Assembly: GCA_964017235.1 (NCBI GenBank)
Contig: OZ024927.1
Span: 55,743,293 to 55,807,292 of the forward strand
Source: Sabellastarte sp. h YS-2021
Taxonomy: Eukaryota; Annelida; Polychaeta; Sabellida; Sabellidae
Reading direction: 5' to 3'
DNA: 64,000 nt
Shown here: positions 1-64,000 of the stretch, in pieces
How the letters are laid out: the number at the start of each line of letters is the position of its first letter
How positions within the stretch are numbered: position 1 is the first letter of the stretch
Position numbers and translations under genes: made by a program
Notes under the pieces: generated by a model
What the model saw: the letters and a program-made list of their open reading frames with translations, nothing else
Database searches by the model: none
What the model was told of the DNA's origin: nothing

Positions 1-600
1 TTTTTTCTATTTTCAAAGAATGTATCTTATATTGATATTGATCAAAAGAAGACTCTAACTACCTTATGATTTAAATATTAATAATGTTATGGCCATCTTA
101 AATTTAGTTTCAGCCCTAAGTTCGGTTAATGTTTAAATTTTTAGAATAAAACTTCACATTTATAAAGGTTGAATGAAGGAATATTCTGATTTTATGGTTA
201 CCTTAAAGTCCCAATATTAGTGAGGTTATCGTCACCTTACAGTAAAAAAGGAAGTTTTCAGCCTTCAGCTATCTTGTTGTTCAACTGACCTCAGCTAAAC
301 TTTGTCCACTTATAAAGGATGACAAAAGGGACAATCTTCTTTTATGGTCACCTTAAAATCCCAATATGAATGAAGTTATGGCCACCTTGCAGTGAAATTA
401 TGGAGTTTTTAATCTCTAGCTATCGTATTGTTCGGCTGACCTCAATTTTGCAGACTTATAAAAGATGGCAATAGGGACATTCTAATTTTATTCCACCTTG
501 GAGTTCCAATACAAGTACAGCCATGGCCATCTTGATGTAAAAATTAATGTTTTCAGAAAACATCAGTTTAACTCGACACATTGATTAAGGTTAAATGTCA
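1..600. repeat. Tandem-array fragment (array I)
   Basis: Imperfect units contain phrases such as ATGGCCATCTTAA, CACCTTAAA and TTTATAAAGG. The block resembles 57280-57602 and 59527-59850, so it is one repeat family. No coding region is supported. The site around 401-420 (GGAGTTTTTAATC) is useful because it shows the uninterrupted form of the place where a family C element sits at 59526. Confidence 0.75.
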
Positions 601-925
601 CAGGAAAAGAAAACTAAAGTTTACTTATATTCTTCAGTACACAGAAGCATAAACATAAAAGCTATTCCGAGCCTATTTATGTGTGGAATACTGCTGTGTG
701 TGGTTTTTTCTCTCTTCCCAGTTCTCTTCAATTATCAAGTAAACAAACCTCTGCACTCGGTGGTTTCCGTGAGGCATTTCAATGCTACATAATAGCTACT
801 AAACATTGCCCTCCAAATGTACACAGTTATTCGCTGAGTCAGGCTTTCATACATGTACTGTTGTTTATAAAATTGAAAATCTACTACAGTAAAGTGTTGT
901 AGTCATTGTCATAGTTAGAATTTAA
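601..925. other. No recognisable feature
   Basis: AT-rich sequence. Short overlapping reading frames (about 60-75 codons) show no family signature and look like chance. Confidence 0.5.
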
Positions 926-2363
926 TAAGTAAGTAAGTAAGTAAGTAAGAAACGCTTATATAGCGCCGAATTTGATGTAAACATCCTCTAAGGTGCTGAT
1001 ATGCAAAAAGGGATAGTCCAGTTCCAGAAAGATGTCCGTTTCCATATTAGCGTCCGGTAGGGGAGATAGGCTATGGTGGAGGATAAGCCAATCTAAAAAG
1101 GTATGTTTTCAACTGTTTCCTGAAACCAGAAATGCTTTCTATGGTTCTGATGGCTTGAGGAAGCTTGTTCCACTCTGTGGGAGCCCCTGCTATGAAACTG
1201 CGTAGCCCTGAGCGTTTATTTGGTTTAGATGAGGAAATTGATAGGCGATTGCCCCGTGTGAGATCACTCCGCCTAATTAGAGCGGAGAGATATGGAGGTT
1301 GACTCAAATGTATTGCTTTATAAATGAGGAGATTATATTTGAACAGTATACGGTAATGAATGGGGAGCCAGTGTAGTTTGTGCAGGAAGGGTGTAACATG
1401 ACAGTATTTATTTAGCTTGCACACCGTCCGACATAAGGCATTTTGAACTCTCTGTAGTCTGCTAGTATATGCCTTTTTTGTGTTGTAAAGCAGTGAGTTA
1501 CAGTAATCCAGACGACTGCTTACCAAGGCATTTGCCACCTTTACAGCTGTTTCATGATTTAAGTACCTGCGGACCCTTCGTAGTTCCCAGAGATGGTAGT
1601 AACTTATGCGACATAGATTAGCCACGTGTTTTTGCATTGAATTTTCAGCATCCAGGATGACACCAAGGTTTTTTACCGATTCAGCTGGTTCCATGGTGTT
1701 GCCAAGCAAACTCACTGGGAAAGATGACTTCAGGGAACTTCTAATTTGATCATCACCAATCACTATGAATTCTGTCTTGTCAGGATTTAATTTAAGCTTA
1801 TTATTTCCCATCCAAGCCTGGACCACCTCAAGGCAATTTGTTAATTCAGTGATACTGGAATCGAAGTTACTAGAGTCGAGTTCCAAGTAAATCTGTGTGT
1901 CATCTGCATATAAGTGGTGGGTGACATTGAATTTAGATATGACTGAACTGAGAGGGATTGTGTATAGGGTAAAAAGGAGTGGCCCTAGAACTGAGCCCTG
2001 GGGAACCCCGCAAGGGAGTTGAAAAGCATCTGAAAGATGTCCATCTATTTTGATGCGCTGCTTGCGTGAGTTGAGGTATGACTGGACCCACTTAAGCACT
2101 ACCCCATCAATGCCATACCAGTGCTGAAGGCAGTTGAATAGGATTGAGTGGTCTATCGTATCAAAAGCTGCAGATAAGTCCAAAAGGACTAATCCAACAG
2201 CTGCACCCTTGTCCATTGATGTGGCAATGTCATTTTGTATTTTGAGCAATGCTGTTTTAGTTGAGTGAAAAGCTCTATATGCAGACTGGTTTTCGTTAGA
2301 TATTCCCTCGTGAGCAATATGCTCATTTATCTGCTTAGCCACAGCTTTCTCTATGAGTTTATA
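926..2363 (-). mobile_element. 5'-truncated CR1-like non-LTR retrotransposon
   Basis: Read on the minus strand, the insert begins near 2363, inside the region just upstream of the RT core, and ends with a short 3' UTR containing GGCGCTATATAAGCG followed by a (TTAC)n tail (TAAG repeats at 926-949 on the plus strand). A short-repeat tail in place of poly(A), and the wording of the RT motifs, fit the CR1/L2/Rex group. The endonuclease domain is missing, which is typical of incomplete target-primed reverse transcription. Just beyond the 5' junction the frame hits stops in TA-rich sequence. Confidence 0.85.
1071..2342 (-). CDS. Reverse transcriptase, C-terminal part of a CR1-like ORF2
   Basis: A 423-codon uninterrupted frame copies element RNA into DNA in family members that are complete. 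Motif A is LVLLDLSAAFDTIDH with the catalytic Asp near residue 55. Motif B is GVPQGSVLGP near 112-121. Motif C is YADD at about 145-148. Thumb and C-terminal regions follow to the stop. The first codon listed is a GTG inside the frame: coding similarity continues a few codons upstream (KLIEKAV) before a stop, so this is not a true start. Full-length CR1-type ORF2 has an N-terminal AP-like endonuclease of several hundred residues, absent here. The intact frame implies a fairly recent but dead-on-arrival insertion. The exact clade (CR1, L2 or Rex) is unsettled. Confidence 0.88.
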   Translation of the reverse strand: MAKQINEHIAHEGISNENQSAYRAFHSTKTALLKIQNDIATSMDKGAAVGLVLLDLSAAFDTIDHSILFNCLQHWYGIDGVVLKWVQSYLNSRKQRIKIDGHLSDAFQLPCGVPQGSVLGPLLFTLYTIPLSSVISKFNVTHHLYADDTQIYLELDSSNFDSSITELTNCLEVVQAWMGNNKLKLNPDKTEFIVIGDDQIRSSLKSSFPVSLLGNTMEPAESVKNLGVILDAENSMQKHVANLCRISYYHLWELRRVRRYLNHETAVKVANALVSSRLDYCNSLLYNTKKAYTSRLQRVQNALCRTVCKLNKYCHVTPFLHKLHWLPIHYRILFKYNLLIYKAIHLSQPPYLSALIRRSDLTRGNRLSISSSKPNKRSGLRSFIAGAPTEWNKLPQAIRTIESISGFRKQLKTYLFRLAYPPP

Positions 2364-2870
2364 GTATTATAGTATTAGTTTTATAGTTTTACAAATGATA
2401 ATCTGACAGAATGGTTATGTGTTTTGCTTGGGGTTGTAACAAGGCTTGTGGGAAGGCTTTTTTTCTTTTACAAAGGATTTATATTTTTATATATTTTTAT
2501 CACTTATGAGTAGTGTGTGGAAAGTATATATAGGAATTTTTGAGCAGCTAATAAGTAACTATCACTAATCAAGTAGTAAATTCAAATGTGATTATTCTGA
2601 AGACTAATAATGAGATATAAGTACACACAAAACTGTTGAACTACATGTAATTTTATATCAAACTTGTAGAAAGAAGTGGTGGTAAAGATTTTAAAGATTT
2701 ATAATAACTCAGAGCCTCTAATTATTGATTTATCGTGGATGATTTCACAGCGCCACTTTAGAAAGAGCTGGAGAGATAATAGCCATATCCATTTGTAAAC
2801 ATTTCATATTTTATTTTATAAGCACTTACTGAGAGCATATTAACTGGGATTCATGTCCAAAAAGAAATGT
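2364..2870. other. No recognisable feature
   Basis: AT-rich unique-looking sequence between the LINE and the next tandem array. No gene, RNA or clear repeat signature was seen. Confidence 0.5.
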
Positions 2871-4420
2871 CATTTTGAGGTAAATTATACGCTGCCGCCG
2901 CGCGTAGAGTGATTTTTGGCGTTAACGCTCTAAGAGGAAAACGACAGCAGCTAGGTTCACCAAATTTGCAAGATATCTTCATTGGGGGGTAAGCTTCTCT
3001 GGGAAGGAAAATAGCCTCATTCTGAAAAACAAGATGGCCGCCACGGGCATTTCTTTGAAAATAATCGACATTTTTCTACTGGCTGTTTCTCATAGGTAGA
3101 AGGTTGAATCTCTTAATAGGTGATATGTATAACAGATATACATGTCCTCTACAACCTTGCACACATTTGACCTTGAAGCTCTTAATTCAAGGTTATCCAC
3201 GTAGTGCCGAAGTAACCCACATAGCGGACTTTAAAAGTGCCTATATCTCCCTTATTATTGGTCCTGGAGGTTTGCAATGTGAAACCAACCAATAGGAAAT
3301 CATGTGTTGCGAACCTTCTGATGTTGTCAGAATTGACCTTGGACCCCTCCTTCCAGGTCCAATGAGGATAGCCAAACTTAATAGTGCTTATAACTCGCTT
3401 ATTATTGATCCTAGAGGTTTGGGATGGTAAACCAACATATAGGAAATCATGGGCTGGGAATCTTCTAGCGTGGTCAGATTTTACCTTGGGCCCCTCCTTC
3501 AAGGTCAAATGAGGATAGCCAAACTTAAAAGTGCTTATAACTTGCATATTATTGGTTGTACAGGTTTGGGATGATAAACCAACCTATAGGAAATCATGGG
3601 CTGGAAATCATTTGCTGTGGTCAGATTTGACCTTGAGCCCCTCCTTCAAGGTCAGATGAGGATAGCCAAACTTAAAAGTGGTTATAACTCCCTTTTTATT
3701 GGTTGTACAGGTTTATTATTGGTCCTAGAGGTTTGTAATATGAATCCAACCTACAGGAAATCATATCCAAATTTTCTGATGTCATATTTGACCTTGGACC
3801 CATCCTTCAAGGTCAAACGAGTATAGCCAAACTTAAAAGTGCTTATAACTTGCTTATATTGGTCCCAGAGGTTTGGGATAGTAAACCAACCTTTTGGAAA
3901 TCATGGGCTCGGAATCTTATGGTGTGATCAGATTTGACCTTGGGCCCCTCCTTCAAGGTCAAAAGAGGATGGCCAAACTTATAAGGGCTTATAGCTTACT
4001 TATTATTGGTCATTGAGGTCTGGGATAGTAAACCAACCTCTAGGAAATCATGGGCAGGAAATCTTATGGTGTGATCAGATTTGACCTTGGGCCCTTCCTT
4101 CAAGGTCAAAAGAGGATGGCCAAACTTATAAGGGCTTATAGCTTACTTATTATTGGTCCTTGAGGTCTGGGATGGTAAACCAACCTCTAGGAAATCATGG
4201 GCTGGAAATCTTCTGGTGTGGACAGATTTGACCTTGGGCCCCCTCTTCAAGGTCAAACGAGGATAGCCAAACTTAAAAGTGCTTATAACTCACTTATTGA
4301 TGGTCCTAGAGGTTTGCAATGTGAAACAACCTACAGTAAATCATGTCCTGCAAATTTTCTGATGTTGTCGAATTTGACCTTGAACCCTTCATCGAGGTCC
4401 AAAGAGGATAGCGAAACTTA
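2871..4420 (+). repeat. Leader plus about eight ~148-bp tandem units
   Basis: A leader (2880-3110) with AAGATGGCCGCCAC precedes units that repeat the phrase AGGATAGCCAAACTTA near 3363, 3512, 3657, 3820, 3966, 4112, 4260 and 4406, a period of about 147-148 bp. Each unit carries TTTGACCTT and AAGGTCAAA about 13 bp apart, an inverted pair that could fold. Related units occur in reverse at 15330-15560 and inside the family A element at 44340-44930. Small reading frames here are by-products of the repeat. Confidence 0.85.
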
Positions 4421-4554
4421 TTATTGTTGGTTTCTGTGCATTTAAAAGAAAATGATTCAAGTTATTTTGCTAAAGTTAGGCATACATTTGGCTTGCTTGG
4501 TATTGCATTTGGCACTGTTAGCTCTGTGGGTAAGCGAGTAAGAGCTATTAAGGT

Positions 4555-4960
4555 AAGCTCGAAAATTTTTGACCCAGAAGGTACTAGAGAGGTATTCTAT
4601 TCAAAAGTGATTTTCGTCACTTTTGGAGGCCATCTTGTAGTTTAGTGGAAAAGAAAAAATTGAACCATTGCTTGGAAACTGTAAGAGATAGAGATCCATA
4701 GGGTAGTGGAAAAGTATATATCCTATACATAAGGGTAAAATTTCAATTTTCATAAATTTTGGCGGCCATCGTGGATTTTAGCTGAAAATAAAAATTTTAA
4801 ATATCTTGGAAATCGTATATAAGAACAATTGGGAGTGAATTTTTGACCTGGAGGGTAGTAGTGAAGTAGCCTATACAAAAGGATAAAATTTTAATTTTTG
4901 CAAATTTTGGTGACCATCTTGGATTTTAGCTGAAAATAAAAAATTGGAAATATATCTGTA
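4555..4960 (+). repeat. ~150-bp units with GGCGGCCAT word, diverged
   Basis: About three diverged units share phrases with the last array of the 28-35 kb element (GTAAGAGATAGAG, TTTTTGACC, GGCCATCTTG). This links two arrays that lie about 29 kb apart. Confidence 0.65.
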
Positions 4961-5039
4961 ACAATAAAAAGATGGAGCAATTTCAAGTGAATTAGTGAGA
5001 AATTTACATACTTTGTCGTCAAATACTGACCTGATAAAA

Positions 5040-5990
5040 TAACTTTATACTATTTTATGACAAGCTTTTACTGTGCCTATGGACTACTTTTCAGATACAG
5101 ACCCCTGACTGACCAGTATATTTGACTTTTATGACAACTTTTCACTCTGTCTGAAATGACTACCTTTCCTATATATTGTGTGACAACTATGTTTGCATGC
5201 ATTAGTCATAAACTAGTCACTTTTGGCTAACTAAAGGCAAATATATGACAATTTTATGACAAACTTGTTACCGTGCCTGAAAAGACTATAAATTTTACTT
5301 ACTGACAAATGAGTGTGATATATTATTCATAAAAGAGTCACCTCTGAAAAAAACTAACAAGTGTACATCAGTCAGATGTGACTACTTTGTGACTAATGTA
5401 TGACAAACATTCATTTGTGAATAAGTAAAAGGTAGTCTTTTCAGGCACCGTAGAAAGTTTGTCATAAAATTGTCAAATATAGTTGTCTTCAGTTTTTCAG
5501 AGGTGGCTAGTTTGTGACTAATATTTGACAAACATACAGTTGTCAATGTGGAAAAGGTAGTCATTTCAGGCACAGTAAAGTTTGTCATAAAATAATCAAA
5601 TATACTGATCATTAGTTAGTCAGAGATGACTATTTTGTGAATATGTGGTGACTGATATATGACATACTATTGACTAATATGTTTGACTATCTTTGGATAA
5701 ACGTTTTACTGTGCCTTTGGCACAGTGACAAGTGTATGTTTTTCATATATTAGTCAGAAAATAGGCATCTCTGACTAACAACTAGCAAGTGTATGCTAGT
5801 CATTAATTAGTCATTAACTTGTCATTAGTTAATCAGAGGCGACTTTTCTGACTAATATATGACAAACTAATGACTAATAAAAAAAGTTGTTTACTAACAA
5901 GTTTATGACTAGATATACTTGACGAGTTTTAAACAAATAAACACTAGTCGTTAGGGTAGTCATCTCAGGCACAGTAATGCTAACTTTTTT
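5040..5990. repeat. Head-to-head inverted tandem array
   Basis: Left units (to about 5380) read TTTATGACAAAC with GTGCCTGAAAAGACTA. Right units (from about 5390) carry the reverse complements, TAGTC-TTTCAGGCAC and TTTGTCATAAAA. Units are about 160 bp. The switch of orientation lies near 5360-5400. No coding capacity. Confidence 0.7.
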
Positions 5991-6949
5991 TTGTCACTGA
6001 TTTGTCATTTCAGTTTTCAGTGTACAGTAATTATGAATGTCATAAAAATTTTCAAAAGATATAAGCTACTTTAAATATATATAACAAGTGAACCACTAAC
6101 CACCTTCCTGTATTATCATTGATTGAAACACTTTAGCTTTCACTAGAACTTTACTTTTCAATGGCTCATGAAAATGTGGCTCTGTTTTATATTCCAAATT
6201 AACTTTTGTACATTCACTGCTTGTGTTAGAGTTATAATTCTATCTGTATGCAATGATTATTCATTAAATTTAGAAATACCTTATTTCTTCTACAAACAAA
6301 ATCACACAAGTTAAAAGTATGGCAACAAACTCCTCAAACTATGACATAAATGATGGGTCCAAGTATAGATATACCTAATGTTTATGAGTGTGTTTTAGAT
6401 TAAATCTGAGATAACATTGGAAAACTATCCAGCAGTATTCGCACCTTAAACTATAAATAGAGTCAGGAAATACAGGTCATCACAACAGACACTATGATAA
6501 AACATGCAGGATCCCAGTCAGGATCCCAGTCAAAAGTACCAAAATGAAAATTAGGACATATGTCATTAGTTCTATTATAACATTTTCTAAAAGAAGGAAA
6601 TCATTTTACATTTGCAAATATAATTAGTGATTATAATATTTGTCTATTTTATAGTAATGTAGATTAAAGATGTCAATTAAGTTGGGATTATTATATGTCT
6701 GGGACAAGCTTTGGGTGATTCACAGACACAAGTCTGTTTAGTAGCTCTTACGTCACTCAAAGTGCAGACTTTGGCCTGGATTGGCCTTGAGAAGCACATG
6801 TGCTTGTTCAGCTAAACATTTACTGCTGTGATTGTTTGTGGTGTGTTTTATTACTTCTAAATAGATGTTTTGGATATGTTTCCTCCCTACCAAAACACTA
6901 AAGCAAAAAAATTATTTTCCTGTGATCTTTAAGAAAGATTTTTATGTTC
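5991..6949. other. No recognisable feature
   Basis: AT-rich sequence. One tiny duplication (AGGATCCCAGTC twice near 6510) is visible. No gene or RNA supported. Confidence 0.5.
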
Positions 6950-7034
6950 TTTTTACTTAAAGTTCTTGTATTTCAGAGACTTTGGCCATCTTAACATAGT
7001 AAATATATAGCTCTTGCTCCCACCTCATTTTTTG
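6950..7034 (+). repeat. Array I terminal fragment
   Basis: Matches 59770-59845 (GACTTTGGCCA, TTGCTCCCACCTCATTT). The match stops in the T run where the family A element begins. Confidence 0.65.
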
Positions 7035-7540
7035 TGTCAGCTGACTTGTCAGTGAGCTGATATTATGGCATCACTCTGCGAACAACTTCTCCTCAAAAAC
7101 CACAAGACCCAGAGACATGCTGTTACTTTTAAAAGAAACCTTATCTATAGAGGATGATAAATCGTAAAATTCATGCAGATCAGTCTGTTCGTCTGTATGC
7201 TAGAGCCATTAGAAGATAGGTACCCCCACTCAAAGTATGAAAATTTCAACACTTTATCACAATTTTCTCATTCACTATTGCAGGAATCTCTCTCTTATCT
7301 TGCAGATCTGTACTAGGCCATAAATAAATTCCCTTGTGTGAGTATCAGGCCTGGATCTTTCCTAGTTTTTATGAATTTTTAAATAATTTTTACAGGCATT
7401 AAAACTCATGTGTTCATACAGTAAATCACTTTTACTTATAAGTATTGCATTTACAACATTTTGTTAAATATGTTTTTCACCTATTTTTCTTTCACCTATA
7501 ACATAGTAAAAATTCAGACTTGTAGCTGGTTGTAAACTTG
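7035..7540 (+). mobile_element. Family A element, 5' part only (A1)
   Basis: It starts with TGTCAGCTGACTTG, then the family A leader (AACAACTTCT, GAGACATGCTGTT, AAAATTTCAACACTTT) and one degenerate array unit containing CTATAACATAGTAAAA. No 3' inverted repeat or hairpin follows, so the copy is truncated or deleted on the right. The 5' junction lies in a T run within array I sequence. Confidence 0.7.
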
Positions 7541-8220
7541 TGTAATAGCTGCATATAAAACTATACATTTGCCACATTTTATGATCTGCGCAAAATCTGC
7601 ATCAGAGCAAAGAATTGGCTGTGTGTGTTACAGAAAAAAACTGCCTCTGCATGTGTGTTATATATGTCTGTTTTTTCTCCTTTCAGTGTTTCAATTGAAG
7701 TAGAGAGAGGTGGGGGGAGGGGTGGGGAAGATTTACAATAGATCTTTTCATCTCCTCAGGTGATTCTTTATTTTTCAACATCTCCTCAGGTTATTCTTTA
7801 TTTTTCTCTTAGTGTGCATTATTGAGGCACAAATATCACTTAAATTCTATGATATATATTACTTTTAGTGATTTTGTGTTGCATGTTAACTTTAAAAATA
7901 TTTAATGTACAATTAGAAAACCAGTTTACAACACTGTTCTATTTTTACATTGTCCAAGGTTTTTAATGGAGAGGGGTTGCAATATACATGTACTTGAATA
8001 TTTGGACAAATTACCGAGAAAAAATGTTTCTTTAAGTTAAAAACAAAGCTTGTTGTGGTCAGCCTTACTTTATGGAAAGTCAGAATAAATGCATTTGCAA
8101 AGAAAACCCATAAAGATTCCTTATTACATACACAATTTCTATATTGATCAGTGAAGAGTATTTTAAATTCAGATTTTGACATATTCAGAAATATTACCTT
8201 ATACTAATATCTGTTCCCAT
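7541..8220. other. No recognisable gene
   Basis: AT-rich, with a short duplicated phrase (CTCCTCAGGT near 7755 and 7785) and a purine-rich GGTGGGGAGG stretch near 7710. Nothing else recognised. Confidence 0.45.
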
Positions 8221-8530
8221 TACTACCATAAGGAGGTTATGTTTTGGATGTGTTTGTCTGTACCTCTGTTTCTTAATACTTAAAGACATGAATAAATCTT
8301 TATGAAATTTTTTATGTATGTAGGGCCTGACTGGTGGAAATGAAATGAAATTTTGTGAAAAAATTCAGATCACATTCTGGATACAAAAACCCTGAATTTT
8401 CAAATGTCAAATTTTAATATATTTTTTCAAATGGTTTTGCTTTATTATGGTATCACTTTATTATGGGACATCTTGTCTGTTTTGAGAGACTGGAAAAAGC
8501 CTTAAAATAAATATATCCTGGAAACAATTT
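8221..8530 (+). mobile_element. Terminus of another hairpin-ended repeat
   Basis: A stem CATAA-GGAGG-TTATG at 8227-8241 is followed by a pyrimidine-rich leader, resembling the 5' ends of the other families here. A later phrase (TGTCTGTTTTGAGAGA near 8475) recurs near 62015. No partner end found. Confidence 0.4.
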
Positions 8531-9744
8531 ATGGTTCCACATTTACAGCTAGTCTCTCTTCAGCCAACCTCTAGTTCTATGCTAAATTTGGTTCCCCAAG
8601 GACTGAAAGAGTTCAGATGATGGAAGGTAAAAGAGTAACTTTATGACCTGTATCATTACTTATTTTGTCATGTCCTGCAGCAAAATAATGTACATGCTTA
8701 AATCCAAACAATATTATACTATAATAAACTATTTTTATGTATCTTACACATATCAGGACATACACCAATACACATGACTCACTACATCAACAGATATATA
8801 CAATTTAGAACACATGTATAACAAATAAAATGTGTATAACTCAACAGTCACCAAAATTTTAAAAAAATCAGTAATCTAATCAAATCTGATGTGGACTTTT
8901 ATAGCACTTAATCTCCAACAACTGACAGACTCTAAGGTGCAATTAAACAAGACAAAATACATATGAATAATCATAAATCCCAATAACCTAGAAAGATAGT
9001 TACCAAAAGGACACAGGGGTGACAGAGAGGCTATGGCAGATGGGCTTTTGCAATACTGGTTCATCAGGAAAAATAAGTGTTCGGATTAACCACTAATGGC
9101 CATCCCATTCGCAACAAAAAAAGATGAAATATTATACATAAACATCCCACTGAATGACATTTTGATAAAATCAAAATTATTTATAAAGCCAATAATTTAT
9201 TAAAATAATGGTTACAATTATAAATTGCAATTTATAATATAAGAGCATATAATATCTGTGCTTTGTTTAATCGATCGTTTTTAAACCAATTAAATAAAAG
9301 TTTTAAAAAGTTCATACCAGAACTACTGCTCCATCAAATTTGACACAAAAATGTTGAAAGATTAATAATTAAATCATTGTGACATTATTTCAATCTGAAA
9401 TAATAAGAAAAATAAGTGCTAGTCAGTAAATCTCCATGATATACTCAGATTAAACTATAATGCCATAATGGCAGAGGTAGAAAAAGTTCTTGTGCTTTAA
9501 ATTTGTGCCTTATGCCTAGGAAAGATCAACCTAAATTCATCTTACAGGCCCAAAGCTGAACTAGAGCAGAATTTGTTCATAATCTTTCCTCATTCATGTT
9601 TAAGAACATAGATTCAGTGACTAAAATTTTGTTTCTATAGAAAGTAAAAGGTTAGTTCAAGTATCAACAAAAAACAGGACTTTTACGAATAAACGATCCC
9701 AATTTCACTACACAAATGTTTAAATTTGTTTCATTACCCCCACA
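8531..9744. other. No recognisable feature
   Basis: AT-rich. No motif-bearing frame, RNA gene or clear inverted repeat was found. Confidence 0.45.
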
Positions 9745-10095
9745 CTGAAAATAAAAGTTAGTTGGTCTAACAAAAAAAATTGGTTGATCCTACAATGTCT
9801 AATTTAACCAACCAAGTGAGTTAAATCAACCAAGTATGTTGGTTGGTCAAACAAAAGAAAGTTGGTTAGATTTAACAAACTTAGTTGGTTCCTCAGACAA
9901 AGCATACTGGTAACTCTAACTAAAGTGATTGGTTTCTACCACCAGATGACTTGGTTTATTCAGCCAAGTGATTTAGTTACTTGAACAAAGTTGGTTAAAC
10001 AGGTCAATTATTCATTAGACAGGCCAATGTAAGTTGGATACCTAAACTGATTTCATTGGTAAGAGCTATAAGTAGGTTTCTCAAACTAGATCAGT
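9745..10095. repeat. Degenerate AGTTGGTT-core short tandem tract
   Basis: About 350 bp in which AGTTGGTT, TTGGTTGA, AACCAACCAAGT and near variants recur every 20-30 bp, mostly separated by AAC/ACA-type words. Degenerate but clearly non-random. Confidence 0.6.
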
Positions 10096-10313
10096 TAATT
10101 ACTTTAATTAATTAAATTGATTACTGATTTGGCTGCATGGTCAAATAACTTTATTACCTTATCCTTTTCAAAATAATGCTTTATATGATAATAAACAAAC
10201 AAGTCACTCATACTCTCAAAATGCTTTATTGAAACATATTTCATAAGAATTAAAAATTTTAAAAACAATCTAAACTGTAATATTTCTAGTTCAATTGGCT
10301 TTAATGTCACTTT

Positions 10314-10602
10314 CAAGACATTATACAGGTCACATCACAACAGGTAGTTTTAGTGGCATAGCAAACCAGTGCATATTGGTAGATCCAGATTCTATGCTGT
10401 AAACTGATGGGTATCAGTAAGCAACTACCAACTTTTAAGCTTTGTGTTGGGTGTTCAGAGGTGGGAAGTGAGTGTGTTGACCAAAACTAAACTGAAGCCC
10501 TCTTACATGTATGTTATACAATAGGGATGCCAAAAATAGTATTGTGTTTCCTCAAGTAGTTTGTTTGTTTATTTGGGGTTTTACGTCGCTTTCGTAGTTT
10601 CC
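10314..10602 (-). mobile_element. Old SINE copy plus a separate SINE 3' tail
   Basis: 10314-10478 is a diverged copy of the SINE at 20574 and 21799 (ACAGGTCACATCAC, CTGTAAACTG, AAGCAACTACCA, TCAGAGGTGGGA). 10556-10602 has the SINE 3' end on its own (TTATTTGGGGTTTTACGTCG). Both are read on the minus strand. Confidence 0.65.
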
Positions 10603-13479
10603 TAATTCCTTAAAATGTACTATTTGTGATAATCAAAACAAATGTGACAAAAGGAAAAACCAGAAATTGACCATTTTTATGCCAAATTTGTGCAACTGTA
10701 CAGTAAACTGCCAATGTTCAAGATGTAAAGAGCACTTTGTTCTATCCTACCAAAAAGTAACAAAAACACTTTCAGTCATTAACATCAAGGTAAATAGTTA
10801 TACCAAGAACTTCATTAATCCAGGAGTATTACATATGGCTTAACTAGGAATTTTTTATTATCCAAAACAGATATGTACAAAATTGTATAGGTTATATCAT
10901 GACAGTTGTCAAGTTTGTTACATTCTACACAATTGAGTCCCCAACATAGCTTACTAAAACACATTTCATTACAAATAACTTTAGGTCATCTCATAGCCTT
11001 TTAGTAAAATTTCTCCTGTTACTTGGAATTTTTTTTCTTAAGCACAAGTGTATTTCCCAGGTCTTTTTAGGTTAGACACAAGAGGTTTAAACTACATAAA
11101 ACAACCTACTTTCATATTAACATTTGAAGGAACACTGACAAAAAGGTTTATGTGTACATACAGAAAATAAACTATATTACTAACACATTTTAATATTTAA
11201 GATTTACAATACCTCAAAATAATAAAATGATAATTGTACTCCAAGGCCAACATTCACAAAGAAGTCTTAATTCTGAGACATAAAATAATGTCAATTTTAA
11301 ATTCACAGACAGTTTTCAAATAAATATGTATATTAATAAAGATGAAATAACACTTGAAACTTTTTACTAAAATTTTTGAGAAAACAATGTATTAGTCTAA
11401 AGTTGAGATTTGGTCTAATATATTTTGTGAATAAATAAGTAGTTTGAAAAAAACACTAGACAAAAGGTTTTTGTACACAAAAACAGAGCATCCCTACAGC
11501 TTGGAAATTTTATATAAAATGCTAAAGGACTGATGTGAAGAAGTAAATGTTATTGGTTGAAGAGAAATTCTCCTGAACCAGGTTATGGTCAAAAGACTGA
11601 CCTTGAAACCAAACAAGCAACCAATGCCTGTGAATGGGTTTTGTATCAGCTGATTGTGTGTTTTGAGTTGCAAAGTAGAAGTGAAAACATAGAAGGACAC
11701 AAAAGGACTTTAGCAGTACCTATTAAGCAAATGGTGCTGAGTGAAAAATAAAAAACAACACAGACTACTTAACTTATCTACATGTTAGAATAGAAATTAG
11801 TTTTAAATGAAATGTACTGAAAGAGAAGAGAAAGCAGTGTAATAAAATAAAGTGAAGCACAATAAATCTAAAGGAATAACAACTATTTAACTGTCAATGT
11901 TACATTAAGTATGTGGACTGAAACCTCTATGATTTTGGAGCAAAACATCAGGTAGTTGTTCCAAAAGGGTTGTACAAGGCTTCACAAGGCAGAGAGCAGG
12001 TGATAGGCAAGATGTATCTTTTTCAGGATAGTAAAAGCATACTTAAGAAAATGTGCAGTAAAGGTGATATTGAAGTAATAAAACAAGGTAAGCAAAAAGG
12101 GGTCACTCCCGTAGTGGCCATGTTACAAAGGAAGCTCTCAAATGTCTGGCACAGCAATGGGTTTTACACAAAACGGAAAGGAATAAAAGTAAAAATCTTC
12201 ATCATGATGACTGTAAGTTGTGCTGCAGTAATATGCTGGAGCAGGGTCCAAGAAAAATGTAGGTTTTTATGGCAAACAATGACAGTGAAAACCTAACTAA
12301 AATATAAAGAGTACAACCTGTGCAGCTGTACACAGAATATTTCTGTACGGTTGAAGCGTGATATGTCATAAAAGTAGCTATAACAAAAGGAAGCAGTCAC
12401 TGTTCAAATATTGTATCAGACATCAATTTAAAAATCCACAGTATAACATGCAGAGTACATCCAAAAGATTGTACAGTGACCAAACATGACAGGAACATAC
12501 AAGTATATACAATGCTCAGTTTAATCTCTCAAGTTGAATCCAGCACTCATGAAGTGCATCTTTGACACCTAAATAGGTTGAAAACTTGAAACTGTAAAAT
12601 TATCTAAAATGCCGTGCTTATCAAACAAATGACGCAGTAGCAGATGACAAAATCTTAACCATTAAAAGCAAACCATTAAAATTATGTTTCCATTATGGGT
12701 ATCTAAAAGGCTCAAAATTTGTATTAGACTTTCACCAAGTGTTTGTGTGTAATATATGGGTACTGTAAGACTTTGAAGAAACAGACAGCCCTGATAAAGG
12801 GACTTTCCTTACTCATAACAACAAGTGCCTGACTGCCTAGTGTTTAAAAAAGATAAATAAAGAACTCAGAAATTGCTGTGACTTTTAAGTCAATTAAAAA
12901 GCACTCACTCTTATTTATAGGCATAGGATACTTCTATATTTAATCCAAGGACAGTTGTAGCTAGCCTTGCTTAAGGCTCATATTTGCATGACATCTATTT
13001 CAAACATGCACACAGATACCTGGTATTCACAAAGCACTCTTACATGTTATAAGAGTATAACCTTATCAGACAGAGATTTATCAGATCTCTGTTTTAGCTG
13101 TATGCTAAGGTAAACGCCAGTACATGTATAAGTACATTATATAAACTGAGACTTCATTAGCTGAACTGAAAACTTTTTTTTTATTTCTCTAAATTGTACA
13201 TACATTGATATTGTACAGAGGTGAGTACACAATATATAATATACATTTATGCAAAAAGGATAAGAAAAACAGATTACCAAATCACAATAAGTTCATATCA
13301 ATGGGAAAAAAACTAGCATATTAGTAATTGATAACAAAGATCGATTTTACAAAGTAATTAATCTAAATTCTAGTCTGCTAAGAAAAAAAAACAAAAAAAA
13401 AAAAAACAACAGGTCTTTTTACATTGACATTTGGCTTGGAATTCTTATTTTACAAAACTCATATTTGTTTTTTTTTTAA
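10603..13479. other. Long AT-rich tract, no supported gene
   Basis: Contains a 108-codon frame at 11970-12296 (+) with no recognisable domain and A-rich runs near 13381-13406. It could be an intron or a long UTR of an unseen gene, but nothing in the sequence decides this. Confidence 0.4.
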
Positions 13480-14790
13480 ATTCCTGAAAACAGATCATTC
13501 CATAGTGTTCACTTTTTCTTGAAATCACTTTTAATATTTATTTTTGATAACAATTCTTACTCTATGAATTTTTCTTTTGCAATTACTTGGACTTGGTACA
13601 CATTTAAATCCCTACCTTTCATGGCACATTTAAAACTATAGTATCTCACAATCATCAAAATAAAGTTAAGTACCATAAGTCACATACTTTTTCACACTCT
13701 GAAAATAAATGTACCAAATTTTCAGCCTATTCACCACATATTCGGCATAGGTCAATATTTGTAACTTTAATTTTTTTCTAAAGGTGATTGGTACCGGGTT
13801 TTAGTGTTATCTTTTATGGTATTAAAGCATGCATTGTACACATGTTGCCAATTTTTACTATCTTGTTTTGTTCCAAATTCTGTGTTCCATTTAATTTCAT
13901 TGCCTAGTTGATATGCTTCATAATCAGACATTGCTTCCCTTTTGTTTTTTATGGAGTTCATAATTATTTGTAAATGGGATAATTATTTGACCAGCTTAAG
14001 TGGAAAGTGTATCTGGCACTTAATTGTTTGTTAAACCAGAGACTGTTGTTACAAATGTCTTCATTTGATTTGATTTTTTGTTTTGCACATAGCTCTGACC
14101 AATATTTAAATACATCATTCCAAAATGGATTTAGAACTTGTTGAAAATTTAACAACCATTGCCCACCATAGATATTTATATTGTCTAGTTTCTGTATTTC
14201 ACTAATCAGCAGATCACTCCAAGTGTGTTCAGTCTGGAAGATAATATATTTAATCCACTTAGTTTCATAGACTTTTCAAAGTTAAATATATATCATTTTT
14301 AGACCACCTTTGTTATAATTAATGGATAATGTTTTCCTGCTCACTTTATCAGGTTTTCCGTTCCAAATATAATTGTAAAACATTTTGTTAATTTCATTTA
14401 GAATGTAATTTGGTATTGGTATTGATGAAAACAGATGGATAAATTTCGGCAAAATTAATGCTTTCAAAACAGTTATTTCACCAATGGGTGATAATATTCT
14501 GTATTTTCAAGAGTTTAATTCAGCTTTTGCTTTAAGTAAAACTTTTTCAAAATTTATCTTTGAAATATTATTTAGGTCTATCGAGAAAATAATCCCCAAA
14601 AGTGTGAATTCATTTTCTCCACAAAGCATTTCAGCATTAACATCTACTCTGGATTTAGAGTTTATTTTGCTTCCAATCCACATAAGTTTTGTTTTGTCTT
14701 TATTCACTTCAAGACCTGATATACTACCGAATATCTCTAAAGTATTTAAAGTGCAAAGAAACTTAAGAATTCAGCAAGGCTAAGTTGTAG
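13480..14790 (-). pseudogene. Decayed L1-like non-LTR retrotransposon, 3' half of ORF2
   Basis: Minus-strand pieces in order: an RT part with SGLEVNKDKTKLMWIGSK at about 14790-14507; a post-RT region with ALILPKFIHLFSSIPIPN and FYNYIWNGKP (14470-14280); TKWIKYIIFQ to TWSDLL and NPFWNDVFKYW (14265-13964); and a C-terminal knuckle-like C-x2-C segment (LCRICGE) near 13735-13700. This order is that of L1/Tx1-type ORF2 beyond the catalytic core. Frameshifts or stops separate the pieces (near 14280, 13962 and 14500). The catalytic YADD region and the endonuclease lie outside the remnant. Confidence 0.8.
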
Positions 14791-14846
14791 CCAGAATACA
14801 TGTACTAGTATGTGTAAATTATAATCCCATGAACTCTGTGTGACTC

Positions 14847-15071
14847 TTATTTCCATGTAGTTACATGCTCTTTTATACTTCGAAGAGAATGTGCTGCTTG
14901 TTGGGGTATGTCTAAATAAAAAGGGGAATCAGGTTTTCTAAATTTTATGGTTTGTAGTCTAAAATTATAGCTGTACTTTCTTTGATCAATTTCCTTCATA
15001 TGTTCACAACTGGCTCCAACATAAACAGTTTGAAACTCTTTCTTACCAATTTTCATAAAACTTTCTTCCAT
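14847..15071 (-). CDS. Unrecognised 74-codon frame
   Basis: A Lys/Glu/Gln-rich frame starts at an ATG and contains FQTVYVGASCEHMKEIDQRK. It sits just upstream, on the same strand, of the L1-like remnant, but I do not recognise it as part of that ORF. No convincing splice acceptor was seen next to it. It could be chance, a captured exon or retrotransposon debris. Confidence 0.2.
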   Translation of the reverse strand: MEESFMKIGKKEFQTVYVGASCEHMKEIDQRKYSYNFRLQTIKFRKPDSPFYLDIPQQAAHSLRSIKEHVTTWK

Positions 15072-15329
15072 TAATGCCTTTAAGGTTCAACACTAATCAT
15101 CACAATTTTGAAGTGTTTCTGATAACAGATTTTGTTTCAGTATATATTGCATTACAAATGAGGGCTGAAGATATATTATCAACTTTCCTGATCTAGTTGG
15201 TGATGAAAAAAGACAAGAAAAAATGCCCACTTAAAAAATGTCTCTCAGAAACAATACCTCCTGGAAATAATACCTCATCTAAGGAATACCTCCTGTATAT
15301 TTTGTATTCTGGAAAGAAAGGTCTAAAAA

Positions 15330-15560
15330 CTAACGAGGAGCAATAATAAGTGAGTAATAAGCACTTTTATGTTTGCCTTTCCTCATTTGGCCTTGAAGGA
15401 GGGGCCCAAGGTCAAATCTAATCATACCAAAAGACTCCCAGCCTATGACTTCACATAGGTTGGTTTCACCCCTCAAACCTCTAGGACCAATAATAAGCAA
15501 GTTATAAGCACTTTCAAGTTTGCCTATCCTCATTTGAGCTTGAAGGAGGAGACCAAACAT
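15330..15560 (-). repeat. Two ~148-bp array units, reverse orientation
   Basis: Reverse-complement copies of the 3350-4420 units (AAGCACTTTTATGTTTGCC, GGCCTTGAAGGAGGGGCCC, CCTCTAGGACCAATAATAA). Confidence 0.8.
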
Positions 15561-16551
15561 TCAGTTTTATACTAAACTATCTCCAGAATACATTCCTCAC
15601 TTTGCACAAGTGTGTTTATTCAATAAACAGTAATGTTATATGTCATTAATCATAAAATGTCATTATTTATTGGTATAGAGAAGAATTTAATAAAAAGCTA
15701 AATTTTCTATCAATACATGATATAACTTAAACATCCAATACATTGTATTATTACTAATTCCAGACAGAGTCTCATCAAATAATTTACATTGCAAGCAGTC
15801 TAGACAAGGCCCAGTATATATAAACTAATGCAGTCTCGCATTAGAGCCAGTATATATAAGCTAATGCAGCTAATGCAGTTTCCCTCTTGTGATTACCAAA
15901 ACTGTCATTGAGTAGGACTGACATATATATTAGAACTTGAAATAAATTCAAAATTGTACTGTAAATTATAAAAGTATTTAAATGACTCCTAAACATTAAG
16001 TGTGTAACAAGTAAAAAACCTCTACAATACTCCCTAAATGTTAGGATTGTTGTGTAATGAAGCTCCCCTGTTGAAAATTCCCTGGGAAATTGAAGAAGCA
16101 CATTGTTAAAAATTCCCTTATCCCCTCAGATTAAAACACTTTAAACTGGCTCAATTTGATCCCAAAATCTTGCATAAAATATATCAAATAACTTTTGGAG
16201 GAAAGGAATTCTGCTGTCTTGATCACTTCTGCTAGAAGCCAATAAATCACATGAGGATTACAAGAAATTTTCTAATCCTATATGGTATAATCCAATGGTG
16301 TCTAAGAAAGAATGCATCCAGCACTTAATAAAATACTCAGACCCTATAATTTCTTGAACTATCATATGTAGAGCAAGATAATGTGTGGAAAATTTTATGG
16401 GTCATTATAATGTAGTGGCCTGTAGACTGGAGTTCGTAAAAGTGAGTTTAGCAAATCTACTTTTATTTGGAAGGATTGCAGATTGATGGGAAACCAGTCT
16501 ACTTTAATAATAAAGAGACTACTATGATAACCTTTAACCGCTTTGTAAGAG
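15561..16551. other. No recognisable gene
   Basis: AT-rich. A short direct duplication of CAGTATATATAA-CTAATGCAG occurs near 15812-15870. Otherwise unremarkable. Confidence 0.45.
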
Positions 16552-16720
16552 GCTTAATCGATTCACAATGATTTAAGTGATTTTAGTGATCCGAAGTGAT
16601 CTTTTCTGTTGGATTGGGGTCTCTCATATAACTAAAATCATCACACCAAGTGATCCTACGAGAGAGACTGATCACTTAGATCATGATCCAAGTGAACAAG
16701 TGATCGTGAATCGAATAAGC
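16552..16720. mobile_element. 169-bp inverted-repeat MITE, type unknown
   Basis: The ends are GCTTAATCGATTCAC and GTGAATCGAATAAGC (inverted), and the interior is rich in GTGATC/GATCAC words, making it nearly palindromic. A clear target-site duplication could not be fixed. Confidence 0.6.
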
Positions 16721-17187
16721 TTAATGCTACATTCTTTTTCAGGTCATGAGGCAGTGCAACTACCCACAAAACATTTTTAACCACATTTTTATGGGATGTG
16801 AACTAGTAAGTACCCGTGCTGAATAGACCAAAGAATGCATTAGTCTGGTTTCCGCCGACCCTACTCTGCAATTACACGGAAACACGGTTTCGCCGCCATC
16901 TTGACCTAGTTAGGCATTTGCAAGTAAACAAACTTGTTTCTCTCCAGAAAACTTTTATTTTATTGTCAGTGAACATTTACAGAAATCTACAGGTTTCTAA
17001 CAACAATATATCAGGTATACTTTTTAGATATTGTATGACATATTTTTGAGGCCAAAAATATCTGCAATGTGTGGTAGTTACTTCATATATCATATTATCG
17101 CCCATTAAGTAGCCTTTTCCTGCCACTGTGAATCAACTAGTAAACTTGCACACCTCCTTATTTGTGGTTACCAGCGTACAACAATAC
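16721..17187. other. Unassigned, with a short GC-richer patch
   Basis: 16845-16905 is richer in CpG than its surroundings and contains GCCGCCATCTTGAC. On the minus strand this reads CAAG-ATGGCGGCG, a good start-codon context opening a 12-codon frame (about 16892 to 16854). It could be a first exon, a YY1-like promoter element or a stray repeat motif. Confidence 0.3.
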
Positions 17188-17189
17188 TA

Positions 17190-18368
17190 CACCCGGTAAC
17201 AGTCATCGGAACGGGACAGTAAAAGGGAACGCAAATATAAATACGTAAACAAACGACATTGAAAGCCACAGATAATTATCTTTATACCTACTTATTGTGT
17301 TTTATGTCATTATTGTATGTATTTTACTCCATTGTTGCACCAATGGACGATAAAAAGTCTTTAATTTGAATTCTGCTTTGGGTTTTCCCAGGCGTGCCTA
17401 GTTTCAATGAAATGGGGGTTCAGCAGTGAAATGAAGAGGGCAGAGCCAGTGCCTAGCGCACTGCATAGTTTTAATGAGCATACTGTTATTCATTAAGTAA
17501 ATTTTACATTAAAACTGTGAATAGTACGGAATCTGGTCAACTCGGCCCATTTCAAAGTCGGCCCCCTGCAAACTCGGCCCATACAAACTATATAAGCCTT
17601 ATTAAGGTAGTTGGGTTAAACAAGTTTCACGTAAATTATTTAACTTTTATGCAACATTTCTATTGATAAAATGTTGCAAGGAAACCCACGGAATTCTGTG
17701 ACCCTATATTTTTATGCATAAATGAATATAATTGAATTGTGTAAGTCCACGAAATTGAAATATTAATTCGTCAGCCAAGTACAAGTTTCCAGGTAACATA
17801 CTTGATCTCCCAGCAGCATTTCTATAACATATTAATTGTTAGAAAATCATAAAGAATACTGTGATTTCATATTTTATACATAAATGTGAATATTATGGAG
17901 TTATTCTCATGTTCACTTTGATTATGGAGCAACTTAAACAGGAAGCATTTTAATATTTTGATTATAAAAAATATATATTGGACAAGCAACACAGTATGGG
18001 TGCACTACTACCTCATATTTACCACAAATATCCCAATTAACTGCTCACTTATTTTATTTTATGAAATAATGAATGATCACCCAACCACTGGGGGAACCCT
18101 GCCCCAGCTGTCTATTGTATCATAATTTGTTGTTAAATTGCCGTTCGGTTTCACTGTCCAGTTTACTGACGTGAATCACTGAGTAGGTACTTGTGTTTAT
18201 CAGTACTTAAGTACATAAATGATTGGCCAAATAAAACTGAAAGATTATATAAATTACAGCAAAATATGTATCTCCATTTTACTACACAAAAGTTAAGTAA
18301 CAGCTTGAGTTTTGTACTGACGTGACGTCAAAAATCAATAAAACGTTCCGATCCACTGTTACCGGGTG
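17190..18368. mobile_element. 1.18-kb non-autonomous TIR element
   Basis: Left end CACCCGGTAACAGTCATCGG; right end, inverted, CACCCGGTAACAGTGGATCG. The dinucleotide TA flanks both ends (17188-17189 and 18369-18370), as in IS630/Tc1-mariner insertions, though the terminal word is not a typical mariner end. The interior has no long frame. It includes tandem-like TCGGCCC phrases near 17540-17580. Confidence 0.7.
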
Positions 18369-18422
18369 TATATACTATACTATACATATGCCGTATGACA
18401 ATATTAAAACTTCTTTACTATA

Positions 18423-18455
18423 CTGCTTCCCTGCATAAGTTGGCCGCAGTCATAA
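18423..18455 (+). mobile_element. Solo end of the CTGCTTCCC MITE family
   Basis: CTGCTTCCCTGCATAAGTTG followed by GCCGCAG matches both ends of the element at 24105-24331. Preceded by TA. No partner end nearby. Confidence 0.6.
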
Positions 18456-18803
18456 GCAATACGTATGTATATGTGGCAGGGGTTATAAAATGCTGAATAA
18501 CTTTGGCATTTATCGATCAATTTTGGCCAAATAAAGACCACAAGAAAGTACATTTCCAAAGCTTTCCAAATATAAAGGGTTAGCAGTTCAACGACTGATT
18601 TTTGAGTATTTTTTTTAAAAAGCTTAAATGTCAGATTTCAACATATATAGATTGCTTTAACATAAGATGGAAACATGCACCCACTACTGTAAATCGATTA
18701 TGCCTTTGCAGGTATGCATGAAAAAAAATTTTTATATTTTTTTGAGATGCAGAACTATTTCTTTGGAAATTGTTTATCTATTCTTATAAAAAAATTAAGT
18801 GTT

Positions 18804-18890
18804 ACCTCAGACTGAGAGGCCTGGGTTTGATTCCCAGTGATGTGTAAATCAAGACATTATAGCTTAGTGATAGAGCACTCAGTCTGGGTG
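18804..18890 (+). other. Two tRNA-like fragments in permuted order
   Basis: A T-arm-like CTGGGTTTGATTCCCAG (18821-18837) with an upstream anticodon-arm-like stretch is followed by a D-arm-like TAGCTTAGTGATAGAGCAC (18859-18877). A normal tRNA has the D arm first. These are probably debris of tRNA-derived SINE heads, not a functional tRNA. Confidence 0.35.
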
Positions 18891-19299
18891 TATGCAAATG
18901 GAAGCAAAATAAATATTAAGTTAAATCTACACTGACTTTAGACCTTGCCATATTAATTATACAGCTGTATTTTCTTACCTTTTTACATCATGATTATGTA
19001 CATAACATAAATACAAGACAATAGATGAAGCTGTACAATGTATTCAAGTGTCAATAGAAATAGCACAGTTAAGTAAAACTACATATGTGGCCCAACAAAG
19101 ATGTTAAAGGTCAAGGTCACTGCAGCATGGTGAAAGGTCAAATCAAGGTCATACCAAGATGTTGTATGACGTACTGCATGGTGGTTCTCTGGTGGTGTGA
19201 CAATAGTCAAGGTTGCTTATGAAGTTGTTTATAATGCTTTAATGATTTTGAGAAAATGCAGTCAGTGGTCCAGCAGTAGCCCAGTTATGGCCCACTATA
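18891..19299. other. Unassigned; AGGTCA-rich short stretch
   Basis: 19105-19155 has AAGGTCAAGGTCAC and further AGGTCA words like those in the family C arrays. No gene seen. Confidence 0.4.
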
Positions 19300-19480
19300 T
19301 CCTGACAGCCCTTAAGGGCTGTGTGGTAAAAACATTTTGTTTGCACATTGTTGCATTTTTAAAAATAAGAGCTCTCAGAGAGCGCAGACCTCCACCAAGC
19401 GCGGATCCAGATGATCCAGACAGAGATCCAGATCACTCCCAAAATCTAATCACTTGTTCCTTGTCCCATTTCCTTTGTCC
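19300..19480 (-). mobile_element. Fragment of a family D-related element
   Basis: Contains the reverse of the family D unit (GATCCAGATCACTCCCAAAA, CACTTGTTCCTTGTCCCATT) and a 16-bp palindrome CAGCCCTTAAGGGCTG at 19306-19321, also seen at family C 5' ends. Confidence 0.6.
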
Positions 19481-19484
19481 CCAG

Positions 19485-20214
19485 GGTCGGTTATCGCCCA
19501 CCATCTTGGGTACTACGCTTCCGTTACACCAGTTTAAGTGCTGTCGATCTTCTATTATCACCCAAAACATGTTTTTGCGTCTAAAGATTATTGTCATTCC
19601 AAAATATTTTTAACTTTAATTCACAATATTTGATGTTAGAATTTCAATAATAAATGTTTAAATTGTTGTAAATACATACAAAAAGCATATAACTAATTAA
19701 AATAATGATCGAAATTTCCCGATAATGACAGCTAGCAATGATGTATGTCAAGGCCATCATGGCCGATACCAGTCCCTTTATTGTTAAAGGTGGCTGGTTC
19801 CCGTCTAAGAATGTATCACTAATAGTTGCCATGTATCGGGAAATCTCAATCATTATTTTAATTATTTATATGAGTTTTCTATGCAATCAAAATATTTTTA
19901 ACCATATATTATGGAACCTAAACACAAAAAATTACCAATTAAACTTTAAAATATTTAGGGATGACAAAAATCTTAAAAAAATAGTTGGTTTTGGGTGATC
20001 GAAGATCGACAGCACTTAAACTGATGCACATTTTTTGTTTATCACAAATGTTGCTTTATTATTATGTGATATCATTACATAGTAAAAGGGTATATTGTGT
20101 AAAAATGTTCACCAAATATATTAACTGGAAATTATTTTATTTAGTTTTTTCTTGATCATTGCTACTTGTAACTATGGAAGCCTAGTACCCAATATGGTAG
20201 GCGATACCTGATCC
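19485..20214. mobile_element. ~730-bp long-arm palindromic element
   Basis: The left arm starts GGTCGGTTATCGCCCACC and continues with TTGGGTACTACGCTTCC and AGTTTAAGTGCTGTCGATC. The right arm carries the reverse of each (GATCGACAGCACTTAAACT, GGAAGCCTAGTACCCAA, GGTAGGCGATACCTGATCC). The right arm has an extra stretch of about 130 bp between two of the matching blocks (about 20030-20165). Centre near 19775. No coding capacity. Confidence 0.65.
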
Positions 20215-20573
20215 TTTATTGCAGAAGCGGTCAGGAACCAGACTAGGAAGTAGATAGGCGTATAAATATGAGTGAATTTATTTATGTACAATAATATAGT
20301 TCTTGATTAAAGGGAAAATAGAGAGGTGGACATATAAACATGTTTGGCAGAAACACAGGTTGGCATACCAGCAGATCCTACAGTTTTTGCTCAAAGTTAA
20401 GGTGGAGAGGTAGATAGATCAGTAGGTTGATGGGTCAGCATGTCAGTTATATGCTGATCTGCCAATCTACCGACCTGTATACTTGCCTGCCCAGTAACCA
20501 CACAAAATGATAACAATATATTTGTATATAAATGTATATATCGATGAGACATTAACCTATTTTGGGGAGGGAA
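20215..20573. other. No recognisable gene
   Basis: AT-rich. The short phrases GGTTGATGGGTCAGCATGTC and ATGCTGATCTGCCAATC form a weak inverted pair near 20430-20470. Confidence 0.4.
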
Positions 20574-20802
20574 TTTATTTATTTGGGGTTTTACGTCGCT
20601 TTCAACACTGTACAGGTCATATCACGATGGGTAGTTGAAGGGCAGAGGAAACCGGCACATACAGTTTGCTAGGGTTGTGTACTGTAAACTGCCGACCAAC
20701 GGCAAGCATCTACCAGCTTTCCCACTTAAGGCCATGACGGGGATCGAACCCCGGCCTCAGAGGTGGGAGGCAAGAGTGTTACCACTCTGCCACCGTGGCC
20801 CC
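20574..20802 (-). mobile_element. tRNA-derived SINE
   Basis: On the minus strand the head reads GGGGCCACGGTGGCAGAGTG (A box GTGGCAGAGTGG) and then GGGGTTCGATCCCCG (B box), so it has an internal RNA polymerase III promoter. A body follows, and a 3' end GAAAGCGACGTAAAACCCC with AAATAAATAAAT. A second copy lies at 21799-22031. Confidence 0.85.
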
Positions 20803-21787
20803 TCACTAGCTCTAGTAGGAGTGTTTTGCAAATATGTCCATACTACCTCACTTTTCAAGTTACCATGTTGTTTCTATATTTTCTAGGCCAATGTTCCCAT
20901 TGAAAGCCAAGGAAGGGAGGGAAATTCTGCAATTTAGCCTTTTATTTTCTTTCTGTAGGTATCAAAACCCTGGGGCTGTATTCACCAAAGGGATCAAGCT
21001 CAAGATAAGCCTAATCTCATCTCAACTTTCATATAAATAGCTGTAAATTTGGGTTGATTTTTGGCTCAACTTGAGCTTGATCCCCTTTTGTGAATTTGTG
21101 CCCTGTATGGGATTCCAGAATCATCTTATCTTACTTTAACTTCATAATATCTGGATTAATATACAGGATTTAAGCTATGTTTTATTAATTGTCTGTGATT
21201 GGGGAGACTTGTGATGTATTTCTTTTACAGAAAATTAATTCATCCAGGAATATTGCCCATGGAAGTTCTGCCATAAAATGTACTTTGGCACCACTTTTTC
21301 CACCCCAAACCCGTTGCATTAAATTGTTTTCTTCTTTAGTTCACTCTTGATATTGGAATGGTATTACTTTTGAACTAAAAGAGGTAATATGGTTATATAC
21401 CTCCTTGTCAGAGGTTAATAAAACATTATTTTCAGAATGGAATAAAGCAGTTAAATTGTGGTTAAATGTTACAAACTGAATGAAATAAAAATAAATACCA
21501 TCTGACAATGCTTTTGTTTGGATTTTATTATTTATCACTATATAACAAAATGTTCTACGCCCATAATTATTGCTCCAGGCGTGGCATCTTTTGAGTAATT
21601 TGTTGAATAATTGTAAAAAGAGATGCTATCATTGCCATTTTATCTATCTGCCACTGTGACCTTGTGGAATTCAGAGAACTGGGTTCGATCCCAAGTTCAG
21701 GCACAGACTAATGCACCTTTCTTACCAGCCATAAATATGAGTTCAGAGCCTATAAATTTGTCATGAAGGGTATCACGAGTCGAATTT
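20803..21787. other. Unassigned sequence
   Basis: A B-box-like GGGTTCGATCCCA occurs near 21683 (+), without a convincing A box, and is probably SINE or tRNA debris. A 65-codon minus-strand frame (21341-21538) shows no domain I recognise. Confidence 0.4.
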
Positions 21788-21798
21788 ACCACTGGCGA

Positions 21799-22031
21799 AT
21801 ATTTATTTATTTGAGGTTTTACGTCGCTTTCAACACTGTACAGGTCAAATCACAATGGGTAGTTGGAAGGGCAGAGGAAACCAGTACATACAGTTCATTA
21901 GGGTTGTGTACTGTAAACTTCCGACCAACGGCAAGCAACTACCAGCTTTCCCACTTGAGGCTGTGCTGGGGATCGAACCCCGGCCTCAGGGGTGGGAGGC
22001 GAGAGTATTACCACTCTGGCACCGTGGCCCC
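21799..22031 (-). mobile_element. tRNA-derived SINE with intact target-site duplication
   Basis: Same family as 20574-20802: A box GTGCCAGAGTGG, B box GGGGTTCGATCCCC and the AAATAAATA tail. It is flanked by the 11-bp duplication ACCACTGGCGA at 21788-21798 and 22032-22042, which fixes the ends and shows target-primed insertion. Confidence 0.9.
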
Positions 22032-22042
22032 ACCACTGGCGA

Positions 22043-24102
22043 GTAGAGTACCTCCAGAAACTTTCCAATTTGTGACCTTCACCTCTAATGACAACAAAGA
22101 AGCAGAATACACATGTTTTTGTTATAAAAAACATGTTGAATAAAGTGCTTCAGTACTCTGGACTTTGATAAATAACGTATAACAAATGAAATATATCTGG
22201 ATACATCCTTTACATGGTGGATAGTGTAATATTGTGATTAGTTTTATTTCTTTGTCTTAGTCATTTTTGTTTGTTTACATCCAAATATAAACACACAGGT
22301 GATTAACCTTAGAATGGTCAAAGCTTCCCACTGGTATATGCGAACTCATGAGTGGTGCACACAGCAATAGTGGTTTAGACGACCACTTAGAATGGTTTGC
22401 CTCTACCATTGGTTACTACTCCCAGAAGCTGAAGATCATCAAGGATGTTGGTATATGACTTGAGCTTCTACATTTCAGTTTGGGGAATGTCAATGACTAT
22501 ACTGTTTGGGTTGTACTTGTGCTGTTGTGCTGGTCAAATAGTCTTTGAATCCTAATCTAATCCTGTAATCCTGTAACAATGAAGATACTATTGAGTATAA
22601 ATATACAATATATATAGATTACCCATTGTCCATTGTGGAAATTAATTTATATCACTTGACTTTTGTTCTATGGTGCCCTAACAACTGCATAAAAAATGAT
22701 GGGAAAACATAAGATAATTTATTATTTAATTAAAAATGATATTAAAGAGAAAGTTTAAATAATAACATGTCAAACGTGTGTTCCTATGTTAATTTCATGT
22801 TTACAACTGCCAAACAATGTTTTGTTTTTTTATGAACATTGCTATTGAAATGGACATGAAATCTTAACTTTCACATTATGATCATTAACACACTTCTAAC
22901 ATTCCATGTGGATTAACATTATAGATACTTTTTAAAAAGTATATTGGAGCACTTTGCAAACAACATAATGGTCAGCATCTTATCAACAATAATTAGCTAA
23001 ATGTTGAAATTAGGAGTTCAAAAACATTTTTTTTTGTATTAAAACAAAGTAGACATTCATAGTTAAATAAGTTTTGAAGTTATATAAATATTATCCTTAA
23101 AGTATTTGAAGGCATATTAATACAAGGAAATAAGTAGTAGTGTTACTTGCAGCAGTGTTCATAATCCTTTCCAATGATATAAATTACATTGCTGTACTTT
23201 AAATAATTTTCAAAATATTAGCACAAAAATGAGAGCCTATTTACCAATATGATCTTTGGTCTTTCCTAATTGTTAAGCAAAAGAAAAAATTCCATCATGC
23301 TAAGACAAAAATCTCTATATAAGTAAGTTTAAACAAGTTGAAATGAGGATGGCGTATGTAGAAGTGAGGGTGCAGAGATTGGCCAAGGCAGCAGAAATGG
23401 GATGTAAGTTGGAGGGGGAGGAGTTAGGAAGGAGTATGGTCTAGGGCTATATAGTAGAGTAGTGGTGATATGATTGTAACAACATTATATTTAATTTCTC
23501 AATGGTACTTGGAGGTGTAGCAAATCAGTGTTTAAAATATATACAAAAGATTAACATTCGTTGTAACTCTAAGCTGCTGTAACTGATAACCCATTCCATA
23601 CATGCTATATGTTGCTGGTATTTAGAGAGAATATCAGTTTACGTTATTATGTTTAAGATAGAAATATGGTAAGTGTATCATTTTAAAGGTGGATTCTGTA
23701 GGTCTTATTACATTATATTTGAAAAAATTCTATCTTTCCAATGAAGAGCATTTGGTTTGATAGATACAGTACAAAATAATAACGTACAGTGCAGGTTATT
23801 CTTCTCTACCTTAACTATTATCAGACTGATTTTATTCGTAATTTCTTGACCCAATGGGCGATATTATGAATTTTTAAGGTGATGAGCATTTCAACATTTT
23901 ATTATTTTTGTGCTTTATTTTTCTGTTATGTATAGCATACATGGGCCCATAATGTACATGGTTTTCATTACATGGTATAAATTATGCTTTAGTATAAGTA
24001 TTGATAATTCTGACATTTCTCGTACAATGACCCTACTAGCCATGGATCAAGTGAAATCTTCCGTCGGTTTGCCGAGCGGCGCCTCTATCTTCACTTGTCC
24101 CC
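22043..24102. other. AT-rich tract, no supported gene
   Basis: No conserved motif, RNA gene or strong repeat was seen. A GC-richer patch at 24045-24100 has an inverted pair (ATCAAGTGAAATC / TATCTTCACTTGTC) around CCGAGCGGCGCC. Confidence 0.4.
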
Positions 24103-24104
24103 TA

Positions 24105-24331
24105 CTGCTTCCCTGCATAAGTTGGCCGCGGGTCGTAAGTTGGCCACCACTCATTTAAATGTATCAAACAGACAAATGTGTGGTTGCACAGGTTTTAAAA
24201 GTGGTGGTTATAATAAATCTTATTATAATAGACCATTCAAGAATGATACAGGCCTTTAGAATTATAGAAATTTCAAAATATGATGATGGTGGCCAACTTA
24301 CGACCTGCGGCCAACTTATGCAGGGAAGCAG
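24105..24331. mobile_element. 227-bp TA-flanked MITE with ~47-bp TIRs
   Basis: Both ends read CTGCTTCCCTGCATAAGTTG then GCCGC-GGTCGTAAGTTGGCCACC, with almost no mismatches, flanked by TA at 24103-24104 and 24332-24333. This is consistent with the Tc1/mariner superfamily. The near-identical arms suggest recent activity. No coding sequence. Confidence 0.8.
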
Positions 24332-24347
24332 TAGCCATACAGTAACG

Positions 24348-25080
24348 GGTGGTCACAAAGATAAACGGTCGTACAGTAGAGATAAACGGTCTTCAAATAT
24401 TTCAGATCTAAGTTGTATATAAATAACAAAATCACACAAACTAAATAACAAAATAAATTTAAACAATGCTTATCATGACATTTGGTTGTTTTATATTATT
24501 GTTAAATCCTTTACTGTAGACTGAGTTTCTGTCCCGTCGCCAATTGCTATTGATATACTGATGGACACAATGGCGAGGGACAGAGCTCCCATGTACTTGT
24601 TTTCTGTGTAAATCTTGAAGTACATATTCTGTTCTAGTGACCAATTTTTCTTGTTCCTTTGAATTAGTTGTAGGTGAAAAAATTATAATATAAATATATT
24701 TAGAAAACATTTCAGACATTACTATAACACATTTATGGCAGCAGAAAAGGTTGGTGAAGTTAGTTTACATTTCATAAATATGTAGAAATTTATTCATGGC
24801 AGCTGGATAGGCATTAAGTATTAGTGAACGGCACATATATGTACCTCAAAGAATGCAAATAACACTTTATATTTGTTCCAATATGTGTACAAATATGCCG
24901 TTCAAATTTACACAGAAAACACGTACATGTGAACTCTGTCCCTCGCCATTGTGTCCATCAGTATTTCAATAGCAATTGGCGATGGGACAGAAACTCGGTC
25001 TACCTTTACTGTAACCGTTTTTTGGTGTGATCATTTCTGAAGACCGTTTATCTCTATGACCGTTTATCTCAGTGACCACC
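24348..25080. mobile_element. 733-bp element with layered inverted repeats
   Basis: The outer ends are GGTGGTCAC and GTGACCACC. Inside each end GAGATAAACGGTC or a close variant occurs twice, followed by CTTCA. An inner inverted pair of about 80 bp lies at about 24520-24598 and 24925-25005 (TTTCTGTCCC-TCGCCAATTGC / GCAATTGGCGA-GGGACAGAAA), covering CACAATGGCGAGGGACAGAG. No frame worth calling and no clear target-site duplication. Confidence 0.7.
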
Positions 25081-25507
25081 GAACTTCAGGAATGGCTCAG
25101 TACCACAGTCCAAATATAAAAAAAAGCTCTCATAGTTAAGATTTTCAGAACTACCCCTAGACTTTACACCAGATTGGATTTAAATACTACCCCTGTGTAA
25201 TTGTGGTGGCTTATTATCACTAACGCCCATGCTTTGATTAATATTTTGAATTAAATTATATTAACATCTTTATACAAATTATAGTTTTCGGTCTTGATGA
25301 TTCGCGAGTTTTAACTTTTTGTTTACAGGGTTGTTTTTTTTTCACCTCTAAATATTCTATTTTGTGGCATTTCAAAACTTTTATAAAACTGTAGTTAATC
25401 ATTTAAGCTTGGTCATGACTGTGTAACCGCCAACGGTTACAGAAACATATGCTTTGTGTGACCGATCTTGGTAGAATATGTATATTCCATGTAATCACCA
25501 GACAATC
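25081..25507. other. No recognisable feature
   Basis: AT-rich. Nothing recognised. Confidence 0.45.
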
Positions 25508-25517
25508 AACCGACAAT

Positions 25518-25909
25518 AGTGGGTAAATTGTTTATCGATATTGCCGATATTTATTGTTTTGTAACTGGACTCCCGATATCGAGATCTAAACACGTATTTC
25601 AATATCGCCATTTTAAGTAAAACTGTAAACTTACACTGTTAATACTCGAAATAAAACAAAAATCTGAAGACATTGTACACTTTTATCTCACATTTTTGAA
25701 GTTTTCAATGCGTTTTTGATGAAAACTGCATTGTTTTGTTTTGATTCATTTCGCTTCCTGTTAGCGGTTCGGGAAACACTAAAATAAAACTTTTCAGTTT
25801 CCCGAATTCGGACTATTTGGTAGACAATATGAACCCCCCGATATCGCCCGATATTGAAATATTTTTACATTCAATATCGATACCCACAAAGCCAAATGAT
25901 TTACCCCCT
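25518..25909. mobile_element. 392-bp MITE with GGGTAAAT ends and 10-bp target duplication
   Basis: Left end AGTGGGTAAATTG; right end, inverted, AGGGGGTAAATCA. Both are followed inward by TATCGATATTG-type words. The host sequence AACCGACAAT is duplicated at 25508-25517 and 25910-25919. A 9-10-bp duplication would suit a MULE-type transposase; an 8-bp one would suit hAT or P. A partial second copy lies at 63085-63262. Confidence 0.8.
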
Positions 25910-26067
25910 AACCGACAATCATCTGAGAGACTGAAAACTGCTAGAAGGCAATCAAAATAGTTTACAATTTGTTTATTTAACAAAATTCCTTCCATAAAGT
26001 CATACAAACACAAGTTAATTTTGCAAGTTCATACAGCCAATGCCTGAGGAAGATAACTGAACTTTTA

Positions 26068-27860
26068 TTTCTGCATCCATAATTGTATTTTATCCACAAC
26101 TTGGTTCATTTGAAGTTTCACTTTCGTGGTCTTGAGTTTGAATCTTTCCTTAAGGCTAGAGCGAGGGGAAAAGTATATCTTCAACTTGGAGAAGAAAGAA
26201 TCAACCCTATTTGTTGTATCATTACTGAGATGTACAGATTTCAGGCCCCTTACGCATTCAGCTTTTATCCCATGCCAGTTGTTTTTAAAGTACTTCTGGA
26301 GCCTCGACGGCACAGCTCTACAGAATTCTGCATACTTGGCATTGTAGTCTTCGTCATCATTTGAGTATGCTAGCTTCTCAAGTAGTTTCAGGGACTGCTT
26401 CCTTTCTGATGACTTGATTTGGAGTTTTTCCAATGTTACTTCCCGACTAAAGGTACACAGGGTGTGGTACAAGCAAATTTGAAGTTGTACCTGAGGGAAA
26501 TTTAATTTGAAAACGAGTCTCTCAGTCATATCTTCATCTGTGATGACTGTGTTTATACCAGTCCAATTGGGGTTTCTGTCCTTGAATCTCTTAAGCATAT
26601 CTGCTAATGTATTTTTGTCCTTGTTCACAACAAAAAAAGCACAACTTAGGTGGCTCTCCCCATGCCCATTAACTGAGAGTATGGCATACAATGTCATGTT
26701 CAGATTATTTATCTTATATGTAGGGCTGTGACGGGTGCTGAAAAACAGCATCGAGTACTCGCCCTCTGACAACCGGCCCAAATTTGAGTAACCGCGAGAT
26801 TTAGTACCTACCATGAGAAGTCTTCTGTAAACAAATAGTCTGTTCCGGAAACGAAACTTTCGAAGAAAAGCGTCTTCTATTTGACCATATATTATAGAAT
26901 ATGGAGTAAATTGTATGTTTTCAAGTGAAAATAACAACTTTAATTGATATTATGTGACAGAAATGCTGAAATGCAGCATATTTTACACAAGCGTTTGATT
27001 ATGTGGGCGATAATACAATACCTTGCGAGTAACCGAGCTTTTAAAATGGACTCCAGTACAAGCCAAGACCGCCTCGTACACCGAGGCTCGAGTACTCATT
27101 CGCAGCCCTACTTATATGTAGAGTCTGCCAAAACTACTTCTGGAAATAGACTGAAAATAGATTTCATCTCACTATCCTAGATGTACAGTCCACAGAGCAT
27201 GTTCTTCGTATCCACTATGAAATCACAATCAATGGGAGGGTACTCCTCCTTTAACCAATCTGCTATGTTCTGTACCTCCGATCTTGTCCCACTACTGCTG
27301 GAACTATATCTTGACTCTTGTAGGGATGTTGTGGAGATCTCTCGTGAGGATGTTTTCCCCTGTCTTCTGCTTGTATGTCTGTTATGCTAACTTCCTATTG
27401 ACACTAAGTTGAAGGTGAGAGGCGATTTCTTTTTCTGTGGTTTCATCCACCTTCCTCACTTTTGGATGGCATTGAAGTTCCATTTCAGTCACCTCATGAT
27501 TATGTTGGTTGTTAAACTGCATAATCTCAAGCGCCTGGCCATCTCTGGTTGCCTTGAGTCTTAGTACAAATTGGCAACCTATTTTCCCAGTTGTCTGATT
27601 GGGTCTATCACCTGTGCACCTTGACTGGTAGGCCTTTTCCCTATGGCAGCAGGAGTACTTCAATTGGTTGTAGACTATCCCTTCATTGAAAGTCTTGTCA
27701 GGACATCTGGCTGCAGAGGCTGAAATCTTTCTGCAATCAGACTTCTGAAATCTTTCTGCACTCAGACTTTGTGAGCTTCATAAAGTTGCTAGCCTCAAAG
27801 TGTGTCACTTCCTTCTCTAAAGTACAATAATCACTAAAGAGTTTACCAACAGAAAAACTG
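26068..27860 (-). pseudogene. Dead MULE/ZSWIM1-3-like transposase-derived gene
   Basis: Minus strand. The N-terminal part (about 27860-27400) has a FAR1/ZSWIM-like zinc module: CCHREKAYQSRC, GCQFVLRL, NQHNHEV. The middle (about 27390-27120) includes LFPEVVLADSTYK with the first catalytic-type Asp. After an inserted MITE the frame resumes at INNLNMTLYAIL, then TVITDEDMTE (second Asp) and QLQICLYHTLC (the C-x2-H mark of MULE transposases), ending at 26068. In-frame stops (TAA near 27388, TAG near 27178, one near 27730) and a frame change show it is not functional. No SWIM zinc finger follows the stop. It is either a MULE transposon copy or a ZSWIM-like domesticated relative. A 24-bp duplication at about 27721-27770 disturbs the N-terminus. 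Confidence 0.8.
26721..27110. mobile_element. 390-bp hAT-type MITE inside the MULE-like pseudogene
   Basis: Ends TAGGGCTGTGA and, inverted, TAGGGCTGCGA. The host word CTTATATG is duplicated exactly at 26713-26720 and 27111-27118. An 8-bp duplication with a TAGGG end is diagnostic of hAT elements. Subterminal inverted GAGTACTCG words lie at both ends. Removing the element and one duplication copy leaves the host frame continuous across the site (ADSTYK to INNL). The apparent N-terminus of the minus-strand frame here is therefore MITE sequence. Confidence 0.92.
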
Positions 27861-28378
27861 ATATCCCATTCTAAATGTGTAGTTGATTATTTGTTTGCAG
27901 TATGTAACTGAGAGAAATAGAATGAGTTGCCATTGCACTTGGAGGGATATTTATGGTATTATACACATCCTGAATTCAGGTGTCATAAACATGTTGGCAA
28001 TAATTTGATTAAAACACTCAAGTTAAACACAGTTGGCAAGTATGGCTAGGTATGAATTGCATTTTGTGAGTGACAACCGTAATCTCAATCTTCAAATGAC
28101 AGTAGATATGTATGATAGTCGTCGGAATAGAAGACGGTATCTGGAAGCAATATACTGTGAAACTGCCATTGTTGGTAGCCAAGTCACTTCGTTTAATCTT
28201 TTACACAGGGAAAGTAGATGCTCTTATATCCAAGAAAAAGGGCACAACTCAAATTAACAAGACACTCAAATCAAGGATACTTGACTATATTATTTTCTTC
28301 TATTACCAAATTGTCAAATGACATGCACTACAGTAAATACTTTGAGTATATTGTGAAACATTTATCAGAAAGTGTTAT
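27861..28378. other. No recognisable gene
   Basis: Short plus-strand frames (70-86 codons) overlap each other and carry no domain signature. Confidence 0.45.
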
Positions 28379-28559
28379 TATCTCCCGCCCGGCTCGCCGG
28401 AGGGAGATTATAATTTGCACCATGTGCGTGTGTACGTGCGTGCGTGCGTGCATGCGTGTGTCACGCAGTTTTCTCTGAAACTACTACAGTTACACATTTT
28501 TGGTAAATCACAAGTCCTAATGAATTTTTTTGCTCTTCAATATTTTTGGGGTTTGGTGA

Positions 28560-30060
28560 ACTTTGGCCTACTTTTGAGTGAGTAATAGCTATTTTAGCTA
28601 ATATAATTATATGGCTTATAACTCTGAAACTATTGCATTTACAGTATTTTGTTCTGATATGTTGTTCAGCTACTTTCTCCACAGCTACAACATGGTCAGT
28701 AGTTTGGAAGTGTATCTCCATAGCTAAGTGAGTAATAGCTACTTTGTCAATTTTTAATTATAACCATAATGAGTAAATGGCTTATATCTTCATAAGTATT
28801 GCAGCTACACAATTTTGTTCCAATATGTTGTTCAGCTACTTTCTCCACAGCTACAACATGGTCAGTAGTTTGCAAGTGTATCTCCATAGCTAAGTGAGTA
28901 ATAGCTACTTTTTCAATTTTTAATGATAACCATAATGAGTAAATGGCTTATATCTTCAAAAGTATTGCAGCTACACAATTTTGTTCCAATATGTTGTTCG
29001 GCTACTTTCTCCTCTGCTACAACATGGTCATTAGTTTGGAAGTGTATCTCCGTAGCTAAGTGAGTAATAGCTACGTTTTCAGTTTTTAAATGATAACCAT
29101 AATGAGTAAATGGCTTATATCTTCAAAAGTATTGCAGCTACACAATTTTGTTCCAATATGTTGTTCAGCTACTTTCTCCACTGCTACAACATGGCCAGTG
29201 GTTTGGAAGTGTATCTCTATAGCTAAGTGAGTAATAGCTACTTTTTCAATTTTTAATGATAACCATAATGAGTAAATTGCTTATATCTTCAAAAGTATTG
29301 CAGCTACACAATTTCTCTCAAATATGTTGTTCATGTACTTTTTTGTGAACTGTAACATATTTAAGTTTCACAACTGTTGCTCAATGTACAAGTGAGTAAT
29401 GGCTACTTTATTGCTACTTTTAGTGAAAATGTGAAAAATCAGAAATATCTCTCAAACTGTAAGATATAGAGCAATTTCGAGCAAATTTTTGACCCACAGG
29501 GTAGTACTAGAGTATCCTATTGCTAAGGGGGAAAAAGTTTGGTGAATTTTGGCCTACTTTTGAGTGAGTAATAGCGCTTTTACCTAATATAATTATATGA
29601 CTTATAACTGTCAATGAGTAAATGGCTTATATCTTCAAAAGTATTGCAGCTACACAATTTTGTTCCAATATGATGTTCAGCTACTTTCTCCACAGCTACA
29701 ACATGGTCAGTAATTTGGAAGTGTATCTCCATAGCTAAGTGAGTAATAGCTACTTTTTCAATTTTTAATGATAACCATAATGAGTAAATGGCTTATATCT
29801 TCAAAAGTGTTGCAGCTACACAATTTCTCTCAAATATGTTGTTCATGTACTTTTTTGTGAACTGTAACATATTTAAGTTTCACAACTGTTGCTCAATGTA
29901 CAAGTGAGTAATGGCTACTTTATTGCTACTTTTAGTGAAAATGTGAAAAATCAGAAATATCTCTCAAACTGTAAGAGATAGAGAAATTTCGAGCAAATTT
30001 TTGAACCACAGGGTAGTACTAGAGTATCCTATGCTAAGGGGAAAATGGTTTGGTGAACTT
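28560..30060 (+). repeat. ~168-bp tandem array (family B, first array)
   Basis: GAGTAAATGGCTTATATCTT recurs near 28769, 28937 and 29104 and again after 29600. Units include TAAGTGAGTAATAGCTAC and CCACAGCTACAACATGG. The second half is a mixed block duplicated at about 29310-29560 and 29830-30060. Confidence 0.85.
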
Positions 30061-30061
30061 T

Positions 30062-33000
30062 GGCCTACTTACTCACCTCCTCAAAATGAGTAAATGCGAA
30101 TTATCTCTAAAAGTATTGCAGGTAGCCAATTTTTCTGAAATAACTCATTCACCTACTTTTGGGAGAGCTTTCACTTGGTTAAATTTCAGACGCGTAGCTA
30201 GTTACTCACCTACTCAAAATGAGTAAATGCTAATTATGTCTAAAAGTATTGCAGATAGCCAATTTTTCTCAAATAACTCATTCATATACTTTTGGAAGAG
30301 CTTTCACTTGGTGAGGTTTCAGACCCCTAGCTAATTTCTCACCTACTCAAAATGAGTAAATGCGAATTATCTCTAAAAGTATAGAAGATAGCCAATTTTT
30401 CTCAAATAACTCATTCACCTACTTTTGCGAGAGCTTTCACTTGGTGAAGTGTCGGACCTGTAGCTAATTTCTCACCTACTCAAAATGAGTAAATGCTAAA
30501 TATCTCTAAAAGTATTGCAGATAGCCAATTTTTCTCAAATAACTCATTCATTTACTTTTGGAAGAGCTTTCACATGGTGAAGTTTCAGACCCATAGCTAA
30601 TTACTCGCCTACTCAAAATGAGTAAATGCGAATTATCTCTAAAAGTATTGCAGATAGCCAATTTTTCTCAAATAACTCATTCATCTACTTTTGGAAGAGC
30701 TTTCACATGGTGAAGTTTCAGACCCATAGCTAATTACTCACCTACTCAAAATGAGTAAATGCGAATTATCTCTAAAAGTATTGCAGATAGCCAATTTTTC
30801 TCAAATAACTCATTCATCTACTTTTGGGAGAGCTTTCACTTGGTGAAGTTTCAGACCCGTAGCTAATTACTCACCTACTCAAAATGAGTAAATGCTAATT
30901 ATCTCTAAAAGTATTGCAGATAGCCAATTTTTCTCAAATAACTCATTCATCTACTTTTGGGAGAGCTTTCACTTGGTGAAGTTTCAGACCCGTAGGTAAT
31001 TACTCACCTACTCAAAATGAGTAAATGCGAATTATCTCGAAAAGTATTGCAGATAGCCAATTTTTCTCAAATAACTCATTCATCTACTTTTGGAAGAGCT
31101 TTCACATGGTGAAGTGTCAGACCCATAGCTAATTACTCGCCTACTCAAAATGAGTAAATGCGAATTATCTCTAAAAGTATTGCAGATAGCCAATTTTTCT
31201 CAAATAACTCATTCATCTACTTTTGGAAGAGCTTTCACATGGTGAAGTTTCAGACCCATAGCTAATTACTCACCTACTCAAAATGAGTAAATGCGAATTA
31301 TCTCTAAAAGTATTGCAGATAGCCAATTTTTCTCAAATAACTCATTCACCTACTTTTGGAAGAGCTTTCACTTGGTGAAGTTTCAGACCCGTAGCTAATT
31401 ACTCACCTACTCAAAATGAGTAAATGCTAATTATCTGTAAAAGTATTGCAGATAGCCAATTTTTCTCAAATAACTCATTCATCTACTTTTGGGAGAGCTT
31501 TCACTTGGTGAAGTGTCAGACCCGTAGCTAATTTCTCACCTACTCAAAATGAGTAAATGCTAAATATCTCTAAAAGCATTGCAGATAGCCAATTTTTCTC
31601 AAATAACTCATTCATTTACTTGTGGAAGAGCTTTCACATGGTGAAGTTTCAGACCCATAGCTAATTACTCGCCTACTCAAAATGAGTAAATCCGAATTAT
31701 CTCTAAAAGTATTGCAGATAGCCAATTTTTCTCAAATAACTCATTCATCTACTTTTGGAAGAGCTTTCACATGGTGAAGTTTCAGACCCATAGCTAATTA
31801 CTCACCTACTCACAATGAGTAAATGCGAATTCTCTCTAAAAGTATTGCAGATAGCCAATTTTTCTCAAATAACTCATTCATCTACTTTTGGAAGAGCTTT
31901 CACTTGGTGAAGTTTCAGACCCGTAGCCAATTACTCACCTACTCAAAATGAGTAAATGCTAATTATCTCTAAAAGTATTGCAGATAGCCAATTTTTCTCA
32001 AATAACTCATTCATCTACTTTTGGGAGAGCTTTCACTTGGTGAAGTTTCAGACCCGTAGGTAATTACTCACCTACTCAAAATGAGTAAATGCGAATTATC
32101 TCTAAAAGAATTGCAAATACCCAATTTTTCTCAAATAAGTCATTCATCTACTTTTGGGAGAGCTTTCACTTGGTGAAGTTTCACGTCCGTAGCTAATTAC
32201 TCACCTACTCAAAATGAGTAAATGCAAATTATCTCTAAAAGTATTGCAGATAGCCAATTTTTCTCAAATAACTCATTCATCTACTTTTGGAAGAGCTTTC
32301 ACATGGTGAAGTTTCAGACCCATAGCTAATTTCTCACCTACTCAAAATAAGTAAATGCGAATTATCTCTAAAAGTTAGGAGAAGCCAATTTTTCTCAAAT
32401 AACTCATTCATCTACTTTTGGGAGAGCTTTCACTTGGTGAAGTTTCAGACCTGTAGCTAATTTCTCACCCGCTCAAAATGAGTAAATACTAATTATCTCT
32501 AAAAGTATTGCAGATAGCCAATTTTTCTCAAATAACTCATTCATCTACTTTTGGAAGAGCTTTCACATTGTGAAGTTTCAGACCCGTAGCTACTTACTCG
32601 CCTACTCAAAATGAGTAAATGCGAATTCTCTCTAAAAGTATTGCAGATAGCCAATTTTTCTCAAATAACTCATTCATCTACTTTTGGAAGAGCTTTCACA
32701 TGGCAAAGTTTCAGACCCATAGGTAATAACTCACCTACTCAAAATGAGTAACTGCGAATTATCTCTAAGAGTATTGCATATAGCCAATTTTTCTCAAATA
32801 ACTCATTCACCTACTTTTGGGAGAGCTTTCACATGGTGAAGTTTCAGACCTGTAGCTAATTACTCACATACTCAAAATGAGTAACTGCGAATTATTTCTA
32901 AAAGTATTGCAGATAGCCAATTTTTCTCAAATAACTCATTCATGTACTTTTAGGAGAGCTTTCACTTGGTGAAGTTTCAGACCTGTAGCTAATTACTCAC

Positions 33001-33640
33001 CTACTCAAAATGAGTAAATGCGAATTATCTCTGAAAGTATTGCAGATAGTCAATTTTTCTGAAATAACTCATTCATCTACTTTTGGAAGAGCTGTCACAT
33101 GGTGAAGTTTCAGACCCATAGCTAATTACTCACCTACTCAAAATGAGTAAATGAGAATTATCTCTAAAAGTATTGCAGATAGCCAATTTTTCTCAAATAA
33201 CTCATTCATCTACTTTTGAAAGAGCTTTCACATGGTGAAGTTTCAGACCCGTAGGTAATTACTCACCTACTCAAAATGAGTAAATGCTAATTATCTCTAA
33301 AAGTATTGTGGGTACCCAATTTTTATCAAATAACTCATTCATCTACTTTTGGAAGAGCTTTCACATGGTGAAGTTCCAAACCTGTAGGTAATTACTCACC
33401 TACTCAAAATGAGTAAATGCGAATTATCTCTAAAAGTATTGCAGATAGCCAGTATTTTTCAAATAACTCATTTCACCTATATTTTGGGAGAACTTTTAAT
33501 TAGTGAATTTTCAGATCCATATCTAATTACTCACCTACTCAAAATGAGTAATTGCCTATTATCACTAAAAGTATTGCAGATAGCCAGTATTTCTCAAATA
33601 ACTCATTCACCTACATTTTGGAGATATTTCACATGCTAAA
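30062..33640 (+). repeat. ~135-bp satellite, about 26 units, higher-order
   Basis: Each unit has CTACTCAAAATGAGTAAATG, GATAGCCAATTTTTCTCAA and AGAGCTTTCAC-TGGTGAAG. Variant positions (GCGAATTAT versus GCTAATTAT, ACATGG versus ACTTGG, CCCATAG versus CCCGTAG) recur in sets of about four, and a rarer GCTAAATAT unit recurs eight units apart (30495 and 31559). Reading frames in it are incidental. Confidence 0.9.
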
Positions 33641-33959
33641 GTTTTTTTATGAATTATTAAAATAATTTTTAATGCATTAAAATTAATGAAATCATGCACT
33701 AAATCGATTATAACTTGAAAAGTATTGTATTTAGAGCATTTTGTTAAAATATGTTATTCACCTACTTTTTCCCACAGCAACAACATGGTGAGTAACTTGG
33801 GTGTCTATCTCAATAGATAAGTGAGTAATAGCTACTTTTGGATTTTTCACTAACTTCTATCATGAGTGAAATCACTTGTAACTTGAAAACTATTGCATTT
33901 ACACCTTCAGGTTAGTACAAAAGTGTCCTATGCAAAGGGGAAAGATTTCAATTTTCGCC

Positions 33960-34715
33960 ACTTTTGGCGGCCATCTTGGATTTTAGCGGAAAAAAATGAA
34001 AAAGTGTGAATATCTTGAAAACCATAAGAGATAGAACGATTTCGAGCGAATTTTTGACCTGCAAGGTAGTACAAGAATGTCCTGTGCAAAGGGGTAAAAT
34101 TTCAATTTTCACCACTTTTGGCAGCCATCTTGGATTTTTGCGGAAAATGGAAAAGTGTGAATATCTCTAAAACCGTAAGAGATAGAGCGATTTCAAGCGA
34201 AATTTTGAGCAGAAGGGTAGCACAAGAGTGTCCTGTGCAAAGGGGAAAAATATCGATTTTCGCCACTTTTGGCGGCCATTTTGGATTTTTGCGGAAAATA
34301 GAAAAGTGTCAATATCTCGAAAACCGTAAGAGATAGAGCGATTTCGAGCAAATTTTTGACCTGCAGGGTGGTACAAGAGTCTCCTGTGCAAAGGGGGAAA
34401 ATTTCAATTTTTGCCACTTTTGGCAGCCATCTTAGATTTTTGCGGAAAATGAAAAAGTGTCAATATCTCGAAAACCGTAAAACATGGAGCGATTTCGAGC
34501 GAATTTTTGACCCGCAGGGTGATACAAGAGTGTCCTGTCCAAAGGGGAAAAATTTCATTTTTCGCCACTTTTGGCGGCCATCTTGGATTTTTGCTGAAAA
34601 TGGAAAAGTGTCAATATCCCGAAAAGCGTAACAGATAGAGCGATTTCAAGCGAATTTTCGACCTGCAGGATGGTACAACAGTGTCCTATGCAAAGGGGAA
34701 AAATTTCAATGTAGT
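33960..34715 (+). repeat. ~150-bp array with GGCGGCCATCTTGGATTTT, five units
   Basis: The word TTTTGGCGGCCATCTTGG or near variants sits near 33963, 34118, 34266, 34418 and 34569. Units also carry CCGTAAGAGATAGAGCGATT and AAAGGGGAAAAATTTCA. Related to 4555-4960 and 40370-41790. Confidence 0.85.
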
Positions 34716-34978
34716 ATTTCTTCCCCTGCGGTACTCGGCGGGAGATACATACCGCGGCAGTGGTCTTGTATTTTAATAATTTATCTCTATTATCAGGTTT
34801 ACAGTAAACCGGAAGTACCAGTGAATGCCCATTTTGTAGACTTATGGAAGCATTTGTCCTTGACCTCTAACAAAGGAATAAAGACATGCGTTCAATTGTC
34901 AAATTTTACAGTAGATGAGTCATGCGATAAAATGAGGATAAGGAATACTTAAAAGTGCTGGCCAGGCCATTACTAGTG

Positions 34979-35274
34979 CTGCTCAGCTACCCCAAGTCAT
35001 CACCTACCCATATTCCGAATATGATATTCGTCACCTCCCTTAAAAACTGAAAAGGGCTTGCAATATTGATACTGAAACAAATGGAACAAATGCTTATAAT
35101 GGTGATGTTTTACTCTGAAAAGAAAGATGATTGTTAAGAGGTTTGAATATGGGAAAATACTTATAACGGTGATGTATAGCTCTATAAACAAAGATGATTG
35201 TTAAGAGGTTTGAATATTACCGTAAAATGCAAGTGACGAACATGCGTAGGCGACGAACTTGGGTAGCTGAGCAG
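34979..35274. mobile_element. 296-bp MITE with CTGCTCAGCTACCC ends
   Basis: Left CTGCTCAGCTACCCCAAGTC; right, inverted, CTGCTCAGCTACCCAAGTTC. The interior contains GATGATTGTTAAGAGGTTTG twice (about 35126 and 35200). The target duplication is unclear. Confidence 0.7.
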
Positions 35275-35429
35275 TGTGGTCTATAGTGGCAGACAGTGTT
35301 ATGGACAGGACAGTACAGCAGACAATTACTTTTACTGTCTGTCCGTTATGCTGTCCATGAGACTGTCCACCCCTGTACACAATAGTCAGACTGCACCAAT
35401 TCTGGTCACTCTAAGCATTTTCAAAGCTT

Positions 35430-36466
35430 TGCACCACAGCCCTTAAGGGCTGTCGGGGTACTGTTTTCACCCATGGTGACCAGATGGGTGGGTGGGCGGC
35501 GGGAAAAAGTTTGTCTGGGCTGTATCTCAGAAACCGTAAGGTGTAGGAAGTTGATACTCAGTAGGGACATTGGTTAGGGGGTGTAGGTGTGCAACGTCAT
35601 GGTGTGACCTTGATTTGACCTTTGACCTTTTTGTAGTGACCTTGACCTATAAAGTCTTGTCCAGGCTATATCTTTAGAAGTGGTAAGACCTCTCCGTAGT
35701 GACCTTGAGTTTGAAAATCTTATCCGAGCTATATCTTGTAAACCATAAGGTGTAGGAAGTTGATTCTTGGTATGGACATTGGTTAGGGGGTGTAGGTGTG
35801 CTACGTTATAGTGTGACCTTGATTTGACCTTTGACCTTGACATAGTGACCTTGACCTATAAAATCTTGTCCAGGCTATATCTCAGAGACTGTAAGGTGTA
35901 GGAAGTTTATACTTGGTAGGGACATTGGTTGAGGGTTTTAGGTGTGCCACGTCATGGTGTGAGACTGATTGACCTTTGACCTTGCTGTATTGACCTTTAA
36001 AATCTTGTTGCACCTTTGGGTCAGTCTGTTGATGCAGATTAAGCACTGTTAAAATCATATTAGAATTCATTAAGAATTTCCTTTCGCAAGTTCCCATTGT
36101 AACAGATGGAATTTCATCAAGTGAGCCACAGGCTTTTCTCCAACACCACACATAAGCATTCATTGAATGTATTGCCACTTCTGTAGGCATGGGTAATATT
36201 CCAAACATCCAAAGCATAATTCGGCCATTTTTGGTTTACTGATAAGTGCTGTCATTTTATTATTGAATTGTTTTGTTTTAATACTTCATCTTTACATACA
36301 TTTCTTTTCCTTAGATATTATTTTCTCTACTTAAGCATTATTTGGACCTTAATATAACTGACACTGCTCTGAAAGTATCTTTGTACTGTTATACTACTTC
36401 TGTATCTCATGGTGTTGAAAAATATTTCCCCAGGCTGTGGGGTATAGGCATCTCTGATACTATTTT
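35430..36466 (+). mobile_element. Family C element C1, near full length
   Basis: 5' end ACCACAGCCCTTAAGGGCTG followed by TCGGGGTA. Then about three ~146-bp units, a ~450-bp non-repeated tail, GGCTGTGGGGTA (36433-36444), a hairpin GCATC-TCT-GATAC and a T run. The next bases (CTGTTTCCAGACAGTATC) are family F array sequence, so C1 sits in an F array at a T run. Confidence 0.7.
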
Positions 36467-36700
36467 TCTGTTTCCAGACAGTATCTCGAAAATGGGTTGA
36501 CGGATTCAATACAAATTTGGCATGTGGTTGTAACTGGTATTCAAGATGTGTCCTGTTTTAAGATGACCTTAAACTCCCATTTATAAAAGAATTGTGTTGA
36601 GTTTCAGTTTTTTATTTAGTATATAGTATAGTACAGAGTATACTGAAGATAATTCATTAAAATTTTGCATGTATATATAACTGTGGAGTTTAATGGTATG
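36467..36700 (+). repeat. Family F array fragment
   Basis: Shares TTTCCAGACAGTATCTC, TTTGGCATGTGGTTGTAACT and GATGACCTTAAACTCCCAT with 45361-48485. Confidence 0.75.
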
Positions 36701-36919
36701 AGAACTTGTATCTGTTTTTCATGGCAACACTTTTTCTGTTTCTTGGTCTTTTATATTTATGGGCATTTAACATTATTCAAAACTTTCAAAATATGTTCAT
36801 TACAAGAGGAACTTGTGATTTGGTTTTAGGCAACTTTTCCTGTTGTTTTTCACTTTTAAATTGGTGGGATGTGTATAAATAAAACCCATGCAAAGATTTT
36901 AACCAGCATTTTCAGGATA

Positions 36920-37005
36920 CAGTCCAACCATCGAAGAGCAACCACCCAGGGGAAATCCCAAAAGTGGTTGCTCCCTGCAGGTAGTTGCTCTTCGCAGGTT
37001 CAATT
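36920..37005 (+). mobile_element. Possible pogo/Tigger-like terminus
   Basis: TA then CAGTCCAACCATCGAAGAGC, with CGAAGAGCAACCAC repeated inverted as TAGTTGCTCTTCG about 50 bp on. CAGTCxAACC after TA resembles Tigger ends. No partner end found. Confidence 0.35.
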
Positions 37006-37449
37006 ATGATCGTCACGGGTATAAGTATATACTTGTGTATACATCATGGTAGACTTGAAGAGATACACTTGTACATAGGTAAACATGTTTATTGTTTCAC
37101 ATAAAAACATATTAAAACATATGAATACACATCAACAAGTAACAAACTACATATATTAGAATGTTTTATTTTGTTTTGCTTTTGAAGGCATATTCACAGT
37201 TACTATGAACATGTGAAGAAAATATGACATTCTGATAAAATGTAGGCATTTTTATATACTCATAAGGATTAAGTAAATCCTAACAGTTAAACTTAAAAGC
37301 TTTAAGAACTGTACTCAGGCGAATGTTTTCAAAAGATTTCCTTCATTGATATGTTTTTGATTTACATTAATTACAGAATATCAAAGGCCCTTTTTAAGTC
37401 TTTCAAGAGTGGAATTAAAAGTTTCTCCAAAACAATTGAAATTGTATAT

Positions 37450-37790
37450 TTCTTACAAGGGGAACTACAAAAGTAGTGATGATGCTTTTTTGCAAGTTTT
37501 TGGTAACAGCTGTTGCCATGGCAATACTTTTTCTGTATTGTTTTTCAAATTGTGATTTTTTGGGTACTCGGCAACACTTCCTCATGTTTCTTGGGTTTAA
37601 AAATCTTTTTGTGGGTTCTTTGCATTCCAAACCCCTGCATGGATTGGAGCTGATTACTTTTTCAGCAATACCTGGCAGCAAGTTTTGCCATAGCAACACT
37701 TTGTCTTTTTCTTGGACCAAAATATAAACATTTTTGTGGGTTCTTGTCATTCCAAACCCCTGTACGGATTGGAGCTGACTAGTTTTTTGA
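37450..37790 (+). repeat. Diverged family E-like units
   Basis: CTGTTGCCATGGCAA, CAAACCCCTGCATGGATT and GGAGCTGATTA match the family E units at 55940-56420. About two units. A 156-codon minus-strand frame across them is a repeat by-product. Confidence 0.6.
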
Positions 37791-38319
37791 CAAAAATATA
37801 TACTTTTGAAAGTAAATAAATAGACTTTAGAAATAGAAACAAAATACTTATAGTAAAAAACATATTGTGTAAGGCACATTATCACAATACATAGAGTGAA
37901 CTACACATGAGTTACATTAGCACATCAGCTCATATACTTTTCTGTATTTTTAAATGTATGAGATATGTTAGAAAAAGTCTTCATTAAATGTCATATAATT
38001 ATAACTGCATCTTGAATTGCTAATACTTTACCAAGAAATAACCATATTCTGTCAAAAAAGATACTTTAAAAAAGTTATCACACAGATTGGTTGAAATCTC
38101 AAATACTTTTTCAGGCAATCTGTGTAACAGTGAACCTTATATTTCAGTCATTACATGAAAAGTCTAGGCATTTCACCAAATGGCTAAACTGTTTTGGTAT
38201 TTCACAAAATGGCTGAAATATTCAGTCATTACTTGTAATGCCTGGTTACACAGATTTCCTGTAAAAGATTCACATATAAAACGCAACTGTAGTTACATGA
38301 GTTTAATAATGCCCCTTTT
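37791..38319. other. No recognisable gene
   Basis: AT-rich, with an internal short repetition of CACAAAATGGCT / CACCAAATGGCT near 38175-38215. Confidence 0.4.
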
Positions 38320-38757
38320 TACCCCACAGCCCTTAAGGGTGTCCGGATGGGCAGGTGGGTGGGTGGCGGGAAAAAGTTTGTCCAGGCTGTATCTCAGAAA
38401 CCGTAAGGTGTAGAAAGTTCATACCTGGTAGGGACATTGGTTAGGGGGTGTAGGTGTGCAACGTCATGGTCTGACCTTGATTTGACCTTTGACCTTGCCG
38501 CAGTGACCTTGATCTATAAAACCTTGTCCGGGCTATATCTTGGAAACCGGAAGGTGTAGGAAGTTGTTACTTGATATGGACATTGGTTAGGGGGTGTAGG
38601 TGTGCAACGTCATGGTCTGACCTTGATTTGACCTTTGACCTTGCCGCAGTGACCTTGGTCTATAAAATCTTGTCCGGGCTATATCTTGGAAACCGGAAGG
38701 TGTAGGAAGTTGTTACTTGATATGGACATTGGTTAGGGGGTGTAGGTGTGCAATGTC
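38320..38757 (+). mobile_element. Family C element C2, 5' part only
   Basis: Begins TACCCCACAGCCCTTAAGGG and holds about two and a half ~146-bp units, the last ones almost identical. It ends abruptly in GTGCAATGTC without the 3' tail or hairpin. Confidence 0.7.
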
Positions 38758-39243
38758 TTACAAGTATTAAAAACTATTTCATGTTCTTCAGCGAAACATG
38801 TGCATATTTATAAGATTCTGGAAACCCTTAATGGAGTGTACAATTTCGGTCATATCATCTGCATACATTGAGTGATTTAATGACTTGTGTATAAGCTTAC
38901 AACCTGCACTGGAGGATGGCAGACTTATACTAAGCGTATTATTCAAGTAAACATAGAGGAACACTGGTGATGGAATGCCACCGTGTTTGAGTCCACTTTA
39001 AAGAAGCATGAAGCTGTATGGCCCCATTTGACACAAAAAGCCTGCCCATAATACCAGTACATAAGAACACATACATCAAAGTAAAGGATTGGTGATACAA
39101 AGAAACTGGGATGCCCCTAATTTTTACCATCCCAATAATTGCTTGGCAAGTAATAAAAAATTGTTGGCCTGTTGCCACTTTTTTCCTGACCATATATAGC
39201 ATAGCAGTTACTATTAAGTATTTACTTATTTTATACTTTTCAG

Positions 39244-39382
39244 GATAACATGTTAACACAAAAAGCAGTTTGTCTGTCTGGTGGTGCTGTTGCTATTGCA
39301 CTGCTTTGGTATGCAGACTTCACAGACATTGTTTTAACCTATGTCCTTCCAATAGCATTTGTTGGTGGTGGAATTTATTTTG
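39244..39382 (+). CDS. SNX25-like sorting nexin, first coding exon
   Basis: The first recognised exon of a gene whose five exons join in frame to about 233 residues. The acceptor is TTATACTTTTCAG, the start ATG is at 39250, and the donor GTGAGTAA is at 39383, leaving one base of a split Gly codon. Residues 1-45 are hydrophobic: two likely membrane segments, about 6-21 and 26-49 (the second finishing in the next exon). An N-terminal membrane anchor before a PXA domain is the plan of SNX13/14/19/25. SNX25 (fly snazarus) acts at ER-associated contact sites and in endosomal traffic. Six bases precede the ATG after the acceptor, so an upstream, probably non-coding, exon and the promoter must lie to the left and were not identified. 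Assignment to SNX25 rests mainly on later exons. Confidence 0.75.
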
Positions 39383-39965
39383 GTGAGTAATTTTTCAATA
39401 TCATTTAAAAGTAATAATTTGGTGTTCCGCAAGGGACCCTTGTTTGTATTCAGGGGAGAAGGGAGAGAGAGGGTCTGCCGGCTCCTGCATTTTCTAATGA
39501 TTATATTTGCATAGACCTGGGAAAAATGATCAAAATTATTTTTATGTCAGCTGACTTGTCAGTCAGCTGACATTATGTCATCACTCTGCGGCGTGGGCGT
39601 ATGCCTACGCGTCCGCGTGAACAACTTCTTCTCCAAAACTACAAGGCCTAGAGACATGCTGTTTTTTTTTAAAAGATACCTTATCTATCGAGGATGAAAA
39701 ATTGTTCAAGGCATGCAAATCTGTCTGTTTGTCTGTTTGCTAGAGACATTACAAGGGGGGTACCCCCACCAAAAGTGTGAAAATTTCAACTTTTTATCAC
39801 AATTTTCTCAGTTACTATTGCAGGGATTTCTCTCATATCTTGCATATATGTACTAGGCCAGAGGTAGATTCTCTTGTGTGAGTATGAGACCTGGATCTGT
39901 CTTACTTTTTTTAAATAAATTTTTTTAATAAAATTTTTTTTTTTAATTATTTTTGCTTTTTTCGC

Positions 39966-40038
39966 CGTCCGATGTCCGATGTCCGATGTCCGTTGTCCGA
40001 TGTCCGATGTCCGGCGTCCGGCGTCCGATGTCCGGCGT
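39966..40038 (+). repeat. GTCCGAT heptamer array
   Basis: About ten copies of GTCCGAT with GTCCGGC and GTCCGTT variants, CpG-dense in an AT-rich setting. Confidence 0.9.
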
Positions 40039-40369
40039 CACGCATGGTTTCCGCTCATTTAAAGGAAAAGTATTAGAGCTATTGTCACCAAATTTGGTAT
40101 GCAGGCTTATTGGGTCAGTAGCTTGCTTGGGATTGCTTTTGGCTGTTGTACCTCTTTTGCTTACTGAGTAATACTTAAGTACAGCTATTTTCAGTACCCA
40201 TTGGTTTCCGTGCATTTAAGCCAAAATAATTAAAGATATTTTACTACAATTTTGAATACAAGATTGTTATGTCCATAGCTCGCTTGGTATTGCATTTGGG
40301 ACTGATAGCTTTGTCAGTACATGAGTAATAGCCATTTAGGTACTTCATTGTGTATTTTCAGTACTACTT

Positions 40370-41790
40370 TTGAGTAATTTGCTTCTATCTCCTTAACCGT
40401 GCGAGATAGAGCGATTTCGGCAAAATTTTCGACCCGCAGGGTATCTCAGGAGTGTACTCTTTGCAATTTTCAAAAAATTTTCCCCTCCCCAAAAATGGCG
40501 GCCATTTTGAATTTTCGAATTTTTGCCAAAAATGGCAAAACACAAATTTCCTTCTATCTCCTTAACCGTGCGAGATAGAGCGATTTCGTCGAAATTTTCA
40601 ACCCGCAGGGTATCTGAGGAGTGTACTCTTTGCAATTTTCAAAAAATTTTCCCCTCCCCAAAAATGGCGGCCATTTTGAATTTTCGAATTTTTGCCAAAA
40701 ATGGCAAAACACAAATTTGCTTCTATCTCCTTAACCGTGCGAGATAGAGCGATTTCATCGAAATTTTCGATCCACAGGGGATCTAAGGAATGCAATCTTT
40801 GCAATTTTCCAAAAATTTTCCCCTCCCCAAAAATGGCGGCCATTTTGAATTTTCGAATTTTTGCCAAAAATGGCAAAACACAAATTTGCTTCTATCTCCT
40901 TAACCGTGCGAGATAGAGCGATTTCGGCAAAATTTTCGACGCACAGGGTATCTAAGCAATCCAATCATTGCAATTTTCAAAAAATTTTCCCCTCCCCAAA
41001 AATGGCGGCCATTTTGAATTTTCGAATTTTTGCCAAAAATGGCAAAACACAAATTTGCTTCTATCTCCTTAACCGTGCGAGATAGAGCGATTTCGTCGAA
41101 ATTTTCGACCCACAGGGTATCTAAGGAATGTAATCTTTGCAATTTTCAAAAAATTTTCCCCTCCCCAAAAATGGCGGCCATTTTGAATTTTCGAAGTTTT
41201 GCCAAAAATGGCAAAACACAAATTTCCTTCTATCTCCTTAACCATGCGAGATAGAGCGATTTCGTCAAAATTTTCGACCCACAGGGTATCTGAGCATTGT
41301 ACTCTTGGCAATTTAAAAAAAAATTTCCCCTCCCCTAAAATGGCGGCCATTTTGAATTTTCAAATTTTTGCCAAAAATGGCAAAACACAAATTTGCTTCT
41401 ATCTCCTTAACCGTGCGAGATAGAGCGATTTCGTCGAAATTTTCGACCCACAGGGTATCTAAGGAATGTAATATTTGCAATTTTCAAAAAATTTTCCCCT
41501 CCCCAAAAATGGCAGCCATTTTGAATTTTCGAATTTTTGCCCAAAATGGAAAAACACAAACTGGCCTTAACCGTGCAAAATAGAGTTATTTTGTTGAAAT
41601 TTTCGACCCATAGGGTATCTAAGAAATGTACTCTTGGCAATTTTCAAAAAAATTTCCTTTTCCCAATAATGGCGGCCATTTTGAATTTTCAAATTTTTGC
41701 CAAAAATAGAAAAACAGGAATTTGCTTCTATCTTCTTAACCGTGCAAGATAGAGTGATTTCGTCAAAATTTTCAACCCAACCAATGCAAA
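40370..41790 (+). repeat. 169-bp satellite, about eight units
   Basis: The period is 169 bp almost exactly (for example AAAAATGGCAAAACACAAAT near 40529, 40698, 40867, 41036, 41205 and 41374). Units carry CTTAACCGTGCGAGATAGAG, TTTTCGACCCACAGGGTATC and the palindromic AAATGGCGGCCATTT. The last unit is shortened. Frames of about 74 codons recur at the same period on both strands and are repeat by-products. Confidence 0.93.
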
Positions 41791-41994
41791 AAGGCATGAA
41801 GCTGAAATAATTTACATCTACACTAACAAATATTTAAGCATCATTGATATATTTTACAAATGAAACAGGGTCTTGTAAGACTACTGTACAATTTGGGCAA
41901 AAGGTTCATGGGTGGACATTACACATGATAATGTGTGTTCTTCTATGCTATCCTGTTTCTATTCGCATCTACTATCAACAGGGCGGCCTATTTC

Positions 41995-44160
41995 TAGTTT
42001 TTAATGCATTAAAATGCATGAAATCATGCACTAAATCACTTATAACTTCAAAAGTGTTGCATTTACAGCATTTTGTGAAAATATGTTGTTCAGCTACTTT
42101 TTTCATAGCTACAATATGGTGAGTAAGTTGGGTGTCTGTCTTAATAGCTAAGTGAGTAATAGCTACTTTTGGGCTTTTCAGTAACTTCCAGTATGAGTAA
42201 AATCACTTGTAACTTAAAAACTATTGCATTTAGAGAATATGTTATTCAGCTACTTTTGGGTCAGCTATAACATAGTGAAATTTCAGACCTGTAGCTCATG
42301 GCATAGCTGAGTAATAGCTACTTTTAGGTTATCACTCTTGAGTAAATCGCTTATAACTTGAAAACTATTGCATTTAGAGAATTTTGTATAAATATGTTAT
42401 TCAGCTACTTTTGGGTCAGCTATAACATAGTAAAATTTCAGACCTGTAGCTCATGGCATAGCTGAGTAATAGCTACTTTTAGGTTCTCACTGTTGAGTAA
42501 ATCACTTATAACTTGAAAAGTGTTGCATTTAGAGCATTTTGTTAAAATATGTTACTCAGCTACTTTTTTCATAGCTACAATATGGTGAGTAAGTTGGGTG
42601 TCTGTCTCAATAGCTAAGTGAGTAATAGCTACTTTTGGGCTTTTCAGTAACTTCCATCATGAGTAAAATCACTTGTAACTTAAAAACTATTGCATTTAGA
42701 GAATTTCGTATAAATATGTTATTCAGCTACTTTTGGGCCAGCTATAACATAGTAAAATTTCAGACCTGTAGCTCATGGCATAGCTGAGTAATAGCTACTT
42801 TTAGGTTATCACTGTTGAGTAAATCACTTATAACTTGAAAACTATTGCATTTAGAGTATTTTGTTTCAATATGTTATTCACCTATTTTGGGGTCAGCTAT
42901 AACATAGTGAAGTTTCAGACCTGTGGCTCATTTCATAGCTGAGTAATAGCTACTTTGAAGTTCTCACTGTTGAGTAAATCAGTTTTAATTGGAAAACTAT
43001 TGCATTTGCAGAAATTTGTGCAAATATGTTATTCAGCTACTTTTGGGTCAGCTATAGCATAGTGAAAATATAGACCTATAGCTCATGGCACAACTGAGCA
43101 ATAGCTATTCTCAGGTACTGACTGTTGAGTAAATCAGCTATAACTTGAAAAATATTGCATTTGGAGTATTTTGTTAAAATATATTGTTCACCTACTTTTG
43201 GGTCAGCTATAACATAGTGAAATTACAGACCTATAGCTCATGGCATAGCGGAGCAATAGCTATTTTCAGGTTCTCACTATTGAGTAAATCAGTTGTAGCT
43301 TGAAAACTATTGCATTTACAGTAGTTTGCTTAAATATGTTGTTCACCTACTTTTGGGTTAGCTATAACTAGTATAGGGATCGAGAGCTATATTGAGGATC
43401 GATATCGAATGAAAATTTAGGGTGGTGGATCGATCGATATTTCAATATCGGGACCGTTAACGTAAGCCGTGGGCGATAATACAGGTTCTTTGAAAACGTG
43501 CACATATTAATTCACAAAATTATCAAAACATATTATTTATGCACCAAAAATATATTTCTACAATATAAAATAAACAACAAACGAACAAAAATCCAATCAA
43601 ATAAGAGTTTTCATGCTTTTTTGTGTACTAGCTGTCAGGTTTTGTTTCTTTTCCGTGAAACCGGAAGTTGTCACTGACAATGTAAACAAAGATGGCACCA
43701 GACTTAAACCCATTTATTTCGCTTGTAAATGTGCTTTTTAAGGCGTTTATATAATAAATATTTATTGAAGCAGTAAAATTACTCTGTTTATTTTATTTTT
43801 GTCTGTTTCTCATATGTGGTTTCGATATTAAAATTCTGGTAGTATGTGTCGATATCGGCAGTTCTGTGGGATGATCGATCGATATTGAAAGATCGAGCAC
43901 CAATCCCTACACTAGCTATAACATAGTAAAATTTCAGACATGTAGCTCATTGCATAGCTGAGTAATAGTTCCTTTGAGGTTCTCACTGTTGAGTAAATCA
44001 GTTGTAACTTGAAAACTATTACATTTAGAGTAATTTGTTAAATATTTTATTCACAGAATTTTTGGTCAGCTATAACATAGTGAAATTGCAGACCTCTATG
44101 TCATGGCATAGCTGAGCAATAGCTACTTTCAGGTTCTCACTGTTGAGTAAATCATTGTAT
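41995..44160 (+). repeat. ~155-bp array (family A array)
   Basis: Units contain GAGTAAATCACTTATAACTT, AAACTATTGCATTTAGAG, CTACTTTTGGGTCAGCTATA and AGCTGAGTAATAGCTAC. Same array as in A3 (60440-61680) and at the window end. Recognisably related to the 135-bp array of family B. Confidence 0.88.
43369..43912. mobile_element. ~544-bp MITE inserted in the family A array
   Basis: Left GTATAGGGATCGAG and right, inverted, GTGTAGGGATTGGTG. Subterminal ATCGATCGATATT words occur near both ends. TAGCTATAAC at 43359-43368 recurs at 43913-43922 and may be a 10-bp target duplication, but the array itself repeats this word, so the duplication is uncertain. Confidence 0.65.
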
Positions 44161-44339
44161 CCACTGTATAGCCGCAGTGTGTAGAGAGAGATTTCACCAT
44201 TACTGCTCTGATGAAAAAAAATATTTTAGCTAGCTTTCTTAAGTTTGCAGTATATATTAATAACCATAAAATGTTGTCTGGGAATATTTTTGGCCTCATT
44301 TTGAGAAACAAGATGGCCGCCACAGGTGTTTTTTGTCAG

Positions 44340-44930
44340 TCATGAAAAGTGCTTATATCTCCCTTATTATTGATCCTAGAGGTTTGGGATGATAAACCAA
44401 CCTGTAGGAAATCATGGGGTGGGAATCTTTTGGTGTGGTCAGATTTGACCTTCAATGACCCCTCCTTCAAGGTCAAACAAGGATAGCCAAACTTAAAAGT
44501 GCTTATAACTCGCTTATTATTGGTCCCAGAGGTTTGGGATGGTAAACAGACAGGAAATCATGGGCTGTGAATCTGTTGATATGGTCCGATTTGACCTTGG
44601 AACCCTCCTTCAAGGTCAAATGAGGATAGCGAAAATTGAAAGTGCCTACAACTCGCTTATTATTGGTGACAGAGATTTGGGATGGTAAACCATCCCATAG
44701 GAAATCATTGGCTCGGAATCTTTTGGTATGGTCAGATTTGACCTTTGGACCCCTCCTTCAAGGTCAAATGAGGACAGCCGAGCTTAAAAGTGCTTATAAC
44801 TCATTTATAATTGGTCCTAGAGGTTTGGAATGGTAAACCATAGGAAATCATGGGCTGGGAATGTATTTGTGTGGTTAGATTTGACCTTGGACCCCTTCTT
44901 CAAGGTCGAACGAGGATATTGAATTTGTAG
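44340..44930 (+). repeat. Four ~148-bp units as at 3350-4420
   Basis: Units with AAGTGCTTATAACTCGCTTA, AGGTTTGGGATGGTAAAC and TTTGACCTT-AAGGTCAAA, inside the 3' part of A2 and preceded by CAAGATGGCCGCCAC as at 3030. Confidence 0.85.
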
Positions 44931-45360
44931 TATTTCTTTAAATATGTTTTAACCTATTTTTTACACTTAAACAATTACCTTGTTATTTTCCTTCATAATA
45001 CCATTTACAGGGCACAACTTTTTTATCCTTTTCTTCTGTCAGCTTCGGAATTTCTTTCGAACTTGTTGTTCAGCATTTACTGTATTTCTGTACAGCCCTT
45101 TTCCTGATAATTATTCTGTCCTCTAATCACCTTCACAAATCAAAAACACTCAGTCAGCTGACACAGTGCCCGTTCACGGGCACTCTCCTCTTGTTTTAAA
45201 AAGGGTGTGCTTGTCCTGATTATAACTTGAAAAGCGCTTCTGCCTTCACTTATTCACATGAAATTTTGCAAGTAGGTTTGTTATATAAATGTCTGAAAAT
45301 CATTAACTTATCGGATGCAAAATGACCGACTTATTAATTATTAACTAAACACCACAATTT

Positions 45361-48300
45361 TTTGTGTCACCAGCATTTATGCTGCGTGGCATATAGGGAT
45401 CGCTTCGTCATCCAAATTTGTGGCGACGTCGTCTGTCGTCGTCGTCTGTCGTCGTCACACTTTGTATTCCGGACAGTATCTCAAAAATTGCTTGTCAGAT
45501 TTAATTCAAATTTGGCATATGGATGTAACTGGTCCTGGGGGTGTGCCGTATAGTTTTGTGACCTTAAACTCCCACTAGAAAAATACTTAAACTCAATTTA
45601 AGTTTTTTCGTTTCCGGACAATATCTCAAAAATGACTTGATGGATTCAGTTCAAATTTGGCATGTGGTTGTAACTAGTTTTGAAGGTGTGCCCTATCTTA
45701 AGGTGACCTTAAACTCCCACGTACAAAAAACTTATGGCCAGTTTACGTTTTTTCTTTCTCCATGGAGTATACTGAAAGTAACTTAAGAAATTTCATTCAA
45801 CTTTTGCAGTTGTATGTAACTGGCCATAGGTAAGTGCCACACATTAAGGTAACCTTAAACTCCCATTAATAACAGAATTATATTCACTTTAAGTTTGGTA
45901 ATTTTTGAATAGTAAGTCAAATATTGTGCAATTCTAGGTGTTTCAGTTGTGGATGTAACAAACCTTGAACAAAACTTTCAGGAAAAGATTACCTTAAACT
46001 CGCTACAATATACAACAGTGCAAACAAACTTTGAGTTTAAGGTTGGGTCAATTTTTTTGGTGTTTGGAAGATATTTTATATGCAAATTAGGACTTTTTAC
46101 ATTGATATTCATCATGTACATATATCTCCACAAGAAGAAAATGGTCTCTTTTGTAAGGTTATAGTAAATTGCTGATATTTTATAAATTAATGAGTTTAAG
46201 GTTGCATTGGTTTGTGTCACTAGCAGCTTTGATGGAAGACATACATGGTCATTGTCGTCTTTACACTTACTTTGCAGAGAGTATCTCAAAAATAGCTTGA
46301 TGAATTAAATTCCAATTTGGCATGTTGATGTAACTTTTCCTCAAGGTGTGCCCTATTTAAGATGACCTTAAACTCACAGTTGTAAGATGCTTATATTGAT
46401 TTGAATGTTTTTTTGTTTCTGGACAGTGTCTCAAAAAATTGTAGACAGATTTGATTCAAATTTGGCATGTGGTTGTAACTGGTTTTCAAGGTGTGCCCTA
46501 GTTTAAGGTGACCTTAAACTCTCATGTATTAAAAAGTTATATTGAGTTTACATTATTTTTCCATAGAGTATACTGGAAATAACTTGGGAATTTCATTCAA
46601 GTTTTGCATGTATATGTAACTGGCCCCAGGTAAGTGCATTACAATAAGGTGACCTTAAACTCCTAGTAATAACAAAATTATATTTACTTTAAGTTTGGCA
46701 ATTTTTCAACAGTATTTCAAACACTGTGCAATTCTAAGCATTTTTCAAGTTGTGGATGTAACAAACCGTGAACAAAACCTACAGGAAAATATTCCCTTAA
46801 ACTTCGTTACAGCAGCAAACTAACTTTGAGTTTAAGGTTGGGACAATTTTTGGTGTTTGAAAGATATTTGATGTGCTAATTAAGACCTCAAGCTTTTGAT
46901 ATCCATCATGTACATCTGTCTACACAAAAAAAATCTCTTTTGTAAGGTAAATTCCTGATATTTGATAATCTTATGAGTTTAAGGTTGCATTACTTTTGTG
47001 TCACTAGCAGCTATGTTGTAGGACAAATATGATCAGTGTCGTTGTCACACTTCCTACACTACAGAGTATCTCAAAAATAGCATCATGGATTAAATTCAAA
47101 TTTGGCATGTGCATTTAATTGGCCCTCAAGGTGTTCCCTATTTTAAGGTGACCTTAAACTCCCACTAGTAACGTATTTATATTGATTTTAAGTTTTTCCG
47201 TTTCGAGACAGTATCTCAAAAATTTGTTGATGGATTCAATTCAAATTTGGCATGTGGTTGTAACTGGTATTCAAGGTGTGTTCTATTTTAAGGTGACCTT
47301 AAACTCCCATGTATAAAAGAATTATGTTGAGTTAAAGCTTTTTATTTTTCCAGAGGTTGCTGAAGATAACTTAAGAAATTTCATTCCAATTTTTACATGT
47401 ACCTGTAACTCGCCATAGATAAGTGCCACATATTAAGGTGACCTTAAACTCCCAGTAATAACACATTGTCAGTGTCGTCGTCACACTTCCTTTCCAGACA
47501 GTATTGCAAAAATGGCATGATGGATTAAATTCATATTTGGCATATGGATGTAACTTGTAATCAAGGTGTGTTCTATTTTAAGGTGACCTTAAACTCCCAT
47601 GTATAAAAGAATTATGTTGAGTTAAAGCTTTTTATTTTTCCAGAGGTTGCTGAAGATAACTTAAGAAATTTCATTCCAATTTTTACATGTACCTGTAACT
47701 CGCCATAGATAAGTGCCACATATTAAGGTGACCTTAAACTCCCAGTAATAACACATTGTCAGTGTCGTCGTCACACTTCCTTTCCAGACAGTATTGCAAA
47801 AATGGCATGATGGATTAAATTCATATTTGGCATATGGATGTAACTCGTAATCAAGGTGTGCCCTGTTTTAAGGTGACCTTAAACTCCCACTAGTAACATA
47901 CTTATATTGATTTTAAGTTTTTCCATTTCCAGACAGTATCTCAAAAGTAGGTTGATGGATTCAATTCAAATTTGGCATGTGGTTGTAACTGGTATTCAAG
48001 GTGTGTCCTATGTTAAGGTGACCATAAACTCCCATGAATAAAAGAATTATGTTGAGTTTTAAGTTTTTTTTATTTTTACATAGAGTATACTGAAGATAAT
48101 TTGAGAAATTTCATTCAAGTTTTGCATGTATATGTAACTGGCCATAGGTAAGTGGCATACATTAAGGTGACCTTAAGCTCCCAGTAATAACACATTTTGA
48201 CTGTCACACTTTCCACACATTATCTCAAAAATGGCCTGATGGATTAAATTCAAATTTGGCATGGGGTTGTAACTGGTATTCAAGGTGTGTCGTAACTTAA

Positions 48301-48485
48301 ACTCCTATGTATAAAAGAATTATGCTTTTAAGCTTGTTATTTTTCCATTTTTGACTAAATTCAAATTTGGCATGTGGATGTAACTGATCCTCAAGATATG
48401 TCTTATTTTAAGGTGACCTTAAACTCCCACTAGTAACATGCTTATATTGATTTTAAGTTTTTCCGTTTCCAGACAGTATCTTGGA
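45361..48485 (+). repeat. Family F repeat with AAGGTGACCTTAAACTCCC units
   Basis: The left end has palindrome CAGCATTTATGCTG (45371-45384) and a CGTCGTC-rich leader. Many units follow with TTTGGCATGTGGTTGTAACT, AAGGTGACCTTAAACTCCC and TTTCCAGACAGTATCTC. AAGGTGACCTT is itself a near palindrome. No 3' inverted partner or hairpin recognised, so ends are provisional. Confidence 0.75.
47271..47850 (+). repeat. Near-identical 290-bp tandem duplication
   Basis: 47271-47560 and 47561-47850 match almost base for base (one difference noticed: TAACTTGTAA versus TAACTCGTAA). Other units nearby are much more diverged, so this duplication is recent or homogenised. Confidence 0.9.
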
Positions 48486-48759
48486 CATTGGACAGACATT
48501 GACCTGTACATTGAATCAAGGCTATATTTTTCAACAAGGTACTTCTTAAGGATGGTCCGGATATGCAAAAATACTGCCAGTCAGCCAACTAATTTATGTT
48601 CAGCATAATTTTTGCCCCTTTGAATTTCATCCACTTCAGTCTTTAAACCAAAGCTGGTGACACAGTACAATTCTTCTGAATGCTTGTTTAACGATGAAAA
48701 TGAAATATCTACACTGATTAACTAAATGCCACATTTTTCTTTAAACATGAAAATGAAAA
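48486..48759. other. No recognisable feature
   Basis: Linking AT-rich sequence within intron 1. Confidence 0.4.
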
Positions 48760-49350
48760 ATCTTTAGTATCTCAAATACGGTGCAAAGTAGAGTAGATTT
48801 GATTAAAATTTTGACCCCCAGGGTATCCACAGAGTCATCTGGCAATTTTTGTTCCAAAAATCTTTTTCCCCACATTTTTTGGCGGCTGTCTTGAATGTCA
48901 CAAAAAAAACACAAAAAAATTTTTATCTCAGAAACAGTGCGAAATTTTTACCCTAGACACAGAGTCATCTGCCAAGTTTGCCAAAAATGGTTTTCCCACC
49001 ATTTTTGGCGTTCATTTTGAATTTCTGTGTAAAACGCAAAAACACCTTTATCTCAGAAACAGTCCGAGATAGAGTGATTTCGACGAAATTTTTTAACCCC
49101 AGGGTATCATCAGAGTAATCTGCCAATTTTTGTCAAAAATCTTTTTCGCGCTATTTTGAATTTCTAGGAAAATGAATTTTGAATTTCTGCAAAAATGCAT
49201 ATATCTTGGAAGTGGTGTGAGTTAGAGTGCTTTTGATGAAATTTTTGACCCACTTATATACAGAGTTATATGGCACTTTTGCCAAAAATTGTTTTCCTGC
49301 CATTTTTGGCGGCCATCTTGAATTTGTGTAAAATACAAAAACAAAACAGA
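48760..49350 (+). repeat. ~140-bp array with TTTATCTCAGAAACAGT units
   Basis: About four diverged units with TTTATCTCAGAAACAGT, TTTTTGGCGGC or CATTTTTGGCG, and GAGATAGAGTGATTTCGACG. Same wider family as the 169-bp and 150-bp arrays. Confidence 0.75.
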
Positions 49351-50197
49351 GATTCATCTTCCACTTACTGAAGAAAGCATTTTCTGCCATATTTCGCAGG
49401 CAGGTTGAATCTTTGTATAAAATGGAAATACGTATTAAACAGACCAAGATAGTCATTTCAGCAAAATCATTAATGCTCATGGGATGCTTTGTTTTTACTT
49501 TGCAAAAACAATTTATTTTTTCTCTTGAGAAACAATACTCTAATTTATTTTCACTTATCAAGATAAAGAGTTAATCATTAAAAAAATTAAATTAATTTTT
49601 CTAGTTTGGTAAATGTTTTTTCAAACAGATTGCTCAGTTGATCGTATATTTGAGATGAGAGTTGGAAAGTGTTCACCCATCCACTTTTGTGGCACGTCCC
49701 AACAAATCCCACTGATATTATTTTGTGAAAAAACCTGACCCTGATCTATAGACATTCTGCTTGCGATCAGGGGCTTGATAGTGCTTCATTTTTTATATCA
49801 GCAACATGATCAATAGCTTCTTGCTTTATCATTATATTTTAGTTTTTGTACAGAATAAGTTTTTTCTTTTACCTTTCTTGAATCATTTTCATCTACATTT
49901 TGACTTCTCTTTATCCACGTCTATCACCATATTAGAATTTCTTGTACTTCTTTTTGGTTCATTTTTGTGGGGCCAAAAACTAGATTTTGTGTCTTTACAC
50001 CAGTGTTTAAGCTAGTTTTCCTTCTGTCCCCCCATGTTTAATCAGGTATATGATTTTTGTAAGCAAATGTTGGTGTTTCTGTAAGCATATGGATATGGCA
50101 ATAAAAATTACTTGTACATTTTATTGTTTTGCATACTGGTGACAACATCTGCCAATGATGAGTTTTATTAAGTTATTTATATTAAATGATATTGCAG
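49351..50197. other. Intron 1, right end, no feature
   Basis: AT-rich intron sequence ending in the acceptor ATGATATTGCAG. A frame near 49806 is Phe-rich and looks random. Confidence 0.5.
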
Positions 50198-50292
50198 GAG
50201 TTTTGATGAGTATAACAAAAGGAAGGAAGTATGAAATTCCTGAAAAAGAAAACATGGCCAATGTAGCAAATGTGATACTACAGAAGATGGTT
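50198..50292 (+). CDS. SNX25-like sorting nexin, coding exon 2
   Basis: Acceptor ATATTGCAG, donor GTAAGT at 50293. The 95 bases complete the split Gly and add residues to 76, ending in phase 0. They finish the second hydrophobic segment (GVLMSI), then a basic stretch (TKGRK) as expected on the cytosolic side of a membrane anchor, then an acidic, polar linker (EIPEKENMANVANVILQK). Frame continuity with exons 1 and 3 supports it. Confidence 0.8.
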
Positions 50293-50430
50293 GTAAGTTT
50301 AATTTATCATTTTACGAGGCAAATTGATTAGGTTTACCCCTTTTTTGTATATTTTCAGTAAATTCTCAAAGTACAAATATAATGTTCAGTAAAGTATTCC
50401 ATTTTCCCTTTTAAGTTGTTTGACCTTTTT

Positions 50431-51377
50431 TACCCCTTAAGGGCTGGGCTGTCGGGGTATTGTTTTCATCTATGGTTTCCGGATGGGCGGGCAGGCAGGT
50501 GGCGGTAAAAAGTTTGTCCGGGCTGTATCTCAGAAACCGTAAGGTGTAGGAAAGTTGATAATTGGTAGGGACATTGGTTAGGGGGTGTAGGTGTGCAACA
50601 TCATGGTCTGACCTTGATTGGACCTTTGACCTTGCCCCAGTGACCTTGAGTTTGAAAATCTTGTCCGGACTATATCTCGGAAACCGTAAGGTGTAGGAAG
50701 TTGATACTTGGTAGGGACATTGGTTAGGGGGTGTAGGTGTGCAACGTCATTGTCTGACCTTGATTTGACTTTTGACCTTGCTGTAGTGACCTTGACCTAT
50801 AAAATCTTGTCCGGGCTATATCACGGAAACCGTAAGGTGTAGGAAGTTGATGCTTGGTAGGGACATTGGTTAGGGGTTGTAAGTGTGCAGCATCATGGTG
50901 TGAACTTGATTGGACCTTTGACCTTGTTGTAGCGACCTTGACCTTTAAAATCTTGTTGCACCTTTGGGTCTGTCTTTTGATACAGATTAAGCACTGTTAA
51001 AGTTACATTAGAATTCATTAAGAATTTTACTTTTACAACTTCCCGTTGTAACAGATGGAATTTCATCAAGTGAGCCACAGATTTTGCTCCAACACCACAC
51101 ATAAGCATTCATTGAATGTATTACCACTTCTGTATGCATGGTAATATTCAAAACATCTAAACCATAATTCGGCCATGCCAGATGTAGATAAAGAGTACAT
51201 GCATTATCTTTCTCTTAGACATTATTTTCTCTATTTAAACATTGTTTGGACCTTTATCTAACTGACAGTGCTCTGAAAGTATCCTGAACTTTGTACTGAT
51301 ACAGTACTTCTATATCTCATGGTGTTAAAAATATTTCCCTAGGCTGTGGGGTACGGGCATCTCTGATGCTATTTTTT
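50431..51377 (+). mobile_element. Family C element C3, complete, in intron 2
   Basis: 5' TACCCCTTAAGGGC and GGGCTGTCGGGGTA, about three ~146-bp units, the family tail, GGCTGTGGGGTA (51342-51353), hairpin GCATC-TCT-GATGC (51357-51369) and a T run. Ends are clear on both sides. Confidence 0.75.
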
Positions 51378-51528
51378 TACCAGGTGTGCCAGACAGGGGA
51401 AAGTATGGGCAATTTGTACTGGTTCATGACTTTTTACATTTGAGTAATGATGTTTGTGGTTAAATAAATTCAAGTGTAGTACATAGTTCAGGAATCATTG
51501 ATAAGCAGTTAATATGTAGTTATTAGTT

Positions 51529-53907
51529 GTATCCCCGGATTCAGTACGGTCACGCCGCCGCCGCAGAGATTTCCTTTTGGATGCGATAACTTAAAAAATA
51601 TTTTAGTTAGAACTTCAAATTTGGTATGTGGGTATATATGGGCAATGCCACGAACGCTATTGTTTTGTGACCTTGACCTTCAATCTCAAGGTCACTGGTG
51701 GCCTCTTAAAGGTCAGATTTTGGCCATTTTTTCACTTTTTGGCCCAGTTCTCCTATACAGAAAGTCAGATCATCCTATGGCTGGTATATATAATACATAT
51801 ATATGTCCTGTAAGCATGCAGAAATTTGACCTTGAAGCTCTTCATTGAAGGTCATCCACTGACCGCCAAAGTACCTGACCGAGGGTCATTTTTGGCCTTT
51901 TTGGAGATATTTTCAGACTTAATGCTGACTATATTGCATGGAAACTATTGAAAATGGCTTTGGAGGTTGAGTACATGATGGACTTCTACCATCCAGGCTT
52001 ACTGGTTACAGATCTTCATTTAAGGTCATCCACTGACCGCCAAAGTACCTGACCAAGGGTCATTTTTGGCAAATTTGGAGATATTTTCACACTTAATGCT
52101 GACTACATTGCATGGAAACTATTGAAAATGGCTTTGGAGGTTGAGTACATGATGGAGTACCAGCATCCAGGCTTACCGGTTACAGATCTTCATTTAAGGT
52201 CATCCACTGACCGCCAAAGTACCTGACCGAGGGTCATTTTTGGCCCTCTATTTGTTTGTTTGTTTGTGAACAAGATAACTCAAAAACTGACAGATGGATT
52301 TTGATAAAATTTTCAGGATATGTCCAAAATGGTAAAAGGAAGATATGATTAAATTTTGGGAGTGATCCGGATCACTGTCTGGATCTTCTGGATCCATGAA
52401 ATTTAATTTTTAAAGACAGATAACTCAAAAACTTATGGGTGCATTTTGATGAAATTTTCAGGAAATGTCCTTAATGGGACAAGGAACAAGTGATTAGATT
52501 TTGGGAGTGATCTGGATCACTGTCTGGATCATCCGGATCCAGGCTGCCAGATGTGTTTGTGTACAATATAGCTCACAAACTTATAGATGGATTTTGATGA
52601 AATTTTCAGGATATGTCTGAAAAGGTAAAAGGATGAAATGGTTGAATTTTGGAAGTGATCCGAATCACTATATGGATCTTCTGGATCCATGAAATGTAAT
52701 TTTTAAAGACAGATACCTCAAAAAATTATGGATGGATTGTGATGACATTTTCAGCAAATGACCTAAATGGTACAAGGAACAAGTGTTTACATTTTTGGAG
52801 TGATCTGGATCATCTGGATCCAGGCTGCAATATAATTTTAGGATGAATTTTGATGATATTTTTAGGATATGTTACAAATGGTAAAGGAAGAAGTGGTAAA
52901 AGGAAGAAATGGTTCAATTTTGCGAGTGATCTGGACCACTATCTGGATCTTCTGGATCCATGAAATATAATTTTAAAGACAAATAGCTCAAAAAGTCATG
53001 GGTGGATTTTGATGAAATTTTCAGGAAATGTCCTAAATGGGACAAGGAACAAGCGATTAGATTTTGGGAGTGATCTGGATCATCTGGATCCAGGCTGCCA
53101 GATGTGTTTATGTACAAGATAAATCAAAAACTTATGGACGGATTTTGATGAAATTTTCAGGATATGTCTGAAAAGGTAAAAGGATGAAATGATTGAATTT
53201 TGTAAGTGATCCGGATCACTATATGGATCTTCTGGATCCATGAAATGTAATTTTTAAAGACAGATACCGCAAAAAGTTATAGATGGATTGTTTCAGCAAA
53301 TGGCCTAAATGGTACAAGGAACAAGTGATTAAATTTTTGGAGTGATCTGGATCACTGTCTGGATCATCTGGATCCAGGCTGCCACATAATCTTGGGATGG
53401 ACTTTGATATTTTTAGGATATGTTACAAATGGTAAAAGGAAGAAGTGGTAAAAGGAAGAAATGATTCAATTTTGCAAGTGATCTGGACCACTATCTGGAT
53501 CTTCTGGATCCAAGAAATGTAATTTTTAAAGTCAAATAGCTCAAAAAGTCATGGATGGATTTTTATGAAATTTTCAGGAAATGTCTTAAATGGGACAAAG
53601 AACAAGTGATTAGTTTTTGGGAGTAATCTGGATCACTGTCTGGATCATGTGGATCCAGGCTGCCAGATGTGTTTGTGTACAAGATAACTAAAAAACTTAT
53701 GGACGGATTTTGATGAAATTTTTAGAATATGTCTGAAAAGGTAATTTTTAAAGACAGATATAACTACTGATTAGCTTTTGGGAGTAATCTGGTACTATGG
53801 AGAATCCTGACCTGGTGCTCCAGGAAACAGGCTCAAGACCGACATATTCACGCCTTAACTATGTCCCGTCCGGGGATACACTGTGTCGAGACGCAATCTC
53901 TAGTTAT
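51529..53907 (+). mobile_element. Family D element D1, 2.4 kb, in intron 2
   Basis: 5' GTATCCCCGGA (51529-51539), 3' TCCGGGGATAC (53869-53879), then hairpin TGTGTC-GA-GACGCA (one wobble pair). The leader has CACGCCGCCGCCGCAGAG, then two ~190-bp repeats (51860-52240), then an array of ~280-bp units. TTAATATGTAG is present on both flanks (51509-51519 and 53907-53917). Confidence 0.68.
52250..53760 (+). repeat. ~280-bp units in a ~560-bp alternating order
   Basis: GATCTGGATC and CTGGATCATCTGGATCCAGG recur. The version followed by CTGCCAGATGTGTTT (52545, 53092, 53658) alternates with a version followed by ATAAT (52825, 53376), giving a two-unit higher-order period of about 550-565 bp. Confidence 0.85.
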
Positions 53908-54283
53908 TAATATGTAGACATTTTTTGGCAAGTTCAAATGAACTCAGTTTAACACGAGAAGTTACCCTTTTAACGTAGCAAGTTTTCTGGTAATAGTTTC
54001 AGAATTATAACCTGGGCAGCAAGTAAGTGGGAAAATGTGACTATTACTCATTTGTAAGAAGTTCTTACTAAGAAATGATTAATACTCTGTTAAATGACCT
54101 GCTTCAGATGACAAATTTTAAATGGCTTAAATGTTTTCCTAAATGTTTTGCAGAGCTCATATTTCAGACTTTTGGATTGAACTTCATTTCTGGGCAGTCA
54201 ATGCACGAACTATCAAACAACATACCAGGACAGCAGGACTATTGTGCATATTGCAGGATTTGGGGATCCTTGAAATATGTCAC
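53908..54283. other. Intron 2, no feature
   Basis: A plus-strand frame at 54075-54353 runs into the hAT-type element and has no domain. Treated as chance. Confidence 0.45.
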
Positions 54284-54291
54284 ATTAAACT

Positions 54292-54684
54292 TAGTGCTGG
54301 GAATCGCCTCCAATTTTCATGGTCGATTATTCGTCCATTTTTCCGAGCGATGATCGACCCATAATCGATTATTTTACTCCATTATTGTTTATTATTTAAG
54401 AAACACTTTCCGGGATAAAGTATAGGTCAATCTGGTAAGAATAACGGTGTTCCGACATTTAGAATCTATCGAAAGCACCCACTTCCTGTAAATATGATGG
54501 TAGACATAAACAAACTCGAAATTCAAGACAAAGTGTCAGTTTATTAAGTAAAAATACCTAAAATATTTTTACAATACATGGATATTGATACAAATCTGGA
54601 AAGGTAAGATATAAGCTTAATAATCGATCACTAGAAAACGTAACCAACGATTAATCGACAATACATCTAATCGCCACACCACTA
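54292..54684. mobile_element. 393-bp hAT-type MITE in intron 2
   Basis: Left TAGTGCTGGGAATCG; right, inverted, TAGTGGTGTGGCGATTAG. The 8-bp flanks ATTAAACT (54284-54291) and ATTAAAAT (54685-54692) differ at one base. Internal ATCGATTA words occur near both ends. The duplication length supports hAT. Confidence 0.75.
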
Positions 54685-54780
54685 ATTAAAATACCGGCTG
54701 ATATCAATATCCTATGTTAAAAGTCAAAATTTACAAAAGTGAAAAACAATAAAAATTTTTTTTGACTTTTGTGTTGGCAG

Positions 54781-54941
54781 GAAATGCATCAGAATTTCCA
54801 TCCATGCGAAAAGCGAACCGTGATATCTCTCAACACAGATGCAGCAATCCAGGAGATCATGGATCTTGTCATTAGGGATTACATAATGAATTGGTATTCA
54901 GAGTTAGCCACAGATAAAGAACGATTTCCTCATATGGTGGA
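54781..54941 (+). CDS. SNX25-like sorting nexin, coding exon 3 (start of PXA domain)
   Basis: Acceptor TTTTGTGTTGGCAG, donor GTGAGT at 54942, two bases of a split Glu left over. Residues 77-129 include a short linker and then TDAAIQEIMDLVIRDYIMNW, the opening helix of a PXA (PX-associated) domain. PXA domains of this family begin with a similar D-x-A-[IL] helix and an RDYI-x-x-WY motif (here RDYIMNWYSEL), followed by an acidic DKERFP turn. The pattern resembles SNX25 more than SNX13, SNX14 or SNX19 to my reading. The PXA domain of SNX25-type proteins is thought to bind lipid at contact sites. Confidence 0.88.
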
Positions 54942-55536
54942 GTGAGTGGCCTTTTTGCTTTGCCAAATTTTGGGAAATAATTTGTGATTATATGATAAAT
55001 ATAAACAGGGGCGATTTAATTTTCTTTAAATATCATTTTCATCTAAAGATTCCTTTTGATGTGAAAGACATGCCCAATGTTACCCCAAAAAAAAAAAAAA
55101 AAAAAAATAATAATAATAATGATATGTTTCAACTTTTAATGTGTAGAGGGAGAAGTAAAGTGAAGATTATTTAACTGATTTTTGGGTACTTACATTGGGT
55201 AATATGACCTGTTATTTTCATTAGGATTATAAAAATGTACTTGCTGACTTAGCATAATTGAAAATTGAAATGAATATTAACAGGGGATAAGCTAGGATTT
55301 TTACTTTGGTATGCCCTGACTTTTCAGAAGTTGTTGTTACATGCAATATTTGTGAGGGGATGCAGTATCATACATAAATTATTTTATTAACAAAATGGTA
55401 TATCTGGCTGTACTGGCTTATATATCAGCTAGTAGCTACGCCACTGTTGAATTGAACATGGCTTTGCCAATTTGAAAGTATTGTGCAAGTTACACAGGTG
55501 TGTTAAGGTTAACCATTTTTTTAATTGCTTTTACAG
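54942..55536 (+). other. Intron 3 with A-run and TAA microsatellite
   Basis: Short intron. An A run then (TAA)n lies at about 55087-55120, perhaps an old retroposon tail. GT-AG ends. Confidence 0.7.
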
Positions 55537-55668
55537 GGATGAGATGTGGAATGTTATTGAGAAGTTGAGTGACCGACTAAAGAGTATGGACATGGTCCAG
55601 TTCATGAGTAAAGATGTTGTGTCCACTTTACACAAACACTTTCAGGACATCAGGGAGGCTAATGTCAA
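55537..55668 (+). CDS. SNX25-like sorting nexin, coding exon 4 (PXA)
   Basis: Acceptor TTGCTTTTACAG, donor GTAGGT at 55669. It completes the split Glu, adds 43 codons and leaves two bases. It encodes IEKLSDRLKSMDMVQFMSKD and then VVSTLHKHFQDIREANVK. The V-x-TL-x-x-HF-x-D-x-x-x-AN pattern is the best single match to SNX25 that I can recall. Reading past the donor meets an in-frame TAG at once, supporting the splice site. Confidence 0.88.
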
Positions 55669-55874
55669 GTAGGTGTCACTTAATAGAAACCTTAAAAACA
55701 AGATTTACCAATTAGACTTCTTACTACTTTATATATTGAATTTTATTCTTATATTTTCTTTGATTAATAAGGAAATGATATTACCTGTATTTGTGAATTT
55801 GTGTCCACATGCCAGGGCCATTCTAAAGACCAAGTTGCTGCTCCACCCCAGGGTCCCATCGTGTTTCTGTTATT

Positions 55875-56440
55875 AACCCCAGCCCATAAAGGCTGGGGTT
55901 ATAGTCATCCCCTGCGCCGTCCAGGTGGCGGCGGCGGACATAAAGCTTGTGGGTGTTCCACAGCCTAAACCTCTTCATGGATTTTCACCAAATTTTCAGG
56001 GGATGTTTACCCCAAGAGGATCTAGAGCTGATTAGGTTTTGGGGTGTATCTGGTAACAACTGTTGCCATGGCAACACTTTAAAGATTTTCAAGTTCGAAA
56101 TTTTGTGGTTGTTCCACAGACAAAACCCCTGCACGGATTTTCACCAAATTTTCAGAATATGTTTACCCCAAAGGGATCTAGAGCTGATTAGGTTTTGGGG
56201 GGTATCTGGTAATAACTGTTGCCATGGCAGCAATTGTAAGATTTTCGGGTCTTAAAGTTTGTGGGTGTTCCACAGCCTAAACCCATGCATGGATTTTCAC
56301 CAAATTTTCAGCAAATGTTAACTCCAAGAGGATTTACAGAAAAAAGCTGATTAGGTTTTGGGGGGTATCCAGTGGCAACTGTTGCCATGCCAACACTTTT
56401 AAACCTTTCTGGTGGTAAAGTTTGTTCTAAAATCTTTGAT
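55875..56440 (+). mobile_element. Family E element, 5' end and three ~160-bp units
   Basis: Stem AACCCCAGCC / GGCTGGGGTT (55875-55900, 10 bp), then a GGCGGCGGCGG leader, then three units with GGGTGTTCCACAGCC, CATGGATTTTCACCAAATTT and AACTGTTGCCATGGCAAC. A matching 3' end may be at 62732-62768. Confidence 0.7.
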
Positions 56441-56639
56441 GTTTTCTGTAACCTAAAATATTGCAGCTAGCTTCATCAGATTTGCACAAATTGTAAATGG
56501 ATAGGAAAGTTTGCCTTATTTTGGAAACAAAATGGCCACCATATCACATCTTTAATGCCAAATAGGAGGGTCATCATATCAAAAAGGCCTTATATCTCCC
56601 TTATAATTAATTAAGTGGCCTGTCAGGGGCACTTATTTG
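56441..56639 (+). repeat. Shared module with AAAATGGCCACCAT
   Basis: Resembles 2900-3110 and 44200-44340 (TTGCAGCTAGCTTCATCAGA, a short AAxATGGCC-box, then TTATATCTCCCTTATAATT), the leader of the 148-bp array, here without the array. Confidence 0.6.
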
Positions 56640-57201
56640 TTTTCACGTAGGTTCGACTGATCGCTGCCGCTGCCACAGCATTATGGTCTCCCTTGAATAA
56701 CTTCTTGGGTTTTCAATTTTTCTTTCCTACTTATCTTTCTTTAAAACTATAGGGGTGGGAAAAATGTTTGGGATACTTTGCGGAGACCTAAAGCTTTACT
56801 TAAGGTAACCTTAAGCATTTCTCAAAAACACCCTGTCATCGCGTTTTAAAACAAACCTTACACACCTGTGCTATAAAATTTATCAGGTACATTCTAGACC
56901 TAAATCCGCAGGTCAGGAAGGATTTTCTGATCAACCAGACCATAGATGCCTGAATGGGAGGCGTTTTGTTAGAATAACTTATTCAGCTACTTTTTGGTAA
57001 TCTTTCACATGCTGAAGTTTTAGCCCTGTATCCGCAATCTTAAGGTCACCTTTATGTCAAAAAGGGGGTTTTAGCCCTCCAGCTCACTTAGTTTTTGACT
57101 TTTTTTCAACCAAAGTTGGGATATATATTAAGATTTACCAAAGGATTATCCTGACTTTATGGTGACCTTAAACTGTTAATAAAATTGTAGCTATGCCCCC
57201 C

Positions 57202-57232
<31 letters not shown>

Positions 57233-57602
57233 ACACACACAAAGTCATAAAATTGGAATAAAGCCGTCTGGCCCCTTTCTTTTTCCATATCTAACATATA
57301 TTGATATTGAAGTAGATCAAAAGAAGACTCTTACGATTTAAATATTAATGATGTTATGGCCATCTTAAACTTAAAATGTAGGGTTTTTCAGCGCTAAGGT
57401 CAATTAATGTTTAATTTTTTAAAGTAAAACTTGGCACGTTTATAAAGGTTGTCAGAAGGGACATTCTCATTTTATGGTTACCTTAAAGTCGCAATATGAA
57501 TGAAGTTATGGTCACCTTGCAGTGAAAAAAGGAAGTTTTTAGCCTCCAGCTATCTTATTGTTCAACTGACCTGAGCTAAACTTTATGCATTTATAAAGGA
57601 TG
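56640..57602 (+). repeat. Array I with leader, left part
   Basis: A leader with CGCTGCCGCTGCC (56660) leads into array I units matching 1-330 (GATGTTATGGCCATCTTAAA, AAAGGAAGTTTTTAGCC, TTTATAAAGGATGA). It ends abruptly at 57602 against family C sequence. Confidence 0.7.
57196..57241 (+). repeat. Poly-C then CA microsatellite
   Basis: A C run of more than 20 bases directly followed by (AC)n, within array I sequence. Confidence 0.95.
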
Positions 57603-59526
57603 AGTTTGAAAATCTTGTCCGGGCAATATCTCGGCAACCATAAGGTGTAGGAAGTTGATACTTGGCAGGGACATTAGTTAGGGGTTGTAGGTGTGCAACG
57701 TCATGGTCTGACCTTGATTTGACCTTTGACCTTGCTGTAGTGACCTTGACCTTTAAAATCTTGTCCGGGCTATATCTCAGAAACCGTAAGGTGTAGGAAG
57801 TTGATACTTGGTAGGGACATTGGTTAGGGGGGTGTAGGTGTGCAATGTCATGGTCTGACCTTGATTTGACCTTTGACCTTGCTATAGTGACCTTGACCTA
57901 TAAAATCTTGTCCAGGCTATATCTCGGAAACCGTAAGATGTAGGAAGTTGATACTCAGTAGGAACATTGGTTAGGAGTTGTAGGTGTCCAACATCATGGT
58001 CTGACCTTGATTTGACCTTACCGTAGTGACCTTGACCTATAAAATCTTGTCCAGGCTATATCTCGGAAACCGTAAGGTGTAGGAAGTTGATACTTAGTAG
58101 GAACATTGGTTATGAGTTGTAGGTATGCAACATCATGGTCTGACCTTGATTTGACCTTTGACCTTGCCGTAGTGACCTTGACCTATAAAACCTTGTCCGG
58201 GCTATATCGCAGCAACTGTAAGGTGTAGGAAGTTGATACTTGGTAGGGACATTGGTTAGGGGGTGTAGGTGTGCAACGTCATGGTCTGACCTTGATTTGA
58301 CCTTTGACCTTGCTATAGTGACCTTGACCTATAAAATCTTGTCCAGGCTATATCTCGGAAACCGTAAGATGTAGGAAGTTGATACTCAGTAGGAACATTG
58401 GTTAGGAGTTGTAGGTGTCCAACATCATGGTCTGACCTTGATTTGACCTTACCGTAGTGACCTTGACCTATAAAATCTTGTCCGGGCTATATCTCAGCAA
58501 CTGTAAGGTGTAGGAAGTTGATACTTGGTAGGGACATTGGTAGGGGGGGGTTGTAGATGTGCAACGTCATAGTGTGACCTTGATTTGACCTTTGACCCTT
58601 GCCGTAGTGATCTTGACCTATAAAATCTTGTCTGGGCTATATTTCGGAAACTGTGAGGTGTAGGAAGCTGATACTTGGTGAGGACATTGGTTGGGGGGTA
58701 GTAGGTGTGCAACGTCATGGTGTGACCTTGATTTGACCTTTGTACTTGCCGTAGTGAACTTGACCTATAATACCTGGTCTGGGCTATATCTTTGAAACCG
58801 TAAGAGGTGTAGGAAGTTGATATTTGTTAGGGACATTGGTTAGGGGGTGTATGTGTGCTATGTCATGTGACCTTGATTTGACCTTTGACCTTGCTGTAGC
58901 GACCTTGACCTATAAATCTTGTCCAGGTTATATCTCAGAGACTGTAAGGTGTAGGAAGTTTATACTTGGTAGGGACATTGGTTGAGGGTTTTAGGTGTAC
59001 CACGTCATGGTGTAACACTGATTGACCTTTGCCATTGCTGTATTAACCTTTAAAATCTTGTTGCACCTTTGGGTCTGTCTGTTGATGCAGATTAAGTACT
59101 GTTAAAGTCATATTAGAATTGATTAAGAATTTCCTTTTGCAAGTTCCCATTGTAACAGATGGAATTTCATCAAGTGAGCCACAGGCTTTTCTCCAACACC
59201 ACACATAAGCATTCATTGAATGTATTGCCACTTCTGTATGCATGGGTAATATTCAAAACATCCAAACCATAATTCGGCCATTTTTGGTTTACTGATAAAT
59301 GCTGTCATTTTATTATTGAATTATCTTGTTTTAATACTTCATCTTTATATACATTTCTTTTCCTTAGATATTATTTTCTCTACTTAAGCATTATTTGGAC
59401 CTTAATATAACTTACACTGCTCTGAAAGTATCTTGAACTTTGTACTGTTACACTACTTCTATATCTCATGGTGTTGAAAAATATTTCCCCAGGCTGTGGG
59501 GTACGGGCATCTCGGATGCTATTTTT
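57603..59526 (+). mobile_element. Family C element C4, 5'-deleted, about ten units
   Basis: Starts in mid-unit (GTTTGAAAATCTTGTCCGGG), with about ten ~146-bp units, then the family tail, GGCTGTGGGGTA (59492-59503), hairpin GCATC-TCG-GATGC and CTATTTTT. A three-unit block is repeated nearly exactly (57880-58035 again at 58310-58465, about 430 bp apart). Confidence 0.78.
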
Positions 59527-60112
59527 AATCTCCAGCTATTGTATTGTTCGGCTGACCTCAGTTAAATTTTGCACACTTATTAAATATGAAAATAGGGACA
59601 TTCTTATTTTCTTTCCACCTTAGAGTTCCAATACAAGCACAGTCATGGCCATCTTGAAGTAAAACTGAGGGTTTTCAGCTCCCAGCTGACTTACAGTTCA
59701 ATGACATCATTTCAACTTGACACATTTATTAAGTTTAAGGAAGACTTCTAATGACCTTTTTGTTTAGAATTCCTATATTTAAGAGACTTTGGCCAACTTA
59801 ACATAATAATCGTATAGTTTTTGCTCCCACCTCATTTATTTTAAGACTTTTTAAAACCACACCTGCCACATGTATACTTAAAACAAGACTTCTGTTATCT
59901 TGCAAAGCTAACCCCCTAGTGTTTTTGAAGTTATGGCATCTTCAAAGAAAAAAAATGAAGTATTTAGCATGCAGTGATGTGGTTATTAATGTATTGCAAG
60001 CTGATCAGTGTTCATATAATATAAATTCCCAATTTTAGGCACATTAAAAAAAATCCCACATTCGTCTGATTCTATTCTTGTGGAATTGTGTGGATATGAC
60101 TTTTCCTTTTTA
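59527..60112 (+). repeat. Array I, right part
   Basis: AATCTCCAGCTATTGTATTG onward matches 411-600 and 6950-7030. The last part (59880-60112) is unassigned. Confidence 0.65.
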
Positions 60113-61777
60113 TGTCAGCTGACTTGTCAAGTTTGTTACTCTGAACAACTTCTCCTAAACTACAAGACCCAGAGACATGCTGTTTTTTTTAAAAGATGCC
60201 TTAACTATTGAGGATGAAAAATTGTTCAAGGCATGCAGATCTGTTTGTTTGTCTGTGCCCCAGAGCCATTACAAGCCAGGTACCCCCATCCAAAGTGTGA
60301 AAATTTCAAAACTTTATCGCAATTTTCTCATTCACTATTGCAGGGATTTTTCTCATATCTTGCATATATGTACCAGGCCACTAGTAGATTACCTTGTGTG
60401 AGTATTAGACCTGGATCTGTCTTAATTAATTTTTATGAATTTTTAAAATTTTTAGTACATTAAAATTCATGAAATCATGCACGAAATCACTTATAATTTG
60501 AAAAGTATTACATTTAGAGCATTTTGTCAAAATTTGTTATTCAGCTACTTTTTTCATAGCTACAACATTGTGAGTAAATTGAGTGTCTGCCCCAATAGCT
60601 AAGTGAGTAATAGTTACTTTCTGACTTTTCAGTACCTCCTGTAAAGAGTAAAATCACCTATAACTTGAAAACTATTGCATATACAGAATTTTGTGTAAAT
60701 CTGTTATTCAGCTACTTTTGGGTCAGCTACAACATAGTAAAATTTCAGACCTGTAGCTCATTGCATAGCTTACTAATAGCTACGTTGAGGTTATAACTGT
60801 TGAGTAAATCAGTTGTAACGTGAAAACTATTGCATTTAGAGTAGTTTGTTTAGATATGTTATTCACCTAATTTTTGGTCAGCTATAACATAGTAAAATTG
60901 CAGACCTGTAGCTCATTACATAACTGAGCAATAGCTATTTTCAGGTTCTCACTGTTGAGTAAATCAGTTGTAACTTGAAAGCTATTCTATTTACAGTATT
61001 TTGCTTAAATATGTTATTATTCACCCACTTTTGGGTCAGCTATAATATAGTGAAATTGCAGACCTGTGGCTCATGGCATAGCTGAGCAATAGCCATTTTC
61101 AGGTTCTCACTGTTGAGTAAATCAGTTTGTAACTCGAAAACTATTGCATTTACAGTATTTTGTTTAAATATGTTGTTCACCTTCTTTTGGGTCAGCTATA
61201 AGATAGTGAAATTACAGACCTGTAGCTCATTGCATAGCTGAGTAATAGCTACTTTGAGGTTATCACTGTTGAGTAAATCAGTTGTAACTTGAAAACTATT
61301 GCATTTAGAGTAGTTTGTTTAAATATACTATTCACCTAATTTTTTGTCAGCTATAACATAGTGAAATTGCAGACCTGTAGCTCATTACATAGCTGAGCAA
61401 TAGCTATTTTCAGCTTTTCACTGTTGAGTAAATCAGTTGTAACTCAGAAACTGTTGCATTTACAGTTATTTGGTTAAATATGTTGTTCACCTACTTTTGG
61501 GTCAGCTATAAGATAGTGAAATTGCAGACCTGTAGCTCATGGCATAGCTCAGCAATAGCTACTTTCGGGTTCTTGCTGTTGAGTAAATAAGTTGTAACTT
61601 GAAAACTATTGCATTTACAGTATTTTGTTTAAATATGTTGTTCACCTACTTTTGGGTCAACCCTAACATAGTAGCTCATTTAGCTTCATGTAGCTCATTA
61701 CTTCTTGTACTTCTACTCTGAATTTCAAAACTCACAGTCAGCTGACACAGAGCCCGTTAATGGGCACTGATTGCTTG
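60113..61777 (+). mobile_element. Family A element A3, complete, in intron 4
   Basis: 5' TGTCAGCTGACTTG, leader, ~155-bp array (about eight units, 60440-61680), 3' AGTCAGCTGACA (61736-61747), hairpin GCCCGTTAATGGGC, then CACTGATTGCTTGTT. The uninterrupted leader shows what A2 looked like before its 2.1-kb insertion. Confidence 0.75.
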
Positions 61778-62639
61778 TTGGAGAACAAAGCTTTAATTAA
61801 TTCAGCTTTTGTTTAGCAGCAGGAGTTGTTGATCTAGCTACTTATTCGATACACTATGTAAATTGGTCAAATGTATAGACTTGACTTCTTTCTGAAGATA
61901 AGATGACTGGAAAAAACACTTTCTCATAAACAGTTATTCTTGGTCAGTATTTTATGTATCTCCAGCTAATTGAAAATGAAATGAAATAAATGAGTTCTCT
62001 GAGAGAACTGTTTTGTCTGTTTTGAGAGAATGGAAAAGCCTTAATAATATGTAAAAACCTTGGGCTTTCATGATATTCAGATATAGATTCATGTTTAAAT
62101 TAAAGAAGTTACATCTGACAACATGACTTTGTGTATTTTTTTTACAATGGAACAATAAAGGATTTCACAAATACAATTATCTTAAGCATATTTATCTTAT
62201 AAAAGTATGAAATAGCAATGAATTTTCAGAGGCATAAAATGCCTCAAATATATACAACATATGAATGTCCCTATCTATAGCCAATTATAGTTTACTACAG
62301 TGTATCTTTATCATTACATATTTATTTACAGCAAAAATGATATATTCTTTTCATATAATATACCACTCTACAAAACACAATAAAGCTCACATTATGTTTA
62401 CAGTCTAATACTGCAACTGATACAGTTTTTAGATAATCCACTTTTCCATTAGATACAAAACGCAGTAAAGCTTACCTTCTCCTTACAGTCTCATACCACA
62501 ACTACTACAGCTTTATTAACTCAAGTCTCCATCCGGGCTGCTCGTTGTTGTCAGCAAAATCCTTTTTCTAGTTGTTTCTTGGGCTTCAAAATATGAAAAC
62601 TATTTGTAAGAAATCATGGCCCGTGAATCTTTTGTAGAA
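61778..62639. other. Intron 4, no feature
   Basis: AT-rich. TCTGTTTTGAGAGAATGGAA near 62017 recurs at about 8477. Confidence 0.45.
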
Positions 62640-62768
62640 CATCTTGTGGGTTCTCTATACTTCTTACAGCAGAAGTTGTTCCTAAGATTTTCCCAAATCT
62701 CATTGTTGTTGGCCATTTTGCTGTACCTGCAGGCTGGGGTTCTCGTCTGCCGAGGCTGGCTATTTTAG
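62640..62768 (+). mobile_element. Family E 3' end
   Basis: GGCTGGGGTT (62732-62741) is the inverted partner of the family E 5' word. It is followed by TCTCGTCTGCCGAGGCTGGC, which can fold (one mismatch, GA loop), and then TATTTT, closely parallel to the family C end. Confidence 0.5.
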
Positions 62769-62824
62769 ATAATACTGTGTACATTCAAGTTATGGGATCA
62801 GTTGTAATTTGTTTGTATCTGCAG

Positions 62825-63003
62825 GCCAGAGCCAGGACAGGACACTCCCAAGTTCTTGCTCCATCCCTGGCTCTCTAGTGAGGAGACAGAGCTCGACTTC
62901 CTCAGAACAGTGGCTGATGTGATGCTCGTACATCTCCTGCCTGAACAGTATGCTCGTGTACAGAGTGTCAGGCACCTACTCAGGGAAATACTCGCTTGCA
63001 CAA
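62825..63003 (+). CDS. SNX25-like sorting nexin, coding exon 5 (PXA continues)
   Basis: Acceptor TTTGTATCTGCAG, donor GTATGG at 63004 (weaker consensus), one base left over. It completes the split Lys and adds 59 codons: a Pro-rich lead, FLLHPWLSSEETELDFLRTV, then DVMLVHLLPEQYARVQSVRH and LLREILACT. The [LV]H-x-x-LLP ... LREIL block is the conserved core of PXA domains shared by SNX13, 14, 19 and 25, where [RA]EIL follows a set of helices. The PXA end and the RGS, PX and nexin-C domains expected in the family lie beyond the window. Codon use is GC-richer than in the earlier exons. Confidence 0.88.
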
Positions 63004-63084
63004 GTATGGGTTCTGGATGCTTGTTAATTGTTTGATCTGAAGTGCAGGGATAGTACTGAAGACATCAAAGTGTCTTGCATGTGT

Positions 63085-63262
63085 TGGGTAAATTGTTTAT
63101 CGATGTTGACGATATTTAATGTTTTGGGACAGGGTTACTGATATCAATGTCTTTAGATGTATATCAGTATCACCATTGTAAGTAAAACTGTAAACTTATG
63201 CTGCAGATGTTTGAAATAAAGCCTTGATCTGAAGAAATTGTACACTTTTATCTTGCATTTTT
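63085..63262 (+). mobile_element. Half copy of the 25518-25909 MITE
   Basis: GGGTAAATTGTTTATCGATG onward matches 25520-25695 (CACTTTTATCTTGCATTTTT versus CACTTTTATCTCACATTTTT), then is cut in the T run by family A element A4. Confidence 0.8.
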
Positions 63263-63263
63263 C

Positions 63264-64000
63264 TGTCAGCTGTCAGTCAGCTGACATTATGGCATCATTC
63301 TGCGGCCATGTGAACATCTTCTTCCCCAAAAGTACAAGGCCCAGAGACATGATGTTACTTTTAAAAGACACCTTATCTATCGAGGATGATAAATCGTAAA
63401 ATTCATGCAGATCTGTCTGTTCGTTTGTTCCGCAGAGCCATTACAAGTCAGGTACCCCAACCCAAAGTGTGAAAATTTTGTCACAATTTTCTCATTGACT
63501 ATTTAAAGGATTTCTCTCTTATCTTGCATATGTGTACTAGGCCACAGGTAGATTCCTTTGTGTGAGGTTAAGACCTGGATTTTATGAATTTTTAAAACAA
63601 TTGTATCCCTGAAAAGCGCACCCGCAGAGATTTTCTTATGTTCAACCTACAAGCCACATTTATTTTGGGATTTCTTTTAAACTTTGCAAGTGGCTTGCTA
63701 TGGCAGAGATCTGGCCACCCTATTATTTTGGTAGCCCAGGAGTCAAAATTATGCTCTGGGGAGTCAAAAACTAAATTTTATATTTAGTGCATAAATTGGT
63801 AGGTATGACATCTCACCAACCGATCTTTTTGGATGCCTGGGGGCAAAATCAAGCGAGTAATGGCTATTTTAAGGCTAGGAGTCAAAATTATGCTCTGGGG
63901 AGTCAAACACCTAAAAAAATTGACTTGTAACTTGAAAACTATTGCATTTAGAGAATTTGGTTTAAATATGTTATTCAGCTACTTTTGGGTCAGCTATAAC
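63264..64000 (+). mobile_element. Family A element A4, runs off the window
   Basis: TGTCAGCTGTCAGTCAGCTG, the family leader (AACATCTTCTTCC, GAGACATGATGTTAC, ATCTATCGAGGATGATAAAT), an unrelated stretch with GTCAAAATTATGCTCTGGGG twice (63740 and 63880), then the ~155-bp array at the right edge. It lies in intron 5 of the SNX25-like gene. Confidence 0.72.

Follow-up and report, generated by a model that had tools for sequence, protein, structure and literature searches.

Five families of satellite-carrying elements with Helentron-type anatomy in a Sabellastarte genome

The repeat families designated A to E are very probably non-autonomous Helentrons (HINEs). We file them as such because their anatomy equals that of the Cg_HINE elements of the Pacific oyster, as set out in the available parts of PMC7492417. 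The families were first noticed in the window, by which we mean the whole 64,000-nucleotide stretch analysed (positions 55743293-55807292 of contig C1, in a genome of 1.786 Gb). A sequence-only reading of that window had described HINE-type anatomy with subterminal inverted repeats (subTIRs), and this is supported. We also found T-run targets without duplication beyond T/A, satellite cargo, and Helentron proteins encoded in the genome.

Termini and satellite cores

One terminal word per family was counted exactly in the genome, the control being the same word read backwards. The A, B and C words occur 16043/16123, 11288/11130 and 16528/16499 times (forward/reverse), against 45/39, 24/34 and 38/40 for their controls. 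The corresponding values are 2600/2649 against 154/169 for D, and 5478/5227 against 1574/1599 for E. With strands pooled the A to D words are over-represented by 16 to ~420-fold, and the 10-base E word by 3.4-fold. Seven of 30 E-word loci (L069, L082, L085, L086, L087, L096 and L098) belong to another repeat, so the E word alone is not specific. The sequence-only reading had proposed such a genome-wide search as a check; each word gives thousands of occurrences, and the copies fetched have exact ends in common. These came from 98 loci of 3 kb, the first in order along contig C1 (8 for A, 30 each for B, D and E, 0 for C), which were merged with the window into 84 segments comprising 331,831 bases. 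For family C, ends were supplied by the window and by C copies inside the loci of other families.

In aligned copies the 5' end has a T-run, then the word, and a few bases further on its inverse, generating a 5' hairpin. Following the T-run the sequence is [A]TGTCAGCTGACT..AGTCAGCTGACA in A, TATCTCCCGCC..GGGAGATTAT in B, TACCCCACAGCC.. in C, GTATCCCCGGACGAAAGTCGGGGATAC in D and AACCCCAGCCCATAAAGGCTGGGGTT in E. At the 3' end the inverse word is followed by a palindrome and then by CTTG (A and B), CTAG (D) or CTA plus T's (C and E). All five families have, close to both ends, the subTIRs expected of HINEs (~11-15 bp). The termini are asymmetric, with the 5' hairpin at the element edge and the 3' word ~18-30 bases inside, and words, palindromes and final bases all differ among families. 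The five words, each with its inverse near the 3' end, lie in the window where the sequence-only reading had placed them. Its description of the ends as CTTG or CTATTTT is right for A and B (CTTG) and for C and E (CTA plus T's), but D ends in CTAG-TT.

The 5' hairpin of word and inverse is found in each family, and had been overlooked in the earlier reading. Its folding energy beats that of shuffled sequences at p<=0.05 in 35 of 38 distinct 5' ends, and it is also visible in exact-word matches. The count leans high, because the end patterns themselves contained hairpin sequence and because 5' hits with fewer than three T's in the six outside bases were dropped, most of which read the same hairpin in reverse. 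Of 39 distinct 3' ends, 12 have a palindrome that reaches p<=0.05 by energy (A 3/4, B 1/12, C 3/6, D 2/10, E 3/7), and in a raw stem-length test only A and C are clearly over shuffles on average, with E under them. The short stem-loop that had been claimed to follow the 3' inverse word can be called firm for A and for 3 of the 6 C ends; for D and E the support is modest, and for B it is weak. We have rejected the 3' hairpin as a strong mark common to all families, since energy does not support it in B. It is speculation that the 5' word, being able to pair either with its neighbor or with the 3' inverse word, makes a choice that has a role.

The features of the window are collected in Table 1. 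Its copies have satellite arrays as cores and contain tandem repeats or microsatellite, a common but not obligatory feature of HINEs. The earlier statement that the cores have no protein gene does not extend to all B-ended copies, some of which, outside the window, hold a helicase-endonuclease frame. The further claim that satellites travel in these elements is upheld, the arrays being cargo between conserved termini. Satellite units were assigned to families by where they lie in the window, and elements there are often nested. Thus the satellite of the E span is only partly E's, because a C 3' end (59521) and an A element (60113-61777) lie inside it; the 5' end of this C material was not recognized in the window. 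On the + strand, the next C 3' end after the word at 38320 is that at 51342-51371. Satellites are related between A and B (155, 166 and 133-bp units; z 21-30), whereas the termini of these two families are unrelated. The 169-bp unit of A and the 151-bp unit of B are likewise related (z 23), and the D and E satellites weakly so (z 10).

Table 1. Elements, arrays and termini of families A to E in the window
Feature	Position	Strand	Remarks
Family B element, whole	28379..34768	+	5' hairpin 28379-28411, then GTGC-type microsatellite
Family B arrays	28611-29853 (166 bp), 30065-33644 (133 bp), 33903-34710 (151 bp)	+	
Family B 3' inverse word and terminus	34737-34768	+	ends CTTG
Family C element, short copy	35430..36462	+	mutated 5' word (TGCACCACAGCC)
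Short family C copy, array and 3' terminus	35697-35984 (146 bp), 36433-36462	+	CTA, then TTTTT
Family C 5' end and start of 146-bp array	38320..38757	+	3' partner uncertain
Family A element	39545..45193	+	5' hairpin at 39545
Family A (39545..45193) arrays	40376-41779 (169 bp), 42032-43373 (155 bp), 44345-44918 (143 bp)	+	
Family A (39545..45193) 3' terminus	45152-45193	+	hairpin, CTTG, then TTTT
Family C 3' terminus	51342..51371	+	inverse word, palindrome, CTA plus T's
Family D element	51529..53903	+	5' inverse copy lost; arrays 51839-53744
Family D 3' terminus	53869-53903	+	CTAG, then TT
Family E element, outer	55875..62762	+	5' hairpin 55875-55900; array 55942-56395 (156 bp)
Family E 3' terminus	62732-62762	+	CTA plus TTTT; C and A material breaks up the E span
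C-type 146-bp array (57609-59050) and C 3' terminus (59492-59521)	57609..59521	+	inside E span
Family A element in E span	60113..61777	+	word at 60113 without 5' inverse copy
Family A (60113..61777) array and 3' terminus	60646-61672 (155 bp), 61736-61777	+	

Target sites and empty sites

Copies of A to E are dispersed to unrelated sites, some within the satellite units of other families. Each end was paired with the nearest end of the same family and strand within 9 kb, giving 27 pairs with 26 distinct 3' ends, one D 3' end being paired with two 5' ends. Exact matches of the flanks adjacent to the ends are 0 bp (8 pairs), 2 bp (10), 3 bp (5) or 5 bp (4) in length. All consist of T/A, and mismatched pairs give a similar spread. 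No target duplication beyond T/A was seen in the 27 pairs; consistent duplications were what the sequence-only reading had named as evidence against its proposal. The first base of the 3' flank is T in 6/6 A, 17/21 B and 17/17 D ends. The values of 9/9 for both C and E are demanded by the end pattern and provide no evidence.

Paralogous empty sites were found for four of the 27 pairs, one each of D, E, B and A, with none for C. The clearest case is D, where the empty site CTTGTTTTAATAC is present at two places with 90-92% identity over 240 bases. The occupied site reads CTTGTT/GTATCC...CTAG/TTTTAATAC (slashes mark the element boundaries), with two more T's than the empty site and the junction otherwise unchanged. 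The empty sites of E, B and A are satellite or element paralogues with lower identity than that of D. The occupied E site is AAGTTTTT/AACC...GGCTA/TTTTTGAG and its satellite paralogues read AAGTTTTTGAG, with the number of T's varying among them. For A and B the identity is 70-78%, and the junction does not align base for base. Extra T's at a junction might be either element bases or a T duplication, as is the case in PMC4067079, in the sections available.

Of 110 flanks, 23 show a match of at least 60 bases to a satellite unit from the window. The unit sits in an element of another family in 22 of these, and in an unassigned array in the other. In twelve of the 23, a B 3' end adjoins one and the same 169-bp unit; these twelve do not count as independent, and several have an identical flank. 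They look like a composite that has spread as a unit, and were left out of the empty-site evidence.

Helentron genes and the family B fragment

A profile search of the genome gave 24 matches to the Rep domain (PF14214). Motif 2 is RGSPH in all four of the 24 loci that were read, and PMC4067079, in the part available, gives S within that motif as diagnostic of Helentrons. Three of the four loci are near-identical and the fourth differs, indicating that more than one Helentron lineage is present. PIF1 has 65 matches; when all are entered, 17 of the 24 Rep matches have a same-strand PIF1 within 8 kb. At C3:168674076 (contig C3) a single open frame of 2245 aa spans both Rep and PIF1. On contig C2 a 1783-aa frame holds Rep and the first part of PIF1, with the remaining PIF1 in another frame, and a copy on contig C11 diverges right after the Rep motif. 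Some Rep-PIF1 copies are therefore incomplete.

The Helentron with the Rep-PIF1 frame is a candidate autonomous element. A stretch upstream of the 2245-aa frame occurs at five places with ~100% identity. The family is represented at C3:168674076, C2:137362922, C4:41573032 and C11:69208214, with a fifth place at C14:75442154. Copies are still homologous 3.4 kb upstream of the Rep motif, and a further 230 bases beyond this point occur at all five places (at one over 192 of the 230). None of the five family words is present with up to three mismatches in the 270 bases at the upstream edge of the sequence read. Paired 40-base probes in two copies had seemed to place an end 2.1-2.5 kb upstream of the Rep motif, but this was rejected as it proved to be a 123-base difference in an N-terminal repeat.

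Gene-bearing copies with B ends were found by seeking long frames in the merged segments. An element on contig C1, in minus orientation with its 3' end at 3183308, was read through its 3' part. Its satellites are reversed, with 115/115 alignments to the B element of the window being minus. It contains a truncated Helentron frame of 300 aa on the plus strand, antisense to the B element and beside its 3' end, in which a helicase C-terminus (UvrD_C_2 at 1.1e-4, under its cut-off) is fused to an AP endonuclease (PF14529 1.2e-8, PF03372 4.8e-7). A protein search with this frame, in which 133 of 5028 candidates were scored, gave at least 136 matches. Amino-acid identity is 94-97% in the best of the other copies, and most of these begin at the same point and also have a frame of 300 aa. 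The junction is alike in all six loci read: the B 3' terminus adjoins a short satellite stretch that is identical in kind at each locus, and the fusion point does not vary. At the five further junctions the outside flanks differ. The antisense fragment lies beside a B 3' end in at least 40 places (40 of 1427 candidates scored); of the 39 other scored matches, 37 start at query positions 53-58, where the B terminus lies, and the remaining two start at 42 and 48. Nucleotide identity among the copies is 98-99% over a stretch that is mostly ORF, compared with 97-98% for the non-coding flank, which gave 41 matches including the source, 40 being of full length. This points to recent spread with no sign of selection on the frame, and purifying selection, which we had considered, is unsupported as coding and non-coding identity are alike.

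How B acquired the fragment bears on what moves it. There is not far short of an even chance that it is a foreign Helentron piece captured by accident, and hence uninformative about the mover of B. It is antisense, unlike the gene of most Helentrons, it begins in a short stretch of B satellite, and its frame lacks signs of constraint in either amino-acid or nucleotide identity. Moreover, when the 136 listed endonuclease places are compared with the 24 Rep places, no two lie within 20 kb of each other. Yet the available part of PMC4067079 describes a Helentron of Drosophila whose gene is minus-oriented. Given that precedent, the fragment could plausibly have arisen when such a Helentron suffered an internal deletion, which is about as simple as capture. 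Tentatively, B may derive from such a minus-oriented Helentron, of which a derivative with the helicase C-terminus and endonuclease would have spread to dozens of sites or more as a satellite-bearing element. Termini and cores would also re-assort between families, the ends acting as interchangeable vehicles for satellites.

Movement, and comparison with known systems

By analogy with Helentrons, we suggest that Rep/helicase supplied by rarer autonomous elements would nick at the 5' end, and the helicase would peel off one strand. Transfer would stop at the 3' inverse word and palindrome, and the peeled strand would be joined within a T-run. The internal arrays may vary by slippage or recombination, and be carried as cargo.

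The sequence-only reading had attributed all five families to one shared rolling-circle machinery, an idea that is compatible with the data but is not called for by them. A single Helentron transposase acting in trans on all five would account for the common order of parts, the T-run targets and the similar CT-type 3' ends, and for related A and B satellites (z 21-30) between unrelated termini. We nevertheless regard it as improbable, because words and palindromes are different in each of the five families, the last bases fall into three types, and the fourth of the four Rep loci sampled is divergent, which indicates more than one lineage. The data are explained no less well by a number of Helentron lineages that each have HINEs of their own, and more than one lineage would most likely serve the five families. 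It is far less likely still that A to E are foldback or MITE-type elements moved by a cut-and-paste transposase. The ends are palindromic, and look-alikes have been called MITEs in the title of a clam paper and in a remark in the available text of PMC4067079. However, 27 pairs without duplication beyond T/A, asymmetric termini lacking symmetric TIRs at the edges, and a helicase-endonuclease in B-ended copies all argue against such an origin, and favor assignment as HINEs.

Satellite-carrying HINEs are already known from the Pacific oyster, and A to E are very probably further families of this kind. In the portions of PMC7492417 available, Cg_HINE elements have a 5' subTIR of 11-12 bp, a complementary inverted repeat, a microsatellite, a satellite-like core with units mostly of 140-180 bp, a 3' subTIR and a palindrome. 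They comprise several families of unrelated sequence, and use TT or T-rich targets without duplication. Anatomy and targets are the same here, in another genome and with other sequences. The main distinctions from Cg_HINE as described there are that the unrelated termini of A and B carry related satellites, and that B-ended copies hold a helicase-endonuclease fragment. The Helentrons and HINEs of mite, Culex and Drosophila, as far as PMC4067079 was available, are similar in their subTIRs, 3' palindrome, T-rich target, variable number of T's at the boundary and Rep/PIF1/AP-endonuclease proteins, but in our case the autonomous partner is a candidate only. Canonical Helitrons, from the same partial source, share the rolling-circle type, the 3' palindrome and a CT-type 3' end. 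They begin with 5' TC, end with CTRR and insert between A and T, whereas A to E have CTTG, CTAG or CTA plus T's, a T-run target and subTIRs, and the Rep of this genome has RGSPH. In Mercenaria mercenaria rolling-circle repeats make up 4-5% and satellite repeats about 10% (PMC8905726, as available, where HINE structure is not described). Literature searches at the level of titles and abstract openings found neither families A to E nor endonuclease-bearing B-like copies named.

These results would extend the oyster finding to a further genome, in that dispersed satellite arrays with units of 130-170 bp are cargo of rolling-circle elements. Exact termini are now available for abundant families, the exact word of A, of B and of C each occurring between 22,000 and 33,000 times. 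With them, arrays of this type can be annotated as transposons, and it becomes possible to test whether they move. Copies with B ends, together with the near-identical Rep-helicase family at five places, provide handles on which enzyme moves which family.

Terminal words of the satellite-cored families

The 3' ends of family B, a non-autonomous Helentron with a satellite core, recur on contig C1 at 2391043, 2398774, 2406365 and 2414096 (L024-L027), spaced by 7.6-7.7 kb. All four have the same flank, and this looks like a tandem duplication. Long frames are common to three of the four loci. Near position 1501 of the loci L069, L082, L085, L086, L087, L096 and L098, the terminal word of family E lies inside an unrelated repeat, and the family E counts are therefore inflated. 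Further family A and C termini, partly decayed, lie in the window beyond 28379..62768, the span of the sequence-only reading.

Coding frames and helicases

An open frame of exactly 823 aa is found at ten PIF1 helicase matches in the genome; none of the ten has a listed match to PF14214, the Helentron-type Rep profile, within 20 kb. They make up a helicase family scattered through the genome, with no obvious Rep of its own. A divergent relative (44-47% identity) of the helicase-endonuclease found beside the family B 3' end lies at C8:99663287-99664942 (-), with a PIF1 match immediately upstream, and is probably another Helentron remnant.

Locations of frames and decayed termini
Feature	Location	Strand	Profile
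Reverse transcriptase open frame	window 1074-2366	-	RVT_1, 1.5e-32
MULE transposase-like open frame	window 26068-26949	-	PF10551 1.2e-15; PF21056 3.3e-18
Partly decayed A/C termini	window 7035; 11614; 19299-19328; about 63264-63290		
823-aa frame	C1:113476517		PIF1
823-aa frame	C6:117777059		PIF1
823-aa frame	C3:20529343		PIF1
823-aa frame	C3:25501411		PIF1
823-aa frame	C3:84895671		PIF1
823-aa frame	C5:69618124		PIF1
823-aa frame	C2:36698461		PIF1
823-aa frame	C14:73758711		PIF1
823-aa frame	C3:131960696		PIF1
823-aa frame	C4:10208618		PIF1

A family D element with two 5' ends

One family D element on C1 has 5' ends at 1845923 and 1846297 and a single 3' end at 1848772. A passage of a review (PMC12628747) describes the same pattern in those Helitrons of plants whose amplification took place on the 5' side.
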